Below the pieces are notes generated by a model. That model was not told the origin of the DNA, did not search any database, and was given only the letters and a program-made list of their open reading frames with translations. A stretch of 64,000 nt of DNA, from assembly GCF_001304615.2 (NCBI RefSeq), contig NZ_CP032683.1, positions 124,001 through 188,000 of the forward strand. Direction: 5' to 3'. Made by a program: the position numbers and the translations under genes. The stretch comes from Methanosarcina flavescens. GTDB taxonomy: Archaea; Halobacteriota; Methanosarcinia; Methanosarcinales; Methanosarcinaceae. The number at the start of each line of letters is the position of its first letter. Within the stretch, counting starts at the first letter, position 1. Below, piece by piece: positions 1-64,000 of the stretch.

Positions 1-275
1 TTAGTGAAAAGGGATTCCTTTTGAATAAAAGCAGTTCTAGGGTTATTCTTCTTCGCTTCTGGACGAAATGATCCTGACTCAAGTTTTCTGGACTGAAATT
101 TTTACCAATTATTTGTAAGTTACGGGGAGTTACTTCTTATAAGGTTTACACTACATGCAACATTTCCTGTTGCATGGCTATACCAGTTTCCCAGAAACCT
201 TTTTGTAAGGCACTTTCTGGTTTTGAATAAACATTAAAAAGTTTATACAGTGAAAAGTATAAGGACAGCGTACTG

Positions 276-2456
276 ATGACGAGTTTAAATGAAATTCCAG
301 CACGTACGGAAACCGTCGAGCTTGAACCCCTGAGGGAAGATAAAAAGAAAATCTTCGAGGATATTCTGAAATATTTTGAAACCAATCAGAGCGGCTATAT
401 CAAGGTTCCTACAGGCTGGGGTAAGACCTTTCTTTCGAAGCATATAATGAAAAAGTACTATGATGAGGGAAAATTTGTGCTTTTCCTTGTCTCGAAAAAT
501 AACCTTCTTCTTAGCCAGACTTATTACAACAGGAAGAAAAATCAGCCTCTTTTTCCCAACAGCGCCCTTCTGTCCTCCGAACGAAGGGTGGACAGAAAAG
601 AACTTGCTGCTACTTTGAGAGCCCTGGGTCAGAAAAAGGGCGAAGGTTTCGTACTTTTTGCCTCTCTGCAAACTGTACTCGGGAAGCAGAGCGCTGAGAT
701 TAAAGACCTGATTCTTAAATTTACTGATCTTGTTATTGTAGATGAGATCCATAATTTCATAAATAACCGGGGAAATGATTTTCTCAATGAGTTCGGGGAA
801 AGGACAAAAATTCTGGGAATGACCGCAACCCCGTTCCAGGGTGTTGTCGGGAACGTCAAATTCGTGGATGAAATTGCAGGGGACATGAGGGAGATATACG
901 CAAAAACCCTTCCTGAGTGCATCCTAGACAATGAACTTGCACCCCTTAAATATACGATTGCTGAGAGCTCGGAAGATATATTTGAGATTTTTGACTTTGA
1001 AAAAGGACTTGGCGAGCTTGATAAACAGGACCTATTCCTTGATTGCAGCACTCCCGACCGATTGAAAAAGGTAATCAGAAGAACTCAGCTTGCAAAAGAT
1101 GTGTATGATTCCATGGTAATACAAAGGCATGCAAAAACGCTTGTCTTTTGTGCCCCTGTCAGGAAACGCGTCTATGGCGCAGGGGGAGACGATAAAGAAA
1201 TTAATGCTTTCCATGCAAAGCTTGCCTCTTCGATTTTCAATGGGGATATTTCGGCCAAGAAATTCGAGAAAGATATAGAACCTGTTCTACCTGTAGATTT
1301 TAAGAACTATACTTCTGAAGGGAAGTTCCGGGACGCTGTTTTTATAAGCTCCGAGCTGCCCAAGGATGAACAGAATACTATTCTTGCAGCTTTCAGGGAG
1401 ATGGGAAAGCCTCCCTATGTACTGTGTACAGTCGGCATGCTGATTGAAGGTTTTGATTTTCCGGGACTGGAAACTCTTATTTTGCTGCGCCCCACCCTGA
1501 GCATGCGTCTCTTTGAACAGCAGGTAGGAAGGGTGACAAGACTTTCCCCCATATCAGGAAAGCAGCAGGGCAACATCTTTGAGATTTCGGACAGTATTGA
1601 TTCTCTCTACCAGCGTTTTGGGGAAGGTGTTTTCTCCGGGGAGAAGGTTGACCAGGTTCAGATGCTCCAGCCTGAGATCCGCCTTGAAGAGCTTTTCTCC
1701 GAAGGGGATGCAGCCAGGGCAATCGAGGAAGGGAAGATCGAGATTAAGAAGGTGGAACTCGGGCTCCGTGGAAAGGGAAAAGGTGCTAAGGTTACGGAAG
1801 TCCCTGTAAGGCTTCCTCCAACTGCCATTCGGGCAAAATATTTCTCACGCTTGCTTGCACTGACAGAGGAGAAGGATGTCGGGGCTTTTGAACGGGAAAA
1901 AAGAGAACTCATGCGGGCTGCTCTGAAATTCCGGGTCAGGGAACTCAGGGATGCAGAAGAGTTAGCAGAGCTTTCAGCCAATATTAATAAGCTCAAGCGG
2001 GAGGCCTATGAAGACCGCAGGCTTGGGGATGTCTCAAGGCAGCACAAACCTAAGGTTTTCGGTGAAGTCGAATGGCTGCTTAAACTCCAGGCTCTGAACT
2101 CCCTTAAGTACGAAGGAGGACACCTCTCATTGCCAGAGAAGAACCGGATCTTAAAAACCATGGGTTTTGAGCCCGACTTCCGGAAAATAGACAGCCACAG
2201 GCTCAAATGCCTGAAACTCGGTTCGGCGCAGAAAACCATCCCTGAGCTTGTAAAAGTGCTAGGCTTTGTAAGCCGCCTCTCATCTTCGGAAACCTACCAG
2301 TTCCTTGACAAGAAGAAAAAAGAACAGTGGAAACGGGAGCTTCTGCCTGCGGTTTACTGGGGTTTCTGCTTTATCGAAGATTCTCCGGAACTGAAGGAGC
2401 TTTTTGAATCTACGGAATGGGACAGGCGGGTCAAGAATATCATAAGGCAGAAGTAA
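276..2456 (+). CDS. SF2 (DEAD/DEAH-like) helicase, 726 aa
   Basis: This is a superfamily 2 nucleic-acid helicase or translocase. Visible motifs are Walker A (VPTGWGKT, residues 44-51), a DEIH box (156-159), the TATP motif III (183-186) and a motif VI-like QQVGRVTR (415-422), so both RecA-like domains are present. Residues beyond about 480 form a charged C-terminal region rich in Glu, Lys and Arg that I do not recognise. The layout resembles restriction-type or repair helicases such as RAD25-like proteins, but no nuclease or methylase gene lies next to it. The ATG at 276 is preceded by AAGGA about 12 bases upstream and a TATA-like stretch near 238-250. The specific substrate and role are unknown. 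Confidence 0.85.
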   Translation: MTSLNEIPARTETVELEPLREDKKKIFEDILKYFETNQSGYIKVPTGWGKTFLSKHIMKKYYDEGKFVLFLVSKNNLLLSQTYYNRKKNQPLFPNSALLSSERRVDRKELAATLRALGQKKGEGFVLFASLQTVLGKQSAEIKDLILKFTDLVIVDEIHNFINNRGNDFLNEFGERTKILGMTATPFQGVVGNVKFVDEIAGDMREIYAKTLPECILDNELAPLKYTIAESSEDIFEIFDFEKGLGELDKQDLFLDCSTPDRLKKVIRRTQLAKDVYDSMVIQRHAKTLVFCAPVRKRVYGAGGDDKEINAFHAKLASSIFNGDISAKKFEKDIEPVLPVDFKNYTSEGKFRDAVFISSELPKDEQNTILAAFREMGKPPYVLCTVGMLIEGFDFPGLETLILLRPTLSMRLFEQQVGRVTRLSPISGKQQGNIFEISDSIDSLYQRFGEGVFSGEKVDQVQMLQPEIRLEELFSEGDAARAIEEGKIEIKKVELGLRGKGKGAKVTEVPVRLPPTAIRAKYFSRLLALTEEKDVGAFEREKRELMRAALKFRVRELRDAEELAELSANINKLKREAYEDRRLGDVSRQHKPKVFGEVEWLLKLQALNSLKYEGGHLSLPEKNRILKTMGFEPDFRKIDSHRLKCLKLGSAQKTIPELVKVLGFVSRLSSSETYQFLDKKKKEQWKRELLPAVYWGFCFIEDSPELKELFESTEWDRRVKNIIRQK

Positions 2457-2640
2457 TCGGCGGTCCTTGATTAATACTTGAGAGTATCCAGCAACACATA
2501 TTGCTGGAATTTTATTTTCTCTTTTGCTTCCTTGCAGAACTGAAATCGGCTCGCCGGTCTGATAAGTAATTTATTTGACCTGTAAATCGCTTTTTAATCT
2601 AATGGTAATATATGCTTCCGCCAGCTTGTCTGGCAACCAT

Positions 2641-2912
2641 TCAAAAAAAAGAAGGTGCAGATCGGCGTGATACAGTGAATAATGTTATATTGTTAAAAAC
2701 ACTTGCATCTAGTTCTCTTGAGCGCAATATTCCATTAAATGTAACACCTTCATAGCCAATATCATTTAAATTTGGCATCAAAGAACAGATGGTAAATTTT
2801 TTATGTGAGGAGGTCTTTCCAGACTTAAGAACTTGACTGGTGGAATATATGTAAAATGTACTTTCACGGAATAAAAATAAGAAATTAAGTAATCATTGTA
2901 TCCTTCGTCCAT
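2641..2912 (-). pseudogene. Possible frameshifted small gene (two overlapping reading frames)
   Basis: On the minus strand an ATG frame runs from 2912 to a TGA at 2778 (44 codons). A second frame starts with an ATG overlapping that TGA and runs to 2641 (45 codons). Both have amino-acid composition like a soluble protein (for example FTYIPPVKFLSLERPPHIK, then PNLNDIGYEGVTFNGIL). The simplest reading is one former gene of about 90 codons with a single frameshift; two overlapping tiny genes are the alternative. There is no clear ribosome binding site and I do not recognise the family. The rest of 2457-3006 shows nothing further. Confidence 0.25.
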
Positions 2913-3006
2913 GCAATTATCAAATCAATATATTCCACAGGCAAAGAAAAAGGAAATAATAAGTCCTGGCTGTCTAAATAGTCGTTCTTAACAGGTTCTG
3001 ATACTA

Positions 3007-3825
3007 ATGGCTCAAATTATCGTCGATGAGAATAGCTGCACGCGTTGCGGTATTTGTGTAAAGATTTGTCCATCGGGCATTATAGGTCCGGTTGATGAGG
3101 ATCATCTCCCGCAGGTACAGGATGAATATGCTTCTCACTGTATGTACTGCGGGCACTGTGAAGCTTTTTGCCCTTCCCGGGCTCTCACTTTGAATTTCCG
3201 TCCTGAGGAGAAGGTTTCCCTGCCAGTCGATGCCGGTATAATTTCCGCGGAAGACATAGGGTTTTATCTTAAAAGACGCAGGTCTGTGCGGCATTATACT
3301 TCAGAGCCCGTGCCAAGGGAAAAAATCCTCGAGGTGCTCGATATTGCCCGCTACGCCGCATCGGGAACCAACAGTCAGCCTGTCGAGTGGCTGGTTATCC
3401 ATGATCCGGAAAAAGTCAGGAAAGTTGCCGAACTAACCATTGAATGGATGAAGAGCCTGGAAAATACCCCGAATCCCATGAGTGGCTACGTGCCAGTACT
3501 TATTTCGGCATGGGAGCATGGTAACGATGTCATCTGCCGGGGTGCCCCACACCTGCTTTTTGCCCATATCCCAGAGGAAAGCCCGATTTCACCTGTTGAT
3601 GCCATTATCGCCCTTACCCATTTTGATATAGCTGCGCCAGCATTCGGAATCGGAACGTGCTGGGCTGGCTTTGTCGCAGCGGCAGCCACCTTTTATGAGC
3701 CTCTCCAGAAAGAACTCGGCCTGCCCGCAGGAAGAAAATTTGCCTATGCAATGATGTTCGGCTACCCACAGTACAAAGCACATGGAATCCCTCGCAGGAA
3801 ACCTCTTAAGGTCACATGGCAGTAA
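3007..3825 (+). CDS. 4Fe-4S ferredoxin-nitroreductase fusion protein, 272 aa
   Basis: The N-terminal 60 residues hold two [4Fe-4S] motifs: Cys 11, 14, 17, 21 (CTRCGICVKIC) and Cys 45, 48, 51, 55 (CMYCGHCEAFC). They are followed by a nitroreductase-family FMN domain (RRSVRHYTSEPVP, then AASGTNSQP) that extends to the C terminus. Proteins of this layout are flavin oxidoreductases that take electrons internally from the ferredoxin domain; the physiological substrate is usually unknown. The gene stands alone on the plus strand with no operon partner. The ATG at 3007 fits the start of the ferredoxin domain, although no strong ribosome binding site is seen. It is likely cytoplasmic and redox-linked. 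Confidence 0.9.
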   Translation: MAQIIVDENSCTRCGICVKICPSGIIGPVDEDHLPQVQDEYASHCMYCGHCEAFCPSRALTLNFRPEEKVSLPVDAGIISAEDIGFYLKRRRSVRHYTSEPVPREKILEVLDIARYAASGTNSQPVEWLVIHDPEKVRKVAELTIEWMKSLENTPNPMSGYVPVLISAWEHGNDVICRGAPHLLFAHIPEESPISPVDAIIALTHFDIAAPAFGIGTCWAGFVAAAATFYEPLQKELGLPAGRKFAYAMMFGYPQYKAHGIPRRKPLKVTWQ

Positions 3826-3930
3826 GATCCTTAGATTTGAGAGGATTTAACGGTTTTAAGAAACTATAAAAGCTTTTGAAAAGCTTTTAAGAGTTTTTAG
3901 GGGTTTTTAAACGTTTTAGGAACTATTTAG

Positions 3931-3998
3931 TCTTTCTTATTATCTTTCTTATTATTATCTTTCTTATTATTATCTTTCTTATTATTATCTTTCTTATG
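3931..3998 (+). repeat. Pyrimidine-rich tandem repeat, 15-bp unit
   Basis: A 12-base partial unit at 3931-3942 is followed by three exact 15-base units (TCTTTCTTATTATTA) at 3943-3987 and a truncated fourth. It lies between the nitroreductase stop and the next gene. The T-rich composition could act as an archaeal transcription terminator for the upstream gene; slippage is the likely origin. Confidence 0.8.
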
Positions 3999-4060
3999 TT
4001 TTAGGGAATGAGTTAATTAACATGAAATAATATTATAAAGAAATAAAAGAGGTTCATATA

Positions 4061-4315
4061 ATGGACATATTGAAAAAGATCTTTGGTAAAAAAGAAGCCG
4101 AAACCAGAATGGAATCTAAAAAAGCTAGAGATGATGCAAGAAGAGAAAGAATAAAAACACCTTCACCGTCAAAAACCTCAATTATTGACAAAATTAAATC
4201 ACAAAAAGCACAGAATGCAAAGAAGGCACCAAAAGGCAAAGCCGAACGTGCAGCACAGAAAGCCGCTCAGAAATCAGCACAAAAAACGGCACGGAAAGCA
4301 GTAAAGCGTAGATAA
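4061..4315 (+). CDS. Small Lys/Ala-rich basic protein, 84 aa
   Basis: This is a short, highly basic protein. The N terminus (MDILKKIFGKKEAET) could form an amphipathic helix, and the C terminus is a run of Ala/Lys/Gln-rich imperfect repeats (AQKAAQKSAQKTARKA). It has no domain I recognise. A GAGGTT ribosome binding site lies 9 bases before the ATG, which supports translation. The composition suits nucleic-acid binding or ribosome association, but this is only composition-based. It could also be a low-complexity protein of no assigned role. Confidence 0.6.
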   Translation: MDILKKIFGKKEAETRMESKKARDDARRERIKTPSPSKTSIIDKIKSQKAQNAKKAPKGKAERAAQKAAQKSAQKTARKAVKRR

Positions 4316-4416
4316 ACTGTTCTTATTCTCTTCAATCTATATTTTAATTCACAACCGACAGTCCATTTTAATTTACATGCGGCAAACTAACATTAGATTT
4401 GAAGCTATCATGAAGT

Positions 4417-4501
4417 TGAAACTATTATGAAACTGAAACTATTATGAAACTGAAACTATTATGAAACTGAAACTAGTAGGAAACTGAAACTAGTAGGAAA
4501 C
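4417..4501 (+). repeat. 17-bp tandem repeat, five units
   Basis: Five consecutive 17-base units run from 4417 to 4501. The first three read TGAAACTATTATGAAAC and the last two TGAAACTAGTAGGAAAC. A more diverged copy precedes them near 4400. The array sits in the spacer just past the convergent Nudix gene stop and looks like a minisatellite. Confidence 0.85.
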
Positions 4502-4531
4502 ATTACTGATGGCGTTTCATTCGCTCAATGT

Positions 4532-5050
4532 TTAAAATAATGTAGTTCGCCTGTATCTCTTTCCCCTGTCCGGGTGGTCTTCCTTCGGAGAGTAATCTAT
4601 AGCACTCATAAGTCTGTCAATAAAACCTATCTGTCCTTTTCGGATTTTCTTCCTGGCCAGCTCGATATCAAACCAGCCTGCTTTGTCGACTTCGGGAAAC
4701 TCCTGTATTTTCCCGGAGTTTTTTGGCCACTCAAGCTTAAATGTATTACTTACAACACTTGTTACATCCAGATCTCTTTCAAGAGCCCATACGTGCACTA
4801 TCTTCTTGCTTGGCTGGTTTAACTCTCCCAGATCAATGAACTCTCCGTCAACCTCAAAACCTGTTTCTTCTTTAAACTCTCTCTTTGCTGTGTCAAGGGG
4901 AGTCTCATGCCCCTCGGGCAGCCCTTTAGGTATTGACCATGCTCCTTCGTCTTTTTTTGTCCAGAATGGCCCACCTGGATGAACCAGCATTACTTCGAGT
5001 CTCTCATTCCTGAACCTGAACAAAAGAATGCCATAACTATAAACACTCAC
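4532..5050 (-). CDS. Nudix hydrolase, 172 aa
   Basis: This Nudix family hydrolase acts on nucleoside diphosphates linked to another moiety. The complete Nudix box is visible near residues 43-65: G, five residues, E, seven residues, then REFKEETGF, matching GX5EX7REUXEEXGU, the Mg-binding catalytic helix. The N terminus (YGILLFRF, then MLVHPGGPFW and GAWSIPKG) matches the usual Nudix beta strands. It begins with GTG at 5050 with GGAAGT about 7 bases upstream. The length fits single-domain members. Substrate is not predictable from sequence; the subgroup resembles those annotated as NTP pyrophosphohydrolases or ADP-ribose-type enzymes. Confidence 0.88.
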   Translation of the reverse strand: MSVYSYGILLFRFRNERLEVMLVHPGGPFWTKKDEGAWSIPKGLPEGHETPLDTAKREFKEETGFEVDGEFIDLGELNQPSKKIVHVWALERDLDVTSVVSNTFKLEWPKNSGKIQEFPEVDKAGWFDIELARKKIRKGQIGFIDRLMSAIDYSPKEDHPDRGKRYRRTTLF

Positions 5051-5162
5051 TTTTCTACTTCCTCTGCAGACTGCTTTGATCTTCAGATTTTATAGTAAAC
5101 TAATAGTGCTTCCTTCTAAATGAAGCGGAACAACCACTAGCCGTTTAATAAGATCAAATGAT

Positions 5163-6116
5163 TTATTGATGTCTGTGTCTTACAATCAGAAATGCCCCAA
5201 ACAAGCCTGTAAGTGCCCAGAAAGAGCTTATAAACGGGACATTTTCTGATTCCAGTGTGGAACTTGAATTTACTTCCTGTTTGGCTGTATTTTCTGTACT
5301 ATTTGATATTTCTTCACTATTTGATACTTCGGAGTTATTTGATATTTCTTCACTATTTGATACTTCGGAGTTATTTGATATTTCTTCACTATTTGATACT
5401 TCGGAGTTATTTGATATTTCTGTACTATTTGATATTTCAGTATCATTTGCCTTATTGTTGGTCTGACTAATCGTACTCAGCAACTCGCTCAGAGTGATGT
5501 TCTCATCAGGTGTTATGGCTCTCTCATCATCGGTTAATGTATATTTTCCCTGGTAAAAATTCGTGACAACGAAATGTTCAGGGCCAATATCCTTTGTAGC
5601 AGGGCTAGTATCATTACACAGATAAAGCAAAACCTTTTCTGAATTATTGAATTTTGGGTCAGCATCTGTAGTTATACTAACTCTTCCAACAGTCCCGCCC
5701 ACAACTCTCACAATAACCTCTCTGGATGGTAACGGGTTTTTAAGGTATTCATCAACACTTATAACGATGTCAGTGTAGATGGTGTCGTCAAAATAGTCAA
5801 GTTCAGCAGCTGGTTTACCAGGATGTTTCCCATCTTTGGTATTCCATCTGGATGGAAGTATCTCTTTAACGGTACCTATTAAAATTGTGTCGGAGTATTC
5901 TATTAATTCTTCGTGATCGTATAGTATAAAGTCTATACATATGTTAATATCAATGGGTTCACGGCTTCTGTTCTCGGTTTTGATTCCAGCCTGAGAGGAA
6001 TCATTATTTTCGAGTTTGATACTTTCATCTGAAGGACCGGACAGTACTACCGCATTTGATGTCAGTAAAGAAAGAGCAACAATCAGAAAAAGTCCGTATT
6101 TTAGAATATTGCTTAT
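5163..6116 (-). CDS. Secreted/surface protein with Ser/Glu/Asn repeats and C-terminal membrane anchor
   Basis: Read from an ATA codon at 6116, the frame gives 317 residues. It has a signal-like hydrophobic segment (ILKYGLFLIVALSLLTS), a roughly 180-residue extracellular region, a low-complexity linker of repeated NSEEISNNSEVS units, then a single C-terminal transmembrane segment ending in basic residues (VRHRHQ). The first in-frame ATG is at 5711, which would discard the signal peptide. AGGTGAG lies 4-5 bases before the ATA, and a stop occurs nine codons further upstream, so ATA or another rare start is the best guess. The C-terminal layout resembles archaeal sorting or anchoring tails (PGF-CTERM-like), but the PGF motif itself is absent. 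Function unknown. Confidence 0.65.
   Translation of the reverse strand: MSNILKYGLFLIVALSLLTSNAVVLSGPSDESIKLENNDSSQAGIKTENRSREPIDINICIDFILYDHEELIEYSDTILIGTVKEILPSRWNTKDGKHPGKPAAELDYFDDTIYTDIVISVDEYLKNPLPSREVIVRVVGGTVGRVSITTDADPKFNNSEKVLLYLCNDTSPATKDIGPEHFVVTNFYQGKYTLTDDERAITPDENITLSELLSTISQTNNKANDTEISNSTEISNNSEVSNSEEISNNSEVSNSEEISNNSEVSNSEEISNSTENTAKQEVNSSSTLESENVPFISSFWALTGLFGAFLIVRHRHQ
5311..5418 (+). repeat. Three exact 36-bp tandem repeats inside the surface protein gene
   Basis: Units at 5311-5346, 5347-5382 and 5383-5418 are identical 36-mers, followed by a diverged partial copy. They encode 12-residue units NSEEISNNSEVS on the minus strand. They form the linker before the membrane anchor and are expected to vary in copy number. 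Confidence 0.9.
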
Positions 6117-6299
6117 GGTCTCACCTGCTAATGCATTGAGTTAAAATAAAATTTATTAGTACTCTAAAAACTATTAATTACTTTTGAATAAATAACTATA
6201 TGTTTTTCTGCCAATTCTCGCAATTATCTTCTATCCTCCGTTGTTATGAGAGAAATAAATTGATAATTTATAGATACTTTTGATTCTTATAGCAATAGT

Positions 6300-7127
6300 A
6301 TGAAAAATAACATAATTTACCACTATTGTAGCATGGATTCATTCTTTGGAATCATTACAAACAAAAACATCAGATTATCCGATGCCTACAAAACAAATGA
6401 TTACATTGAGTTAGAGTGTATTTTTTCCGTTATGGAAAAATCTATGACCAATCTTCTTAAATCTGAATTTGTACACGCAATTCAGGGAAGTTATCAACGA
6501 TGGTTGGAAACTTATTTTAGGCCACATATAGCTTGCTTTTCTAAAAAAGGAGATTTACTGAGTCAATGGAGAGCTTATGCAAATGATGGGAAGGGCATCT
6601 CAATAGGGTTTGACAGGAGATATTTTGAATCAATAAAAGAACTCGATAACAAGGAATTTGAGATATTTGATGTAATCTATCGATATGAAGAACAAGAAAA
6701 ATTGTTAAGGAATCTGTTTTCTACAATAAGAGCAGACAATTTAAAAGCTTTGGAAGATTTTTATATCAATAAAGGAAATAAAAATTATTTTCAAGAAATT
6801 GTGCTTGCTAGTGTACTTTTAAAATATAGGGTAATATTTAAAAATGAAACTTTTTCTGAAGAGAAAGAAGTTAGATTAGTTCATGGTTTTGATAGAATTG
6901 CCGCAGAACCAGATATATTTGAATACCGAGTTACTCAAGACGATTTAATTTCTTTTGTGGAATTACCAATAGATATTAAAACTGATTACCCTCCAATCAA
7001 AGAGATTATCCTGGGACCAAATTGTAAAGTAAACCCAGGCAGTTTGAGACTTTTTTTAGAACAAAATTTACCTCATACTTCATCTGAAATAAAAATAGAA
7101 AAATCAAAGTCAAGTTACAGGTCATAG
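6300..7127 (+). CDS. DUF2971 family protein, 275 aa
   Basis: The N terminus (IYHYCSMDSFFGIITNKNIRLSD) and the motif LLSQWRAYANDGKGISIGF near residues 93-111 are characteristic of the DUF2971 family, often found in accessory and defence-associated regions; the biochemical function is not established. The length fits the family. The gene is AT-rich and stands alone, and its ATG at 6300 follows AT-rich DNA with no obvious ribosome binding site. Composition and isolation suggest horizontal acquisition, but this is inference. Confidence 0.7.
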   Translation: MKNNIIYHYCSMDSFFGIITNKNIRLSDAYKTNDYIELECIFSVMEKSMTNLLKSEFVHAIQGSYQRWLETYFRPHIACFSKKGDLLSQWRAYANDGKGISIGFDRRYFESIKELDNKEFEIFDVIYRYEEQEKLLRNLFSTIRADNLKALEDFYINKGNKNYFQEIVLASVLLKYRVIFKNETFSEEKEVRLVHGFDRIAAEPDIFEYRVTQDDLISFVELPIDIKTDYPPIKEIILGPNCKVNPGSLRLFLEQNLPHTSSEIKIEKSKSSYRS

Positions 7128-7651
7128 TTATTACATGCAGCCCTATTAGTCAGAAAAATTTCATTTTCATTTCTATCATATAACCCTAAAGAGTGGATAA
7201 ATATCTTCACCGTGTTGTCAATCTGCTTATAGAACTCTCATACTGGCTTTTCTGGCTCAACTTTTCTCATTTAACGGTCAAAATATGAGAAACTTTTAAC
7301 TTAATTCCAAGAATTAATAGTCGAGGCATCCATTGTCATCGTGGGCTTTCCAGTTTTTAAAAGTAAGCATAGCGGTTTATAAAAACTTGCCTCTATAAAG
7401 TCAATGAAATCCAACTATGTGCTTTAATAAGAGCGTTGCACAAGATAAATATTTTAACATATTTTTCCTAAATTTTTATATAATCAGTGAACAAGTAATA
7501 TACGTTAACTAAATTTCTCGAAAAAGAACTGCATACCTGAATCTTATTACAACCTAAAATTTCCTACGATTCAATGCAGGCTACAATTACAAATTCTCTA
7601 TAACTTTATACTCCATATAAACTGCTTTATTACAATTTTCCCTGTGATTCC
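7128..7651. other. AT-rich spacer without supported gene
   Basis: About 520 bases between the DUF2971 gene and the symporter. Short open stretches exist on the minus strand near 7290-7370 (for example GKPTMTMDASTINSW), interrupted by stops. They may be debris of a lost gene, but I cannot assign them. The symporter promoter presumably lies at the right end. Confidence 0.4.
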
Positions 7652-9205
7652 ATGAAAGATAAAAATAACCGTTATATTCCTAACCCCAGGGAGTTTGCCA
7701 GCGAAATAACAGAAGAAACCAGGCAGCTCCGCCAGGAAATTGTTGAGGGGATCACGCGTATATATTATCCTCTGGACTTGAGGAGAAATGATTCCCTTAA
7801 AAGCCTGAGCCGCAACCTGATTGATTTACTTGAAAAGAGACTCTGGCTGAAAATCCTGATAGGTATGGGACTTGGGGTACTTTTCGGACTTTTTCTGGGA
7901 CCCTTTGGAGGATATATCGATCCTGTGTCTGCGGAAATTATAGGAGAATGGATTGCTCTTCCCGGCTATATCTTCCTCGGGCTCCTGAAGATGATTGTTG
8001 TTCCTCTTGTTTTTGCATCGATTATCCTAGGGGTAGCCTCAAGCCAGAGCCTTAGCGAGTTAAAAAAGACAGGGTTCTTTACAGCCGTCTACTTTGCAGT
8101 GACCACGGCAATTGCAACGGCAATAGGACTTGGGATGGCACTTTACATCCAGCCCGGAAAATACATAAGCGGAGATCTTATTGAAAGTGCGCTTGGAGGA
8201 AAGGTTCAGGCGATGTCTGCCAATATGACTTTTGACGCTTCTATTCTTACTCTCCCTTCTTCGCTTGTTGGAGGGCTCCTTCCTACAAACCCTCTCGGTG
8301 CCATGGTTAATGGAGAGATGCTTCAGGTTGTCATTATTGCAACCATTATAGGTATAGCCCTTGTTTCTCTGGAAAAAAGCCAATCCACCCCTATGGTCAG
8401 CTTTCTGAATTCAGTGCAGGCTATTTGCATGACTGTGGTCAAATGGAGTATGTCGCTTGCTCCTATTGCCGTTTTCGGGCTCCTTACCAAGTTCACAATC
8501 AAGCTCGGGATAGACGCCCTAATGGGGATGGCTATATACATCGGCACAGTGCTTGCAAGCCTGCTGCTCCTTATGTGCTTTAATCTGCTAATCATCACTC
8601 TTGTTGCCAGGTACAATCCTTTCAAATTTCTCAAGGCTATCCGTGATGTCCTGCTTCTTGCCTTTTCGACTTCAAGTTCTGCTGCGGTTATGCCCGTGAC
8701 TCTAAAAACCGCAGAGGAAAAGCTGGGAGTAAGGCCTTCAATTTCCCAGTTCGTAATCCCTCTTGGTGCAACCGTGAATATGAACGGGACTGCGCTTTAT
8801 CAGGGCGTAGCAACAGTCTTTCTGGCCGATGTCTTCGGCATAAACCTCGGGCCTCTCCAGCTCCTTATCGTGCTTATTATGGCTGTTGCGGCTTCCATAG
8901 GGACTCCTTCTATCCCTGGCGTAGGAATTGTCGTCCTTGCTATGATCCTTGAGAGTGTCGGAATCCCTGCAAGCGGGATAGCGCTCATAATTGGAGTGGA
9001 CAGAATTCTTGACATGAGCAGGACTGCAGTAAATGTAGCTGGAGACCTTGTAACCTGTAAGGTTATGGACCGGTTGCTCGGAGAAAAAACAGAAAAATCA
9101 CAAGAAGAAATATCTGCCAGGGCACAAAAGGCTTCAGAAGGCAAAAAAGAAGAAAAGGCTTCAGTAAACAGTGAGCATGCAGCACTCGAAAGTTCTAACG
9201 TTTGA
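7652..9205 (+). CDS. Dicarboxylate/amino acid:cation symporter (DAACS, GltPh-like), 517 aa
   Basis: This integral membrane transporter belongs to the glutamate transporter family, importing acidic amino acids or dicarboxylates with Na+ or H+. Family hallmarks are all visible: the serine-rich hairpin (STSSSAAVMP), the NMNGT motif (GATVNMNGTALYQG), the second hairpin (SIGTPSIPGVG) and the substrate-binding helix (DRILDMSRTAVNVAGD). The Asp of LDM and the Arg of SRT match GltPh positions that bind the amino group and side-chain carboxylate, which favours Glu or Asp as substrate. An unusual hydrophilic N-terminal extension of about 60 residues precedes the first membrane segment, and the C-terminal 40 residues are Lys/Glu-rich. 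The gene is monocistronic. Confidence 0.92.
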   Translation: MKDKNNRYIPNPREFASEITEETRQLRQEIVEGITRIYYPLDLRRNDSLKSLSRNLIDLLEKRLWLKILIGMGLGVLFGLFLGPFGGYIDPVSAEIIGEWIALPGYIFLGLLKMIVVPLVFASIILGVASSQSLSELKKTGFFTAVYFAVTTAIATAIGLGMALYIQPGKYISGDLIESALGGKVQAMSANMTFDASILTLPSSLVGGLLPTNPLGAMVNGEMLQVVIIATIIGIALVSLEKSQSTPMVSFLNSVQAICMTVVKWSMSLAPIAVFGLLTKFTIKLGIDALMGMAIYIGTVLASLLLLMCFNLLIITLVARYNPFKFLKAIRDVLLLAFSTSSSAAVMPVTLKTAEEKLGVRPSISQFVIPLGATVNMNGTALYQGVATVFLADVFGINLGPLQLLIVLIMAVAASIGTPSIPGVGIVVLAMILESVGIPASGIALIIGVDRILDMSRTAVNVAGDLVTCKVMDRLLGEKTEKSQEEISARAQKASEGKKEEKASVNSEHAALESSNV

Positions 9206-9307
9206 ATTCAGTCCATATGCTCACTTTCCATTCACAATACCATTGTGTTTTCTTTACCGAAGGCATCCCAATAAATAGTTAAATAGTCATTTATAAGATT
9301 TCTTAAC

Positions 9308-11071
9308 TCACACCCCTCTCTTTTCCCTGTACATCTTTAATGCCTGCCTGACCCTTTCTTCCTCAATTATCCCTGTAGTCGAGGGTGTTTCAAAAAACCT
9401 TTTCGGGAGAGTAAGATTTTTGAATTTGAAACCGAATTTCTTCTTCAGTTCATATTTTTTCCTGAAAATGTCCTTGCTCAGAGCTTTCAATTCTTCTTCG
9501 GTTCGATCTATTCCTATGGACTTAAGAGCCAGGATCACGTTTTCGTATGTGTAAACATTCCTCCCAAAAAGGCAGGGAACAAGACAGTTAAGGATACTTC
9601 TGCGGTCTTCTTCTTCAATTATGGTATCTATAATTTCCTCATCCGACATTGGATGGTTAAAGGCTTTCTGATCTGCACCATATCCCGCATTGTCAAGATG
9701 GGAGTGCCGAAAGCCTACAGCAAGCCCCACAATATTTCCAAGCCCTGTATGGTAGCCAGGAATTTCCAGACCCCCGAGCTGGACTGCAAAATCTTCTCCC
9801 CCATACTTTTTTGAAGCATAGACTACTCCCTTCCCGAGAGCTCTGTAAAAGTCATTTGGAGCCTTGACTAAAAGGTCTATTGCCCTGAGATATGCACCTT
9901 TATTCCCCCAGGAGAGTTCAAGCCCCATAGTCTCATCGGTTGAAATCTTCCCACGCTGCTGCATCTCCGTAGCCCAGGCGAGTACGACTCCCATGCTAAT
10001 AATATCAACACCTGCCTTTTCACAGGCTTCAATAAGCTCAAGCACGGCTTCAGGATCGGCTACTCCCAGATTTGAGCCCAGGGCATAAATCAATTCGAAA
10101 TCATAGGAAATGTTTAAAGCTTCATACTCATGGGCTTTTGAGAAAGCCCGTTTCAGCATGGCTATATGGACGCAACCGATTGGACAACCTGCGCAGGAAA
10201 CCCGTCTCAAAAGATACTTTTCGGCAAAAAGTTCTCCTGATATAGTTTCAGCTCCTTCGAAGAAAGCTGCCTGCAGGTTTCGTGTAGGCAGGCCTTTAAG
10301 CTCGTTCAGTACCAGGATGTTCTCGCTTGTGCCCAGATTGTGGTACTTCTCGGTAAGTTCGGTTTTCACAATTAAGTCATAGAACAGGCTGCAGGTCTTC
10401 CGGTAGGCTTTGTGATCAGGGCTTTTCAGTTCCCGGTTTCCTGAGATGAGCAAAGCCTTAAGTTTTTTTGCCCCAAAGACCGCCCCAAGCCCGAGGCGCC
10501 CGAAGTGGCGGTAAGTATCAACATTAACATCAGCGTATGTAACCCCTATTTCTCCTGCAGGTCCTATCCGGATGATGCTGCGCCTGCCTGCACCGGGTTC
10601 TACCTCGCGCAGGATTTTCCCCACATCAATTGCTGAGGAAAGGTGCCATATGGAAGATGCGTCCCTGAAGGAAACTTTGTCGTCGTGGACTGCCACATAC
10701 ACAGGATATTTTGAAGCTCCCTTGATAACAATTGTTTCGTACCCTGAATAACGCATGGACATGGCAAGATGACCGCCTGCGTAGGATTCTCCCAGTTCTC
10801 CATTATGAGGGGAGCGGAACAGTGCAACAGCCTTGGTACATGTCGGGTAAACGCCCGAGAGCGGACCTGTACTGAGGATAATCGGCATTTCTGGGTCAAG
10901 CGGCTCCGTACCTTCTTTATACTCTTCAAGCATGAGGTTTGTGGCAACTCCTATGCCTCCCAGATATTTCTCATAAAGGTCCGGTCTTTCCTCAACGTGA
11001 TAGCTCTGGCTGCTCAGGTCAATGTAGAGTATATTCTTAAGCCCCTCGATAGCGTACTTTTCGGTTGTCAT
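9308..11071 (-). CDS. Aldehyde ferredoxin oxidoreductase (AOR) family enzyme, 587 aa
   Basis: This tungsten/molybdenum pterin enzyme of the AOR family oxidises aldehydes (or related substrates) to acids with ferredoxin as acceptor. N-terminal AOR features include LGGIGVATNLM, ILSTGPLSGVYPTCTKA and ESYAGGHLAMSMRYSGYETIVIKG. The [4Fe-4S] ligands are in CAGCPIGC and the final Cys in SILNCLVPC near the C terminus. The length is slightly below the usual 600-620. Its ATG overlaps the stop of the upstream ferredoxin gene by four bases (ATGA), so the two are translationally coupled. The substrate cannot be told from sequence; it could be a benzoyl-CoA-reductase-like or aldehyde-specific member. Confidence 0.9.
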   Translation of the reverse strand: MTTEKYAIEGLKNILYIDLSSQSYHVEERPDLYEKYLGGIGVATNLMLEEYKEGTEPLDPEMPIILSTGPLSGVYPTCTKAVALFRSPHNGELGESYAGGHLAMSMRYSGYETIVIKGASKYPVYVAVHDDKVSFRDASSIWHLSSAIDVGKILREVEPGAGRRSIIRIGPAGEIGVTYADVNVDTYRHFGRLGLGAVFGAKKLKALLISGNRELKSPDHKAYRKTCSLFYDLIVKTELTEKYHNLGTSENILVLNELKGLPTRNLQAAFFEGAETISGELFAEKYLLRRVSCAGCPIGCVHIAMLKRAFSKAHEYEALNISYDFELIYALGSNLGVADPEAVLELIEACEKAGVDIISMGVVLAWATEMQQRGKISTDETMGLELSWGNKGAYLRAIDLLVKAPNDFYRALGKGVVYASKKYGGEDFAVQLGGLEIPGYHTGLGNIVGLAVGFRHSHLDNAGYGADQKAFNHPMSDEEIIDTIIEEEDRRSILNCLVPCLFGRNVYTYENVILALKSIGIDRTEEELKALSKDIFRKKYELKKKFGFKFKNLTLPKRFFETPSTTGIIEEERVRQALKMYREKRGV

Positions 11072-11586
11072 TTTTCCTCCCCAAGCTCTTTTCCCCCATA
11101 AAGGTCTTTATGGGATGCAGTCGGGCTGATCGGGCTTGTATCCGGAGCCGGGCTTGTATCAGTAATTATTATTTCCCCACTGTCCTCAACCTCAATCATC
11201 TCCAGCACATCATGGGGACAGAATTTCGGGCAGACCCCACAGTGTTTGCAGATTACGGCTTTTTTTTCCGCATCTAGATGGATGGCTCCCATTAAGCAGG
11301 CTTCTATACAGTTTCCGCAGCCATCGCAAATATCTTTGTTGAGGTTTACCCCTCCCCCTTTCCGTTTGGACAGCGCACCAATTGGGCAGGCCCTCATGCA
11401 CGGAGGGTCTATACAGGCATGACAGACGATTTGAACATAAGAAGTTTCGATACCACCGCGCGTCTGTATATCAATCCGGCTGTTTTTCAAAGATATGGTA
11501 TCATACCATGTCCTTGCGCAGGCCATCATACAGGAGTAGCAGCCTATGCAGCGGGCTGGATTAGCGACCTTTAATCTTTTTGCCAT
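11068..11586 (-). CDS. Four-cluster [4Fe-4S] ferredoxin, electron partner of the AOR enzyme
   Basis: This polyferredoxin of 172 residues has four cysteine motifs in order: CIGCYSCMMAC, CHACIDPPCMRAC, CDGCGNCIEAC and CKHCGVCPKFC. It resembles the HycB/DmsB-type electron-transfer subunits encoded beside AOR-family enzymes. I place the start at the ATG at 11586 (MAKRLKVANPARC) because GAGGGGGG lies just upstream; an ATG-like frame extends further upstream to 11667 but lacks such a site. The C-terminal 35 residues are Pro/Ser/Thr-rich. Coupled four-base overlap with the downstream AOR gene implies a two-subunit complex or a dedicated redox pair. Confidence 0.88.
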   Translation of the reverse strand: MAKRLKVANPARCIGCYSCMMACARTWYDTISLKNSRIDIQTRGGIETSYVQIVCHACIDPPCMRACPIGALSKRKGGGVNLNKDICDGCGNCIEACLMGAIHLDAEKKAVICKHCGVCPKFCPHDVLEMIEVEDSGEIIITDTSPAPDTSPISPTASHKDLYGGKELGEEK

Positions 11587-11762
11587 TATTCCCCCCTCAG
11601 ATTTTCCTTTAGGAAGTACGCATCTCCGGTTTATATAATCTGGTATTGTAATTCCGCAGCGGATCAAGTCCCAGGCTTACGGAACATTATGTTTCCTAAA
11701 AACGGCAAGGCTTTCCTGTATGATATCTAGGGCTACATTTAAGGAGACACTTACTTTAATGT

Positions 11763-11789
11763 GAATCGAAATGTTTTTATTTTCGATTC
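11763..11789. promoter_or_regulatory. Inverted repeat upstream of the AOR operon
   Basis: GAATCGAAA (11763-11771) and TTTCGATTC (11781-11789) form a perfect 9-bp inverted repeat around a T-rich centre. It lies about 180 bases upstream of the AOR-ferredoxin start on the minus strand and 80 bases upstream of the 38-codon gene on the plus strand. It could be an operator or a transcript hairpin for either. Confidence 0.4.
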
Positions 11790-11869
11790 GCGTAATAGGA
11801 AAGTGGGTTCCGGTTTGTAAGACGATTTAATAAAAAGCTATCTAAGATACTCTCGCTTGGAAGGTTAAT

Positions 11870-11986
11870 ATGCAACAGATTGAAACTATACAGCAAAACA
11901 AGATGATGCAGCAAAATAAAGTGATAATCGGTGCTTTCAGCTTACTGTTTACTTTGTTGACGCTTATAAGCTTGTTCTGGATCTGA
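11870..11986 (+). CDS. 38-aa small membrane protein
   Basis: The short frame starts with ATG preceded by GGAAGG at a suitable distance. The product has a Gln/Asn/Met-rich N terminus (MQQIETIQQNKMMQQNK) and one strongly hydrophobic segment (VIIGAFSLLFTLLTLISLFWI) that should cross the membrane. It is not a fragment of any neighbour. Function unknown. Confidence 0.55.
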   Translation: MQQIETIQQNKMMQQNKVIIGAFSLLFTLLTLISLFWI

Positions 11987-12105
11987 TTCGGCTTCATTGT
12001 GATTCCTCGGGAAGCGGCAATTTGACTTTCCGAATTATGGAAAGTTTTCTCCAGAATATACAGGGCTTCTTGTGAAGCACAGATGCAAAGAAAGTTGTGT
12101 CAACC

Positions 12106-12131
12106 GGAACCGAGGTTTTCTTTGCGGTTCC
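12106..12131 (+). terminator. Possible hairpin terminator downstream of the 38-aa gene
   Basis: GGAACCG (12106-12112) pairs with CGGTTCC (12125-12131) around a 12-base T-rich loop. It lies 120 bases beyond the 38-codon gene. The remaining spacer up to 12410 shows no other feature. Confidence 0.3.
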
Positions 12132-12410
12132 TTCAATTATTTTAAAATCTTCCTTAATTTAAAAAACTCAGATTTTCCCTGGCTTACAGCTAATTTCAGC
12201 CTTATAGTGCAGGTTTAACTATTCTAGCTAATAGTTTGTTTCTGGGTTTTTATCTTTCACCAGCAATTTACGTTTTCCTGCGAGCTTCCTTGCTGGAATG
12301 CTACTTTTACTATTTCTTCCAACAGCAAAAATTATTTTTTATAAGAATTAAGTTATACCTTCAAAACATCTATTTGTGTGAACTTATATTGCTACTTGAG
12401 GGTGAGATAC

Positions 12411-12548
12411 ATGGGAAAATGTGAAAGCTGCAGAAAAGAAGTTGATAATTTATTAACAGTCAAAGGGCAAAGACTCTGCACCGAATGTGCCGTTAAAGCC
12501 CAAAAGGATCTTGATCCCGACAGCCTGAATTTCAGCGCATGCATTTGA
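12411..12548 (+). CDS. 45-aa zinc-ribbon-like small protein
   Basis: ATG at 12411 follows GAGGGTGAG at a good distance. The product has two CxxC pairs 20 residues apart (Cys 4 and 7, Cys 24 and 27: CESC and CTEC), the pattern of a small zinc ribbon or rubredoxin-like knuckle, with a single Cys near the C terminus. Such miniproteins are common in methanogens and mostly of unknown role. Confidence 0.7.
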   Translation: MGKCESCRKEVDNLLTVKGQRLCTECAVKAQKDLDPDSLNFSACI

Positions 12549-12717
12549 CTATCTGATTGGAAAGAGCTTTTCAGGCTTATTTTTCTTTTTTAAAGCAGAA
12601 TGTTTTCTTCTTTAATTTTCCATTATGACACAATCGCGTATAATATCTAAAATAAACACTAAAGCGTGCTTTTATGAAATTTTCGCCTTCAATCTTTTGA
12701 TAGTAATATTTAAATGA

Positions 12718-12747
12718 TATATGAGTATATTCAAATATACTCATATA
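12718..12747. promoter_or_regulatory. ArsR operator: 14-bp perfect inverted repeat
   Basis: TATATGAGTATATT at 12718-12731 and its exact reverse complement at 12734-12747 are separated by two bases. The palindrome ends five bases before the GTG start of the arsR gene and overlaps the likely TATA box and transcription start, so ArsR binding would block initiation. This placement is classical for ArsR autorepression. Confidence 0.75.
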
Positions 12748-12751
12748 TGAT

Positions 12752-13099
12752 GTGGTATTAGTGGACATCGTTCATATACTTAAGGCACTTGCTGATGAAA
12801 ATAGAATAAGAATGATAAATCTCCTTAGAAATGGGGAATTATGTGTCTGTGAAATTGAAGCAGTTTTAGGTGCTAAACAATCTAACGTATCCAGGCATTT
12901 AAATAAACTGAAAGTTGCAGGGCTCATTACTTCTGAGAAAAAGTCTCAGTGGGTTTATTATCGGCTTAACGAGCCTACCTTCCAAAAATTTCCCTTTCTT
13001 TTAAACATTATCAATGAAGAGTTAGAGAAAATCGACATCTGTAAAGAAGATTTAAAGTTATTAGAAAAGTTCAGGAAAAGTTGCAGATGCTGCGATTGA
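12752..13099 (+). CDS. arsR: ArsR family arsenite-responsive repressor, 115 aa
   Basis: This winged-helix repressor is of the ArsR/SmtB family. The start [16 protein letters not shown], the motif [13 protein letters not shown] and the recognition helix [19 protein letters not shown] are diagnostic. The CxC of ELCVCE is the arsenite/antimonite-binding site, and the CRCC near the C terminus may add thiol ligands. It is expected to bind the palindrome just upstream and release it on As(III). I keep the GTG at 12752; a second GTG at 12761 is equally possible, and the transcript may be nearly leaderless. Its 3' end overlaps the acr3 reading frame, so the two form one operon. Confidence 0.92.
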
Positions 13100-14208
13100 A
13101 TAAAAAAGACCAGTTTGCTAAAAAAGTGACCGGAGTAATCGTTTTGGAAAACACAGTTTCATCGAGATTATCATTCTTAAATCGTTATTTGACTTTATGG
13201 ATTTTTCTAGCAATGTTTATTGGTGTAGGGCTTGGTTTTGTCTATCCTGGTTTTGCAGTTTTCTTGAGGAGTTTATCCATAGGAACGACTTCGATTCCCA
13301 TAGCTATTGGTTTAATAGTAATGATGTATTCTCCTTTAGCACGGGTAAAATATGAAGAATTAGGTAAGGTATTTAGGAATCACAAAGTATTAAGCCTGTC
13401 CTTATTGCAAAATTGGATTATTGGTCCTATTTTAATGTTTATACTTGCAATTGTATTTTTGAGAGATTATCCTGAATACATGGTAGGTGTTATTCTAATT
13501 GGTCTGGCCAGATGCATAGCTATGGTAATTGTTTGGAATACTCTGGCAGATGGGGATAACGAATATGCTGCTGCTCTTGTTGCTTTCAATTCAATCTTTC
13601 AGTTAGTCTTTTTCTCAATTTACGCTTACTTTTTTATAACTGTGCTCCCTGAATGGATAGGATTAAGTGGAATGGAAATAGATGTATCAATAGTAGAGGT
13701 TGCTCAGAGTGTTGCTATCTATCTTGGAATTCCATTTGCAGCTGGCTTTTTAACTCGTTATTTCTTACGCCCCTCAAAAGGAGCAGAATGGTACGACAAA
13801 AAATTCATTCCAAAAATAGGCCCTATTTCTCTTTACGCTCTTTTATTTACAATTGTTGTTATGTTCTCGTTAAAAGGAGAATACATTGTTACCCTGCCTT
13901 TAGACGTAGTAAGAATTGCTATTCCCCTCTTAATGTATTTCATAATTATGTTCACTGTCTCCTTTTTTATCGCTATGAGAATAGGGGTAAATTATGGACA
14001 GACAACATCCCTTTCTTTTAGTGCAGCAAGTAATAATTTCGAACTGGCGATTGCAGTGGCGATAGCAGTTTTCGGCATTGACTCCGGGCAGGCATTTGCA
14101 GCAGTAGTAGGTCCTTTAATTGAAGTGCCGGTTATGATAGGGCTTGTTAATGTTGCACTTTACTGGAAAAAGAAATATTGTGTTTCCTTCAAAATGTGTG
14201 GAGAGTAA
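13081..14208 (+). CDS. acr3: Arsenite efflux transporter Acr3, 375 aa
   Basis: This integral membrane arsenite exporter belongs to the Acr3 family (bile/arsenite/riboflavin transporter superfamily), with about ten hydrophobic segments. Family signatures include the conserved stretch [30 protein letters not shown], visible around residues 140-170, whose Cys is the essential thiol of Acr3 proteins, and [21 protein letters not shown] near the C terminus. The frame starts inside the arsR 3' end; an internal start near codon 18 is possible because the membrane part begins only about residue 30. It acts with ArsR in detoxification, pumping As(III) out of the cell. Confidence 0.93.
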
Positions 14209-14346
14209 CCTCACATCATCCACCTATGGAGACAAATCTCCTGATTATGGGAGTTAGAATGAGAGTGATTTTCTGGATAAACAATCTAAAAAGAACTGCA
14301 AATCTAATCAATAGGTGCATATTCAATTCTCAGGCGTTGATAAATT

Positions 14347-15093
14347 ATGGATGCAAATGAAAAAAAACAGGTAATTAAAGAAAAATATGGGAAAATTGCA
14401 ATGGTAGGCGGATCCTGTTGTTCTAGCAGATGCTGCGAGGATTCAAATGTTATAGATCTCTCAAAATCTATTGGTTATTCTGAAGATGACCTTAAAGCTG
14501 TCCCGGACGCAAATCTTGGCCTTGGTTGTGGCAACCCCGTAGCTTTTTCAGAACTTAAAGCAGGAGATATTGTTCTTGACCTTGGCTCAGGTGCAGGATT
14601 TGATTGCTTCCTTGCTGCACAAAAAATAGGAAGCTCAGGAAAAGTAATCGGAGTTGATATGACTCAGGCCATGATTGAAAAGGCGCAGGCAAATGCCCTG
14701 AAATATGGTTATTCAAATGTCGAGTTTCGGCTTGGAGATATTGAAGACCTGCCTGTTGGGAGTGAGTCAGTAGATGTTATTATTAGCAATTGTGTAATTA
14801 ACCTGGCTCCAGACAAAGAAAAAGTTTTTAGGGAAGCCTTCAGGGTTTTGAAGCCAGGAGGTGCAATGTATATTTCGGATACGGTCCTGCTGGCTGAGCT
14901 TCCAGAGGAATTGAGAAAGGATAAAGACTTACTTGCAGGCTGTGTCGCAGGTGCTTTGCTTAAAGAAGAGTATCTAGCCCTTTTGAAAAAGGTTGGATTT
15001 TCCGTTGAAATCCTGAATGAAGATCTGGATATAAGTAAAAGAAAATATAATGGGCTACCTGTAGAAAGTTTGCAATTTAAAGCCTGTAAATAA
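14347..15093 (+). CDS. arsM: Arsenite S-adenosylmethionine methyltransferase ArsM, 248 aa
   Basis: This SAM-dependent methyltransferase methylates As(III) to volatile or less retained methylarsenicals. It begins with the typical N terminus ([10 protein letters not shown]) and a cysteine-rich segment (GSCCSSRCC). The SAM-binding motif is [12 protein letters not shown], with [12 protein letters not shown] as motif II. The conserved cysteines involved in arsenic binding are recognisable: one in GLGCGNP, one in ISNCVINL and one in LAGCVAGAL. The gene lies 140 bases after acr3 in the same direction and is probably part of the arsenic operon. The spacer between them contains only short open frames I do not support. 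Confidence 0.93.
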
Positions 15094-15318
15094 GGTTAAA
15101 CTTTGTTTTGCTTCAATAATCTTTATTAGATCTTAAGTACTGATCCAGGCTTATATGATAAGTCTGGAGAAAGACTTGAAGCGAGTTTTACAGGAGAATA
15201 AAGTTTATGCGCTGAAGGTGTTGTGCAAACACACACAGAAAGCAATTCATCCCTCAAGGAAATCTGTCCTAAATATAATTAAAATAATAGGTTAAATACA
15301 AAAATTATTTGGTATTGT

Positions 15319-15507
15319 TAACTAAATATAGATAACTCTTTATTTCTATATTCCATTAAGAGAAGAACCGAATACTTTAGCATCTCATCTCAAGACTCTT
15401 AGTATAACACTTTGTCTTTCGTCCAACCTTGCCAGAAAGTGCCTCAATATGCTATTATATCCTTCAGTTGTATACGTTTTTGCTTTGGATTGAGATATGG
15501 GGATACA
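15319..15507 (-). pseudogene. IS1-family transposase C-terminal remnant
   Basis: On the minus strand a frame reads SQSKAKTYTTEGYNSILRHF. It then shifts to RKTKCYTKSLEM and again to LKYSVLLLMEYRNKELSIFS before a stop. This order and wording match the C terminus of IS1-type transposases (TYTxEGYNSxxRHFLARLxRKTKCYxKS). Two frameshifts and the missing N-terminal part make it a dead fragment. It occupies most of the arsM to 15608 spacer; the rest is AT-rich with no other feature. Confidence 0.6.
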
Positions 15508-15607
15508 AACTTATTCATAACAATACGATAATTATAACTATAATTATAAGTATAACTATAGCAAATATATCATAAAGATTATAAACTTTAAAGAATATTT
15601 TCATTTT

Positions 15608-16039
15608 ATGTCCAGATTATTAACAGAACTCGAAGAGAATATTTTTGACTTTATTGAACAACGTGGTAATGTCAGAACAAGAGAAATTGCTGAAGAGTTT
15701 GGCGAAGGCGAATACGATATATCAGTTCCAACAAACATGTTTATAGCATGTGGATTTTCTTATGAAGTAAAAATAGCTTTGAGAAATCTGATAAATAGAG
15801 GTATTGTCTTTTATATTCCAGATACAGAACTTATTGAGTCTTATGATCCTGCTACTTCAATAGCTGAGTTGATATATGAAGTTCCCAGAACTGGATATGT
15901 TCAACCTTTTTACCTGCCCTGTCGCCTTTATACTTTTGATAGTGCTTATGACTATGTACGAGAAAATTTTACAGATCCAGATCAAAAGAATCTCATGCTA
16001 TTGTTTATGCATGAGAAGAAGCAGGCAGGCTGTGATTAA
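15608..16039 (+). CDS. Unrecognised protein with winged-helix-like N terminus, 143 aa
   Basis: I do not recognise this family. The first 30 residues (LLTELEENIFDFIEQRGNVRTREIAEEFG) look like the first helices of a winged-helix DNA-binding fold, but the following segment (YDISVPTNMFIACGF) is not typical of one. A second helical segment (VKIALRNLINRGIVFYIPD) could be the recognition helix and wing. The gene has AT-rich flanks, no close operon partner and no obvious ribosome binding site, suggesting a leaderless transcript. It may belong with the 438-aa gene downstream. Confidence 0.55.
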   Translation: MSRLLTELEENIFDFIEQRGNVRTREIAEEFGEGEYDISVPTNMFIACGFSYEVKIALRNLINRGIVFYIPDTELIESYDPATSIAELIYEVPRTGYVQPFYLPCRLYTFDSAYDYVRENFTDPDQKNLMLLFMHEKKQAGCD

Positions 16040-16123
16040 TCTCTACTGTAAGATTTAAATGACATGTTAGTATCTGGAATACATGGCTTATAGAGCAAGA
16101 TCCGAAGGGTATATACGTTGTGA

Positions 16124-16309
16124 AAGTCTTTCCTCCCTGATCGTATTACAGAGAGAGCTACTCTTGAAGAAGCCCTAGCAAAACCAAATATGCTCCACAG
16201 CACAGAACTGTTTAATTATATCACAATTGACTTCCACCACAGACCAATTGTCTCTTACAATCCTATTATAAGGACAATTAATAGGTTCAAAAGTATCATT
16301 ATAAGGTAG
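16124..16309 (+). pseudogene. Possible gene fragment, 61 open codons without a start
   Basis: The frame between a TGA at 16121 and a TAG at 16307 encodes 61 residues with protein-like composition (DRITERATLEEALAKPNM, then NYITIDFHHRPIVSYNPIIR), but it has no start codon at its head. It may be the tail of a decayed gene. Family unknown. The following 16310-16877 is AT-rich; I see nothing else there. Confidence 0.3.
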
Positions 16310-16877
16310 TGTGCATAAGGTAGTTCAATCACATTTAAAAACCTTGATTTTAGACATATTTAGCATATTATAACTCAACTCTATCTTATGAAGCCTCACT
16401 ATTGAAAATTTATTGATAAAGTATCTACATGTACAGTGGATAGCTATGTTATAATAGCTATAGTTTCTGTGTTAATTATATAAACATTGCTGCCGCTGTT
16501 CGCTAGGTATGAAAGGTTTATCATTCTCAGTAGAACAAGAGGAAATTACTAGTTTGCCGAATAGCTTATAGGTCCTGACTTCGTGGCTTCAGTCTCCAAC
16601 GAGTTTCAAGTTAATTGCAATTTTTTATGTTTTAAAGACAAAAATAGAAAACTTTAAAATCACAAGACTCGACAAAAAACTTGAACTGTTAGTGCCTACA
16701 CAGAGTTGTCGAATTCTGCATTGAAATTACTGTATATACAAAGTTTCCATAAAAGACAATTATAGAATTCATCCGACTCTTATGAAGTTTGATTAAAGGA
16801 AATTAAAAATTTGAAAAGCTGAGAGAAAAAACATTTCAAATTTTTAAAGCTTTAAAATATAAAGGAGAGCTTTTGCA

Positions 16878-18194
16878 TTGGCTGAATACAGTAAATCCCT
16901 TTTATCTAGAAGCAATGATTTTGAGTGGTCACAAATTGAATATATAAATTTTGAAAAAGGTGACCAGGGTTTTGTTCGGCCTGTAGCTAGAACCAATGGT
17001 CTTTGTTTTTATCTTGATCCATCCAAATTATTAAGGACACAGAAACCTGAGGTTTTTGTCCTTAAACCTAAAGTGCCTATTCCACCAGCACATTCTTTTA
17101 TTAAAGTGACCGTTGCAGAAACTGAGGAAGTCGATGATGTTGAGCCGATTGGCAACTGGAATTATTTTTATGTAGGAGACGAGCATAACAATCTGGGTTA
17201 CAAAAATCCTACAAAAACTTATTACAAGTATGTTTCCGGTTGGGAACCTCTGGATATCACTTCTGCTTTACTTAAAGATGGAAGGTTTCAGGACTTGAGA
17301 GCCAGATTCTCGGATTATATGACAGGCTGCTTTATTGCTCCTGAAGATGATCTAGCTATGATTGAAGCTTGTATGAGTATGTATTGTGCATCTTCTCCTG
17401 CATTTGTTGCTCAAAAAGGTGGAGTAGATACTTCTATTTTCGGCAAAACTCGTCAATGGGCATCGTTTACTAGATCTACTAATTTTATACGTCCAGAGTT
17501 CCGAAAATCCAATTTCCCCTATTTTTATAAACCTTTAAAGAAGAATGAAAACCCAGACATTACAAAATGTATTGAAGTAAATAGGGCGTATAATAACAGG
17601 CAAGAAGTTCCTATATTACTCCCCATGGTGTTGCCTAGCGAATTTGAAAAGGTAGCTTTTTTTAATGAGAAAAATAAGGCATATAGGCCCTATGTACAGG
17701 CGTTCATGATTGATATGATACACATTGATCCTATAGTTTCTCCAAAATTATCAAAATTTATTGAAGAATTTATGTATGAACTAATTAATGATATTATGAC
17801 AGGAGATTGTGCTTATTATAATCAAGATATAGGTTCTATAGCTTCAAAACTTCCTATTTCTCTTGCAAGAACTAATTTAAAGCCAGAAGCCTCAAAAGAG
17901 GATATTATAGAAAGTGCAAATGCTTGGGCTAATATGTATTATCAAGCAAGGCAGCATATCACGAGTCCTTTAAGTAATGATCAAATGTATAAATTATCAC
18001 AAGATGCAAGAACATTATACCTTGAATTGAAGAATAGATATGATACTGGCATGTCCATGAAGGTAGTAGATGTTAAGAGAGATAGTAAAGTATTTGAATG
18101 GAATTTTGAAGATGCTCTTCAAAATTTAATTCGGGCAGGGGTTGTGTTTATGCCTAATGTGTACGAAATTGGGCTTGTAAATTTAAAACAGTAA
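16878..18194 (+). CDS. Unrecognised protein, 438 aa
   Basis: I do not recognise this protein. Translation is well supported: a strong AAAGGAGAG ribosome binding site lies about 9 bases before a TTG start at 16878, and the frame is long. The sequence is soluble with no membrane segment, and mixed in predicted structure. The N-terminal half carries aromatic-rich stretches (GNWNYFYVGDEHNN, TKTYYKYVSGWEPLD) and the C-terminal half is mostly helical (FIEEFMYELINDIMTG, SANAWANMYYQARQH). AT-richness and neighbours (IS1 debris, gene fragments) suggest an accessory, possibly transferred gene. No catalytic motif is apparent. Confidence 0.65.
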   Translation: MAEYSKSLLSRSNDFEWSQIEYINFEKGDQGFVRPVARTNGLCFYLDPSKLLRTQKPEVFVLKPKVPIPPAHSFIKVTVAETEEVDDVEPIGNWNYFYVGDEHNNLGYKNPTKTYYKYVSGWEPLDITSALLKDGRFQDLRARFSDYMTGCFIAPEDDLAMIEACMSMYCASSPAFVAQKGGVDTSIFGKTRQWASFTRSTNFIRPEFRKSNFPYFYKPLKKNENPDITKCIEVNRAYNNRQEVPILLPMVLPSEFEKVAFFNEKNKAYRPYVQAFMIDMIHIDPIVSPKLSKFIEEFMYELINDIMTGDCAYYNQDIGSIASKLPISLARTNLKPEASKEDIIESANAWANMYYQARQHITSPLSNDQMYKLSQDARTLYLELKNRYDTGMSMKVVDVKRDSKVFEWNFEDALQNLIRAGVVFMPNVYEIGLVNLKQ

Positions 18195-18281
18195 AAGTGT
18201 AACTGTTTCAGGGATTTACCCTTCAGCTTTTATCCGCAATTCACCTTTGTCCCTGTAATAATTTACATAGTCATAAATTAA

Positions 18282-18497
18282 ATAGAAGAACTTGATGACA
18301 AATTACACTCTTTAGAGATTCACGCAAAGCAAGGTCGCTCAAAACAGGATGAGAAATCTGCTAAATATAGAGCTTTGGATAGGAAATATATTCAGCCCCT
18401 CACCAACTGGAACTTTATCGAAGTTGTGGGGGATGGCAGACGGAAGGAGATCCGGATTACCCCTGAAGGAAAAAACATCCTGGTATTCTTGGGTTAA
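18282..18497 (+). pseudogene. Winged-helix-like fragment without start codon
   Basis: Seventy-one open codons follow a TAA and end at a TAA at 18495. The product (KSAKYRALDRKYIQPLTNWNF..ITPEGKNILVFLG) resembles the C-terminal half of an archaeal winged-helix regulator, with a helix, strand and wing. No ATG, GTG or TTG sits at its head, so it is likely a truncated remnant. It fills most of the spacer before the convergent metX gene. Confidence 0.35.
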
Positions 18498-18579
18498 CCT
18501 TGAGCCTAAATACGAATGAACGATTATATTTTATAGGGTTCTTTAAAATCATTGTGTGAGTTAAGATCTTTATTCCTGT

Positions 18580-21491
<2,912 letters not shown>

Positions 21492-21571
21492 TTACCTCAA
21501 GAATATATTTCTTTATCCCGCCAGACTACTCTCAGAGTTTCTGGATTTGATTTTGTTTCAGCCTTTTGAAA

Positions 21572-21643
21572 AGTCAGAAGTGAGAATCGAACTCACATAA
21601 TTCCGGGTTGCAGCCGGAAGCATAACCACTCTGCCATCCTGAC
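21572..21643 (-). tRNA. tRNA-Cys (GCA)
   Basis: The 72-base cloverleaf starts at 21643. The acceptor stem is GTCAGGA with TTCTGAC, the anticodon stem is TCCGG with CCGGA around the loop CTGCAAC (anticodon GCA), and the T stem is GTGAG with CTCAC around TTCGATT. The discriminator base is U, the known identity element of tRNA-Cys. CCA is not encoded. It lies 86 bases upstream of metY in the same direction, and two palindromic sites lie just upstream. Confidence 0.93.
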
Positions 21644-21664
21644 GCTTATGGTTATTGCATATGT

Positions 21665-21696
21665 TCACAATTGTGATTGCATCTTCACAATTGTGA
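21665..21696. promoter_or_regulatory. Tandem palindromic operators upstream of tRNA-Cys/metYX
   Basis: TCACAATTGTGA occurs at 21665-21676 and again at 21685-21696, both perfect 12-bp palindromes with their centres 20 bases apart (two helical turns). They sit 22-53 bases upstream of the tRNA-Cys 5' end, between a TATA-like stretch (about 21703-21712) and the gene. The same motif recurs at 23276 and 30186. Confidence 0.75.
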
Positions 21697-21831
21697 TGCT
21701 AGTATAAAAAACTATCTGTAAAAAAGAAACCACAAATAGAGAATGGAGGAAAATATTTTGTTGAATAACTTTTTCGCGAAAAGAGCGCCGATGGAGTCAG
21801 GAAAGAGAGCCAGTAAGCCCTTACCTGTGTT

Positions 21832-22746
21832 TTAATTCCCGCTGATCTCAAGCATCCTGTTCAGGGCTTTTCTTGCTTTCACCCTTATGTGTTCCGGAAC
21901 GCTAATTTCATATTCCATGTTTTGCAGACTATTCAGGACAGCTTCGAGGGTGATTTTCTTCATATTGTAGCAACAAGCTTTCTCGGATGCAGGATAGAAT
22001 TTCTTATCCGGGTATTTCCTTTTCAGGCTTCGAACAATTTCCTTTTCGGTTCCTATTATGAATTCCGTGGAACCTGACCTTTCCACCTCTCTTATAATTC
22101 CTGAGGTACTGAGAACCCCGTTTGCATAGCTCAGGACTTCAGGCCTGCACTCGGGGTGTGCCAAAAATTCAGCATCTGGATGCAGTTTTTTCAATTCTTC
22201 TATGTCCTTACCCCTGATGTTCTCGTGAACATGGCAAAATCCAGGCCAGAGATGTATTTTCTTGTCGGTATGAAGGGCTACGAAAGCTCCAAGGTTTTTA
22301 TCAGGGACAAAAAGAACCTCCTGGCCTTCAATTGAATTTACCACTTTTATAGCATTTGCTGAAGTGCAGCAAATATCAGATTCGGCTTTTACTGCCGCAG
22401 AACTATTCACATAGCACACGATTTCAGCTTCGGGATGTTTCTCTTTTGCATCCCGCAGAGCCTCCGCAGTTATCATATCCGCCATAGGGCAGCCTGCATC
22501 AGGTACGGGTAAAAGCACCGTTTTTTCAGGAGAAATTATCAGTGCCGACTCTGCCATGAAGTAAACGCCTGCAAAAACTATAATGTCGGCTTTTGAATCA
22601 ACTGCGGCTTTACAAAGGGAAAGAGAATCCCCGACAAAGTCCGCAACTTCCTGAACTTCACGCCTGGTGTAAAAGTGAGAAAGAATGACTGCATTCCTTT
22701 CGGCTTTAAGTTTTTTTATTTCTTCTATAAGTAACTCGTTTTCCAT
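21832..22746 (-). CDS. nadA: Quinolinate synthase NadA, 304 aa
   Basis: NadA condenses iminoaspartate with dihydroxyacetone phosphate to quinolinate in NAD synthesis, using a [4Fe-4S] cluster. Recognisable pieces are ILSHFYTRREVQEVADFVGDS, FMAESALI, GCPMADMI, LWPGFCHVHENI, HPECRPEV and the C-terminal ACCYNMKK. Cys candidates for cluster ligation lie in GCPMAD (Cys 86) and in the central and C-terminal motifs. The length of 304 is normal for archaeal NadA. It is on the same strand as, and 134 bases downstream of, the nifS remnant, so the palindromic sites near 23280 may control it; no nadC is present here. Confidence 0.95.
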   Translation of the reverse strand: MENELLIEEIKKLKAERNAVILSHFYTRREVQEVADFVGDSLSLCKAAVDSKADIIVFAGVYFMAESALIISPEKTVLLPVPDAGCPMADMITAEALRDAKEKHPEAEIVCYVNSSAAVKAESDICCTSANAIKVVNSIEGQEVLFVPDKNLGAFVALHTDKKIHLWPGFCHVHENIRGKDIEELKKLHPDAEFLAHPECRPEVLSYANGVLSTSGIIREVERSGSTEFIIGTEKEIVRSLKRKYPDKKFYPASEKACCYNMKKITLEAVLNSLQNMEYEISVPEHIRVKARKALNRMLEISGN

Positions 22747-22879
22747 AACAATCTTATTCCCTATACTGCAAGCATATTCCTGTACTCAAGGAACAGACCT
22801 GCTAAAAAGCTTTTTTTGGTTTTTGACTTTTAAGGATGTGAATAAATGACTAATAATAAATCAAGGAGTATGTAAAGGA

Positions 22880-23265
22880 TTACTGATAAATAAAGGTATG
22901 AGGAAGTTTGGATAAATGGCCTTCCAGCCAGGCGCAGGTATGCAGCACTGCATGGTGTTCAATAGAAGAGGTGATAATGTGTTTTCCTTTGTTCCGGTTT
23001 GCAAAGGCTATTCCCTTAATTGCCCAGTTATCGGACTCAGTGCCTCCGGATGTGAAATAAATCTCGTTTTCTTCAGCCCCGAGCGCATCAGCAACCTTTT
23101 TTCTTGCCCTGTCTATTGCATGCTTTGAGGTTTTTCCGATCTCATAAATGGAAGAAGGATTTCCAAAATTTTCTGTCAAATAGGGAAGCATCTCTTCGAC
23201 AACTTCTTTTTTACAGGAGTTGTAGCCGAGTTGTCCATGTAAACTGCCTTATTTTCAGTGGTCAC
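22880..23265 (-). pseudogene. nifS: Truncated and frameshifted cysteine desulfurase (NifS/IscS) remnant
   Basis: From a GTG at 23265 (GGTGA upstream) the frame encodes KAVYMDNSATTPV, the NifS N terminus. One A then appears missing in a short A run, after which VVEEMLPYLTENFGNPSSIYEIGKTSK continues in the next frame through the PLP-phosphate motif SGGTESDNWAIKG and SSIEHHAVLHTC. Homology stops after WLEGH, and a stop follows at 22880, so two thirds of the gene, including the PLP lysine and catalytic Cys, are gone. It cannot be an active desulfurase. It sits upstream of nadA, the classic partner position. Confidence 0.85.
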
Positions 23266-23274
23266 ACTTTCACC

Positions 23275-23306
23275 TTCACAATTGTGAATTGTCATAACAA
23301 TTGTGA
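23275..23306. promoter_or_regulatory. Tandem palindromic operators upstream of nifS remnant/nadA
   Basis: TTCACAATTGTGAA at 23275-23288 is a perfect 14-bp palindrome. A second site (TAACAATTGTGA, one base off) lies at 23295-23306, centre-to-centre 19 bases. They are just upstream of the nifS GTG and downstream of the TATA-like CATATATGATAAAA near 23315-23330, overlapping the expected transcription start. The gene for a candidate regulator starts 226 bases away, divergently. Confidence 0.72.
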
Positions 23307-23531
23307 CTATTTAAGTTTTATCATATATGTAGAAAAGAAGGCATTTTAATAAGTTTTAGAACATTTTCCGAAAACAATCTGGATACTCTTGAAAACAGAA
23401 CCATCTGCCTGGATTTTTGCTTCTTATGTTGCTATCCGGGCAGTCCTATTATTATTTTTTTATACTGATAATAAATATATGTACTTAAGCTATATCTTCT
23501 CAATTGTAAACCCTAAAAAAGGATGATAACT

Positions 23532-23945
23532 ATGGAAACTCCGTGTCAGAAGATTGTGTGGGATCTGGTCCCCGCAATAAGGGCCAGTCTTGCAATCGAA
23601 CTTGTAAAAAAAGGACAATCACAGGCAGCAACGGCAAAACTGCTTGGGATTGCCCCATCGGCAGTTTCCCAGTACATCTCAGGAAAAAGAGGATACAGGA
23701 TCGAATTTCAGGGCGAGACGAAGGAATTAATTGAAAAGCTTGCTCAGGATTTGATCGACAATAAGGTTCCTGATTTTGTAGCAAGAATCTGTGAGATCTG
23801 CGTAAGTGCCCGGGGGATCGAAAAAAAGTGCAATACCGGCTGCGCCGAAGAGCAGACAGATAATAAAACGGAAGATAAAGCAGACGATAAAGCAGGAAAC
23901 CAAACAGAAGATAAAGAAGATTCTAAAGAAAATTCCGAGGCATGA
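23532..23945 (+). CDS. HTH transcriptional regulator with C-terminal Cys cluster, 137 aa
   Basis: A Cro/phage-repressor-like helix-turn-helix fills residues about 15-55 (IELVKKGQSQAATAKLLGIAPSAVSQYISGKRG). It is followed by a linker and the cysteine motif CEICVSARGIEKKCNTGC, which could bind an Fe-S cluster or a metal. The C-terminal 30 residues are Asp/Glu/Lys/Asn-rich and disordered. This matches the COG2522-type archaeal regulators, for which I know no established target. I choose the ATG at 23532 because GGATGAT sits five bases upstream; the ATG at 23523 would overlap that site. It is divergent from the nifS/nadA unit whose promoter carries the palindromes, making it a candidate sulfur or Fe-S regulator. 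Confidence 0.75.
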   Translation: METPCQKIVWDLVPAIRASLAIELVKKGQSQAATAKLLGIAPSAVSQYISGKRGYRIEFQGETKELIEKLAQDLIDNKVPDFVARICEICVSARGIEKKCNTGCAEEQTDNKTEDKADDKAGNQTEDKEDSKENSEA

Positions 23946-24838
23946 AGCCGGTTTTTGTCGGTCTCTTCATTGTTTCCTCCATCCTTGCATGGATTTTTCA
24001 GTTTGAATGCGTAAGTCTTAGAATTAATTAAAAACTAAATTTGAATGTTTTACCATCTAATATTTAGGAACAAAAAAGAGATAGGATTCACTTAATCCCG
24101 ACCTGAAGGATGGGATATTCGTGACCCTCCACACTCTCGATGTAATTAATAAAAAATAAGCTTAAAAATATGCGTATAGTTAAAGAGATAAAGGCATAAA
24201 TTTTTCCTACCTTTCCGACACCACTATCCATATAGCCACTTTCACAGCCTCGGGGGAATGCTGCCACTGTGGACTTGAGAACTCGGAAATGCAACATAGA
24301 AAGTAAAAGCATATTGCGAATGTCTATGCTCAATGAGTTTTCCGAATATTCCGATTTCATTTAACCATTTATAGGGTTTATACAACTGAACTGAAAAATC
24401 GGTAGGTGAGTTCTTTAAAAAGTTCACAGTAGTTTGAGAGAATCCAAAAAACTAACCGTTTCCAGATACTTTTTTAGAAAAGATTTTAGAATGAGAGCCA
24501 GAATTTTTCCCGGTTAAGTTCTTGCACACGAAACTCCCCACCTGCCTGCACACAGGCGAAGAGCTCCAGAGTTGCAAGTCCGATTAACAGATTTAGGAGG
24601 CGTCTTTTTTATGACTTCGGAAGAACATATATATATGCTAAACTCATATTATGCTAAACTCATATTTAACATTTTTCTTTAAATTTATACAATCTCATGT
24701 TATTATAATTAATTTTCGTAATACGATTTAAAAAGAAATGCTTCTTTTAAGGAAAAAATTATAGAATCCATATTTAGAGTAATCAGTACCAATAACCTTA
24801 ATTTACCCCTATTTTATATAGTTTTAAACAACGTATTA
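23946..24838. other. Spacer of about 890 bases, possible mobile-element debris
   Basis: No gene is supported. An open minus-strand frame of 90 codons (24088-24360) lacks a ribosome binding site and recognisable domain. The segment 24480-24590 has protein-like frames on the minus strand (for example GLATLELFACVQAGGEF) that might derive from an IS605-type tnpB tail; this is a guess. A 16-base unit ATGCTAAACTCATATT is directly repeated at 24635-24650 and 24651-24666, about 170 bases before the nikR-like gene. Confidence 0.3.
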
Positions 24839-25300
24839 ATGCGATTGACTGGTAAATCAAGATTATCTGGGTTTGATATGATGGGAAAAGGGCTTTTAAA
24901 TGTAGGAATTTCTCTTCCTGATGCTCTTCTAGACGAGTTTGACGAGTTTATTGAGAAAAGAGGTTATTCTTCCCGCTCTGAAGGCATAAGGAATGCGATC
25001 AGAAGTTATATTTCATACTACGAGTGGATGGGTAACATTAAAGGTCATTTTATTGGAACTATTGCGATTATTTACGAGAATACAAAAAGAGATATTTCAG
25101 ATGCCCTGGATGTCCAACATCATTACTCTCACCTGATAAGATCTTCAGTGCATATTTACTTCGGTCAAGACGACTGTTTTGAAGTTGTCCTTCTGGATGG
25201 GAGCGGTGAAGAAATAAAAAAACTTGCTGAAGCTATGATGACACTGAAAGGGATAAAAATCTCAAAACTCACTACTTTAGCATTGAAAGAAAAGATCTGA
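24839..25300 (+). CDS. nikR: NikR-like nickel-responsive regulator, 153 aa
   Basis: An N-terminal ribbon-helix-helix ([40 protein letters not shown]) is followed by the C-terminal ACT-like metal domain ([16 protein letters not shown], then [11 protein letters not shown]). In E. coli NikR the high-affinity Ni site uses His 76, His 87, His 89 and Cys 95. Here the His 87 equivalent (VHIYF) and the Cys of DDC are present, but the His 89 position is Tyr. The QHH segment supplies candidate His 76. A TATA-like TTTTATATAG centred about 25 bases before the ATG at 24839 suggests a leaderless transcript; the ATG at 24878 is an alternative. Its 3' end abuts a decayed methyltransferase. Confidence 0.85.
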
Positions 25301-25806
25301 TTCTTTTTCACGAATTTCTCTATCCACTCAGAAAGTGTTCTTTTAACGCGCCTGCTTGGTCTTGGATTAAACCAATCTCCATCTATAGCAAAAATCTTAC
25401 CTCCTGGTTTAAGCACCCTTTTCCATTCCCTAACAGCACAGGAGGGCTGCTGAAGAGTCCATAGAAGGAATTTGTTCGTGACCAGATCGAAAGAATTATC
25501 CTCAAAAGGCAGGTTTTCCGCATCCCCATGGAAGAAATCAATCTCAAGTTCCTTATTATCTGCATTCTGCTTCGCTTTCTCAAGCATGCCTGTAGAAAGA
25601 TCTACTCTATACCTCATGCCCCATCTCGGCAAAAAGGAGGGCTAGAAAACCGGTGCCTGTACCCACATCCAGTATTTTCAAACACTCTTGGGAAGGTAGG
25701 GAGTTTTCAAATATTTGTTTCCAGACCATGCGTTCTTCTTCATCAAAACCATTTATTCAGTTTGTGTATGTGGAAGACCTAATATTCCAGTATATTGGTA
25801 ATCACT
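25300..25806 (-). pseudogene. Decayed class I SAM methyltransferase, paralogue of those at 38.1 and 42.9 kb
   Basis: Reading the minus strand from about 25806: YWNIRS (matching YWDYRS of the intact paralogues), a TGA, then NGFDEEERMVWKQIFENS, KILDVGTGTGFLALLFAEMGHEV, a frameshift, YRVDLSTGMLEKAKQNADNKE, DAENLPFEDNSFDLVTNKFLLWTL and VLKPGGKIFAIDGDW. The C-terminal third is missing, replaced by the end of the nikR-like gene. An open frame continues antisense to nikR, but it carries no homology. At least one stop and one frameshift show that it is inactive. Its family matches the methyltransferases embedded in the ABC-transporter block. Confidence 0.8.
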
Positions 25807-26039
25807 TTCTTACAATCTATACAAATCCCTCCAAAATGTCCTAAAAAAGTTCTTATCTGCTGTTCTTTTTCATGTTTTCCCTTTGTCTTCTCAAGTTTTC
25901 TCTTTATGGGGAAAATTTCAGAGTTATCAGGATAATTTTCACGTGCTGAATAAAATTCAATGGAGAATTTTTTTGATGCAGCTTGGAGTTAGTCAGGATT
26001 GCAGATTTGGGGTAAATTTGAAGTCGATTTTCATGCATG

Positions 26040-26186
26040 TTAGGATTTGATTCTACTAAATTTGACATCTTTTAGTGTCAGTTTCTTTAATACAAGAGGT
26101 TTGGATGTCAGACCTTTTATTTTCAGGTTTCTTATGCGTGTATTTTTTAATTTAATAGTTTTTGTTCTCGTAATTTCCTCAGACAT
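26040..26186 (-). CDS. 48-aa very basic small protein
   Basis: ATG at 26186 follows AAGGAG at seven bases, one of the best ribosome binding sites in the window. The product (SEEITRTKTIKLKNTRIRN, then LKIKGLTSKPLVLKKLTLKD) is Lys/Arg/Thr-rich, with an alternating pattern suggestive of short beta strands. No family recognised. The remaining parts of 25807-26812 are AT-rich with no other supported feature. Confidence 0.5.
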   Translation of the reverse strand: MSEEITRTKTIKLKNTRIRNLKIKGLTSKPLVLKKLTLKDVKFSRIKS

Positions 26187-26812
26187 ATTTACTCCTTTCC
26201 TTGCCAGTCAGAGTTTTTTCAATTTCTGACTCTTACTCTTTATAACGTTCTTAGAATAAATTATTTCTTATTAGTTACTAATTTGCATACAAGCTGTTAA
26301 ATTTGTTTATGTAAATAACACTAAAATATAACATTATAAGGTTGATCAGGCAAAAATTAGCATTAAGAAATTATAAATATCTTATAGATCTGCAGAAAAT
26401 TGGTTTTGAGAATTTGAAATTCTAAATTCCTGCTATGGGAGCTGAAAAAGTTCTAAAGAACTTAGGTAATTTGAGCAATAAGAGGAACAAATCTCGGCGC
26501 ATATTCTACAAAAAAATTCAAATTTTTACTCAAAAAATGGGTGAAGAGAATTAAGGGAATTTCCTGAGGTTCGGGTTGAGAAATAGGTCAGGATATAACT
26601 GTCACTTAAATCTTTGCGCTTATCTATTTTTTCCTGAGGATCCCAATTTCTGTATATGTAGATTATTAATAATATCTATAGATTATTACTAATATCTAAT
26701 TTAGTATGATAAAGTATTTATATTTAAAAATATTGTATTATTAATTATTACGAAATTCTATTTTCGTATGATAAAATAATGCAAGGAAAAGGACCATGAG
26801 GATAGATTTGTA

Positions 26813-27811
26813 ATGAAGGGAATAGGAACAAAAGAAGTTTCACTAAAGGAAAAGAGCAATTTGCCAGTACATGGGTCAGGGGGGAAGTTATTCTCTGCAT
26901 CTCCACCAGCCCCTCCTGTTGTCCAGTATTCATTTCCTTTTACTTATCCTGTTTCTTCGCCTGCTCCTGAACGCTTGCTTTATCCTCCAGGGCTTCTCCA
27001 TCTTGATCTGAACATTTACCGGGAATCTGTGATAAAAACTCTCATCAAAGAAAAAAGCGATGAGCTGTATAGACTGATAAAAAAGGTCCATTTTGACGGA
27101 AAATATTATCGGGTAAAATGTATGAGTTCCGGAGAATGGGAGTACTGCTGGGATCTGGCGGTCCGGGTACAGTTTTTCGGGATGATACAGGGATTAGCCT
27201 TCGAGCCGGAGAAGATCGTTTCCAAAAAAGATGGGAAAATAATATACAGATCTCTTGTCTTAGTAAATCCATATGAGTTGTGGGAAATGGAACTTGTCGA
27301 AAAGTTATGGAACCTCCAGGATAGAATCGAGTTCTTGATAGCAAAAATCCTCTTTCACGAGTGCATCCATATCCTTATCTTCCTCGGAAAAACTCTGCCC
27401 TCAAGTTTCACGCAGACGGATATTTTCCTTGAATTCACAGAGATGCTTAAGTTTGCAAAGTCGGAGAAACTGTGCCCCGAAAGTCGTAGCGTCCAGTGTT
27501 GTCTCCGGAATTTGGTTGACCTTGTCCAGAACTTTCCTGAAAGTTCTGAAAAAAAGATTGATCAGGTTTTTGAACTTTACGAGTTTCTGATTCATGAAAA
27601 ATACAGCATTAAAAAAACTGATCTGGCTTTCGGCCTTTCATGGAGCAACAGAAAAGTTTCCCGGGACTATGCTAAAATTACAACTTTGAAAATAGGTCCC
27701 TGTCCGGAATCGAATAAAAGACTCTGGAAAAATGAAGTTAATAGGTTAGGCAAGAATTTGAAAGAACTATATGACAGGATAGATAGTAGTCAGGGTCTGG
27801 ATGTAAGATAA
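26813..27811 (+). CDS. Unrecognised protein with an HExxH motif, 332 aa
   Basis: I do not recognise the family. Residues 181-190 read FHECIHILIF, so HECIH (182-186) fits the HExxH zinc-metalloprotease signature in a hydrophobic helix; a third ligand, perhaps a Glu or His in the following helix (LEFTEMLKFAK), is only a guess. The N terminus (up to residue 55) is Pro/Ser-rich and likely disordered, with no signal peptide or membrane segment. The C-terminal half is charged and helical. A tiny 27-codon frame follows at 27814; I do not support it as a gene. Next downstream is cheY, 134 bases away on the same strand. Confidence 0.6.
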   Translation: MKGIGTKEVSLKEKSNLPVHGSGGKLFSASPPAPPVVQYSFPFTYPVSSPAPERLLYPPGLLHLDLNIYRESVIKTLIKEKSDELYRLIKKVHFDGKYYRVKCMSSGEWEYCWDLAVRVQFFGMIQGLAFEPEKIVSKKDGKIIYRSLVLVNPYELWEMELVEKLWNLQDRIEFLIAKILFHECIHILIFLGKTLPSSFTQTDIFLEFTEMLKFAKSEKLCPESRSVQCCLRNLVDLVQNFPESSEKKIDQVFELYEFLIHEKYSIKKTDLAFGLSWSNRKVSRDYAKITTLKIGPCPESNKRLWKNEVNRLGKNLKELYDRIDSSQGLDVR

Positions 27812-27945
27812 ATTGAAAAACGTCCTTGAGAAGCTTGAACATAATGAGCTTGAGGAAATGTCAGAAGGAGAACCAGAGAAAGGTGAGAAATTATGATTGA
27901 AAATTATAAAAATAACGTTCTCTCAATAAAAAAGAAGGTAGATAA

Positions 27946-28311
27946 ATGGCAAGAGTTATGATCGTAGACGATGCCGAATTTATGCGAATGGTAATCAAAG
28001 ACACCCTCTTGAAGCACGGACATGAAGTTGTCGCTGAGGTCGGTGACGGAGAAGAGGCAATTCAGAAGTATCTCGAAGTAAAGCCCGATATTGTGTTAAT
28101 GGATATAATTATGCCAGATATGGATGGAAAAGAGGCACTGCAAAAGCTTCTTACTGTAGACCCGGAAGCAAAGATAGTAATGTGCTCCTCCCTTGGACAA
28201 CAGGCGCTCATAACCGAATCAATGAAGATAGGTGCTATGGGTTTTATTGTAAAGCCTTTTGAGCCTGATGGAATGCTGGATGTGATTCGAAAAAATGCTG
28301 AGCCAAATTAG
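27946..28311 (+). CDS. CheY-like single-domain response regulator, 121 aa
   Basis: This stand-alone receiver domain has the acidic pocket at Asp 9-Asp 10 (IVDDAEF), phospho-acceptor Asp 53 (VLMDIIMPDMDG), Ser 81-82 in place of Thr (CSSLG) and Lys 103 (IVKPF), all in the right order. There is no output domain, so it works by protein interaction as in chemotaxis or kinase phosphorelay. AAAGAAGG lies at the expected distance before the ATG. No kinase or che gene is adjacent; the HisKA_2 kinase in this window is 33 kb away and itself damaged. Confidence 0.92.
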   Translation: MARVMIVDDAEFMRMVIKDTLLKHGHEVVAEVGDGEEAIQKYLEVKPDIVLMDIIMPDMDGKEALQKLLTVDPEAKIVMCSSLGQQALITESMKIGAMGFIVKPFEPDGMLDVIRKNAEPN

Positions 28312-29188
28312 CCTATGAACTCAAAATAGGACTTACATTAATGAAATAACAAACCAGAATCTAAAGCACAAAATTACTACGATGTTTATGCCGATCATCT
28401 TTCTCTACGTCATATTTTTTCATTATTATGTAGGTTCTTAAATCCCTCAACTAACTTTCAATGCTTTGTCTCTGCAGGACAGCAAATTCTTCTGTAGTTA
28501 ATGTCCTAAGTTGTGTAAGAACATAATCATGAAATTTAATAATTGATAACAAAAAAGATAACAAAATTATTAAATATTAGTTGATAGTATAAGTAAATGT
28601 CCCTGCCAAACGGATTATGTGTCTCTACCACACAGACACGAAGTCTAAGTCTCCTCCTAAATTATTGAAAGCACCTGAACTCCTTTTACCCCTGTCTGTG
28701 GTAACAAAGCAGGCAGGGGCCTGGGTGCAAAAACAGGCTGGTTGAAACCCCTTAGATCTAAGCTACAGTCGACTTAGTATCCCTTTTCGATCCTTGAAAA
28801 ATGATCCACCGATTTTTTACATTAACTTTCATAATAGGTATGGATTATGGCAGCATGAATATGTGAGTATTCGACTAAAAAAATGAAGATATGATAATGA
28901 AAAGGTTTACTAAAAATTGTCATAAAAAGTAATACCAAAATATATATATGTAATACTGAATTATCTAATAATTTATCAGAAAGCTTTCAAGAATTCATAC
29001 CGAAACAAATAGTGAAAACAGCTATAGTAGATTAATAAACAAGCTTTTGTTCTCATGAAAACATTTTGTAAATTTAGATTTCATTTGATTTTATACTTTA
29101 TAATGAATGTTCTGAAAAACATATTAACTGGAGTTCATAGTTAAAACGGAAGAAATAAAAAATAAGGTGTAAAAAGAGGGAAACGAGA
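28312..29188. other. Long spacer upstream of cbiM with one strong hairpin
   Basis: No gene is supported. CCCCTGTCTG (28689-28698) pairs with CAGGCAGGGG (28710-28719) over ten positions with one G-U, around an 11-base loop, followed by CCTG..CAGG. It may be a small RNA, a leader structure or debris of a mobile element. A cobalamin-type riboswitch was considered but its conserved boxes are not recognisable. TATA-like AT-rich sequence precedes cbiM near 29110. Confidence 0.35.
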
Positions 29189-29854
29189 ATGCATATACCT
29201 GATTCATTTATACCGTTAGCCCAGGCAATCGTCTACTGGATAATTGCCCTCCCATTTATAATAATGTCAATGAAATGGGCAAAAAATGAGCTTGACGAAA
29301 TGAAAGTACCTGTTCTTGCCGCCCTTGCAGCAGGGATCTTTGCAATCCAGGCCATGAACATTCCTATCGGAATGGGAACAAGCGGGCACATGGTAGGAGC
29401 AGCCCTTGTTGCTATCGTCTTCGGGAGTCCCTGGGCTGGAGTTCTTGTGCTGACGGTTGTGTTGCTGGTACAGGGTTTTGTCTTTGCTGATGGAGGGATA
29501 ACTACAATGGGCGCAAACATCCTGAACATGAGTGTTGTGTCTGGATTTATTGGATATTATACCTATCTTGCCCTTCACAGGAGGGCAGGCACGAGCATTG
29601 CAGCCCTCGGAGGCGCCTGGCTAGGTCTTTTTATCTCGGCAATAGTCTGTGCGGTTCAGATGTGGATTGCAGGTACTTTCCCACTGGTTTCAGGTCTTAT
29701 TGCCATGGGTACCTATCATCTGATAATTGGCTTTATAGGAGAAGGGCTTATTACCTCAGTTGTGATCACAACTATTGCAAAATCCCGCCCTGATCTGCTT
29801 GAAAATAATTTCACTGCCAGACCGGATAAACATACAAAGGAGATCCGTGCATGA
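29189..29854 (+). CDS. cbiM: CbiM/NikM-type cobalt/nickel ECF transporter substrate-specific subunit, 221 aa
   Basis: The mature-like N terminus MHIPDSF is the metal-binding signature of CbiM/NikM, where the N-terminal amine and His 2 coordinate Co2+ or Ni2+. About six hydrophobic segments follow, with the conserved MGTSGHMVGAALVAIVFG and QGFVFADGGITTMGANILNM motifs. It normally works with CbiN, CbiQ and the ATPase CbiO. Here only a broken cbiN follows, with a four-base overlap, and no cbiQ or cbiO is present in the window, so energising subunits must come from elsewhere if it is functional. GAGGGAAACGAG precedes the ATG. Confidence 0.92.
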   Translation: MHIPDSFIPLAQAIVYWIIALPFIIMSMKWAKNELDEMKVPVLAALAAGIFAIQAMNIPIGMGTSGHMVGAALVAIVFGSPWAGVLVLTVVLLVQGFVFADGGITTMGANILNMSVVSGFIGYYTYLALHRRAGTSIAALGGAWLGLFISAIVCAVQMWIAGTFPLVSGLIAMGTYHLIIGFIGEGLITSVVITTIAKSRPDLLENNFTARPDKHTKEIRA

Positions 29855-30061
29855 GCAGGAACTCGAGCATGAAATTTTTTTACGTTGGAATTGCAATTGC
29901 TCTTTTGCTCTCAGTTCTAGCGCCTTTCCTTGCATCTCCCGATCCCGATGGGCTAGAAAGTCGCTTCCGGCGTGATCGAGGATTCCAGGTTATCCGAGCT
30001 TGAGGAACAGGAACCATTTTTAATCGGGTCCATTTCGGGATCTGTAAAACTTAATCCCTGA
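29851..30061 (+). pseudogene. cbiN: Frameshifted and truncated cbiN
   Basis: From the ATG overlapping the cbiM stop, the frame gives an N-terminal membrane segment (FYVGIAIALLLSVLAPFLAS) and the CbiN motif PDPDGLES, then ends at 30003. In another frame the sequence continues as ASGVIEDSRLSELEEQEPFL and ISGSVKLNP to a stop at 30061, consistent with a small deletion (about two bases) after GLES. The second membrane segment expected in CbiN is absent. The gene is therefore unlikely to be functional unless the frameshift is a sequence error, and even then the tail is missing. Confidence 0.8.
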
Positions 30062-30184
30062 AGTGGTAAAGGGATGTCCCGGATCGTGACCTTGCCTCCG
30101 GTACACTTTAAAAGGAGGTACTTCTGAACTCAACATCCATGATTCTATGCTTTTTCTCGATAACTATATTTAACATGAAATATA

Positions 30185-30198
30185 TTCACAATTGTGAA
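30185..30198. promoter_or_regulatory. Palindromic operator upstream of cysK-cysE
   Basis: TTCACAATTGTGAA is a perfect 14-bp palindrome, identical to the site at 23275. A TATA-like ACTATATTTAACAT lies about 25 bases upstream, so the palindrome would overlap the transcription start. The cysK ATG is 226 bases downstream; the leader contains a 7-bp hairpin GCTGCAA/TTGCAGC near 30220 and a second TATA-like sequence (TTTATAATATA) near 30335. Confidence 0.7.
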
Positions 30199-30423
30199 GT
30201 TATTTCGAATCAACTGCATGCTGCAATAGTGTTGCAGCTAAAAACTTCGGAGTTTCAGGCAGGGTGGAGTATAGTGCATATACTGTAATGAAGCCTGAAA
30301 AAGGTTTGAGTGAAAAAACATACATCACTGGCAGTTTATAATATAACCTTAGGGGAATAAAAACTTCATGGAATCTGGAAGAAATAAGATGCAGAAGACG
30401 GCAGGTAAGGAGACGGTAGAAGT

Positions 30424-31350
30424 ATGGGGCGAATATTTTCCGATGTAACCTGGACAATTGGCAATACTCCTCTTGTCAGGCTAAACCGCATAACCAAAGG
30501 GCTGCATGCGGATGTGCTGGCAAAAGTCGAATCCTTCAATCCCATGGGCAGTGTGAAGGACAGAATAGGGCTGGCAATGGTTGAAGAAGCCGAACGTGAA
30601 GGGAAAATCAAAGAAGGCACCACTATTATTGAAGCAACCAGCGGCAATACCGGCATTGCACTTGCATGCGTTTGTGCTGCCCGCGGCTACAATCTCATAC
30701 TGGTTATGCCTGAAACAATGACCGTAGAACGAAGAAAACTGCTTAAAGCTCTGGGAGCAGAACTTGTCCTGACCCCGGGGGCGGAAGGAATGAGGGGGGC
30801 AGTCAATAAAGCCGAGCAGATGGCTGCCGACAATCCTGCGCTTTATTTCATACCCCAGCAATTCCAGAACCCTGCAAATCCTGAGATTCACAGAAGGACA
30901 ACAGCCGAGGAGATCTGGAGAGATACTGACGGCAAAGCCGATGTTATTGTAGCGGGCGTGGGAACTGGAGGAACTATTACAGGGATTGCCAGTGTTATCA
31001 AAAAACGGAAACCTTCTTTTAAGGCGATTGCAGTCGAACCTGCAGAATCTCCCGTACTCAGTGGAGGAAGCCCTGGCCCGCACAGAATTCAGGGAATCGG
31101 TGCAGGTTTCGTTCCTGATGTTCTCCAGCTTGAGCTGGTCGATGAAATTATCAAAGTTACAGGAGATGAAGCTGCTGCCACAGCCCGGAGACTGGCAAAG
31201 GAAGAAGGCATCCTTGCAGGGATATCTTCAGGTGCTGCTACCTGGGCTGCACTTCAGGTCGCATCCAGGGAGGAAATGCGCGGAAAGACGATTGTTGTAA
31301 TCCTGCCGGATACAGGAGAGCGCTATCTGAGCACTGACCTGTTTGACTGA
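30424..31350 (+). CDS. cysK: Cysteine synthase CysK (O-acetylserine sulfhydrylase), 308 aa
   Basis: This PLP enzyme makes cysteine from O-acetylserine and sulfide. The PLP lysine is Lys 45 in [11 protein letters not shown]. The substrate loop TSGNTGIAL, the phosphate-binding [10 protein letters not shown] and the C-terminal [10 protein letters not shown] and [11 protein letters not shown] are all typical. The length is normal. It lies six to thirty bases upstream of cysE in the same direction, so the two form the cysteine biosynthesis operon, controlled presumably by the palindrome at 30185. It complements the homocysteine route encoded by metYX. Confidence 0.96.
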
Positions 31351-31382
31351 TTTACTTGAGAATTAATACCGGAAGATTACGA

Positions 31383-32327
31383 ATGGGAATCAGAGAAGAT
31401 ATAAGGACTGTTTTTAAAAAAGACCCCGCAGCAAGGTCTACACTTGAGGTAATCTGCTGCTATCCGGGCCTGCACGCTATCTGGATACATAGAGTATCCC
31501 ACTCGCTCTGGAATAGACACTTCTATTTTCTGGCTCGTTTGCTTTCTCACATATCCAGAATGTTGACAGGTATTGAAATCCATCCCGGGGCAAAGCTTGG
31601 AAGGCGAGTTTTTATAGATCATGGGTCCGGAGTAGTCATCGGAGAAACGGCTGAAGTCGGGGATGATGTTCTTATATACATGGGGGTTGTGCTGGGGGGT
31701 ACAGCTCTGGAGAGGAAAAAACGCCATCCAACTATTGAAAACGATGTGGTGATCGGCTCAGGAGCATCCGTACTCGGGCCAATCACTGTTGGCAGAGGTG
31801 CTAAAATCGGAGCTGGTTCGGTCGTTATCCGACCTGTCCCTGCCGGAGCTACGGTTGTGGGAGTACCTGCAAGGATTGCGGAGCCACGGCCATCCCCTTC
31901 TGCAGGACAACTGGACCATGATAAGCTTCCTGACCCTGGACTTATTGTAATAGGCCAGATACTTGATCGGCTGAGCAGGTTAGAAGACCAGTTCAAGGCA
32001 CATGAAGAGTCAATTTCCAGAGAGGAGAAAACTACACAGGGAGCAGCACTTAAGGACGAGCAAATCTATTCCCTGCTAAAAGACGTGATTGACCCTGGGG
32101 TAGGCATGGATATAGTAAAACTGGGACTGGTCAAGGAAGTAATAGTGGACGGTCCAAATGTGGATGTAAACCTTGTATTGACGACAAGTTCCTGCCCCAT
32201 GATCGAGTACTTTAAGGAACAGGTCCGGCGAAAAGTCCTGAGCGCTGGAGGGATAGAAAAAGTTAACGTAAATATCCTTGACGAGCCCTGGAGCTGGGAT
32301 AAATTCAAAAAACAGGCAGCGCGTTAA
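31383..32327 (+). CDS. cysE: Serine O-acetyltransferase CysE fused to a C-terminal DUF59 (MIP18) domain, 314 aa
   Basis: Residues 1-170 are a normal CysE: helical N terminus ([27 protein letters not shown]) then the left-handed beta-helix hexapeptide repeat with the active-site [14 protein letters not shown] (His 80) and [15 protein letters not shown]. After a linker, residues about 225-314 form a DUF59/MIP18-type domain ([35 protein letters not shown]), a family linked to Fe-S cluster assembly. This fusion is unusual. I start at the ATG at 31383 with GGAAG upstream; a TTG at 31356 in frame would add nine residues. It makes O-acetylserine for CysK. Confidence 0.93.
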
Positions 32328-32427
32328 ATATGCACCTGATACTCTGACAGGTTAGATAAAAGCTCAGAGTGTTTATTGAGCATATTTTCAGAAAATATTA
32401 ATTGATGTAAACAACTGTGGAGATACA

Positions 32428-32538
32428 ATGCGCTTTTTACGAGTAAACTGTATCACTGGCGTTGGGATGGCAATAGATGGTGGAATAATAGTCAGTGGTG
32501 GGATGGAAACACATGGAGAACCTGAAACAGTAATCTAA
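32428..32538 (+). CDS. Possible 36-aa small protein, or Trp-rich gene remnant in another frame
   Basis: An ATG at 32428 with GTGGAG upstream opens 36 codons (ITGVGMAIDGGIIVSGGMETHGE). The same DNA in another frame reads HWRWDGNRWWNNSQWWDGNTW, a tryptophan-rich repeat pattern that looks more like a real protein remnant but has no start codon. The two readings cannot both be protein; I cannot decide. Nothing else is seen in 32328-32671. Confidence 0.25.
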   Translation: MRFLRVNCITGVGMAIDGGIIVSGGMETHGEPETVI

Positions 32539-32671
32539 CTGTCCTCCTACGTTGACTATTTGCATATTGAATATAGAGAAGTAATTTTCACATATCATAA
32601 TCCCAGAAAGTCTCAAAGAGTTTCAAAATTTAAGATTCTTTACTGATTCTCGAGAAGTTATAAGAAGTGAA

Positions 32672-33709
32672 CTACTTTTGGGAAGCTTTTTTTTGTTTCC
32701 TGCACTCATTAATTCTTGAGCTAATTGTAAAAATAAGAGTTCGATTTTTATAATATTGTTTTTTGGGCTCTGTAGAAATCCTTAATTTAATCCATAATAA
32801 TTGTATTACTTTTTTGTTTATATTATAGACTATTAGTTTAACTTTTACTTCTTTTACTTGATTTCTAACCTTTCTTGCTCTTAATGTTTCTCCAAATTTT
32901 CTTTTTACAACAGATATTATTGTCTCTACTATATTCCTTCTATTGTATTTGATCTTATCAAAGTCTTTGTTTAATTGTTTTCTATATTTTCCGTTTATTC
33001 TCTTTCTTTTTCTTTCTCTCAAAGGTACTATTGAATCTGCTTTTATCTCTTCTCTTATTAGAGTATGAATTTCTTCGGAATCATATCCTTTATCCATCAC
33101 ATAACATTGAGACTTTCTTGACTTGTTTGATTGTCTTATCAGAGTCTTTGCATGCTTGACATCATGATCTGTTTTTTGGCTAATTTTCCATCCTAATATT
33201 ACTTTTTTAATAGTGTCTACTGATATTGAAGTTTTAAGGAAGCTCCTTCGGAGCTTCCCTGTTCTCTTAGAATAATAATGACTTGCATAAGAACTCGTAA
33301 ATCCTGTTGCATCAATTGCCGTAATGAGAACTTTTTCTCCATGTGAGTAAAATAGTTTTAGAGTTTTTGACAAAATTAGGTTAAACAATGAAGAGGGAAT
33401 TCTGGACACAAACTTTTGAAGAGTAGTGTAATGAGGAACCTTATCAAGGTCAAGTTTTTTCTTTATACTGTTCATGAGGTCAACAAGTTCTACAAAGTCA
33501 CGGTAGTCTGTACTTATATACTCCTTCAATAAAACAAGAACAAGAAGCTGATGTTGAGTATAAACACGTTTGGAATATTTGCAGGAGTAAAGGTTCAGTC
33601 TGGAAGACTGAACCGTTTTAAGACTGAGATCAATAAATTTAATATACTTATTTGATGACAATAGCAATTGCTCCTTTGTTTTTTGTGAGGACAAAAAATT
33701 AAGGAGCAT
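32672..33709 (-). CDS. IS5-like DDE transposase, 345 aa
   Basis: A DDE transposase with a helical N terminus, the first Asp in ITAIDATGF, the second in [12 protein letters not shown] and the Glu region [21 protein letters not shown]. Basic composition and length fit the IS5 superfamily. The right-hand 31 codons lie outside the element: the left inverted repeat (32765-32781) encodes RISTEP of the protein and the reading continues into flanking DNA until a TAG at 32672. The start ATG at 33709 is inside the element. The gene is otherwise uninterrupted, so the element may be recent. Confidence 0.88.
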
Positions 33710-33773
33710 TTTTACAATTTTATTTTTATAATTTTTGGGTAAAAACAGAATTTAGAGGATTTCTACAGAGCCC
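32765..33773 (-). mobile_element. IS5-like insertion sequence, about 1009 bp
   Basis: GGGCTCTGTAGAAATCC at 32765-32781 and its exact reverse complement at 33757-33773 are the 17-bp terminal inverted repeats (one further T/A may belong). The transposase gene fills the interior on the minus strand. Runs of five T flank both ends and may be a target duplication, but low complexity makes this uncertain. The element sits in a spacer and breaks no recognisable gene. Confidence 0.88.
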
Positions 33774-34165
33774 ATTTTTCATACTAATATATCTAAACTT
33801 ATTCACTCAAAATGATTTTGATTACAGTTTACTTTAGAGCAAAATTTTTTGAGAAATATATATAAAGTTTGAAAATAAGCCTTTTGCTAGCACTTTCCTT
33901 CTTTTTTCTTCTACTCTCCTAAAAGATACAGGAAATATTAATAGTTTAAATTAATAATTAACATGAAAGGCTTTTATATTTTTGTTATAATATCCTTGTA
34001 TTGTGGTAGGATAATGTGGGGCTGTTTAGTAATTACCCAATTTTCCTGAGATTCTGTCAGGATTATGGAAGCTAAGGTGTTTTTTTAGCTACACTTGAGC
34101 CTTTAAATGACCAGCCCTCGTAAATTTGAAAGTACAGCAAATTGTATGAAAGGGGTGGAATCTTA

Positions 34166-34339
34166 ATGAGTCGCCGATCTCCTCCAAAAAGGAGAGGTCA
34201 GAAACCAAAATTCGATCACGAAAAAATCGAAGAACTCCTCAGAGCAGGTGAGAAACCTGTTAAAATTATGCTTCTGGTAGGCTGTTCTTATGGGGTTTTA
34301 CGATATGTACGAAAGAAAATGGGGAGAAAGAAAGTATAA
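34166..34339 (+). CDS. 57-aa basic HTH-like protein
   Basis: The start ATG at 34166 follows GGGGTGG; an upstream ATG at 34142 is less well placed. The N terminus is basic (SRRSPPKRRGQKPKF) and residues 20-50 (HEKIEELLRAGEKPVKIMLLVGCSYGVLRYVRKKMG) resemble the helix-turn-helix of resolvase or Hin-type recombinases. It could be a small DNA-binding regulator or the severed C-terminal part of a recombinase. The spacer 33774-34165 is AT-rich with nothing else seen. Confidence 0.55.
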   Translation: MSRRSPPKRRGQKPKFDHEKIEELLRAGEKPVKIMLLVGCSYGVLRYVRKKMGRKKV

Positions 34340-34498
34340 AAAGTATAACTTTGAGATGAAAGTACATTTCTGAAAAGATATTTATTTGTATTCGGTTAAG
34401 GTAAGGTCTGTAAGAAATATGTTGTTTTTAATGTATTTTCCTGTTAACCAATTATTACGTTTATTGAATTAATTATTGAGTTGTTGAGGGTGAAAAAT

Positions 34499-34798
34499 AT
34501 GACTAAAAGAATACTTGCAATCGCTTTTACCTTCTTATTCATAATAGGACATATGTTCAGGCGGTGGAAACATATGCAAAAATCTCCTGTCTGGAGAGGA
34601 TTTCTAAGCGAATCTATGTGGATAGAGGACTATAGAAATCTATCGCTTTTCAGGAAACTGATTTTCTGGGTGAATTATCCATTCTCTTATGCTAAGTATT
34701 TATGGGTTGTTATATGGGATCGTATTGACAGATTATCCTTTAGAGATTCAAAGGCAAGGTATACTAAAATAGGGATGGAATACCAGAGAGCTTATTAA
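34499..34798 (+). CDS. Small membrane-associated protein, 99 aa
   Basis: ATG at 34499 is preceded by GAGGGTGA. The product starts with a hydrophobic segment (ILAIAFTFLFIIGHMF) followed by an aromatic and basic soluble part (RRWKHMQKSPVWRG, then LIFWVNYPFSYAKYLWVVIWDRID), which may form a second membrane-interacting stretch. I do not recognise the family. It is convergent with the MFS gene at 34936. Confidence 0.5.
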   Translation: MTKRILAIAFTFLFIIGHMFRRWKHMQKSPVWRGFLSESMWIEDYRNLSLFRKLIFWVNYPFSYAKYLWVVIWDRIDRLSFRDSKARYTKIGMEYQRAY

Positions 34799-34868
34799 GT
34801 GCAATGAACATGGCAAAGTTAAGTTTTGTTTAATAGCCTGACAACCTGCTAGTATCTCTTTCAACTAT

Positions 34869-34910
34869 TTTAATATCTCTTTAAGCTATTTTAATATCTC
34901 TTTAAGCTAT
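34869..34910. repeat. 21-bp AT-rich tandem repeat between convergent genes
   Basis: TTTAATATCTCTTTAAGCTAT occurs twice in tandem (34869-34889 and 34890-34910), with diverged partial copies on both sides. It lies between the stop of the 99-aa gene and the stop of the convergent MFS gene, and its T-rich content could terminate transcription from either side. Confidence 0.6.
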
Positions 34911-34935
34911 TTAAATATCTTTTTTAATATTTCTT

Positions 34936-36234
34936 TTATAGTGACATATCGATTATTTTTTGTTTTTTCTCCACTTTCTCAAAGAAGATATAATAAAGAA
35001 CAGTAGCCACTATATATAGGATGCATGTCAGGAGGAAGGGAAGGGTATAGAAACCATGAGCCATCATCAGGCCACCTGCATAGGTACTTAGTCCTACAAA
35101 GGTGTAGCAGCTCATCCAGATCAGGCTGTTCACAGTTGCCCTTTGATCTTCACTGACTATCTCCATATTGAAACTGCTCAATACTGGATTTGACATATTC
35201 ATTATAGCTGACCTCATAACAAATCCGAAAGCAGCTATTGCAAGTATGGATGTGGATATAAAGAGCAGGAGGAAAGGTATTGAGGCAAGCTGAACCAGGG
35301 CTACAACTTTTACCTTCCCGAGACCTTCTGTAAGTATGGGAACAAACAGTAAGGTAAACATCATCACCAGTTGAGAAAGAGAAAAGATTATGCCTATTTG
35401 CTTCGAACTGGCTCCTAATACAATATCAAAATATACATTAAAATAGGGAAGGGCAAGCCCCCATCCCATGCCTATTAGCCCGTTTACAAGAATCAATTTT
35501 TGAATCGTCACTGACCTTAAAGTGGAAAAAAGGGTGGAAAATGCGGCTGATCTTTCCACCAGGTTGTTTCTTTTATTATTTATGAATATTAAAGGTAACA
35601 GGGAAATTAATACAGCAGCAAGTGACGCATATAATGAAAGCTGGTAAGCAACCGGTCCTATGGGGTTAATGTCGAGGAAACTGATGAATATTTGCGGCAA
35701 ATTGCCTCCTGCAAAGTTTCCTATCATGACCCCTACAGTGTATAGCAAGTAGTACATCGAAAACAGGTGCATTCTCTCATAGCCCGTAGAGTTCTCAACC
35801 ATGAATGTGGGTGCTGTAACTATCTTGAGCGATGAGGATACACCATAGACAACGCTGAAAAAAGCCAGCAGGAATTTAGAGGTGGTAGTGTACAGGATTG
35901 AAAAGGAAAACAGGAGAAGCAGGCAGGACAACAACAATGTATTCTTTCTGCCTGCCCTATCGCAGAACATGGCTGCAGGTATTGCGAATAGTCCGGTAGA
36001 TACGGAAACAAGTGAGAGCATAAATCCCAGAAAATCTTCCCGGTATCCAAGCCTCAAGATGTATAGATTGAAAATCACTTCGTAGATTCCCAGACTCAAA
36101 GAGATGAGAAATACATATACTAAAAACAAGCATGCATTTCTACTGAAGCCGTTTAGCTTTGCTCTGTACCCGGCAACCGCACTTATGGTTGTATTTAGAA
36201 CAAGCCTGCTGTTAAGTGATGGGTATTTTCTCAT
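34936..36234 (-). CDS. MFS family transporter, 432 aa
   Basis: A major facilitator superfamily protein of about twelve hydrophobic segments. The loop motif after segment 2 (AMFCDRAGRKNTLLLSCLLLL) matches the MFS motif GxxxDRxGRR, and residues around 210-230 form the usual charged central loop (INNKRNNLVERS). It is the last gene of a seven-gene unit (ATPases, substrate-binding protein, methyltransferase, two permeases, MFS), 35 bases after the permease gene. In known metallophore systems an MFS protein exports the chelator that the ABC transporter re-imports; the same role is conceivable here but is inference. Confidence 0.85.
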   Translation of the reverse strand: MRKYPSLNSRLVLNTTISAVAGYRAKLNGFSRNACLFLVYVFLISLSLGIYEVIFNLYILRLGYREDFLGFMLSLVSVSTGLFAIPAAMFCDRAGRKNTLLLSCLLLLFSFSILYTTTSKFLLAFFSVVYGVSSSLKIVTAPTFMVENSTGYERMHLFSMYYLLYTVGVMIGNFAGGNLPQIFISFLDINPIGPVAYQLSLYASLAAVLISLLPLIFINNKRNNLVERSAAFSTLFSTLRSVTIQKLILVNGLIGMGWGLALPYFNVYFDIVLGASSKQIGIIFSLSQLVMMFTLLFVPILTEGLGKVKVVALVQLASIPFLLLFISTSILAIAAFGFVMRSAIMNMSNPVLSSFNMEIVSEDQRATVNSLIWMSCYTFVGLSTYAGGLMMAHGFYTLPFLLTCILYIVATVLYYIFFEKVEKKQKIIDMSL

Positions 36235-36269
36235 AGTAATTACTCTGAAGAAATATAGAACATAGGGTC

Positions 36270-37103
36270 TTAGTCGATGTCCTTCTTTTCTCTTGGGTCA
36301 AGCAGATCCCTTAATTCGTCTCCCAGGTAATTAAATGCAAGAACCGTAAGCATGATGGCAATCCCCGGGAAAATCATGATGTATGGGGCAGACCGAATGT
36401 ATGTTTTTCCTTCACTTAGCATGGAACCCCATTCCGGGGTAGGCGGCTGCACACCAAAACCCAGGAAGCTGAGCCCTGCTGCAGACAGTATCACATATCC
36501 CATTCCTATAGTTGCCATTACTATGAGGGGAGATATGACATTTGGAATTACATGGCACAGGATCACATGCATATCTCCTGCCCCAAGCCCTTTAGCAGCC
36601 TTGATGTAATCCTGTTCTTTAACTGTCATGACAGAACCCCTGGCAAGGCGGGCATAGCCAGCCCAATCCACTGTTATTAGGGCTATGACCAGATTCATGA
36701 ATCCTGCACCGAAAAGCCCGGCTATACCAAGTGCCAGCAGCAGGCTAGGAAAAGCTAGGAAAGCGTCAACTACCCGCATAACTATCTCATCCGTCCACCC
36801 CCCATAATATCCAGACAGAGTACCAATGGCAAGACCTAAAACAAAGGAGGAACTCACTACCAGAAGTCCTACTAATAGCGATACTCTTGCGCCAAAAATT
36901 ATGCGGCTCAGTATGCAACGGCCAAGATGATCGGTTCCAAACGGGTACTCTCTACACGGCTCTTTAAGCCGGAGTTCAAGATTTACTTTTTCAGGATCGT
37001 GGGGAGCTATATATCCTGCAAAAAGTGCTGCAAGTATGAAAAAAATGAGGGTTCCTGCACTGAGGAACAGTCCCAGATTGTTGTTTTTAAGCCTTGCTTT
37101 CAT
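36270..37103 (-). CDS. Nickel/oligopeptide ABC transporter permease (DppC/NikC type), 277 aa
   Basis: This second permease subunit has six membrane segments. The N terminus carries the DppC-type domain (APHDPEKVNLELRLKEPCREYPFGTDHLGRCILSRIIFGAR), and the EAA loop is visible in YIKAAKGLGAGDMHVILCHVIPNVISPLIV. It overlaps the DppB-type gene by 17 bases, implying tight coupling. With the DppB subunit it forms the pore of transporter 1. Substrate specificity lies in the binding protein, not here. Confidence 0.92.
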   Translation of the reverse strand: MKARLKNNNLGLFLSAGTLIFFILAALFAGYIAPHDPEKVNLELRLKEPCREYPFGTDHLGRCILSRIIFGARVSLLVGLLVVSSSFVLGLAIGTLSGYYGGWTDEIVMRVVDAFLAFPSLLLALGIAGLFGAGFMNLVIALITVDWAGYARLARGSVMTVKEQDYIKAAKGLGAGDMHVILCHVIPNVISPLIVMATIGMGYVILSAAGLSFLGFGVQPPTPEWGSMLSEGKTYIRSAPYIMIFPGIAIMLTVLAFNYLGDELRDLLDPREKKDID

Positions 37104-38031
37104 ATCTGATCTTTGGGTTTAGGTAAGCATAGGATATATCCACTGCAAAATTAACCAGGACAAATATCACAGCAATGAAAAGCGCGCAGCCCTGTATCAT
37201 GGGGTAATCCTTGCTGAGTATGGATGAAACGATGAGGTTGCCTATCCCTGGCCAGGAAAAGATTGTCTCAACTATGACAGAGCCATTTAGGAGATACCCG
37301 AAATTCAGTCCTGCAACCGTTACAACAGGGATGAGTGAGTTCTTTAAAGCATGCTTAAGAATTATTGTATGTTCAGGAACTCCTTTGGCTCTGGCTGCCC
37401 GGATGTAATCTTGCTGCATCACGTCCAGCATACTTGCTCTCATCAATCTCATGGTTACAGCTGCATAACTCGTTCCAAGGGTGATGGCAGGCAAAAAAAT
37501 GTAAGCCAGGCTTCCATCTCCATATCCTGATGAAGGCAAAATCTCCAGGGTAAGCGCGAAGACTATGATCAGGATATAAGCTTGCCAGAAACTGGGCATT
37601 GAGACTCCTGTAAGGGCAAAGAACCTGCAGGCAGCATCTACAACTGTTCCTTTTCTCAGGGCTGAGAGAATGCCTAAGGGGATTGCAATGATAAGGGAGA
37701 CCAGCATACTGGTTACAGCAAGTCTCAGGGTGACTTTAAAGCATCTGAGAATTGCCTCCGAGACATTTTCACCTGTCATGTACGATTCTCCAAGGTCTCC
37801 ACGGAGGACTTTATCCATCCAGTGAATGTACTGGATATGTACAGGGTTATCAAGCCCCGTTTTAGCCCTGAATTCTTCTACGGCTCTCTGATCGACACCT
37901 CCCATGGGATTCATAAGTGCATTTTCTGCCGTATCTCCAGGTGAGATATAGGTTATAGAAAAACTAATCACAGAGACCAAGAAAAGGACAGGGAGAAGAA
38001 GTAAAAACCTTCGAGTTATGAACTCTATCAC
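37087..38031 (-). CDS. Nickel/oligopeptide ABC transporter permease (DppB/NikB type), 314 aa
   Basis: The first permease subunit starts with MIEFITRRFLLLLPVLFLVSVISF and the diagnostic SPGDTAENALMNPMGG. It has six membrane segments and an EAA loop DYIRAARAKGVPEHTIILKHALKNSLIPV that contacts the ATPases. It lies 45 bases after the methyltransferase stop and overlaps the DppC-type gene. Length and order are normal for the family. Confidence 0.93.
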   Translation of the reverse strand: MIEFITRRFLLLLPVLFLVSVISFSITYISPGDTAENALMNPMGGVDQRAVEEFRAKTGLDNPVHIQYIHWMDKVLRGDLGESYMTGENVSEAILRCFKVTLRLAVTSMLVSLIIAIPLGILSALRKGTVVDAACRFFALTGVSMPSFWQAYILIIVFALTLEILPSSGYGDGSLAYIFLPAITLGTSYAAVTMRLMRASMLDVMQQDYIRAARAKGVPEHTIILKHALKNSLIPVVTVAGLNFGYLLNGSVIVETIFSWPGIGNLIVSSILSKDYPMIQGCALFIAVIFVLVNFAVDISYAYLNPKIRYESKA

Positions 38032-38076
38032 AGGTCATTTCTCCTTTATCATGTCCAAAATTTGTTTCCAGGCTGC

Positions 38077-38793
38077 TTATTTTTCTGCTTTGATGAAGTA
38101 AATCGGATCGGAGGAATCGTGTTTATCAAACAAACTGTCTTTCTCCTTTTCAAATTTACAAAAGTCCTCCATCCGTGTTATGCTGACAGTTCCAAATCCG
38201 GAATCCTTAAAGATTTTAGATAAATGCTCAGGTTTTAAACTGAATAAAGGAAGATTTTTTTTAATGGGCTCATACTGCTTTCTGTAAATCTTCATGTAAT
38301 TTTCTTCCTTCTTTCTTCCGGACAGGCTTTGTTGGTTCCAATCTCCATCTATTGCAATTATTTTTCCGCCATCTTTCAGGACTCTTCTCCATTCCATCAG
38401 TGCTTTTCTGGGATCTGGAAGAGTCCAGAGCAGGTATTTATTAACAACTACGTCGAAATATACGTCAGGTAACTGGAGATTTTCCGCATCTCCCTGGAGG
38501 AAGTTTATCTTAAGTGATCTTTTTGATGCATTTCTTTTCGCTTTCTCCAGCATGTTATTTGATAGATCAACGGCTGTTACTTCATTTCCCATTTCAGCGA
38601 ATAATAGTGCCAGAAAACCAGGGCCGGTTCCTATGTCAAGTACTTTCAAGCCTTTCTTTCCCTCTATAGCTTTTAAAAGCATAGCTTTCCAGGCATTGCG
38701 TCCTTCTTCAGAATTTTCGATGGCTCCGTTGTTGTAACTCTCACTGCGGTAATCCCAGTAGCTCTGGATAATTCTTTTAGTGTCCATATTCAT
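38077..38793 (-). CDS. Class I SAM-dependent methyltransferase, 238 aa
   Basis: A Rossmann-fold methyltransferase (type 11-like). Visible are the N-terminal IQSYWDYRSESYNNG, SAM motif I KVLDIGTGPGFLALLFAEMG, motif II VTAVDLSNNMLEKAK, DAENLQLPD and VLKDGGKIIAIDGDWN. Its ATG overlaps the stop of the substrate-binding protein gene by four bases, so it is translated as part of the transporter unit, placed between binding protein and permeases, which is unusual for pure import systems. Close paralogues lie at 42926 (intact) and 25300 (decayed, next to nikR). The substrate is unknown; a small metabolite related to the transported compound is plausible. Confidence 0.88.
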   Translation of the reverse strand: MNMDTKRIIQSYWDYRSESYNNGAIENSEEGRNAWKAMLLKAIEGKKGLKVLDIGTGPGFLALLFAEMGNEVTAVDLSNNMLEKAKRNASKRSLKINFLQGDAENLQLPDVYFDVVVNKYLLWTLPDPRKALMEWRRVLKDGGKIIAIDGDWNQQSLSGRKKEENYMKIYRKQYEPIKKNLPLFSLKPEHLSKIFKDSGFGTVSITRMEDFCKFEKEKDSLFDKHDSSDPIYFIKAEK

Positions 38794-40391
38794 TCCTCCA
38801 GGTAAATGTCTTTGGTCAGGAATGACACTTCATTTGGAAATTGTTTAAATCCGCCAACTTTTGCATTTGCTCCGACTATAGAATTCTGGTAGAACACGAA
38901 AAGCTCAGGACAGTCTTCCATTACCTGCATTTGCACACTGTCATAGTATTCTTTTCTCTGTGCCGGATCCATTGTCTGCCTTCCCACTTCAATCCATTCA
39001 TCTACCTGAGGGTTTGAGTAACCAGTCTTCTGTGCCTCGCTCCCAGTAGACTCGAAATGCTTCGAAAGGATGTAGTCAGGATCTCCAGTAGGAGCTACTC
39101 CCCAGGCATAGAGAGAAAGGTCATAGTTTCCGTTAGCCATGTCGGTTTCAATTGCACCACTTTGCAGGATACTGACACTGGTCTTTAGCCCAATTGATTC
39201 GAACTGAGATTCGATTACCTCTGCTGCAGGCTTAAGCTGTGGGCGGGTAGTATAAGTCTTTATATTTAACTCAAAGGGTTCTCCATTGTATTCCAGCCAG
39301 CCGTCTGCATCAATATCACTAAAACCTGCTTCTGTCAATAATTTTTTAGCTTTCTGCTCATCGCGGGAAACAGCATCTATCTTATCATTAATCGACCATT
39401 CCATTACAGATGGGAATATACTCTTTGCAGGGGTTCCTCCTACACCTTCAAGTGCAGAATCCACAATTTGCTGGCGATCAAGGGCACAATTCAGAGCCTG
39501 TCTTACTTTTACATCATCAAATGGTGCTTTTTTCGTGTTGATATACAGGAAATATGTTCTTAGCGTTTCTTTGCCGTATACAGTAAAATCAACATTATTG
39601 CTTAGCCTCTCCACTTCGGATTGGGGAATACCGCCAGCGATGTCAACCTCATTATTTTCAAGCTTGAAGATTCTGGACATTTCATCAGGTACGAGATATA
39701 TGATTGCCCCATGGAGCCTGGGAATACCGTTCCAGTAATCTTCGTTCCTTTCCACAACAAGGCTTACATCCCTGGTGAAGCTTTTAAATTTAAAAGGACC
39801 TGTCCCAACTGGAGTGGTACTGAGATCTTTCGCACCAGGGCTGACTATTGATGTAACAGGGTCTGTGAGGCTTGCTATGGTAGAAGCGTATGAATATTTT
39901 GTTTTTATTGTGACGACATTCTCAGAATCTCTGGTTATGGACTCAATAAAGTCATATTCCCCTTTTCTTGAATTATTAGAGTCCAGCACCCTGTTAAGAG
40001 AATATATTACCGCATCTGCATCCACTGGGGTGCCGTCATGGAACTTTACTCCCTCTCTAATATAGATCTTCCATTCTGTATCTGAGATTTGTTCATATTT
40101 TTCAGCAAGTTCGGGTTGAAAGTCCATATTTTCATCATAACTGAAGAGGGTTTCATATATCCCGGCTTCTCGCATAGACCAGCCAGTCCATTTTATCGCC
40201 GGGTCAAGAGTATCAGTAGGGATAGAAGCATCGGCATATCTCAATATTCCTCCTTGGCTCGATATATTGGTCTGGTTTGCAGAAGCCGTTTTTTCTTCAC
40301 TATTCTGGTCGATACACAATGATCCCAGGACTATAGCCATGACTATCAGCATGACAAGAACTGTAATTCTATATTTTTTACTCATGTACAT
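38790..40391 (-). CDS. ABC transporter substrate-binding protein (SBP_bac_5, NikA/DppA-like), 533 aa
   Basis: An extracytoplasmic solute-binding protein. The N terminus has a signal or anchor segment (ITVLVMLIVMAIVLGSLC) with a Cys that may be lipid-modified, although the lipobox is imperfect. The body shows family 5 motifs: ETLFSYDENMDFQPELAEKYE, WKIYIREGVKFHDGTPVDADAV, VGTGPFKFKSF and DDVKVRQALNCALDR. The late segment TYTTRPQLKPAAEVIESQFE resembles NikA/CntA-type nickel or metallophore-binding members more than classical dipeptide ones. This is my reading and not decisive. It follows the ATPase genes by 61 bases. Confidence 0.9.
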   Translation of the reverse strand: MYMSKKYRITVLVMLIVMAIVLGSLCIDQNSEEKTASANQTNISSQGGILRYADASIPTDTLDPAIKWTGWSMREAGIYETLFSYDENMDFQPELAEKYEQISDTEWKIYIREGVKFHDGTPVDADAVIYSLNRVLDSNNSRKGEYDFIESITRDSENVVTIKTKYSYASTIASLTDPVTSIVSPGAKDLSTTPVGTGPFKFKSFTRDVSLVVERNEDYWNGIPRLHGAIIYLVPDEMSRIFKLENNEVDIAGGIPQSEVERLSNNVDFTVYGKETLRTYFLYINTKKAPFDDVKVRQALNCALDRQQIVDSALEGVGGTPAKSIFPSVMEWSINDKIDAVSRDEQKAKKLLTEAGFSDIDADGWLEYNGEPFELNIKTYTTRPQLKPAAEVIESQFESIGLKTSVSILQSGAIETDMANGNYDLSLYAWGVAPTGDPDYILSKHFESTGSEAQKTGYSNPQVDEWIEVGRQTMDPAQRKEYYDSVQMQVMEDCPELFVFYQNSIVGANAKVGGFKQFPNEVSFLTKDIYLEE

Positions 40392-40452
40392 AGAACCCTA
40401 TCCATTTACATTCATTCCTTAATTGTCATTATTCTAAGATCCAGCAACGGGG

Positions 40453-41436
40453 TCAGGCAACAAGCTGATCACTGGTAGCATCCGTTTTACCTGCGTACCC
40501 GTCCTGATGAGACTGCTGAGTACTTTTTTCAAGTACATGATGACATGCAACAAGTTGATGTTCCAGCTCTTTCAATTCTGGAGTTTTTGTGAGGCAGATT
40601 TCCGACCTGAAGAGACATTCCTGATAATACGGACAGGTAGTTCTCAAAGTCTTTTTGATTTCACTGACATTAACCTCCGGATCAGCTTCTTCTGCCAGCA
40701 ACAATTGTGTGTAGGGGTGTAGAGGGGAGTGAAAGATGTCTTCTATTTTTCCAGTTTCCACAATCTTTCCCCTATACATCACAGCTACTCTGTCGCACAT
40801 ATGTTTGATCAGCTCAAGATCGTGCGAGATGAACAGCATAGTAAGGGCGTACTTTTCTTTCAGGTGTCTTAGCAGGTTCAATATCTGTGCCTGTACCGAG
40901 ATATCCAGGGAGGCGGTTGGCTCATCGGCAACAATAAAAACAGGTTTAAGAGCAAGCACTCTTGCGATAACTGCTCTCTGGTTCTGGCCTCCACTGAGCT
41001 GGTAGGGAAAGCGGTTGATATGTTCGGGACTCAGCCCAACCTGCCTGATAAGTTCAAAGACCCTGATTTTAACCGCCTCCCGATTGTTTCCCTTAAGTTT
41101 TAGCGGTTCAGCTATGCTCTGCCCTATTGTCATTTTGGGATCAAGGGAAGAGTCAGGATCCTGAAATATCATCTGCATGCAGGGACGGATGTTATTCAGA
41201 GTCTTATTATCAAGCGCGGTCAGTTCTATTCCATTAAAAATAACTTTTCCTGCTGTTGGTTCCATAAGCCTGAGGATACACTGCCCCAAAGTAGATTTTC
41301 CACTCCCGCTTTCCCCTACAATGCCCAGAGTCTCTCCTTTTTCTATGTGAAAGGATACGTCATCCACTGCTTTGATTCTGGTTCTGGGAAGGAAGCCGGA
41401 AGTAAATGTTTTTTTAAGGCCCTTTACCTCAAGCAT
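40453..41436 (-). CDS. ABC transporter ATPase (DppF/NikE type), 327 aa
   Basis: The second ATPase of transporter 1: Walker A GIVGESGSGKSTLGQC, Q-loop QMIFQDPDSSLDPKM, signature LSGGQNQRAVIARVLAL (a Q replaces the more common Q/E-Q pattern), Walker B PVFIVADEPTASLDIS and the oligopeptide C-terminal domain with HPYTQLLL and the Cys-rich CPYYQECLFRSEIC. The Cys-rich motif is a known Fe-S-binding feature in some Opp ATPases. It overlaps the DppD-type gene by eight bases. Confidence 0.93.
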   Translation of the reverse strand: MLEVKGLKKTFTSGFLPRTRIKAVDDVSFHIEKGETLGIVGESGSGKSTLGQCILRLMEPTAGKVIFNGIELTALDNKTLNNIRPCMQMIFQDPDSSLDPKMTIGQSIAEPLKLKGNNREAVKIRVFELIRQVGLSPEHINRFPYQLSGGQNQRAVIARVLALKPVFIVADEPTASLDISVQAQILNLLRHLKEKYALTMLFISHDLELIKHMCDRVAVMYRGKIVETGKIEDIFHSPLHPYTQLLLAEEADPEVNVSEIKKTLRTTCPYYQECLFRSEICLTKTPELKELEHQLVACHHVLEKSTQQSHQDGYAGKTDATSDQLVA

Positions 41437-42361
41437 AGAGAAAACACCTCATAGCCCTACCGTTTTTTTCGAGCATGAGAGGGTGTTCGGTTTTACACCT
41501 ATCACTGCAATAACTGCAACGAGGATGGAATCTGCATCCCTTGGGAGGATCGATTAAAGAAGGGCTGCTGCCTTTTATTGGTTTAAGCCCCCTTGCAGGG
41601 AGAGAGTTAAAAAAACCTCTTGTATAGGGATGCAGTGGGTTTTTAAATATCGATGCTGCAGGTGCAATCTCCACTAATTCTCCTGCATACATCACAGCAA
41701 CCCTATTGCATACTTTCTCTGCAACCTCCAGGTCATGGGTGATGATTAACATCGTCTTTTTTTCAGAGATATCTCTTAAAAGTTTAACTATTTTCCTTTT
41801 CACAGTTATATCCAGACCCTTTGTTGGTTCATCGGCAATGATAAATCGCGGTTCGCTGGCAATACCCATGGCTATTACTGCCCGCTCTTTCATCCCTCCG
41901 CTATACTGATGAGGGTAGTCTTTTGCTCTCTTCCGGGGCTCTTTTATCTTTACGAGCCCCAGAAGTTTCTCTGCCATCTCGATAGCCAGGCTGCCTTTTA
42001 CTTTTTTATGTAACATTATAGGCTCAGCTATCTGAGAGCCGACTGTCAGTCCTGGATTAAGAGAGCTTCCAGGGTTCTGGAGGATCACGCCAATTTCTTT
42101 GCCCCTGAGTTTTCTCATGGCGTCTTTTTCAATCGAATACAGGTTCTTTCCACAGTAGAGAATCTCCCCTTTGAGAATAACATCTTCCTGCAGTAACCTC
42201 ATGACAGAAAGTCCAAGTACACTTTTGCCACAGCCTGATTCCCCGATAAGTCCTAAAACTTCATTCACTTTTATGGAAAGATCTACCCCATTTACTGCCC
42301 TGACCAGACCGTCGTCAGTGGGAAAATCCACGTATAAACTGGAAATTGTGAGTAAATTCAA
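41429..42361 (-). CDS. ABC transporter ATPase (DppD/NikD type), 310 aa
   Basis: The first gene of the seven-gene unit, starting with TTG at 42361 behind GAGTGAT. Walker A is GLIGESGCGKSVLG, the signature is YSGGMKERAVIAMGIA, Walker B is FIIADEPTKGLDIT and the C-terminal region has HPYTRGFFNSLP and the CRFHPRCSYCSDRC cysteine cluster typical of Opp/Dpp ATPases. The divergent spacer to the methyltransferase at 42926 must hold both promoters. Confidence 0.93.
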   Translation of the reverse strand: MNLLTISSLYVDFPTDDGLVRAVNGVDLSIKVNEVLGLIGESGCGKSVLGLSVMRLLQEDVILKGEILYCGKNLYSIEKDAMRKLRGKEIGVILQNPGSSLNPGLTVGSQIAEPIMLHKKVKGSLAIEMAEKLLGLVKIKEPRKRAKDYPHQYSGGMKERAVIAMGIASEPRFIIADEPTKGLDITVKRKIVKLLRDISEKKTMLIITHDLEVAEKVCNRVAVMYAGELVEIAPAASIFKNPLHPYTRGFFNSLPARGLKPIKGSSPSLIDPPKGCRFHPRCSYCSDRCKTEHPLMLEKNGRAMRCFLYA

Positions 42362-42925
42362 TAAAAATCACTCTCTCTTATTAATTTGGAGATAAAGCAA
42401 CGATCCCGAATTTGCTGGAGTAGTTTTTTCATAACAAATACTTTCAATATTTTATTTTTAAAACATTATATCATATGAATAATAAATTTAATAAAACTAA
42501 ATATTAATAATCTCTAAATTTTTATGCTGGAAATAAACATAAAACATGATCGTTATAAAACTTTCGAATTTATCCTGTATGTAAAAGTAATAATATTGGT
42601 TCATTTTCATTGTAAAAATGTGAGGATAGGAGCAACAATAATGCTTCTTTTAAGATATACCTTTTAGATACATTTTTTAAATTATGGTTTTTTTTCCCAT
42701 TGTTTCCTGCAAATTTATTTTTAATCTTGTCTTTCTTTTTTCTATTTTTATCTATTCTTACGGATTTTATTATCCAATTCAAATTAGTGTTAAAAAAAGT
42801 TAATATTTTATACTTTTATAGGATATAGTGTTACGTTTAATAGGATATTTATTCGCACACTTGATCATTTTAATTAATTTGCCCTTAAGCAAATAATTTT
42901 CTTAACTCATCCTGTGGGTGAACAT
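42362..42925. other. Divergent AT-rich promoter region between transporter unit 1 and a methyltransferase
   Basis: No gene is supported; a 70-codon minus-strand frame (42570-42782) is Lys/Asn-rich noise. TATA-like stretches occur near 42440-42490 (towards the transporter) and 42805-42850 (towards the methyltransferase). A GTGTTAC heptamer at 42828-42834 resembles half of the NikR-type operator known in some bacteria, but no partner half is present. Confidence 0.4.
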
Positions 42926-43672
42926 ATGGAAATTAAAGAAATGATTAGAGATTACTGGGATTACCGCAGTGAGATTTATAGCACTGGCATTGTAGAATAC
43001 TCAGAAGAGGAGCGCACTGCCTGGAAAAACATGCTTTCATCAGCATTAAACCGAAGAGAACAGCTCGAAATTCTCGATGTCGGTACAGGTCCAGGTCAAC
43101 TTGCTTTGATGTTCGCAGAGATGGGACATCGGGTAACTGCTGTTGACCTTTCAACCAATATGCTTGACAAAGCTAGAAAAAATGCCTTGAAGAGGTCTCT
43201 GGACATAAATTTCATTCAGGGAGACGCAGAGGATCTGCAGTTTCCGGACATGCAATTTGACGTAGTATCCAGCAAATTTCTCCTGTGGACGCTTCCTGAC
43301 CCGCAAAAAGCTCTGTCCGAGTGGGGACGGGTGTTGAAGAAAGACGGTATGGTCATTGCCATCGACGGCGACTGGTTCAACTCAGGGATATTCCTGAGAT
43401 CGATCCGTACAGTATCGGATTGCATACGCTCCATAAAGGAAAGAAAACACCAAAATCCCTTTAAGCAACACTATAACCTGATTAAAAACGACCTGCCTCT
43501 TTATAGCTTGAAACCTGATCGGGTATTCAGGTTCTTAAACGATGCAGGTTTTGAGAAGATTAATATTGAGCGTATGGATTCCCTCTGCCGTTCAGCCAGG
43601 AAAAAAGGGAGCCTTCTGGATAAGCTCGACTATGCTCATCCTATTTATTTTATAAAGGCTGTTAAAAGATAA
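42926..43672 (+). CDS. Class I SAM-dependent methyltransferase, 248 aa
   Basis: Paralogue of the methyltransferase at 38077. It shares MIRDYWDYRSEIYS, ILDVGTGPGQLALMFAEMGH, VTAVDLSTNMLDKARKNALKR, DAEDLQFPDMQFDVV, LLWTLPDPQKALSEW and AIDGDWFN. The C-terminal third (YSLKPDRVFRFLNDAGFEKINIERMDSLC) is also alike, ending HPIYFIKAV. I choose the ATG at 42926 with GTGGGTGA upstream over the GTG at 42914. It is transcribed away from transporter 1 and stands alone. Two related enzymes in one block suggest successive or alternative methylation of the same kind of substrate, which is inference. Confidence 0.88.
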   Translation: MEIKEMIRDYWDYRSEIYSTGIVEYSEEERTAWKNMLSSALNRREQLEILDVGTGPGQLALMFAEMGHRVTAVDLSTNMLDKARKNALKRSLDINFIQGDAEDLQFPDMQFDVVSSKFLLWTLPDPQKALSEWGRVLKKDGMVIAIDGDWFNSGIFLRSIRTVSDCIRSIKERKHQNPFKQHYNLIKNDLPLYSLKPDRVFRFLNDAGFEKINIERMDSLCRSARKKGSLLDKLDYAHPIYFIKAVKR

Positions 43673-43736
43673 TCATTATAACTTTCTTACAAGGGAATTA
43701 GTTTTTAAATTGTTAAAAAATAAACTGTCAGAAATC

Positions 43737-44624
43737 TTAAGAAATACCGTCCAATTCTTTTCTTCGAACAGCCGGGTTCCACCAGACCACAGCTGACCGG
43801 TATTTTCTAACACAGGGTCCTTCCCCGGAATCTCTATATAACTCATCTCGAATTATTTCTTCAACCTCAGGTGTTACCTCTGTATAGATTGAGTAAAAAA
43901 CTCTGTACATTCTAAGCATATTCTCGAGTTTTCTCGCACTTGTATAATTTATAAGCCTGACATGGGGAACTCTTCCATGCATGTAGAGGAGGTTATAGAT
44001 CAAAGGGTACTCCGGGTACTGGGGATAAGGCACATTGCCCATAATCTTCTTCCAGAGTTCTGTTTCAAAAGTCTGCCCTGTGCTGACCCCACCAACCACA
44101 CAGCAGTGACCACGTGTTACCTCTTCCATCCGATTGATTTGAGTCATAATATCGCGGAACATCCAGATGACGGTTGATGAGATAGTAAGATCATATCGAC
44201 CTCGGAGATCTTCAATATTCACATCCTGCCAGATTTTAGGGATAATATCATAGTTTTTCACTCCGGCTTCCGCAGCATTTTGAGAAATCATACGCCTCAT
44301 ACCTTCTGCAGGCTCAACAGCAGTTATATGATCAACCTTGCGTGCAAAAGGTATTACAAATGTTCCCGGACCTGCACCAACCTCGAGTACCCTTGAATCA
44401 GGAGAAACGACCTCATGGAGGGCAAGAGTAGAGCATACTAACTCTCCGAACTCGTAATTATTTGTCCGCCTTGATTCTGAGTAATCCTCTGCTCTTTCAC
44501 TCCAGTCATCTATTTCGTAATCTCTTAGCATTATTCTCGATCGGGCATCGTAGCTGTCTTCCCAGAGCCTTACCCAGTCTACAGGAGCTGTCAGAGAGTC
44601 CAAAGTCACGCTACCTTCCACCAC
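43737..44624 (-). CDS. SAM-dependent methyltransferase, second type, 295 aa
   Basis: A methyltransferase of a different subfamily from the 38077 and 42926 pair. Visible are DWSERAEDYSESRRTNNYEFG, SAM motif I SRVLEVGAGPGTFVIPFARK, HITAVEPAEGMRRM and VVGGVSTGQTFE, with a C terminus ending SAVVWWNPA. It overlaps the upstream paralogue gene by 19 bases, and the two share RAEDYS, VEPAEgM and the terminal WWxPA/WWKVA. The two tandem genes lie convergent to 42926 and divergent to transporter 2. Substrate unknown. Confidence 0.82.
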   Translation of the reverse strand: MVEGSVTLDSLTAPVDWVRLWEDSYDARSRIMLRDYEIDDWSERAEDYSESRRTNNYEFGELVCSTLALHEVVSPDSRVLEVGAGPGTFVIPFARKVDHITAVEPAEGMRRMISQNAAEAGVKNYDIIPKIWQDVNIEDLRGRYDLTISSTVIWMFRDIMTQINRMEEVTRGHCCVVGGVSTGQTFETELWKKIMGNVPYPQYPEYPLIYNLLYMHGRVPHVRLINYTSARKLENMLRMYRVFYSIYTEVTPEVEEIIRDELYRDSGEGPCVRKYRSAVVWWNPAVRRKELDGIS

Positions 44625-45412
44625 AGCACACCCATCCTGCCGCTAACTTTATACATACTTTCTATAGCGTGATCTTGCACATGCTCCCGAATAATCTCAT
44701 AATCCTTAGAATCCAGTGGTCGGTATTTCTCGACAAGTTTCTCAACCGAAGATACTGCCGAGGCAATCGATCGCGTGAGAGTGTAATCGATAACATCAAC
44801 ATTAGGATACACTCCGGAATTATTGAGAAGGTTGAATATTGTGATGAACTGATCAAACTCACCCTCATAGATCCCAAGACTTTCCATTAATTTGCTGGTC
44901 TCTGAAGGAGCTTCGAATCCATGAGCAAGACAGCAGTACCCCCTGGATACTGCTTCCATGCGTCGAACCTGCGAGAGAATATCCGGAAATTGCCAGAGTG
45001 CGTGGCAGCATATGACTAAATCGTAGCTTTTTGCATGCGCTGCCTCATCCACTTCCTGCCAGGTCTGTGGTATTATATCAATATTAGTAATTCCTCTTCT
45101 CTGTGCATATGACAGCAGCGCTTTTGCCATCTTCTCTGCAGGCTCAACAGCGGTTGCCCTGCATACCTGCTCTGCAAAAGGGATTGTTATTGCTCCAGGT
45201 CCAGACGCAATATCTAAAATATGCCACTCCTTCTGCAGTAATCCTTCCCGTTCAAACAGGCTGAGGATATTCCTACCGTGATTGCAATCACTTGCCATTA
45301 CCATATCGGAATAGTCCTCAGCCCGTCTGTTCCAGTAATTTGTGGTAGAAAGCCTGCTCATCTCATCGATGCCTGCAGCCCATGCTGTCTCCCAATCTAT
45401 TTCTGTAATCAT
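44606..45412 (-). CDS. SAM-dependent methyltransferase, second type, 268 aa
   Basis: The upstream member of the tandem pair. Motifs are NYWNRRAEDYSDMV, WHILDIASGPGAITIPFAEQ, RATAVEPAEKMAKALL and YDLVICCHALWQFPDI; it ends GVLWWKVA. I place the start at the ATG at 45412 because GAGGAAATAAT precedes it; a longer frame to 45442 lacks such a site. Identity with the downstream neighbour is visible only in the SAM core and ends, so they diverged long ago or have distinct substrates. It may share the divergent promoter region with transporter 2. Confidence 0.82.
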   Translation of the reverse strand: MITEIDWETAWAAGIDEMSRLSTTNYWNRRAEDYSDMVMASDCNHGRNILSLFEREGLLQKEWHILDIASGPGAITIPFAEQVCRATAVEPAEKMAKALLSYAQRRGITNIDIIPQTWQEVDEAAHAKSYDLVICCHALWQFPDILSQVRRMEAVSRGYCCLAHGFEAPSETSKLMESLGIYEGEFDQFITIFNLLNNSGVYPNVDVIDYTLTRSIASAVSSVEKLVEKYRPLDSKDYEIIREHVQDHAIESMYKVSGRMGVLWWKVA

Positions 45413-45689
45413 ATTATTTCCTCGAAAATAATAAGTAATCAATGATTAGTATTAACATATAATAATTTATCTACTTAATGTAGTGAAAAATAAGAAAAAT
45501 AGTTTAACTAATAATAAAAATATTCTATAATTCTCATATAAAACGATAGCAGATGCAGGAAGCTGATCATAAATTTTGATGTTCAGTAGTTTTATATGAA
45601 TTTTCTAACTCAAGCATAGTTGTTCAGACTACTTATAGAATTAACGATCAGTAAATATATCAATAAATTTAAATTGCTTTAATGGGATA

Positions 45690-45850
45690 GTAGGAGTAGA
45701 GCTTCCAGAAAAAGGGCAAAAACATAGTTAGAAAGAAAGTTCTTGAATTCCTTCAAGTAATTAGAATTACTCCCCTGAGGAAAGAATAGATGCCCTTATT
45801 ATTCATTAAGTAGGTGAATATTTCGACATTTACTTGTTGCTCTGAAAATG
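45690..45850 (+). pseudogene. Decayed fragment of a DppD-type ATPase gene
   Basis: About 150 bases here align at DNA level with the interior of the ATPase gene starting at 45968 (around 46325-46480): AAAAACATAGTTAGAAAGAA against AAAAACAAAGTTAGAAAAAA, then CCTGAGGAAAGAATAGAT in both, and ATTCATT followed by related sequence. The fragment contains stops and no start. It is a leftover of a duplication or of an older transporter copy. Confidence 0.7.
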
Positions 45851-45967
45851 TTAGTGTTAAGTCATAATAATTTATATTTTTATTGTAATAAAATATAAGA
45901 AAAAAAATATATGTAATATTAACATACACCCTTAATTGTCATAAAAAAGATAAGTAGATGTCGAAAA

Positions 45968-46903
45968 ATGACCACGATTCTAGACGTCCAGCAGTTGCAT
46001 GTGCATTTTCCCGTTTCAAGTACAATCATTCGGGCCGTAAATGGAGTTGATATTACCATTAAACAGTCCGAGACACTCGCAGTCATTGGAGAAAGCGGAA
46101 GTGGAAAATCGATATTGGGACTGGCAATACTCGGGCTGCTACCTGCAAACTGCACGGCAAATGGAATTATACAATATCGCGGGGATAATCTCCTAACCCT
46201 TCCTGAAAGTGAACTTGAAACAATCCGCGGCAGAGAGATTGCATGGGTTCCGCAGAACCCCGCAGGAGCAATGAATCCTTTAATGACTGTGGGGAACCAG
46301 ATAGGAGAACCAATCTCTCTCCATATAGAAAAAGACAAAAACAAAGTTAGAAAAAAGGTTCTTGAACTCTTACAATTCATTAAAATAACTCCTCCTGAGG
46401 AAAGAATAGATTCCTATCCTTATTCATTCAGTGGCGGAATGCTTCAACGCTCACTTGTAGCTATGGGAATTGCAGGACGTCCAGAGATACTCATCGCAGA
46501 TGAGCCTACCAAAGGTATAGATGTAATGAATAAGCAGGCTATTCTCTCCTTTTTTCAGACTTTACATGAGGAAGGAATTACTCTTGTTATCATCACGCAT
46601 GATCTCTTATTTGCCCGAAATATCGCGGACAGGATTGCAGTAATGTACTGCGGGAGAATCATAGAAATAAGGAGAAAACAGGAATTTTTTAACGAGCCTC
46701 TGCATCCTTACTCCAGAGGGCTTCTCCGCTCTCTTCCTGAGAACGGTCTTTACCCTATACCATCCGGAACAGAAGAAATTGGCGATGATGGAGGTTGTAA
46801 ATTCCGGTCTCGATGTACATGTGCAACAGAAAGGTGCAGGGAAGAGCCACAGCTAATTACTCTTTTGGAAGGATCGGCTGTCAGGTGCTGGTTGTATGAT
46901 TGA
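45968..46903 (+). CDS. ABC transporter ATPase (DppD/NikD type), transporter 2, 311 aa
   Basis: The first gene of transporter 2. Walker A is AVIGESGSGKSILG, Q-loop VPQNPAGAMNPLM, signature FSGGMLQRSLVAMGIA, Walker B ILIADEPTKGIDVM and C-terminal CKFRSRCTCATERC with the Opp-type Cys cluster. It overlaps the next ATPase gene by eight bases, repeating the architecture of transporter 1, but the two sets are clearly diverged. The upstream spacer contains a decayed fragment of a related gene. Confidence 0.93.
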   Translation: MTTILDVQQLHVHFPVSSTIIRAVNGVDITIKQSETLAVIGESGSGKSILGLAILGLLPANCTANGIIQYRGDNLLTLPESELETIRGREIAWVPQNPAGAMNPLMTVGNQIGEPISLHIEKDKNKVRKKVLELLQFIKITPPEERIDSYPYSFSGGMLQRSLVAMGIAGRPEILIADEPTKGIDVMNKQAILSFFQTLHEEGITLVIITHDLLFARNIADRIAVMYCGRIIEIRRKQEFFNEPLHPYSRGLLRSLPENGLYPIPSGTEEIGDDGGCKFRSRCTCATERCREEPQLITLLEGSAVRCWLYD

Positions 46904-47807
46904 AGGGAGAGGTCTGACCAAGATATTCACTCCAGTCTCTGGAAAAAACCGGATTGTTGCTGTTGACAATGTGAATATAAGGATAAAAGCCGGAGAAACA
47001 CTTACTCTTGTAGGGGAAAGCGGATGTGGAAAGTCCACCCTCTCAAGACTGCTCCTTCTGCTTATTCCTCCGACGCGGGGAGAAATATTTTTTGAAGGTC
47101 AGAGGCTTACGGGACTGAAAGAAAAAGATCTCCGCCCTATTCGAAAAAAAATTCAGATTGTGCCGCAGCAACCGGAAAGCTCCCTGAACCCCAGGTGGAA
47201 AATAGCTGATTCCATCTGCGAACCCTTTCGCATCCATCCGGAAACGTTAAGTGGCAGACAGATAGAAGAAGAGCTGAAGAGGCTTCTTAAACTTGTCGGG
47301 CTTGAACCTGAGCAGGCAACCCGATATCCTCACCAGCTCAGCGGCGGAGAACTACAGCGCGCTGTTATTGCTCGGGCTATCGCACTGAAACCTGCACTTC
47401 TGATTTGTGACGAACCGACTTCAATGCTCGATGTGTCCACGCAAGCATCTATTGTACATCTCCTAAAAACACTCCAGCAAAACCTTGGATGTGCCCTTCT
47501 CTTTATTACTCACGACCAGGGGCTTGCACGTGTTATTGGAGATCGGACAGCTGTAATGTTTGCAGGGCAGATAGTAGAAGAGGGGTACGGTGTCTTTGAC
47601 AGACCGTACCACCCATTTACCCGCAAAATCACATCACCCTACTATTCAGGCTCCTTATCAGCACTTGAACCTCAAGGAACAAAGGTTCCAGGTTCATGTG
47701 TATATTATCAATTCTGCCCGGAAAGGACAGAAAAATGCCTGCATCGCCCTGAAATACGGGAATACAAAGACAGAAGGGTGTGCTGCCATAACGTTTCACC
47801 ATCTTAA
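46896..47807 (+). CDS. ABC transporter ATPase (DppF/NikE type), transporter 2, 303 aa
   Basis: Walker A is TLVGESGCGKSTLS, Q-loop IVPQQPESSLNPRW, signature LSGGELQRAVIARAIAL, Walker B LLICDEPTSMLDVS, H-loop LLFITHDQGLARVI. The C-terminal part has the Cys motif CVYYQFCPERTEKC. It pairs with the preceding ATPase as a heterodimer. The binding protein gene follows after 188 bases. Confidence 0.93.
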   Translation: MIEGRGLTKIFTPVSGKNRIVAVDNVNIRIKAGETLTLVGESGCGKSTLSRLLLLLIPPTRGEIFFEGQRLTGLKEKDLRPIRKKIQIVPQQPESSLNPRWKIADSICEPFRIHPETLSGRQIEEELKRLLKLVGLEPEQATRYPHQLSGGELQRAVIARAIALKPALLICDEPTSMLDVSTQASIVHLLKTLQQNLGCALLFITHDQGLARVIGDRTAVMFAGQIVEEGYGVFDRPYHPFTRKITSPYYSGSLSALEPQGTKVPGSCVYYQFCPERTEKCLHRPEIREYKDRRVCCHNVSPS

Positions 47808-47995
47808 TGATCGTTCATTTCCAAAATATTATCTGTGAGTTTTGGCAGGCGATCGCCTGTTTAGAAGCTTACTCCAACAAATTACCCATCTCAACAAATT
47901 ACCCAAAATTTTAGTGATTACTTAATACTTCCTTTATGCGTAAACTTTGCTGAATTGATGTTTATACATAATAGTATCAGACGTGATTGATAAGT

Positions 47996-49546
47996 ATGAA
48001 AAGAAAGGAAGGAATTCTCTTTATTTTGCTAGCTCTCGTTGTACTGGGGGCAGGCTGTACAGATAAAGAACAAAATGAAGAAACTCAAATACTATCTATC
48101 TCGGGTCAGTGGAGTCTTAATAACATTGATCCTCACCAGTCAGGCTATATACCCCAGAGGCTTGGATACGTAGAAACCCTCGTAGGAGTTGACTATGAGG
48201 GAAAAATAATCCCGTGCCTTGCAAGCTCATGGGAAGTTTCAAATGATGGAAAAAAATGGACATTCACACTGAGAGATGGTGTTCGATTCCATGACGGAAC
48301 GCCTCTAACAGCTGAGATAATGAAAAATTCTCTAGAAAGATCCTTTGTTAAGTCAGCAGCAATATTCGGAAAAATTCCAGTAACATCAATTGAGACTCCG
48401 GATAACCAGACATTAGTAATAAACCTTAATTCAACCTTCCCCGCACTTCCTGCTTACCTCTCTAGAGGGGAGAGTGCTGCTCTTGCTCCCGGATCTTATG
48501 ATGGTAATAACAATTTGATAAAACCCATAGGGACCGGACCTTTTATCTTTGAATCCTGGAAACCGGAAGAAGAGGTTATTCTGATCAAAAATCCTGATTA
48601 CTGGGGGCAGGTTGCTTCAGTTGATAAAGTAATATACCGGATAACTCCTGAGGAACTTACAAGAAAGATGCTTCTTGACAGCAAAGATATTCAGATAGCA
48701 ATGATTCTTTCACCTGAGATTGCTGAAAAATATACGGAAGATTCCAATTACAATGTTCTGCAGCAATCAGTTGCTCGTGTGAGAATGATAGCGTTTAACG
48801 CAGAAAAAGAACCTTTTAATGATAAAAGAGTGCGGCAGGCTGTTAACTATGCTATTGACAGGGAAGCAATAGTGAATTATGTCCTGCATGGATACGGAAG
48901 CAATGCAGCAGGGCTTTTCCCACCGGAGTTTTACTGGGCAAATAAGGACATTGCTCCGTATACTTATGACATAGAGAAAGCAAAGACCCTGCTTAATGAA
49001 GCAGGATGGACTGACTCAAATGGAGATGGTATACTTGATAAAAATGGCAAGCCTCTGACGCTCACATTTATCACCTATCCTGAGAGAGCAGAATTGCCGC
49101 CGATAGCTGAGGTAATTCAACAACAGCTTGAGAAAGTAGGTATAAAAACAGAACTTATGGTTCTCAATTACGATGCTGCAAACTCTCTTAGAAACAAGGG
49201 TGAGTTTGACATGTTCCTTATAGGAAGAGGACTGCTTTTCGTACCTGACCCTGACGAGATAATGATGACAGACTACCACTCAAGTGGCACATTAATTGAC
49301 GGCTCCGGAGCATATCGATGGCACAACGACACTGTAGATAAGCTGATAGAACAGGCAAGAGCTACGTCTGACGAAGCTGTCAGAAAAGAATTTTATGATG
49401 AGATCCAGGCAATTATCGTCGAAGAAGCGCCGGTTGCATATCTTAATTATTATGTTAATATCGACGTCACAACCTCGAACATAAAGGGATATCGTCTCCA
49501 TCCTACAGAGTATTCTCTTGATCTTCAGAATGTTTCTATTGCCTGA
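47996..49546 (+). CDS. ABC transporter substrate-binding lipoprotein (SBP_bac_5), transporter 2, 516 aa
   Basis: The N terminus (KRKEGILFILLALVVLGAGC) is a lipoprotein signal with a Cys after LGAG. Family 5 motifs follow: VSNDGKKWTFTLRDGVRFHDGTPLTAEI, IGTGPFIFESWKPEEEVILIKNPDYWG, FNDKRVRQAVNYAIDREAIV and TYPERAELPPIAEVIQQQLE, the last again NikA-like. I start at 47996 (MKRKEG); an ATG three codons upstream is less likely. As the substrate specificity of transporter 2 is unknown, it could import a metal chelate or peptide. Confidence 0.9.
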   Translation: MKRKEGILFILLALVVLGAGCTDKEQNEETQILSISGQWSLNNIDPHQSGYIPQRLGYVETLVGVDYEGKIIPCLASSWEVSNDGKKWTFTLRDGVRFHDGTPLTAEIMKNSLERSFVKSAAIFGKIPVTSIETPDNQTLVINLNSTFPALPAYLSRGESAALAPGSYDGNNNLIKPIGTGPFIFESWKPEEEVILIKNPDYWGQVASVDKVIYRITPEELTRKMLLDSKDIQIAMILSPEIAEKYTEDSNYNVLQQSVARVRMIAFNAEKEPFNDKRVRQAVNYAIDREAIVNYVLHGYGSNAAGLFPPEFYWANKDIAPYTYDIEKAKTLLNEAGWTDSNGDGILDKNGKPLTLTFITYPERAELPPIAEVIQQQLEKVGIKTELMVLNYDAANSLRNKGEFDMFLIGRGLLFVPDPDEIMMTDYHSSGTLIDGSGAYRWHNDTVDKLIEQARATSDEAVRKEFYDEIQAIIVEEAPVAYLNYYVNIDVTTSNIKGYRLHPTEYSLDLQNVSIA

Positions 49547-49595
49547 TATGAGTATTTAACCCAATATACTTTCATTTAAAAGAGTTTGGGTAAGA

Positions 49596-50540
49596 ATGAT
49601 GCGCGCGATTATACTAAACCGTCTGTTTCAAATGATACAGGTTATGATTGGAATTTCTCTTATTACTTTTACAGTAATTTCCCTTTCGCCAGGAGATCCG
49701 GCTGAAATCACACTCAGAGCTACTCTTGGTACCGAGAGTCCACCTAAAGAGGCAGTAGCCAAACTTCATGAAGAGATGGGGCTTGACGATCCCTGGCATA
49801 TCCGCTATCTAAAATGGGCTTCAAGGATTGTACATGGAGACCTGGGATATTCCTATCAGACGAAAAGAAGCACTCTCGATGAAATTGCACATGCTCTGCC
49901 TGTAACCTTCTGTCTTGCCTCATTTTCAATGCTGTTCTCGGCTGTCATAGCTATTCCGCTTGGAATTGCAGCGGCATTGAAGCAAAACGGGCTTGTGGAC
50001 CACCTGTGCAGGCTTGGATCTGTAGTCTGTCTCTCTAGCCCTGAGTATTTTGTTGCTATGATCTTTATGCTCATTGGTGGTGTATATCTGGGGATTCTTC
50101 CGGTTGCAGGAGCAGGAGGAATAGAGCATTTCATCCTCCCCTCACTGGCTCTCTCAGTCAGCCTTATTTCAGTAACAATGCGTATCATGCGGACAAGCAT
50201 GGTTGAAACGCTTGAGCAGGATTATATAAGAACAGCCCGTGCAAAAGGACTTAGCCGTAAAATAGTCATTCAGCGGCATGCTTTAAAGAATGCACTCCTC
50301 CCTGTCCTTATATATATGGGCACCCAGTTCGGATGGATCTTCGGAGGGGCGGTTATGATTGAAAGCATTTTTGCACTCCCAGGACTTGGGAGGCTCCTTG
50401 TGAACTCGGTTTCCTCAATGGACATTATGGTAGTTCAGGGTTGTATGCTTACCTTTGCGGTGATCATAGTGCTTATTAATCTTTTCGTCGACCTTGTTCA
50501 TCTTTATCTTGATCCATCAATCAGGTCTCAGGAAGAATGA
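49596..50540 (+). CDS. ABC transporter permease (DppB/NikB type), transporter 2, 314 aa
   Basis: Standard DppB-type permease: MMRAIILNRLFQMIQVMIGISLITF, the SPGDPAEITLRA motif, six membrane segments and the EAA loop DYIRTARAKGLSRKIVIQRHALKNALLPVL. It lies 49 bases after the binding protein and four bases before the DppC-type gene. No anomaly seen. Confidence 0.93.
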   Translation: MMRAIILNRLFQMIQVMIGISLITFTVISLSPGDPAEITLRATLGTESPPKEAVAKLHEEMGLDDPWHIRYLKWASRIVHGDLGYSYQTKRSTLDEIAHALPVTFCLASFSMLFSAVIAIPLGIAAALKQNGLVDHLCRLGSVVCLSSPEYFVAMIFMLIGGVYLGILPVAGAGGIEHFILPSLALSVSLISVTMRIMRTSMVETLEQDYIRTARAKGLSRKIVIQRHALKNALLPVLIYMGTQFGWIFGGAVMIESIFALPGLGRLLVNSVSSMDIMVVQGCMLTFAVIIVLINLFVDLVHLYLDPSIRSQEE

Positions 50541-50543
50541 TAT

Positions 50544-51422
50544 ATGGAACACTCATATTTTGATGAAAAGCTGGTATTTTCCGGAATGTACAGAGTATGG
50601 GGAGTTTTGCGGAGCAACATAATGCTTACAATTGGAATTTTATTATTTGTTCTCATTTCCATGATGGCCGTAATGGCTCCAGTGATCTCTCCACATGAGC
50701 CTGCAGAGATACACTTTGAAGAACGGTTATCTCCTCCGTCAGCGTCTTTTCCTCTCGGAACCGATCAGTTTGGAAGGTGTATTTTCAGCCGTATAGTGTA
50801 CGGTGCACAGACTTCGCTCTTCATTGCAATCATTTCGACTCTGATCACAGTGTCTGCAGGAATTCTCATAGGGATGTATGCAGGTTATTTCAGCAGATGC
50901 GATGCCTTCCTGATGCGATTGACGGACATCATGCTTGCTTTCCCAAGTATAGTTCTTGCGATTGCGATTGTGGGAGTTATAGGCCCAACTCCTGCAGGAA
51001 TTATTCTTTCTCTTTCCATTTCGGGTTGGGCAAAGTACGCACGAATGATCCGAGGATCTACTCTTTCGCTAAAAAATGGTGGATTCGTTGAAGCAGCCAG
51101 GGCACTTGGCGCTTCTGAGAAATACATTCTTTTCCACCATATTCTTCCCAACAGCTATGGACCTATCATAGAGGTCGCAACACTTGGACTGGGATCCAAG
51201 ATTATTGCAATCTCCGGGCTTGGATTTCTAGGGCTTGGAATCCAGCCTCCCACCCCGGAACTGGGGACAATATTGAAGGATGGACTCGTATATCTACAGA
51301 CTGCTCCGATGATGTCTTTATCTGCAGGTGGCATGATCATGCTGTTTGTCCTTGCTGTAAATCTTATCGGTTCCGAACTGAGATCCATTACTGATCCCAG
51401 ATCTAACACAATAGAACTTTAA
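50544..51422 (+). CDS. ABC transporter permease (DppC/NikC type), transporter 2, 292 aa
   Basis: Standard DppC-type permease with the domain SPHEPAEIHFEERLSPPSASFPLGTDQFGRCIFSRIVYGAQ, six membrane segments and the EAA loop GFVEAARALGASEKYILFHHILPNSYGPIIE. It is the last gene of transporter 2 and converges with the rpoP end of the superoperon. The spacer 51423-51749 holds a 12-base direct repeat (TCTAATACTTCA) but no supported gene. Confidence 0.93.
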   Translation: MEHSYFDEKLVFSGMYRVWGVLRSNIMLTIGILLFVLISMMAVMAPVISPHEPAEIHFEERLSPPSASFPLGTDQFGRCIFSRIVYGAQTSLFIAIISTLITVSAGILIGMYAGYFSRCDAFLMRLTDIMLAFPSIVLAIAIVGVIGPTPAGIILSLSISGWAKYARMIRGSTLSLKNGGFVEAARALGASEKYILFHHILPNSYGPIIEVATLGLGSKIIAISGLGFLGLGIQPPTPELGTILKDGLVYLQTAPMMSLSAGGMIMLFVLAVNLIGSELRSITDPRSNTIEL

Positions 51423-51749
51423 TTCGCAGATATAATTGAGCTTTAATTAGCAGGCAAAAGAAGTTAAAAAGAAATTTTCGGCTCAAAGATGTCGATCTTT
51501 ACTTCCATTGGGAAACATGATCATATAAATTTGGTATTAAGCCATTTCTGGAACTGAACCCAGATAATAAAAATAGAGTTCTATGTATTACCTTGATAGA
51601 GAATGTATATTTTAGAAATTATTTGTTTTTCTGTCTGTCCTACACATCGAATAATTAGATAGTAGGGCTCATGTTCACAGAAGCCCGGTCTTTATCTAAT
51701 ACTTCATCTAATACTTCATTTGCTGGCCGAAGAATTATAAACAAACTCT

Positions 51750-51887
51750 TTATTCGGCCTTAATGCGCTTGATGGTTGTAGGACGCTCTTTTACCAGGAT
51801 TCTGTGCCCGCAGTAGGGACATCTTATGCCTGTGTACTCGTAGTCGATTTCCACTTTCTGCTTACATCGAGTGCATTTGTAACCCAT
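51750..51887 (-). CDS. rpoP: DNA-directed RNA polymerase subunit P (Rpb12-like), 45 aa
   Basis: The short zinc-ribbon subunit of archaeal RNA polymerase. Two CxxC pairs are visible: CTRC near the N terminus and CPYC ([11 protein letters not shown]), followed by [13 protein letters not shown], the typical Rpb12 tail. ATG at 51887 follows AAGGTTGTGG. It is the last gene of the superoperon on this strand, 20 bases after L37Ae. Confidence 0.92.
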
Positions 51888-51907
51888 ACAACCACAACCT
51901 TACAGAT

Positions 51908-52261
<354 letters not shown>

Positions 52262-52381
52262 TCAGGTCCCTGAGACCCAGCTTCTTAGATTCCATTACCA
52301 CTTATTGCCGTGTACTTAGACCGTAATACTGGCATTTCATATTTATATTTAATTAATCTTACCTGAACCATTCCGGCTAAA

Positions 52382-53173
52382 TCATTCCTGTCTTATCAGG
52401 CCCTCCAGGTAAAGTTCCCTGAGTTCGGCTGCCTTTTCGCGCGCTACCTCGATTGCTTCCAGCACCTCAGCCTCGGTTAAAGGAGCAGAGCCCATTTTCT
52501 GCATGCCTGCAATGGCTCCATCCGAACCTGAGACAACAGTCAGTTTTGTCTCACAAACGGCTTCCTCATCCAGAGAAGGGTCCACCATGAGCTTTGAGCC
52601 TATCTTGGCAAGAGTCACGCCCACTGGAAGTTCTTTCATCGCAAGGGGCACATTCGGCCCGATTCCCTGCTGCTCGTTTGGGACAGTAGTGGTCATAAGA
52701 GCCGCAATAGCAGCGAGACAGGATGCATCAATGAGATTTCCATCGTCATTGAGGACGTGGACATCTATAAAGACGATCCAGACGGATTCTCCAACGGTTA
52801 TGCAAAGCTTCTTTATATCAATTGCGCCTGATTCCCGGATTCCCCTGTCTACAACCCTTGCCATTTCGATTGCTTCTTCTCTAGGTGGACCCGGCTCAAA
52901 CTCGGGGGAAGCAATAGGATTGAGTTCCAGGTTGGTAATAATCACGCCTTCGTCCTGAGAATCCGGAAAAGGAGTTCCTGTCTGAAGCTTGACCCCTACA
53001 AGCACCTGGGTATTTCCCAATGTCACTTTTGCCGAACCCTCAGCTTTTGAGATAACATTCGTCTCGAGCTTGATATCCCTGAAATCTTTAAACCTGCGCC
53101 CGTCCTGGCGTTTTCCCTTAATCATAAGGTTGTAAATGTAGTCCTTCTTAAGTGTGGCAATAATTTCACTCAT
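52382..53173 (-). CDS. rrp42: Exosome complex subunit Rrp42, 263 aa
   Basis: A non-catalytic RNase PH-like subunit of the archaeal exosome core ring. Visible are KGKRQDGRRFKDFRDI, KVTLGNTQVLVGVKLQTGTPFPDSQDEG and the C-terminal AGMQKMGSAPLTEAEVLEAIEVA. It pairs with Rrp41 into a hexameric ring that degrades RNA. I start at the ATG at 53173 with GAGGTGA six bases upstream, overlapping the rrp41 stop by eight bases; an ATG three codons earlier is less well placed. Confidence 0.96.
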   Translation of the reverse strand: MSEIIATLKKDYIYNLMIKGKRQDGRRFKDFRDIKLETNVISKAEGSAKVTLGNTQVLVGVKLQTGTPFPDSQDEGVIITNLELNPIASPEFEPGPPREEAIEMARVVDRGIRESGAIDIKKLCITVGESVWIVFIDVHVLNDDGNLIDASCLAAIAALMTTTVPNEQQGIGPNVPLAMKELPVGVTLAKIGSKLMVDPSLDEEAVCETKLTVVSGSDGAIAGMQKMGSAPLTEAEVLEAIEVAREKAAELRELYLEGLIRQE

Positions 53174-54635
53174 AGTTTTCACCTCTGCTTCCAGATTCAG
53201 AGGGGTCCTTCACTACCTTCCAGGGCCCTTTGCACTCCTCTTCTACGGGCACTTCTTCGGCTTCTACTGCTTTTTCCCTGGATTCGGTTTCAGGCTCGAT
53301 CTCTGGTTCGGATTCAAAAGTTTCTTCTGAAACAGCCTTTTCAATCCCGGCTTCTTCCTCAATCTCAGGTTTTTCTTCAATCTCAGGTTTTTCCTCAATC
53401 TCAGCTTCTTCTTCAATCTCAACTTCTTTCTCAATCTCAGCTTCTTCCTCATTCTCAGGTTTTTCCTCAATCTCAGCTTCTTCTTCAGCAAATTCCTCGG
53501 TCTCAGGCTCGAATTCTGTTTTTTCAGAAACAGTTTCTTCGGGACAAAGTTTTCCGGTCTCCAGAGATTCGGAAACTTCCTCATAAGAAGCCTCAAGAGC
53601 AGCTTTAAACTTAGCTTCATCTTCAAAAGCTTTATCTTCAGCTTCTTCTTCGATTTCTGTTTCAATTACTTCTTCTATAGCTTCCGCTTCTATTACTTCG
53701 GCCTCAGCCTCTTTAATGATCTCTTCGAGTTTTTCGCACTCGGGAGCTTCTTCCTCAACAGCACAGGCTTCAACCGTTTCCTCGGAAAGCTCTTCCTCAA
53801 ACTCCTCGGCTTCCTCAATAATTTCTTCTACAGCCGCTGCTTCCGGAGCGTATTCAAGAGAAGGTTCAGCTTCCACGGCTTCAATTTCAGCCTCTTCTGT
53901 TTCTTCTTCAGGCTCTACGATAGGAGTTTCAAACTTCTTTCTCAGGACTGTCCGCTGGATTTCAAGAATTTCTTTGCAGCCCTTCTTTACAAGTTCAAGA
54001 CCTTTCCTGATTTCTTCGGGAGTGAGATGTCCGTCCATCTGGAGCAGGGTAATATCTCCATCCTGGGTCATTGCAACAGGAAAATCCGCCTCACCATAAT
54101 TATCCTCTTCCTTGTTAAGGTCAAGTACTATCTGCCCGTCAACTTTTCCAAAAGCACAGGAAGTTATCAGGCCCTTCATGGGAATGCCTGCATCGGCAAG
54201 AGCTATGCTTGAGGCATTGATTGCTGCTGTCCTTGTTCCCGCATCAGCCTGAAGCACCTCCACAAAAATATCAATTGCAGTCTTCGGGAAGAGCTCTGTC
54301 ATAATTACCGGTTCAAAAGCTTCCCTGGAAACTTTTGAGATTTCAATGCTCCGTCTGCTTGGTCCGGGTCTTGCACGGTCTTCCACGGAAAAAGAAGCCA
54401 TATTATATCTGTAACGGATAACTGCAGTATCTGAACGCTGTGAACGGCGGGGGTGAGCTTCTCTCGGGCCGAATACACCTACGAGAATTTTATTTTTCCC
54501 CCATTCAAGATAACATGAACCGTCGGCTCTAGAGAGTACGCCGATCTCAATTTTCATGGGCCTGATCTCATCCGCACGCCTCCCATCAAGGCGCAGCCCA
54601 TCGTCAGTGATTAATTTTTCAGGTTTATCACTCAT
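53166..54635 (-). CDS. rrp41: Exosome catalytic subunit Rrp41 with a long acidic C-terminal tail, 489 aa
   Basis: Residues 1-237 are a normal Rrp41: LITDDGLRLDGRRADEIRPMKIE, GPREAHPRRSQRSDTAVIRYRYN, RPGPSRRS and DADAGTRTAAINASSIALADAGIPM; the catalytic acid pair is in LNKEEDNYGEADFPVA (Asp 184). From about 238 to 489 follows a Glu-dominated tail (EEETEEAEIEAVEAEP, then EIEEKPEIEEKPEIEEEAG) with short degenerate repeats, doubling the usual length. The tail is unusual and carries very few basic residues, so it is likely disordered and extended. It may mediate interaction or reflect repeat expansion. Confidence 0.93.
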   Translation of the reverse strand: MSDKPEKLITDDGLRLDGRRADEIRPMKIEIGVLSRADGSCYLEWGKNKILVGVFGPREAHPRRSQRSDTAVIRYRYNMASFSVEDRARPGPSRRSIEISKVSREAFEPVIMTELFPKTAIDIFVEVLQADAGTRTAAINASSIALADAGIPMKGLITSCAFGKVDGQIVLDLNKEEDNYGEADFPVAMTQDGDITLLQMDGHLTPEEIRKGLELVKKGCKEILEIQRTVLRKKFETPIVEPEEETEEAEIEAVEAEPSLEYAPEAAAVEEIIEEAEEFEEELSEETVEACAVEEEAPECEKLEEIIKEAEAEVIEAEAIEEVIETEIEEEAEDKAFEDEAKFKAALEASYEEVSESLETGKLCPEETVSEKTEFEPETEEFAEEEAEIEEKPENEEEAEIEKEVEIEEEAEIEEKPEIEEKPEIEEEAGIEKAVSEETFESEPEIEPETESREKAVEAEEVPVEEECKGPWKVVKDPSESGSRGENYE

Positions 54636-54710
54636 ACTTTAATCTCCAAAAAACTCCTAAAACAACTACTTTACAGAAGCTTTCCTAAAATCCCTCATAA
54701 TATCCGGAAC

Positions 54711-55493
54711 TCAGTTCTTTGGATCCAGCAACACATCGATCTTCCTGTAAATTTCTTCGGAATGATCTTCTTTAGGCAGCTTTACCTCTTCCTTTCCGCT
54801 TTTAAAAAACTTAGCGGGTTTAGATTCTTTCTGTTTGCTCCTTTCATTTTTCAAGAAGTTATAGACCCGATCTGTCAATCCGGAACGCTGGGCTTCGGCT
54901 TCAATCTTCCTGAGAGCCCTGCTTAAAAGCTCCACATCGTCGTCCTTTCCATCGATCCATATTCTACCGTTCTGTCCAACAAAAATGCTGCAGTTTGTCT
55001 CTTTCTTCAGCATTGAGATCATGGAACCGCCATGTCCGATCACACGTGGGACTTTTACAGGCTCAATTTCGACAATATGGCCTGTTTTAAGTTTATGGAA
55101 GTTTGAATCCCGGAGGGCAAGCTCGACTTTCATAGAACTGTCTACATCTTTTACTCTGAGAATTATAGAGTCGCCTACGTCCAGAACTTCGGACATTTCT
55201 TGGGATTGTATTCTTCTAGGATACTCGGATACATGGAACAGGCCGTCATAAGGAGAAGCAATATCCATTATCCAGTTGGATGGCGTAACCGCAATAACGA
55301 CCCCGATCACCACATCATTCACGGAAGGGATATAGGCTCCCGCAAGAGGGATCACTCCAACTTTATCCTCTTTGAGATTTTCAATACCGCAAAACAAAGA
55401 ATAGATCTTGTCGTTCTTGACATAAGTCCCGTATCCGGCTTTTTTAGAATTTTCGGATAGCAGGTCACCAGGGATCACTATTTTTTTATCCAT
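54711..55493 (-). CDS. rrp4: Exosome RNA-binding cap subunit Rrp4, 260 aa
   Basis: Caps the exosome ring and guides RNA. The N-terminal domain (KKIVIPGDLLSENSKKAGYGTYVKND), S1 domain (YIPSVNDVVIGVVIAVTPSNWIMDIASPYDG, RVKDVDSSMKVELALR) and KH domain (VKVPRVIGHGGSMISMLKKETNCSIFVGQNGRIW) are all present. The last 45 residues are a charged Lys/Glu-rich tail. It lies 75 bases upstream of rrp41. Confidence 0.96.
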   Translation of the reverse strand: MDKKIVIPGDLLSENSKKAGYGTYVKNDKIYSLFCGIENLKEDKVGVIPLAGAYIPSVNDVVIGVVIAVTPSNWIMDIASPYDGLFHVSEYPRRIQSQEMSEVLDVGDSIILRVKDVDSSMKVELALRDSNFHKLKTGHIVEIEPVKVPRVIGHGGSMISMLKKETNCSIFVGQNGRIWIDGKDDDVELLSRALRKIEAEAQRSGLTDRVYNFLKNERSKQKESKPAKFFKSGKEEVKLPKEDHSEEIYRKIDVLLDPKN

Positions 55494-55504
55494 CCAACAT
55501 CCTC

Positions 55505-56197
55505 TTATAAAAGTTTAGTTTGAGCCTCTCCCTTTGTAAGATGATTTATAAGAGCGTAAAAATCAGTCTGGACTCCTGCAGGAATTCTTACAACGGCAAT
55601 CCAGGAGCCATCATGCTGCCATTCTTCTTTTGTAATGCTTCCGACTCTGGAAATCTCTCCGTATGCTTTAGGAGCATACTCGGGAGGGATTTTCACAGCA
55701 ATATTGATCTCCTCAAAGCGTATAGGTATAAGCGGGCGAATGGCTTTCATTGTAATATTGACCAGCTGATCCACGCTTTTTAAGGGGTCTATATGCACCT
55801 TTGCTTCTTCCATCGCCCTTTCGATCCGAGCGGGGGGATGCGGTGCTTTTGTCTGGGGGTTTATAGCATTTCTGGAAATGGTATAGATAACTTTTCTCTT
55901 TTTTTCTTCAAGCATGCGTTTTCTCTGATCAGCAGTGAGCTGAAGCTCCCCGCTTTTCAGAATCATGGCAGCAATTTTTAAAGGATCGGTCGTCTCAAAA
56001 GCATTGACAATATCGGACTCTGCTGCTCGATCTCCTCGGTTTGCATCTTCGAAGATAGTTTCAACCGCCAGGATATCTTCAAGGTTTATGTCTTCACCTC
56101 GTTTGTAGGCCAGAGCCCCTTCGGGCTCGACCAGGACCTCGAAGTGTTTGTTGCCTCTCTTGAGCCGTGCAGTCACTGCCTCGTCCAGGGACACCAT
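55505..56197 (-). CDS. sdo1: Ribosome maturation protein SBDS (Sdo1), 230 aa
   Basis: SBDS family protein with the N-terminal FYSH domain ([33 protein letters not shown]) and the conserved [25 protein letters not shown] in the central helical domain. It promotes release of anti-association factor from the large subunit. I start at the ATG at 56197 (MVSLDEAV) rather than 56221, as homologues begin there. It lies eleven bases upstream of rrp4 in the canonical order. Confidence 0.95.
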
Positions 56198-56275
56198 TTT
56201 CGAATACCTTCTCCAAAACATTATTTGAGAATCCGAAGATTCTCTGATTACTCACTCTCAAATATTATATAGATT

Positions 56276-57025
56276 TTATTCTTTGCGCTCAGTTTCGCGG
56301 TATTTCGCAAGGATTTGCTGAACATAATTCTCAACTTCTTCAGGAACTAATTTCCTGAATTTCTTATCCTGAAGCGACACAACACCGACCTCAAGGGTAG
56401 ATGCATCAAACTTGCCTTCAGCAGCCCTATAGAGCGCATCCATGCCAAGAAGGATAGCTGCATCCATGTTCATATTTTCCCTGTACTCAGCTTCAAAGAC
56501 CTCAACGACCGCATTTCTGCCTGCTCCGATAGCTGTTGCCTTGTATTCAAGGAGCGCTCCGCTCGGGTCAGTTTCAAAGAGTCTGGGCAGATTGTCATCC
56601 ACGCCTGCAATCAGAAGTGCAGTCCCATACGGGCGAACTCCGCCGTACTGAGTGTAAGTTTGCTTGTGGTCGCAGATTTTCTTGGAGATAACCTCCACAC
56701 CTATGGGCTCGTCATAAGAAACCCTGTTGATCTGCGCTTCTACACGGGCTCTGTCAACAAGGGAGCGGGCATCCGCTACAAGCCCTGAGGTTGCGGCCCC
56801 TATGTGGTCGTCAATCTGGAAAATTTTCTCAATTGACTCAGCTTCCACAAGCCTGCTTGTTATTCGCTTGTCAACCAGCAGCACTACCCCATCGGCTGCC
56901 TTGATCCCCACGGCTGTTGTTCCCCTTTTGACCGCTTCGCGGGCATACTCTACCTGAAAAAGTCTTCCATCAGGGCTGAAAACAGTAATTGCCCTGTCAT
57001 AGCCCATCTGTGGTGCCATCTGCAT
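56276..57025 (-). CDS. psmA: Proteasome alpha subunit PsmA, 249 aa
   Basis: 20S proteasome alpha subunit. The N-terminal gate helix region [27 protein letters not shown] is diagnostic, followed by the usual [20 protein letters not shown] and [20 protein letters not shown]. Lacking an N-terminal Thr, it is non-catalytic; the beta subunit is elsewhere. The start at 57025 has GGAGATACGG upstream. The 840-base gap before it (to the pop5 stop) implies a separate promoter. Confidence 0.96.
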
Positions 57026-57869
57026 ATTCCGTATCTCCCTTAATTTCTATTTTGTATCGTTTTCATCTTCCCGGTAAGAAACCGGTCTTTCTTCCTTTAA
57101 GTATCTCCTATCCGCAGGCTCGTCAGCTAAATCACCGCCTTCCCCAAAAAGGCTTTGGTCAGTGATTTGAACTGCTGTGCGAATATCCCGAAAATTCAGG
57201 ACTGAAAGACTGAAAGTCCCCGACCCATTGTTCAGGTAAGGAAACCGACTTTTGATTTCCTATAACGTATTTCTACCTTATTAGAGTTTTTAACCTTCCA
57301 TTCGGAACTTTCAGTTCTGAAAGAAATTTTCGGACGAAACCTGCGGAAAATACCCCAGTTGCAGGAATTCAAAGGCATTTCTACCCTGCAAAGTATGTTT
57401 CCTGATCTGGATACGCACACTTTAATAGCCTTTTTTAAGTTTTTAAGTCCAATTCCAATGTTAACTAAGTTCGCTAATAAAGTGTATTTACTCGGTTATA
57501 ATGCTTGTGAAACTCCGAGTTTTTCAGCGTTTAAAGCCGGATTTTGAAATCTTTATAGAAAGACTCTAACTTCCACAACATCATTCTATTCGGGTTTCTA
57601 TCTACTTTCCAATCAGACCTGCAGGCGTCCGGATTTGGCTTTCTTGCCAACTGCTTTCCTATCAATCAGTCCTGCCAATCAATATTATACCTGTTACAAC
57701 TAATATACTCATTAATATAGTCATTCATTATAGTATATATTAAACAGCATCCCGATAGTTCATTAAATAGTTTTCTACTGTCTCAAGACCGAAATTTTCC
57801 AAGCCTGACATAAAAATCAGTGACTCCGAAGTTTACTTAATCTGGCTTTCCTGAATTCTGCCTGGCCTA
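57026..57869. other. Non-coding gap inside the superoperon
   Basis: Normally pop5 and psmA are close in this superoperon. Here about 840 bases intervene without a supported gene; a 62-codon minus-strand frame (57232-57420) is basic and has no ribosome binding site. An imperfect palindrome (TTCGGAACTTTCAGTTCTGAA) lies at about 57300-57320. The psmA promoter is expected at the right part near 57080. Confidence 0.4.
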
Positions 57870-58253
57870 TTATTCTTCAACCCTTCTGGATTTCATTCTG
57901 ATTTCAGGCTTAAAAACCGTATGATTTTGAAGAAATTTTTCGGTTGCTTTTTTAACCGTGCCCGATGTCCCAAGTACGTGCAAAGTCGCCCTCTTTCCGC
58001 CAACCCTGGTAAGAGTTGCCAGGGAAGCCCTTGTTTCTTTCACTTTAGTGTGAGAGCACTGGATAATGCCTTTCCAGTCTTCGAACCCTAGTACCCTGAT
58101 ATCACATTCACTTGCAGTGACATCCCCAAGCAGGGAAGAAGCTGAGGACATAACCTCTTTGACCAGATCACTCCTGCTGACCTGCCCCTCAGAAACCAGC
58201 TCAAAAGCCAGATAGCGTTTTTTTGCACGAAGCGAAGGAAGCAGGCGTTTCAA
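57870..58253 (-). CDS. rnp2: RNase P protein component 2 (Pop5/Rpp14), 127 aa
   Basis: A protein subunit of archaeal RNase P, which matures tRNA 5' ends. LLPSLRAKKRYLAFELVSEGQVSRSDLVKEVMSSASSLLGD is typical, as are GIIQCSHTKVKETRASLATLTRVGGKRATLHVLGTSGTVKKA. The start overlaps the rpp30 stop by four bases. Length is normal. Confidence 0.93.
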   Translation of the reverse strand: MKRLLPSLRAKKRYLAFELVSEGQVSRSDLVKEVMSSASSLLGDVTASECDIRVLGFEDWKGIIQCSHTKVKETRASLATLTRVGGKRATLHVLGTSGTVKKATEKFLQNHTVFKPEIRMKSRRVEE

Positions 58254-58969
58254 AAGTAATTTCCCTCCTCAAGCACCTCTACACCTTCCCTGATATACCC
58301 GGGACCTAGGCGGTTTCTCGAGATTATTCTTTCAGGCACAGTCGTCATGGCTTCAAGGGCTTCGTCTTCTTCAAGCCCGCAGACTTCAGCGAGGGCAAGG
58401 GCATCCATAGGAGAACGAAGATCAAAACAGGACATCGCATCGCTTGAAAGGACAAGGGAAACATCATATTTTCTGGCAAGGTCAAGGTTTGCCCTGAGAT
58501 CTGACAACAGGCGAACGCGCCTTGGACCTCTTGAATGAAGAAGGGACCTTAATGTCAGGCCGATTGCAACGTTATTTTCAGCTGCGGCTTTTGCAAGCAC
58601 CTGATTTAACCCGCTGCTCTTATCAAAAGCCGGATGGTTAAGGATATCCACTTTCGGATTTTCCAGTGCAGCCCTATTGACGTTTTCGGAACCTCCGTGC
58701 ACTATAAGGACATCCACAGATTTCCGAAATTTTCCAATAAGCCCATGAAGTTTTGAGGGATTTTCCTCTACAAGCTCGATTCCCCTGAAAACCTCAAACT
58801 CATTAGTAGAAGATAGTACAGGTTGCGATTGAGGAAGTTTATCCGAGTGGTTTGCAAGCGCAATCCCACTGTACCCAAAATGTCTGGCGAGGGCAGCAAG
58901 TTGCTCAGCAGTATTTTCCCCATCTGGCACCGCATGAACGCAAAAATCGTAGAATTTCGGTTTACCCAA
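58250..58969 (-). CDS. rnp3: RNase P protein component 3 (Rpp30), 239 aa
   Basis: The Rpp30 subunit, with a TIM-barrel PHP-like fold. Features: FYDFCVHAVPDGENTAEQLAALARHFGYSGIALANHSD, EVFRGIELVEENPSKLHGLIGKFR and NHPAFDKSSGLNQVLAKAAAENNVAIGLTLR. It binds RNase P RNA together with Pop5, whose gene follows with a four-base overlap; the COG1325 gene upstream overlaps by eight bases. Confidence 0.95.
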   Translation of the reverse strand: MGKPKFYDFCVHAVPDGENTAEQLAALARHFGYSGIALANHSDKLPQSQPVLSSTNEFEVFRGIELVEENPSKLHGLIGKFRKSVDVLIVHGGSENVNRAALENPKVDILNHPAFDKSSGLNQVLAKAAAENNVAIGLTLRSLLHSRGPRRVRLLSDLRANLDLARKYDVSLVLSSDAMSCFDLRSPMDALALAEVCGLEEDEALEAMTTVPERIISRNRLGPGYIREGVEVLEEGNYF

Positions 58970-59405
58970 ACAACTCCTCCACTATAGCTCCGGCTTTTTC
59001 CCGGTTCTTCGGATATGTTTCGATCTTGACTTTTGCAGTGATCGCATCCGAGGAATTGGTCAGCCTCACCTGCTGCAGGTATGCAGCCTGCTTGTCAAAG
59101 CGGAGATGGAAGACCTGGTCGTCGTCCAGCCTCTCAGGCATTTCTTCCCTGAGCTTTGCTACGTCTTCTTCGGAAAACCTTTCCCTGACAAAACGGGCAA
59201 AATTCAGACAGTCTGCCTTTCTTTTGAGCTGTACGCTCAGGATAGTAATAGGATTTCCATGGTGCCCTTCAGCCTGAAGTTCTTCAATCAATTCGCTTCC
59301 TTCCTGGACGCCGGCACCAGATAAAAAAAAGTCCAGAGCCTCGCGGACTCTGGAGACATCTTCGGTTGCGTGGGCGATCACACGCAGTATTATGTGATGA
59401 ATCAC
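58962..59405 (-). CDS. COG1325-type RNA-binding protein, 147 aa
   Basis: A conserved archaeal protein of the superoperon, often listed as an exosome-associated or RNA-binding factor. Visible are [54 protein letters not shown] and [14 protein letters not shown]. Exact role is not established. It overlaps both the L15e stop and rpp30 start, as typical for this group. Confidence 0.85.
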
Positions 59406-59992
59406 TTGCCTCGACTCTTGTGTGCACGGATACTCGGTCTGGTCTTTTCAGTACCTTTTCCGCGTGTAGACATGCCTCTGCCCTTGCGGCCGGCACTGGT
59501 CTTGCCCCTTGCGGCTCTGTCCCTGGTAGACGGGTCGCAGACCCAGTTCAGGTTTTTGTCGCTCTTTATTACAGGGTGGTGGGGATCTACAAGAATAACT
59601 TCAAACCACTTGTGCTTTCCATCTTCTCCTACCCAGTAAGAGTTCAGGACTTCAAGGTTGGGGTATTTGCGGTCTGCACGGGATTCGGCAATCCTCTGAA
59701 TGCTCATGCCACCTGTGATCTTGTTTACTCCCATTCTCTGGGTTCTTCTTCCACGGTTGAACCTTGTTTTACCAAGCCCCCCGCGGCGTACCTTTACCCT
59801 GGCAACTACAATGCCCTGCTTGGCTTTGTATCCAAGGGAGCGTGCCCTGTCAATTCTGGTCGGTCTCTCAATTCTGGTCACGGACCCCTGCTTTCTCCAG
59901 ACCTGCAAGCGCTCCCAGCGGAGGTCTTTCACGTAAGTTTCATCAGGGTTTTTCCATGCATCGCGTACGTATGTATAAAAAGATTTTACCAA
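59402..59992 (-). CDS. rpl15e: Large subunit ribosomal protein L15e, 196 aa
   Basis: First gene of the superoperon. [37 protein letters not shown] and [11 protein letters not shown]-type basic stretches are diagnostic of L15e. I place the start at a TTG at 59992 (giving MVKSFYTYV, as in homologues) because GGTG lies seven bases upstream; a TTG at 60004 would add four residues. The last residues ([12 protein letters not shown]) overlap the next gene start by four bases. Confidence 0.94.
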
Positions 59993-60438
59993 TTTAAACA
60001 CCAAGTTTCACTTTTGTTTCATGGTTCAGCCCTGCCCTACAGGACCACATTCCAACGGGACCTAATCCCGAAAAATGAAACATGCGATAAACTGAATCAT
60101 TTGATTTAAAGCTTTGCCCATACAAAAGCTATTAAAGGTAAAATCCGCAAAAAGAGAAAAAGCACTGGATCATTCAGGTAGAAAAGAGAAGAATACGGGT
60201 TAGATTTAAGGCAATTGCCCGAAAAAATTGAAAAAAATAATTTTGTAATGGGGCTTTTCTAATTCATCTCTGCTAAAACTAAAAATAAACTGGACTCCAA
60301 TTAACGAAATATTATCATAAGGTAAATCATGTTTCCATCTCGGGTTAATGAGGCTTCACTGGATTGATGCTTTAAAAGGAATGTGGATCATTATTTTAAG
60401 TGATTTAAGCAATTATGTGAAGTTGATTTATTTTTTGC
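59993..60438. other. Spacer between the sensor kinase end and L15e
   Basis: No gene is supported. It contains the superoperon promoter at the left part: TATA-like AT-rich sequence lies around 60095-60130 on the minus strand upstream of L15e. The rest is AT-rich. Confidence 0.4.
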
Positions 60439-60576
60439 TTATATCTCTAGATTATTAAACCATATAGTGTATTGTGTTCCCTGACCACTTTTAACCTCAA
60501 CACAGCTATCTATCTGTTCAACAAGAAGACTTACAAGCTGGAGCCCGAGAGAACCGGTATTTTCGAGGTCAATTCC

Positions 60577-62853
60577 CTAAGGGATGCCTCTCCCGTTGTC
60601 TACCACTGTAAGCATGTAATCGAAGCCACCTTTCTCCATGCAGGATTTATCTTGACCGGAACCATCCCTTTGATCAGCGGTTTCAGTTCTGCGAAGGTTT
60701 ATTCGGATTTCACCTTCTCCTCCAGCAGGAAAAGCATGCTTAAAAGCGTTTGAAACAAGCTCGTTTACAATAATTCCAAGGGGGATTGCGGTGTCAAGGC
60801 CAAGATCCACCTGCTCAAGGTCAAGCTTTAAATCAATACTCTTATTTCGAATACTGTATGAGCTGAAAAGTTCTGCTGTCAGCTTCCGTAAGTAAGCTGA
60901 GAAGTCAAGGGTATCAATTCTATCCCCTTTATACAGCTCTTCATGAATAAGAGCCATTGAAATTACCCGGTTCTGGCTTTCCATAAAGGCTTCTACAACT
61001 TCAGGAGTCTTGCAGGTCTCAAGCTGAGAGAAGGTTTCTGCCTGAAGGTCAAGCAGAGAGGAGATAACCTGCAGGTTATTCTTAATCCTGTGATGGATCT
61101 CCTTTATGCGGATTTTTTCCATTTTTGCAAGGGCTTCTTCAGCCTCTTTTCTTTCAGTAATGTCATATATCGCACCCTGATAACTATCCGGTTTTCCATT
61201 CCTTCCGGGAATCTTCTGGTAAATCTCATGCACCCATTTTATTTTCCCGTTCCTGCGAATTATCCGGTAATCGATTTCCCCAGAAGCTTTATATCGAGCA
61301 TTCCTGACTCTTTCCTCTTCTTCATAAATTCGGGGCAGGTCTTCGGGGTGAATAATATCTTTCCAGCTTCGTTTTGACATAAACTCTTCTTCACTGTACC
61401 CTGTAATATCCTCAACAGTCCCGTGCATAAAAACAGGGATGAAATTCTCGTCTGCCTGAAAAGCAATTCCTTTAAAGTTCTCTATAAACGAACGATATCT
61501 TTCTTCACTCTGCTGTATTTTTTGCTGAGCAAGTTTGCTCTCTGTAACATCCTGAACTGTTCCTCTCATTCGAACAGGAATATTTTTCCTATCAAAAACA
61601 GCTTCACCCTGTGCATGGATTATGCGTTCTTGTCTCTCAGCTAAAACTATTCTGAAATCTATATTATAGGGCTCTCCATTTAATGCTCTTTTAATAGCCT
61701 TATTCACATACTCTCGATCATCTGGGTGCACACAATTAAAAAATTTACTAAGAGTCATTTCAAATTCCTGCGGCTTAAGTCCAAAGATACGATAAGCCTC
61801 ATCAGACCAGTACACCTTATCAGTTGCAATGTCCCACTCCCAGTTTCCAAGATGAGCCATCCTCTGGGCTTCAGCAAGACGTTTTTCACTCTCTTCCAGC
61901 GATTTATAAGCACTTTCAAGCTGTATTGTTCGTTCTTTAACTTTTTCTTCCAGATTGTCCAGAGTCTCCCTCAGTTTAGCTTCTGCTTCTTTCCGCTTGG
62001 TAATATCGGTTATCATGCTCATAGAGCCTGCGAATTTGCCAGCTTTATCAAAGAGGGATCTGGAGCTTACAATTGTCCATAGTGGTGAGCCATCTTTACG
62101 TGAAAATTTAAACTCATACCTCTCATCTATACTCTGCCATCTCCTCTCAATATACTTTTTTATAAGTGGCTTGCCCGCCTCATCGGCAAAGTCCCAGGCA
62201 AATTTGCCAGTCATTTCATCCTGAGAGTATCCCAGTATCTCGGTCAATCTTTTATTGGCATAAATCGTCCTCGCTTCAGGATCACCAATCCATATACCTT
62301 CACTGGCTGTCTCTACGATATTGCGGTATTTTTCCTCGCTTTCCTGCAGCTCTTTCTCTATTCTTTTACGTTCGGTTATATCTCTAAGAATCAACGCTAA
62401 CTTTCCTTTTTCAGGCCTGAAGGCATAAACATCCAGATGTCTCTGCGTTATCTGGCTCAAGATCTCAAAGTGGACTGGCTTGCCTGAAAGTGCCACCTCG
62501 GTAAATTTTTCTATCACTATGGGGCCTACATTTGGAAATATCTCCAGGATAGTCCTGCCTAACATCTGTTCCCTATTTACGCCCAAACTGAACTCAAAAG
62601 CAGGATTCACATCAAGGTAACGATAGTCGTAAGGTCTACCGTCCATGTCATAGATGACATCTATAAGACCGAAACCATCGGTCATGTTTGTAAAAAGCAT
62701 ACGGTAGCGTTTCTCACTTTTTCGGAGGGCTTCCTCAGCCTGCTTTTGGTCGGTAATATTCAGGAAGATAGCAGCGAACCGACCTAGTCGGATCTGGTAT
62801 GCTGATACTTCGTAATGGCGTCTCTGAACTTCGGCATAATAGGTAAAATGCAC
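60577..62853 (-). CDS. Longest uninterrupted part of the sensor kinase, 758 aa
   Basis: This stretch, if translated alone from the GTG at 62853, gives a soluble PAS-HisKA_2 kinase lacking the MEDS domain and the first half of PAS 1, and ending just before the ATP lid and G2 box, so it should lack normal ATP binding. PAS modules: ITDQKQAEEALRKSEKRYRMLF onward (PAS 2), ESEEKYRNIVETASEGIWIGD (PAS 3), AHLGNWEWDIATDKVYWSDEA (PAS 4) and SEERYRSFIENFKGIAFQAD (PAS 5), with coiled-coil linkers. The conserved phospho-acceptor His is in KEIHHRIKNN. No membrane segment is present. No response regulator gene is adjacent. Confidence 0.7.
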   Translation of the reverse strand: MHFTYYAEVQRRHYEVSAYQIRLGRFAAIFLNITDQKQAEEALRKSEKRYRMLFTNMTDGFGLIDVIYDMDGRPYDYRYLDVNPAFEFSLGVNREQMLGRTILEIFPNVGPIVIEKFTEVALSGKPVHFEILSQITQRHLDVYAFRPEKGKLALILRDITERKRIEKELQESEEKYRNIVETASEGIWIGDPEARTIYANKRLTEILGYSQDEMTGKFAWDFADEAGKPLIKKYIERRWQSIDERYEFKFSRKDGSPLWTIVSSRSLFDKAGKFAGSMSMITDITKRKEAEAKLRETLDNLEEKVKERTIQLESAYKSLEESEKRLAEAQRMAHLGNWEWDIATDKVYWSDEAYRIFGLKPQEFEMTLSKFFNCVHPDDREYVNKAIKRALNGEPYNIDFRIVLAERQERIIHAQGEAVFDRKNIPVRMRGTVQDVTESKLAQQKIQQSEERYRSFIENFKGIAFQADENFIPVFMHGTVEDITGYSEEEFMSKRSWKDIIHPEDLPRIYEEEERVRNARYKASGEIDYRIIRRNGKIKWVHEIYQKIPGRNGKPDSYQGAIYDITERKEAEEALAKMEKIRIKEIHHRIKNNLQVISSLLDLQAETFSQLETCKTPEVVEAFMESQNRVISMALIHEELYKGDRIDTLDFSAYLRKLTAELFSSYSIRNKSIDLKLDLEQVDLGLDTAIPLGIIVNELVSNAFKHAFPAGGEGEIRINLRRTETADQRDGSGQDKSCMEKGGFDYMLTVVDNGRGIP

Positions 62854-62870
62854 AGGCTTGCCTGTGAGAG

Positions 62871-63251
62871 CTACTCGACTGTTGCCTGAGACCTGCGCAC
62901 AGTAGCTTCCACTTCTCTCTCATAATCCGTGAGGTCATTCCAGATTCCTTTTTGCGGTCGGCAAATATCCTCAATCAATATCAAGCCATTATAACCACTC
63001 GCAAGAGCTTTGTCAATTCTCTCGGTCAGATCTCTCAAGGCTCTCTTTGAGTCAAAGGCACCCTCTCTCATGAACCAGTTAGCACAGGAAATAATCTCGA
63101 TTTGTCCTTTCCGCAGGAAAATATCAATACCGGGAAAATCGGATATCAAGGCTTCTTTTGCATCTTCGGCATCAAGAGACTGTGGGGTAATCCAGATACA
63201 AGCCTCATTGTTTTCCAGGGCTGCTCTCAGGTAAGGAATAACTATATCCAT
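62871..63251 (-). CDS. MEDS-domain fragment, 126 aa
   Basis: This is the MEDS (methanogen/methylotroph DcmR sensory) portion of the kinase locus. It runs from the first in-frame ATG after the upstream TAG (MDIVIPYLRAALENNEACIWIT) through DAKEALISDFPGIDIFLRKGQIEIISC and ends EVEATVRRSQATVE at a TAG. Alone it would be a free sensory domain without output. The N-terminal GAHFCQFYQ lies upstream of this ATG and is needed for a complete MEDS, so independent function is doubtful. Confidence 0.5.
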   Translation of the reverse strand: MDIVIPYLRAALENNEACIWITPQSLDAEDAKEALISDFPGIDIFLRKGQIEIISCANWFMREGAFDSKRALRDLTERIDKALASGYNGLILIEDICRPQKGIWNDLTDYEREVEATVRRSQATVE

Positions 63252-63347
63252 GAGGTCTTCTTTTGCCTGGTAGAACTGGCAAAAATGTGCTCCCTAGAGC
63301 ACATTTACAGTATTGTCGATACCAGAATTTTCGGTATTATTTTTCAT

Positions 63348-64000
63348 CGATTTCTCTCCGATTTAGTAAAGCTAAAAATTCATAATCCGGATGCCCAGTC
63401 TATATTATATTACGCTGCCTGTGACTTAAATTCGATCGGTTCACTCTTTCCAGACCCCTTAAAATTTTTAATATACTCAATCGTTTTAAGGAAAAATGTA
63501 GCCGAACCTTTCTTCCACCAGACCAGTATCTGCCGGCAAAGATATGTTCACCTCAGTAAATTACTTCGTTGAATTTATAGGCAGAGTCTATAAGTGCAAT
63601 CTCTTTATGATATCATTGAAAACATCAAGAAGCCTGACTTTTTACTATATGTGTATACTTATCTATAATTTGTTTTGATAAAAACTGTAAACTGGATTTA
63701 TCGCATACTTGAGAATTTTCTTTAACAAATCCGGACCGATAAATTGGATTATTAAGTTTACCCATAGTCGCAAAAAATAGATGAAATATTGAAAGTTAAT
63801 GCCTCTTAATTCGATGCTTTCTTCCAAAAATGAGGAACTTTTAATCATAGGAAATGGATAACATTAAAAACCGGATAATGATAGGAACTGAATAATAAGC
63901 AAGCCTGCAGCAAATCAGAAATGGACTTAAATGAGATTGGAAAAGTAATAAAAGTAATAAGAAAGCACTAAAAAGCAGATTCAGAGTATAAAGAATTTCT
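63348..64000. other. AT-rich window end without supported gene
   Basis: A 61-codon minus-strand frame (63663-63848) is hydrophobic and Ile/Leu-rich but has no ribosome binding site or recognisable domain. The kinase promoter is expected near 63370-63420. Nothing else is seen to the window end. Confidence 0.35.

Follow-up and report, generated by a model that had tools for sequence, protein, structure and literature searches.

Paired methyltransferase and SBP5-type importer genes in Methanosarcina flavescens and their possible part in nickel or cobalt handling

Among described systems, NikABCDE of Escherichia coli (TIGR02294) has the same five-subunit SBP5 ABC architecture as the two importers reported here, which lie in a window of 64,000 nucleotides of the Methanosarcina flavescens genome (contig NZ_CP032683.1, positions 124,001 to 188,000; coordinates below are window positions unless a contig is named); the nik and dpp operons of E. 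coli contain no methyltransferase gene, however, whereas the window cassettes do. To our knowledge, it is not settled which natural nickelophore presents nickel to NikA-type proteins. The staphylopine- and pseudopaline-type (Cnt) systems resemble our locus in combining an importer of the SBP5 type with an MFS protein and enzymes that use SAM, and the likeness extends to nicotianamine-synthase-like genes, present elsewhere in the window genome and beside related methyltransferases in relatives; the block differs from them in having neither a nicotianamine synthase (NAS) nor an opine dehydrogenase gene and in that its SAM enzymes are methyltransferases. Nik/CbiMNQO ECF transporters and the regulator NikR offer another comparison, since relatives of one of our two methyltransferase subfamilies (MT1) adjoin NikM/CbiQO and NAS genes in several Methanosarcina and ANME relatives and the window itself encodes NikR and NikM, but the block uses SBP5 ABC importers. 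A literature search found no report of a methyltransferase partner of these ECF transporters. NikABCDE-type systems under a cobalamin riboswitch have been described in Clostridium tetani and Desulfitobacterium (PMC2667541), tying SBP5 importers to cobalt regulation as in two MT1 loci described below (L165 and L151); unlike for those loci, the passages of that report on these systems mention no methyltransferase partner. Among open-licence papers, searches for nickelophore with methyltransferase, for cobaltophore, and for Methanosarcina nicotianamine synthase gave no hits, and we found no earlier description of nickel or cobalt handling with a methylated small molecule.

Two importer cassettes, each with its own methyltransferase pair

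The region from 34936 to 51422 holds four class I methyltransferase genes, all intact, together with one MFS gene and the complete gene sets of two SBP5-type ABC importers; open reading frame (ORF) and profile searches recovered all the genes listed in the original prediction, intact and in the order given there. Unit 1, on the minus strand, reads D, F, SBP1, MT1a, B, C, MFS, and the predicted overlaps or close spacing of its genes were borne out by gaps of -17 to +61 bp. The plus strand carries unit 2 (45968 to 51422) in the order D, F, SBP2, B, C, and MT1b (plus), MT2a, and MT2b (both minus) lie between the importers. In both cassettes, one binding protein, two permeases, and two ATPases make up a complete A-B-C-D-E gene set.

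34936..36234, minus: MFS transporter of cassette 1, possible exporter (PF07690)
36270..37103, minus: permease C, importer 1 (ORF; 17 bp overlap with permease B; conserved in the cassette)
37087..38031, minus: permease B, importer 1 (ORF; 74-76% identical in L037, L038, and L068)
38077..38793, minus: MT1a, within the importer 1 operon (PF08241, E=3.5e-27; 4 bp overlap with SBP1)
38790..40391, minus: SBP1, substrate-binding protein, SBP5 family (PF00496, E=7e-88)
40453..41436, minus: ATPase F, importer 1 (PF00005 and PF08352)
41429..42361, minus: ATPase D, importer 1 (PF00005 and PF08352)
42914..43672, plus: MT1b, divergent from cassette 1 across a 552 bp gap (56% identical to MT1a)
43737..44624, minus: MT2a, cassette 2 (PF13649, E=2e-7)
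44606..45442, minus: MT2b, cassette 2 (PF13649, E=5e-10; 19 bp overlap with MT2a)
45968..46903, plus: ATPase D, importer 2 (NCBIfam similarity to oligopeptide/nickel ATPases, below cut-offs)
46896..47807, plus: ATPase F, importer 2 (ORF; 8 bp overlap with D)
47987..49546, plus: SBP2, substrate-binding protein, SBP5 family (PF00496, E=5e-105)
49596..50540, plus: permease B, importer 2 (ORF; 81-83% identical in L263, L286, and L287)
50544..51422, plus: permease C, importer 2 (ORF; 81-84% identical in L263, L286, and L287)

These genes form two independent cassettes, each an importer with its own methyltransferase pair: cassette 1 from 34936 to 43672 and cassette 2 from 43737 to 51422. They had been taken for one block, a view we correct because each stands alone in other genomes, which also rules out a single coregulated block. 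Cassette 1 occurs by itself, 94-97% identical and at the same chromosomal place, in a close relative (G062, locus L253), where it is followed by ORFs sized like the window's Rrp42, Rrp41, Rrp4, and SBDS neighbors; cassette 2 occurs by itself, 74-84% identical, in three genomes (G084, G043, and G007; L263, L286, and L287), and its presence at the window site differs between close relatives. A transposase-like ORF lies at 32672-33709. No convincing palindromic operator is shared by the two divergent gaps of the block.

The four methyltransferases belong, as predicted, to two subfamilies, MT1a being 56% identical to MT1b and MT2a 32% identical to MT2b. All four score above Pfam cut-offs and carry SAM-binding motif I (DIGTGPG, DVGTGPG, EVGAGPG, and DIASGPG) with no internal stop, in keeping with assignment to the class I SAM-dependent methyltransferases. 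MT1a and MT1b fall into one well-supported clade, in a family of proteins of about 240 residues, and MT1a reaches the cut-off of none of the named NCBIfam families shown; the MT1b ortholog at the same place in L253 is 97% identical. MT2a (76-81% identical) and MT2b (76-80%) recur in L263, L286, and L287, where MT2a adjoins MT2b and importer 2. An AlphaFold model of MT1a (pLDDT 87) matches class I methyltransferases, but because methyltransferases acting on RiPPs, on phosphoethanolamine (N-), on sugars (O-), and on thiols (S-) all match it equally, we rejected the structure as uninformative about the substrate of MT1.

Both binding proteins were ruled out as NikA by score and by pocket residues. 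Against nickel_nikA (TIGR02294, cut-off 393 bits), SBP1 scored 193 and SBP2 269.8, and SBP1 reached 332.6 bits against the 600 required by Opp5A_nikA; of the NikA pocket residues R97, R137, W100, W398, Y402, and H416, SBP1 keeps the R97 position only and SBP2 none, so that both differ from NikA at R137, W398, and H416. They are likewise far below the cut-off of 800 of the CntA-type model NF047575 (142 and 207 bits), and the importer ATPases score below the CntD and CntF cut-offs. Both carry a (G/P)DPD motif, as does E. coli DppA, and the solved structures close to them include AppA, DppA, and NikA-type proteins, with the heme-binding HbpA among the PDB hits; SBP5 folds are too similar to one another to name a ligand. 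The MFS gene is kept in every relative that shows its end of cassette 1 (L253, L037, L038, L141, and L068, where the copy is cut by the contig end), and it matched no specific exporter model in the NCBIfam search.

Conserved pairing and metal-related neighbors of MT1

The pairing of methyltransferases with SBP5 importers is not due to chance. Of the 139 Methyltransf_11 genes in six complete genomes, 22 have an SBP5 gene within 6 kb, where 3.1 would be expected (rotation null of 2000 trials: mean 3.06, maximum 14), and a scan with a profile for MT1 alone placed 74 of 94 family members beside SBP5-importer genes. Distances among MT1 proteins and among their binding proteins are correlated (Mantel r 0.77; permutation maximum 0.17), partly through species history. 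The co-occurrence check proposed with the original prediction found the pairing kept across archaea and bacteria, and the opposite outcome, in which nearly all relatives of the transporters lack the methyltransferases, was not seen. Most MT1 loci hold an importer and the methyltransferase but neither an exporter nor a backbone enzyme. Only 12 of 125 loci include an exporter, which means that secretion is not a general feature. FecCD/Peripla_BP_2 importers are also accompanied by MT1 in some loci. No partner enzyme recurs across the bacterial MT1 loci; LysR, MatE, a CooC-like ATPase, DUF4198, AstE/AspA, and FecCD each recur in a few.

The neighbors of MT1 relatives point to nickel or cobalt handling via a methylated small molecule. 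In the Enterobacterales Proteus, Citrobacter, Yersinia, and Gilliamella, an MT1 gene opens the operon immediately before nikABCDE; the adjoining binding proteins of Proteus, Yersinia, and Gilliamella score 609-633 bits against nickel_nikA (cut-off 393). NikA residues Y22, M27, R97, W100, R137, W398, Y402, and H416 are all conserved in the binding proteins of Proteus, Citrobacter, and Yersinia. The Gilliamella operon also encodes LarB (an equivalog match) and a Ni_insertion (LarC) protein. In Clostridia, MT1 lies in cobalamin-riboswitch operons with cbiK/cbiMQO. In L165 the riboswitch is followed by CbiK-MT1-MT1-B-C-SBP-D-F-MatE-CbiM-CbiQ-CbiO, and in L151 by a BtuF-type binding protein, a FecCD-type permease and ATPase, MT1-SBP-B-C-D-F, and CbiM/Q/O. 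Upstream of MT1, neither the block nor the enterobacterial loci have a NikR box of the E. coli consensus; the matches there are weak, like those elsewhere in the window, and we rejected a canonical NikR operator. No relative of MT2, which is fixed to importer 2, was found sharing an operon with a named metal gene.

A second context of MT1 lies beside NAS (PF03059) and NikM/CbiQO genes in Methanosarcina, in another genus of the family, and in an ANME-2 archaeon. On the tree, the MT1s of this context branch from within those of importer operons, with three changes of context, two of them forced by starred branches; judged from this tree, the NAS context was gained two or three times. MT1 occurs in 11 of 13 family genomes with NAS versus 14 of the 48 others (61 genomes; p=0.0008 without phylogenetic correction), so that 14 genomes carry MT1 without NAS. 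The original prediction had seen no nicotianamine-synthase-like gene, which is true of the block; the genome nevertheless has one intact NAS (C1:283814-284626), about 96 kb past the window, around which no metal or transport gene was recognized. A search for opine dehydrogenase (PF10100), in which no positive control rang, found none in the 61 family genomes, including that of the window. Related genes also lie in the window outside the block:

24839..25300, plus: nikR, nickel-responsive regulator (PF08753 NikR_C, E=4e-22; PF01402)
25297..25835, minus: decayed third MT1 copy beside nikR (tblastn fragments with a frameshift and stops)
29189..29854, plus: NikM/CbiM, nickel/cobalt ECF transporter subunit (PF01891, E=4e-54)

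The decayed fragments are up to 84% identical to MT1 of Methanosarcina NAS loci. One such locus (L122) has the order nikR-NASa-NASb-MT1, whereas the window lacks both of these NAS genes, its MT1 remnant lying next to nikR. Copies of NikM/CbiM 84-86% identical to that of the window lie beside MT1-NAS-CbiQO loci (L043 and L123). The predicted link to nickel or cobalt, first drawn from the style of annotation, is backed by these relatives, through nikABCDE encoding binding proteins with pockets of the NikA type, larB/larC, cobalamin riboswitches, cbiK/cbiMQO, and nikR; the window binding proteins themselves are not NikA.

Possible roles of the cassettes

We tentatively prefer, at somewhat less than an even chance, the view that each cassette combines an importer of a nickel or cobalt chelate with a methyltransferase pair acting on the carried ligand, probably in the direction of synthesis rather than breakdown. 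The methyltransferases would methylate a ligand derived from amino acids and perhaps resembling nicotianamine; the cassette 1 MFS protein would export the methylated ligand, which would bind nickel or cobalt, and the ABC importer would return the complex to the cell. Counting against this reading, besides the scores and pockets of SBP1 and SBP2, are the 14 family genomes with MT1 but no NAS, the distance of this genome's NAS from the window, and the lack of a consensus NikR box before MT1. We infer that the window importers carry a metal chelate, that its ligand is the methyl acceptor, and that the direction is synthesis; a role for MT2 in metal-ligand methylation may be supposed by analogy. 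We offer the secreted-metallophore version as a hypothesis, because SBP1 and SBP2 differ from NikA, the opine dehydrogenase search (without a positive control) gave no match, and so few loci include an exporter. ECF transporters import bare ions, so the ligand of the NAS/ECF loci may act inside the cell.

The methyl group might instead serve release, an imported foreign or medium-derived chelate losing its nickel or cobalt when a donor atom of the ligand is methylated in the cell. Such a mechanism would need neither exporter nor ligand synthase. We consider it unlikely but a serious contender: it suits the majority of MT1 loci, which lack an exporter and a backbone enzyme, the absence of a noted export signal in MT1, the overlap of MT1a with an importer gene, and the presence of MT1 beside FecCD/Peripla_BP_2 importers. 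The loci with NAS and ECF genes, however, pair a synthase of the ligand with an importer of ions, no chelate importer being recognized nearby, and tailoring of a ligand fits this gene content better than release. The cassettes could also be importers of peptides or amino acids whose methyltransferases do a separate job that came under selection along with uptake, such as nutrient sensing or modification, as the missing NikA pocket, the DppA-like (G/P)DPD motif, and the closeness of AppA and DppA (besides NikA-type proteins) would allow; this is rather improbable, as it leaves MT1 beside nikABCDE, larB, NAS, CbiMQO, CbiK, and cobalamin riboswitches unexplained. Still less probable is the salvage or modification of tetrapyrroles (corrinoids, heme-like compounds, or breakdown products of F430), to which the riboswitches, CbiK, and BtuF/FecCD-type genes of some loci and the heme-binding HbpA within SBP5 would be suited, but nikABCDE with LarB/LarC and the NAS loci involve no tetrapyrrole. 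A chance neighborhood in an accretion hot spot, suggested by the transposase-like ORF and the variable presence of cassette 2, is very improbable and already contradicted by conservation: in other genomes, too, each cassette is found with its methyltransferases, and the genome-wide count exceeds its null.

Beyond this locus, we give not much less than an even chance to a widespread, so far undescribed route of nickel or cobalt acquisition, used by archaea and bacteria alike, in which a methylated small metal ligand is made or released by one methyltransferase working with a dedicated chelate importer. The positions of MT1 beside nikABCDE, larB, cobalamin-riboswitch operons, NAS, and nikR point to a ligand-modifying step. 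MT1 is a deletable gene encoding an assayable enzyme, and the Enterobacterales loci bring testing into easily grown organisms. If the proposal is true, some classical nikABCDE systems would use a methylated nickel ligand, and a nicotianamine-type ligand would be methylated in Methanosarcina and its relatives.

Two importer-methyltransferase cassettes

All 15 genes of the block, which lies in a closed genome of 3,283,688 bp (window at 124001-188000), are open and stand in the order originally predicted; within each unit, neighboring genes overlap or are separated by short gaps. What had been taken as a single block is in fact two cassettes, each found without the other in relatives:

34936-43672, cassette 1: MFS gene, permeases C and B, methyltransferase MT1a, binding protein SBP1 and ATPases F and D (minus strand), with divergent MT1b (plus strand)
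34936-36234, minus strand, within cassette 1: MFS_1 protein (Pfam)
43737-51422, cassette 2: methyltransferases MT2a and MT2b (minus strand) and importer 2, D-F-SBP2-B-C (plus strand)

In one relative (G062, locus L253), cassette 1 is conserved from the MFS gene to ATPase D, together with divergent MT1b (identity, 94-97%), and is followed by ORFs sized like exosome/SBDS neighbors, with importer 2 and MT2a/b absent from the region. Conversely, G084, G043, and G007 carry importer 2 alongside MT2b-MT2a but no importer 1 (L263, L286, and L287; identity, 74-84%). Each importer and its own methyltransferase pair therefore travel as a unit. Cassette 1 also occurs, including its MFS gene, in one genus of Methanosarcinaceae (L037 and L038) and in Methanocella (L141), as well as in another genus of Methanosarcinaceae (L068), where the contig stops within the MFS gene. 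A transposase-like ORF (32672-33709) borders cassette 1 on the left, and beyond cassette 2 (53166-54635) is an Rrp41-like exosome protein, 489 aa long, whose C-terminal tail is very long and rich in Glu.

Both binding proteins belong to SBP_bac_5 (here, SBP5), both unit 1 ATPases match ABC_tran and oligo_HPY, and all four methyltransferases carry generic methyltransferase domains (Pfam). Because every transporter subunit tested fell below the NCBIfam cut-offs of the named families listed, including nickel_nikA, CntA, DppA, and OppA, the names "nickel" and "oligopeptide" importer in the original prediction are not licensed by score. Rfam matches in the window include sRNA41 and the euryarchaeal eL15 leader; together with close matches to Methanosarcina loci, they assign the window to this genus.

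Methyltransferases and binding proteins co-occur beyond chance in six complete genomes of Methanosarcinaceae (139 Methyltransf_11 genes at E<=1e-10; 44 SBP5 genes): 22 methyltransferase genes had an SBP5 gene no more than 6 kb away, versus 3.06 on average and 14 at most when SBP positions were rotated (2,000 trials), and 20 of the 44 SBP5 genes had a methyltransferase neighbor within that distance. Within the window genome, methyltransferases lie inside or next to the operons of SBP1, SBP2, and two more SBP5 genes (2232188 and 2736827); the SBP5 genes at 1002675 and 2068468/2070627 have none there. A third methyltransferase type (304-319 aa) occurs within further SBP5 operons (L249, L250, L260, and L261); in two operons of the window genome, L249 (G000:C1:2725000-2744999) and L250 (G000:C1:2224000-2243999), this protein of ~300 aa is encoded between SBP and permease B, as it is at L260 and L261.

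Nickel and cobalt company of MT1 relatives

An MT1 profile built from 22 sequences and scanned against one genome per species identified 80 loci in methanogens, ANME archaea, Archaeoglobaceae, Clostridia, Paenibacillus, Enterobacterales, and others; the scan is unbiased toward transporters, since loci were picked by the methyltransferase alone. An SBP5 gene lay within 5 kb of 64 of the 94 MT1-type genes, 10 were next to a matching permease, 1 was in a locus with nicotianamine synthase (NAS) and ECF-type nickel/cobalt transporter genes, and 19 had none of these, some adjoining FecCD/Peripla_BP_2 importers (L150 and L163) and some on short contigs. DUF4198 and CooC-like ATPase genes recurrently adjoin MT1 in further archaea. 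In G084 (L254:3877-9799), two Peripla_BP_2 proteins (siderophore/cobalamin type), a 355-aa ORF, an ATPase, and three MT1-type methyltransferases stand in a row. The ArsM-like arsenite methyltransferase beside an arsenite permease-like gene at 13081-15093 falls outside the MT1 family.

Three independent lines, all from relatives, indicate nickel or cobalt as the metal. MT1 directly precedes an SBP-B-C-D-E set in Proteus terrae (L159), Citrobacter (L187), Yersinia massiliensis (L188), and Gilliamella (L194). The three of these binding proteins that were scored (Proteus, Yersinia, and Gilliamella) are nickel_nikA equivalogs (NCBIfam; 609-633 bits versus a cut-off of 393), and those of Proteus, Citrobacter, and Yersinia, aligned to Escherichia coli NikA, retain Y22, M27, R97, W100, R137, W398, Y402, and H416. 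Upstream in the Gilliamella operon are LarB (NF033503 equivalog), a Ni_insertion (LarC) protein, an MFS protein, and a Lar_N protein. In an Eubacteriales member (L165), a cobalamin riboswitch stands ahead of the codirectional array CbiK-MT1-MT1-B-C-SBP-D-F-MatE-CbiM-CbiQ-CbiO; in Desulfosporosinus (L151), one precedes a Peripla_BP_2 protein, a FecCD-type permease, an ATPase, MT1-SBP-B-C-D-F, and CbiM/Q/O. An earlier study used NikA pocket residues to tell NikABCDE from peptide importers and noted members with cobalamin riboswitches in Clostridium tetani and Desulfitobacterium (PMC2667541).

The pockets encoded in the window differ from that of NikA. SBP1 has an Arg at the R97 position (R142), invariant among its 11 aligned relatives, lacks R137, W398, and H416 in the alignment, and carries a GDPD motif and an invariant His (H445); SBP2 has no NikA pocket residues and carries a PDPD motif. 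In DppA and OppA, an Asp in the DPD-motif region can bind the ligand's alpha-amino group. An amino group on the SBP1/SBP2 ligand is only hinted at, because the assumed DppA position itself was out of register in our alignment.

Nicotianamine synthase loci and proposed ligand modification

The third line on the metal comes from archaea. In Methanosarcina spp., MT1 adjoins NAS genes (PF03059) and NikM/CbiQO, with MT1-NASb-NASa codirectional (e.g., L043, L044, L122, L123, and L125; nikR is additionally present at L122), and similar loci occur in another Methanosarcinaceae genus (L041, L116, and L118) and an ANME-2 archaeon (L144). The tandem divergent NAS-like pair by NikM/CbiQO in many Methanosarcina genomes (L043, L122-L128, and others) is distinct from the single conserved NAS. 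In a maximum-likelihood tree (78 MT1 sequences), three changes account for the NAS/ECF context, at least two of them forced by starred branches, and the MT1s in this context fall inside the importer-linked part; near relatives of NAS-linked MT1 are housed in SBP5 operons (L039, L040, and L257). The simplest reading of these sequences is that one chemistry would serve both kinds of locus.

The window genome has three CbiM genes, four CbiQ genes, and a single intact NAS (C1:283814-284626, ~96 kb past the window), around which no gene was recognized as metal related. In the window are the following:

24839: nikR
25297-25835: decayed MT1, adjoining nikR and most like NAS-linked MT1
29189: NikM

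L122 has two NAS genes between nikR and MT1, and the window lacks both there; the pair was probably lost in this strain. With the pair gone and the adjacent MT1 decayed, the NAS-MT1 locus was seemingly lost and the importer-linked MT1 genes were kept. Nearby, sRNA41 (RF02905; 24518-24632) is encoded immediately upstream of nikR but on the other strand, and a serine acetyltransferase-like protein (31356-32327) has an extra C-terminal domain that, by eye, resembles a DUF59/iron-sulfur assembly domain.

We propose that the importers would carry nickel or cobalt as a chelate and that the methyltransferases would modify the chelating ligand. Methylation might instead free the metal from an imported ligand, a less favored model that keeps its place because exporters were found in only 12 of 125 MT1 loci. 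Because of the NAS loci and the MFS gene fixed in cassette 1, we lean toward ligand synthesis over release. MT2 is linked to importer 2, and genes resembling MT2 lie within SBP5 operons of Methanocella (L141) and a Dehalococcoidia bacterium (L155); a metal link for MT2 is drawn by analogy only.

No description of a methyltransferase partner of SBP5 or NikABCDE importers was found in the open-licence literature searched. For Methanosarcina barkeri, large differences in SBP5 protein abundance between iron and sulfur sources have been reported, and these proteins were discussed under cell-cell recognition (PMC10846266); a role with metal ligands would offer an alternative reading.
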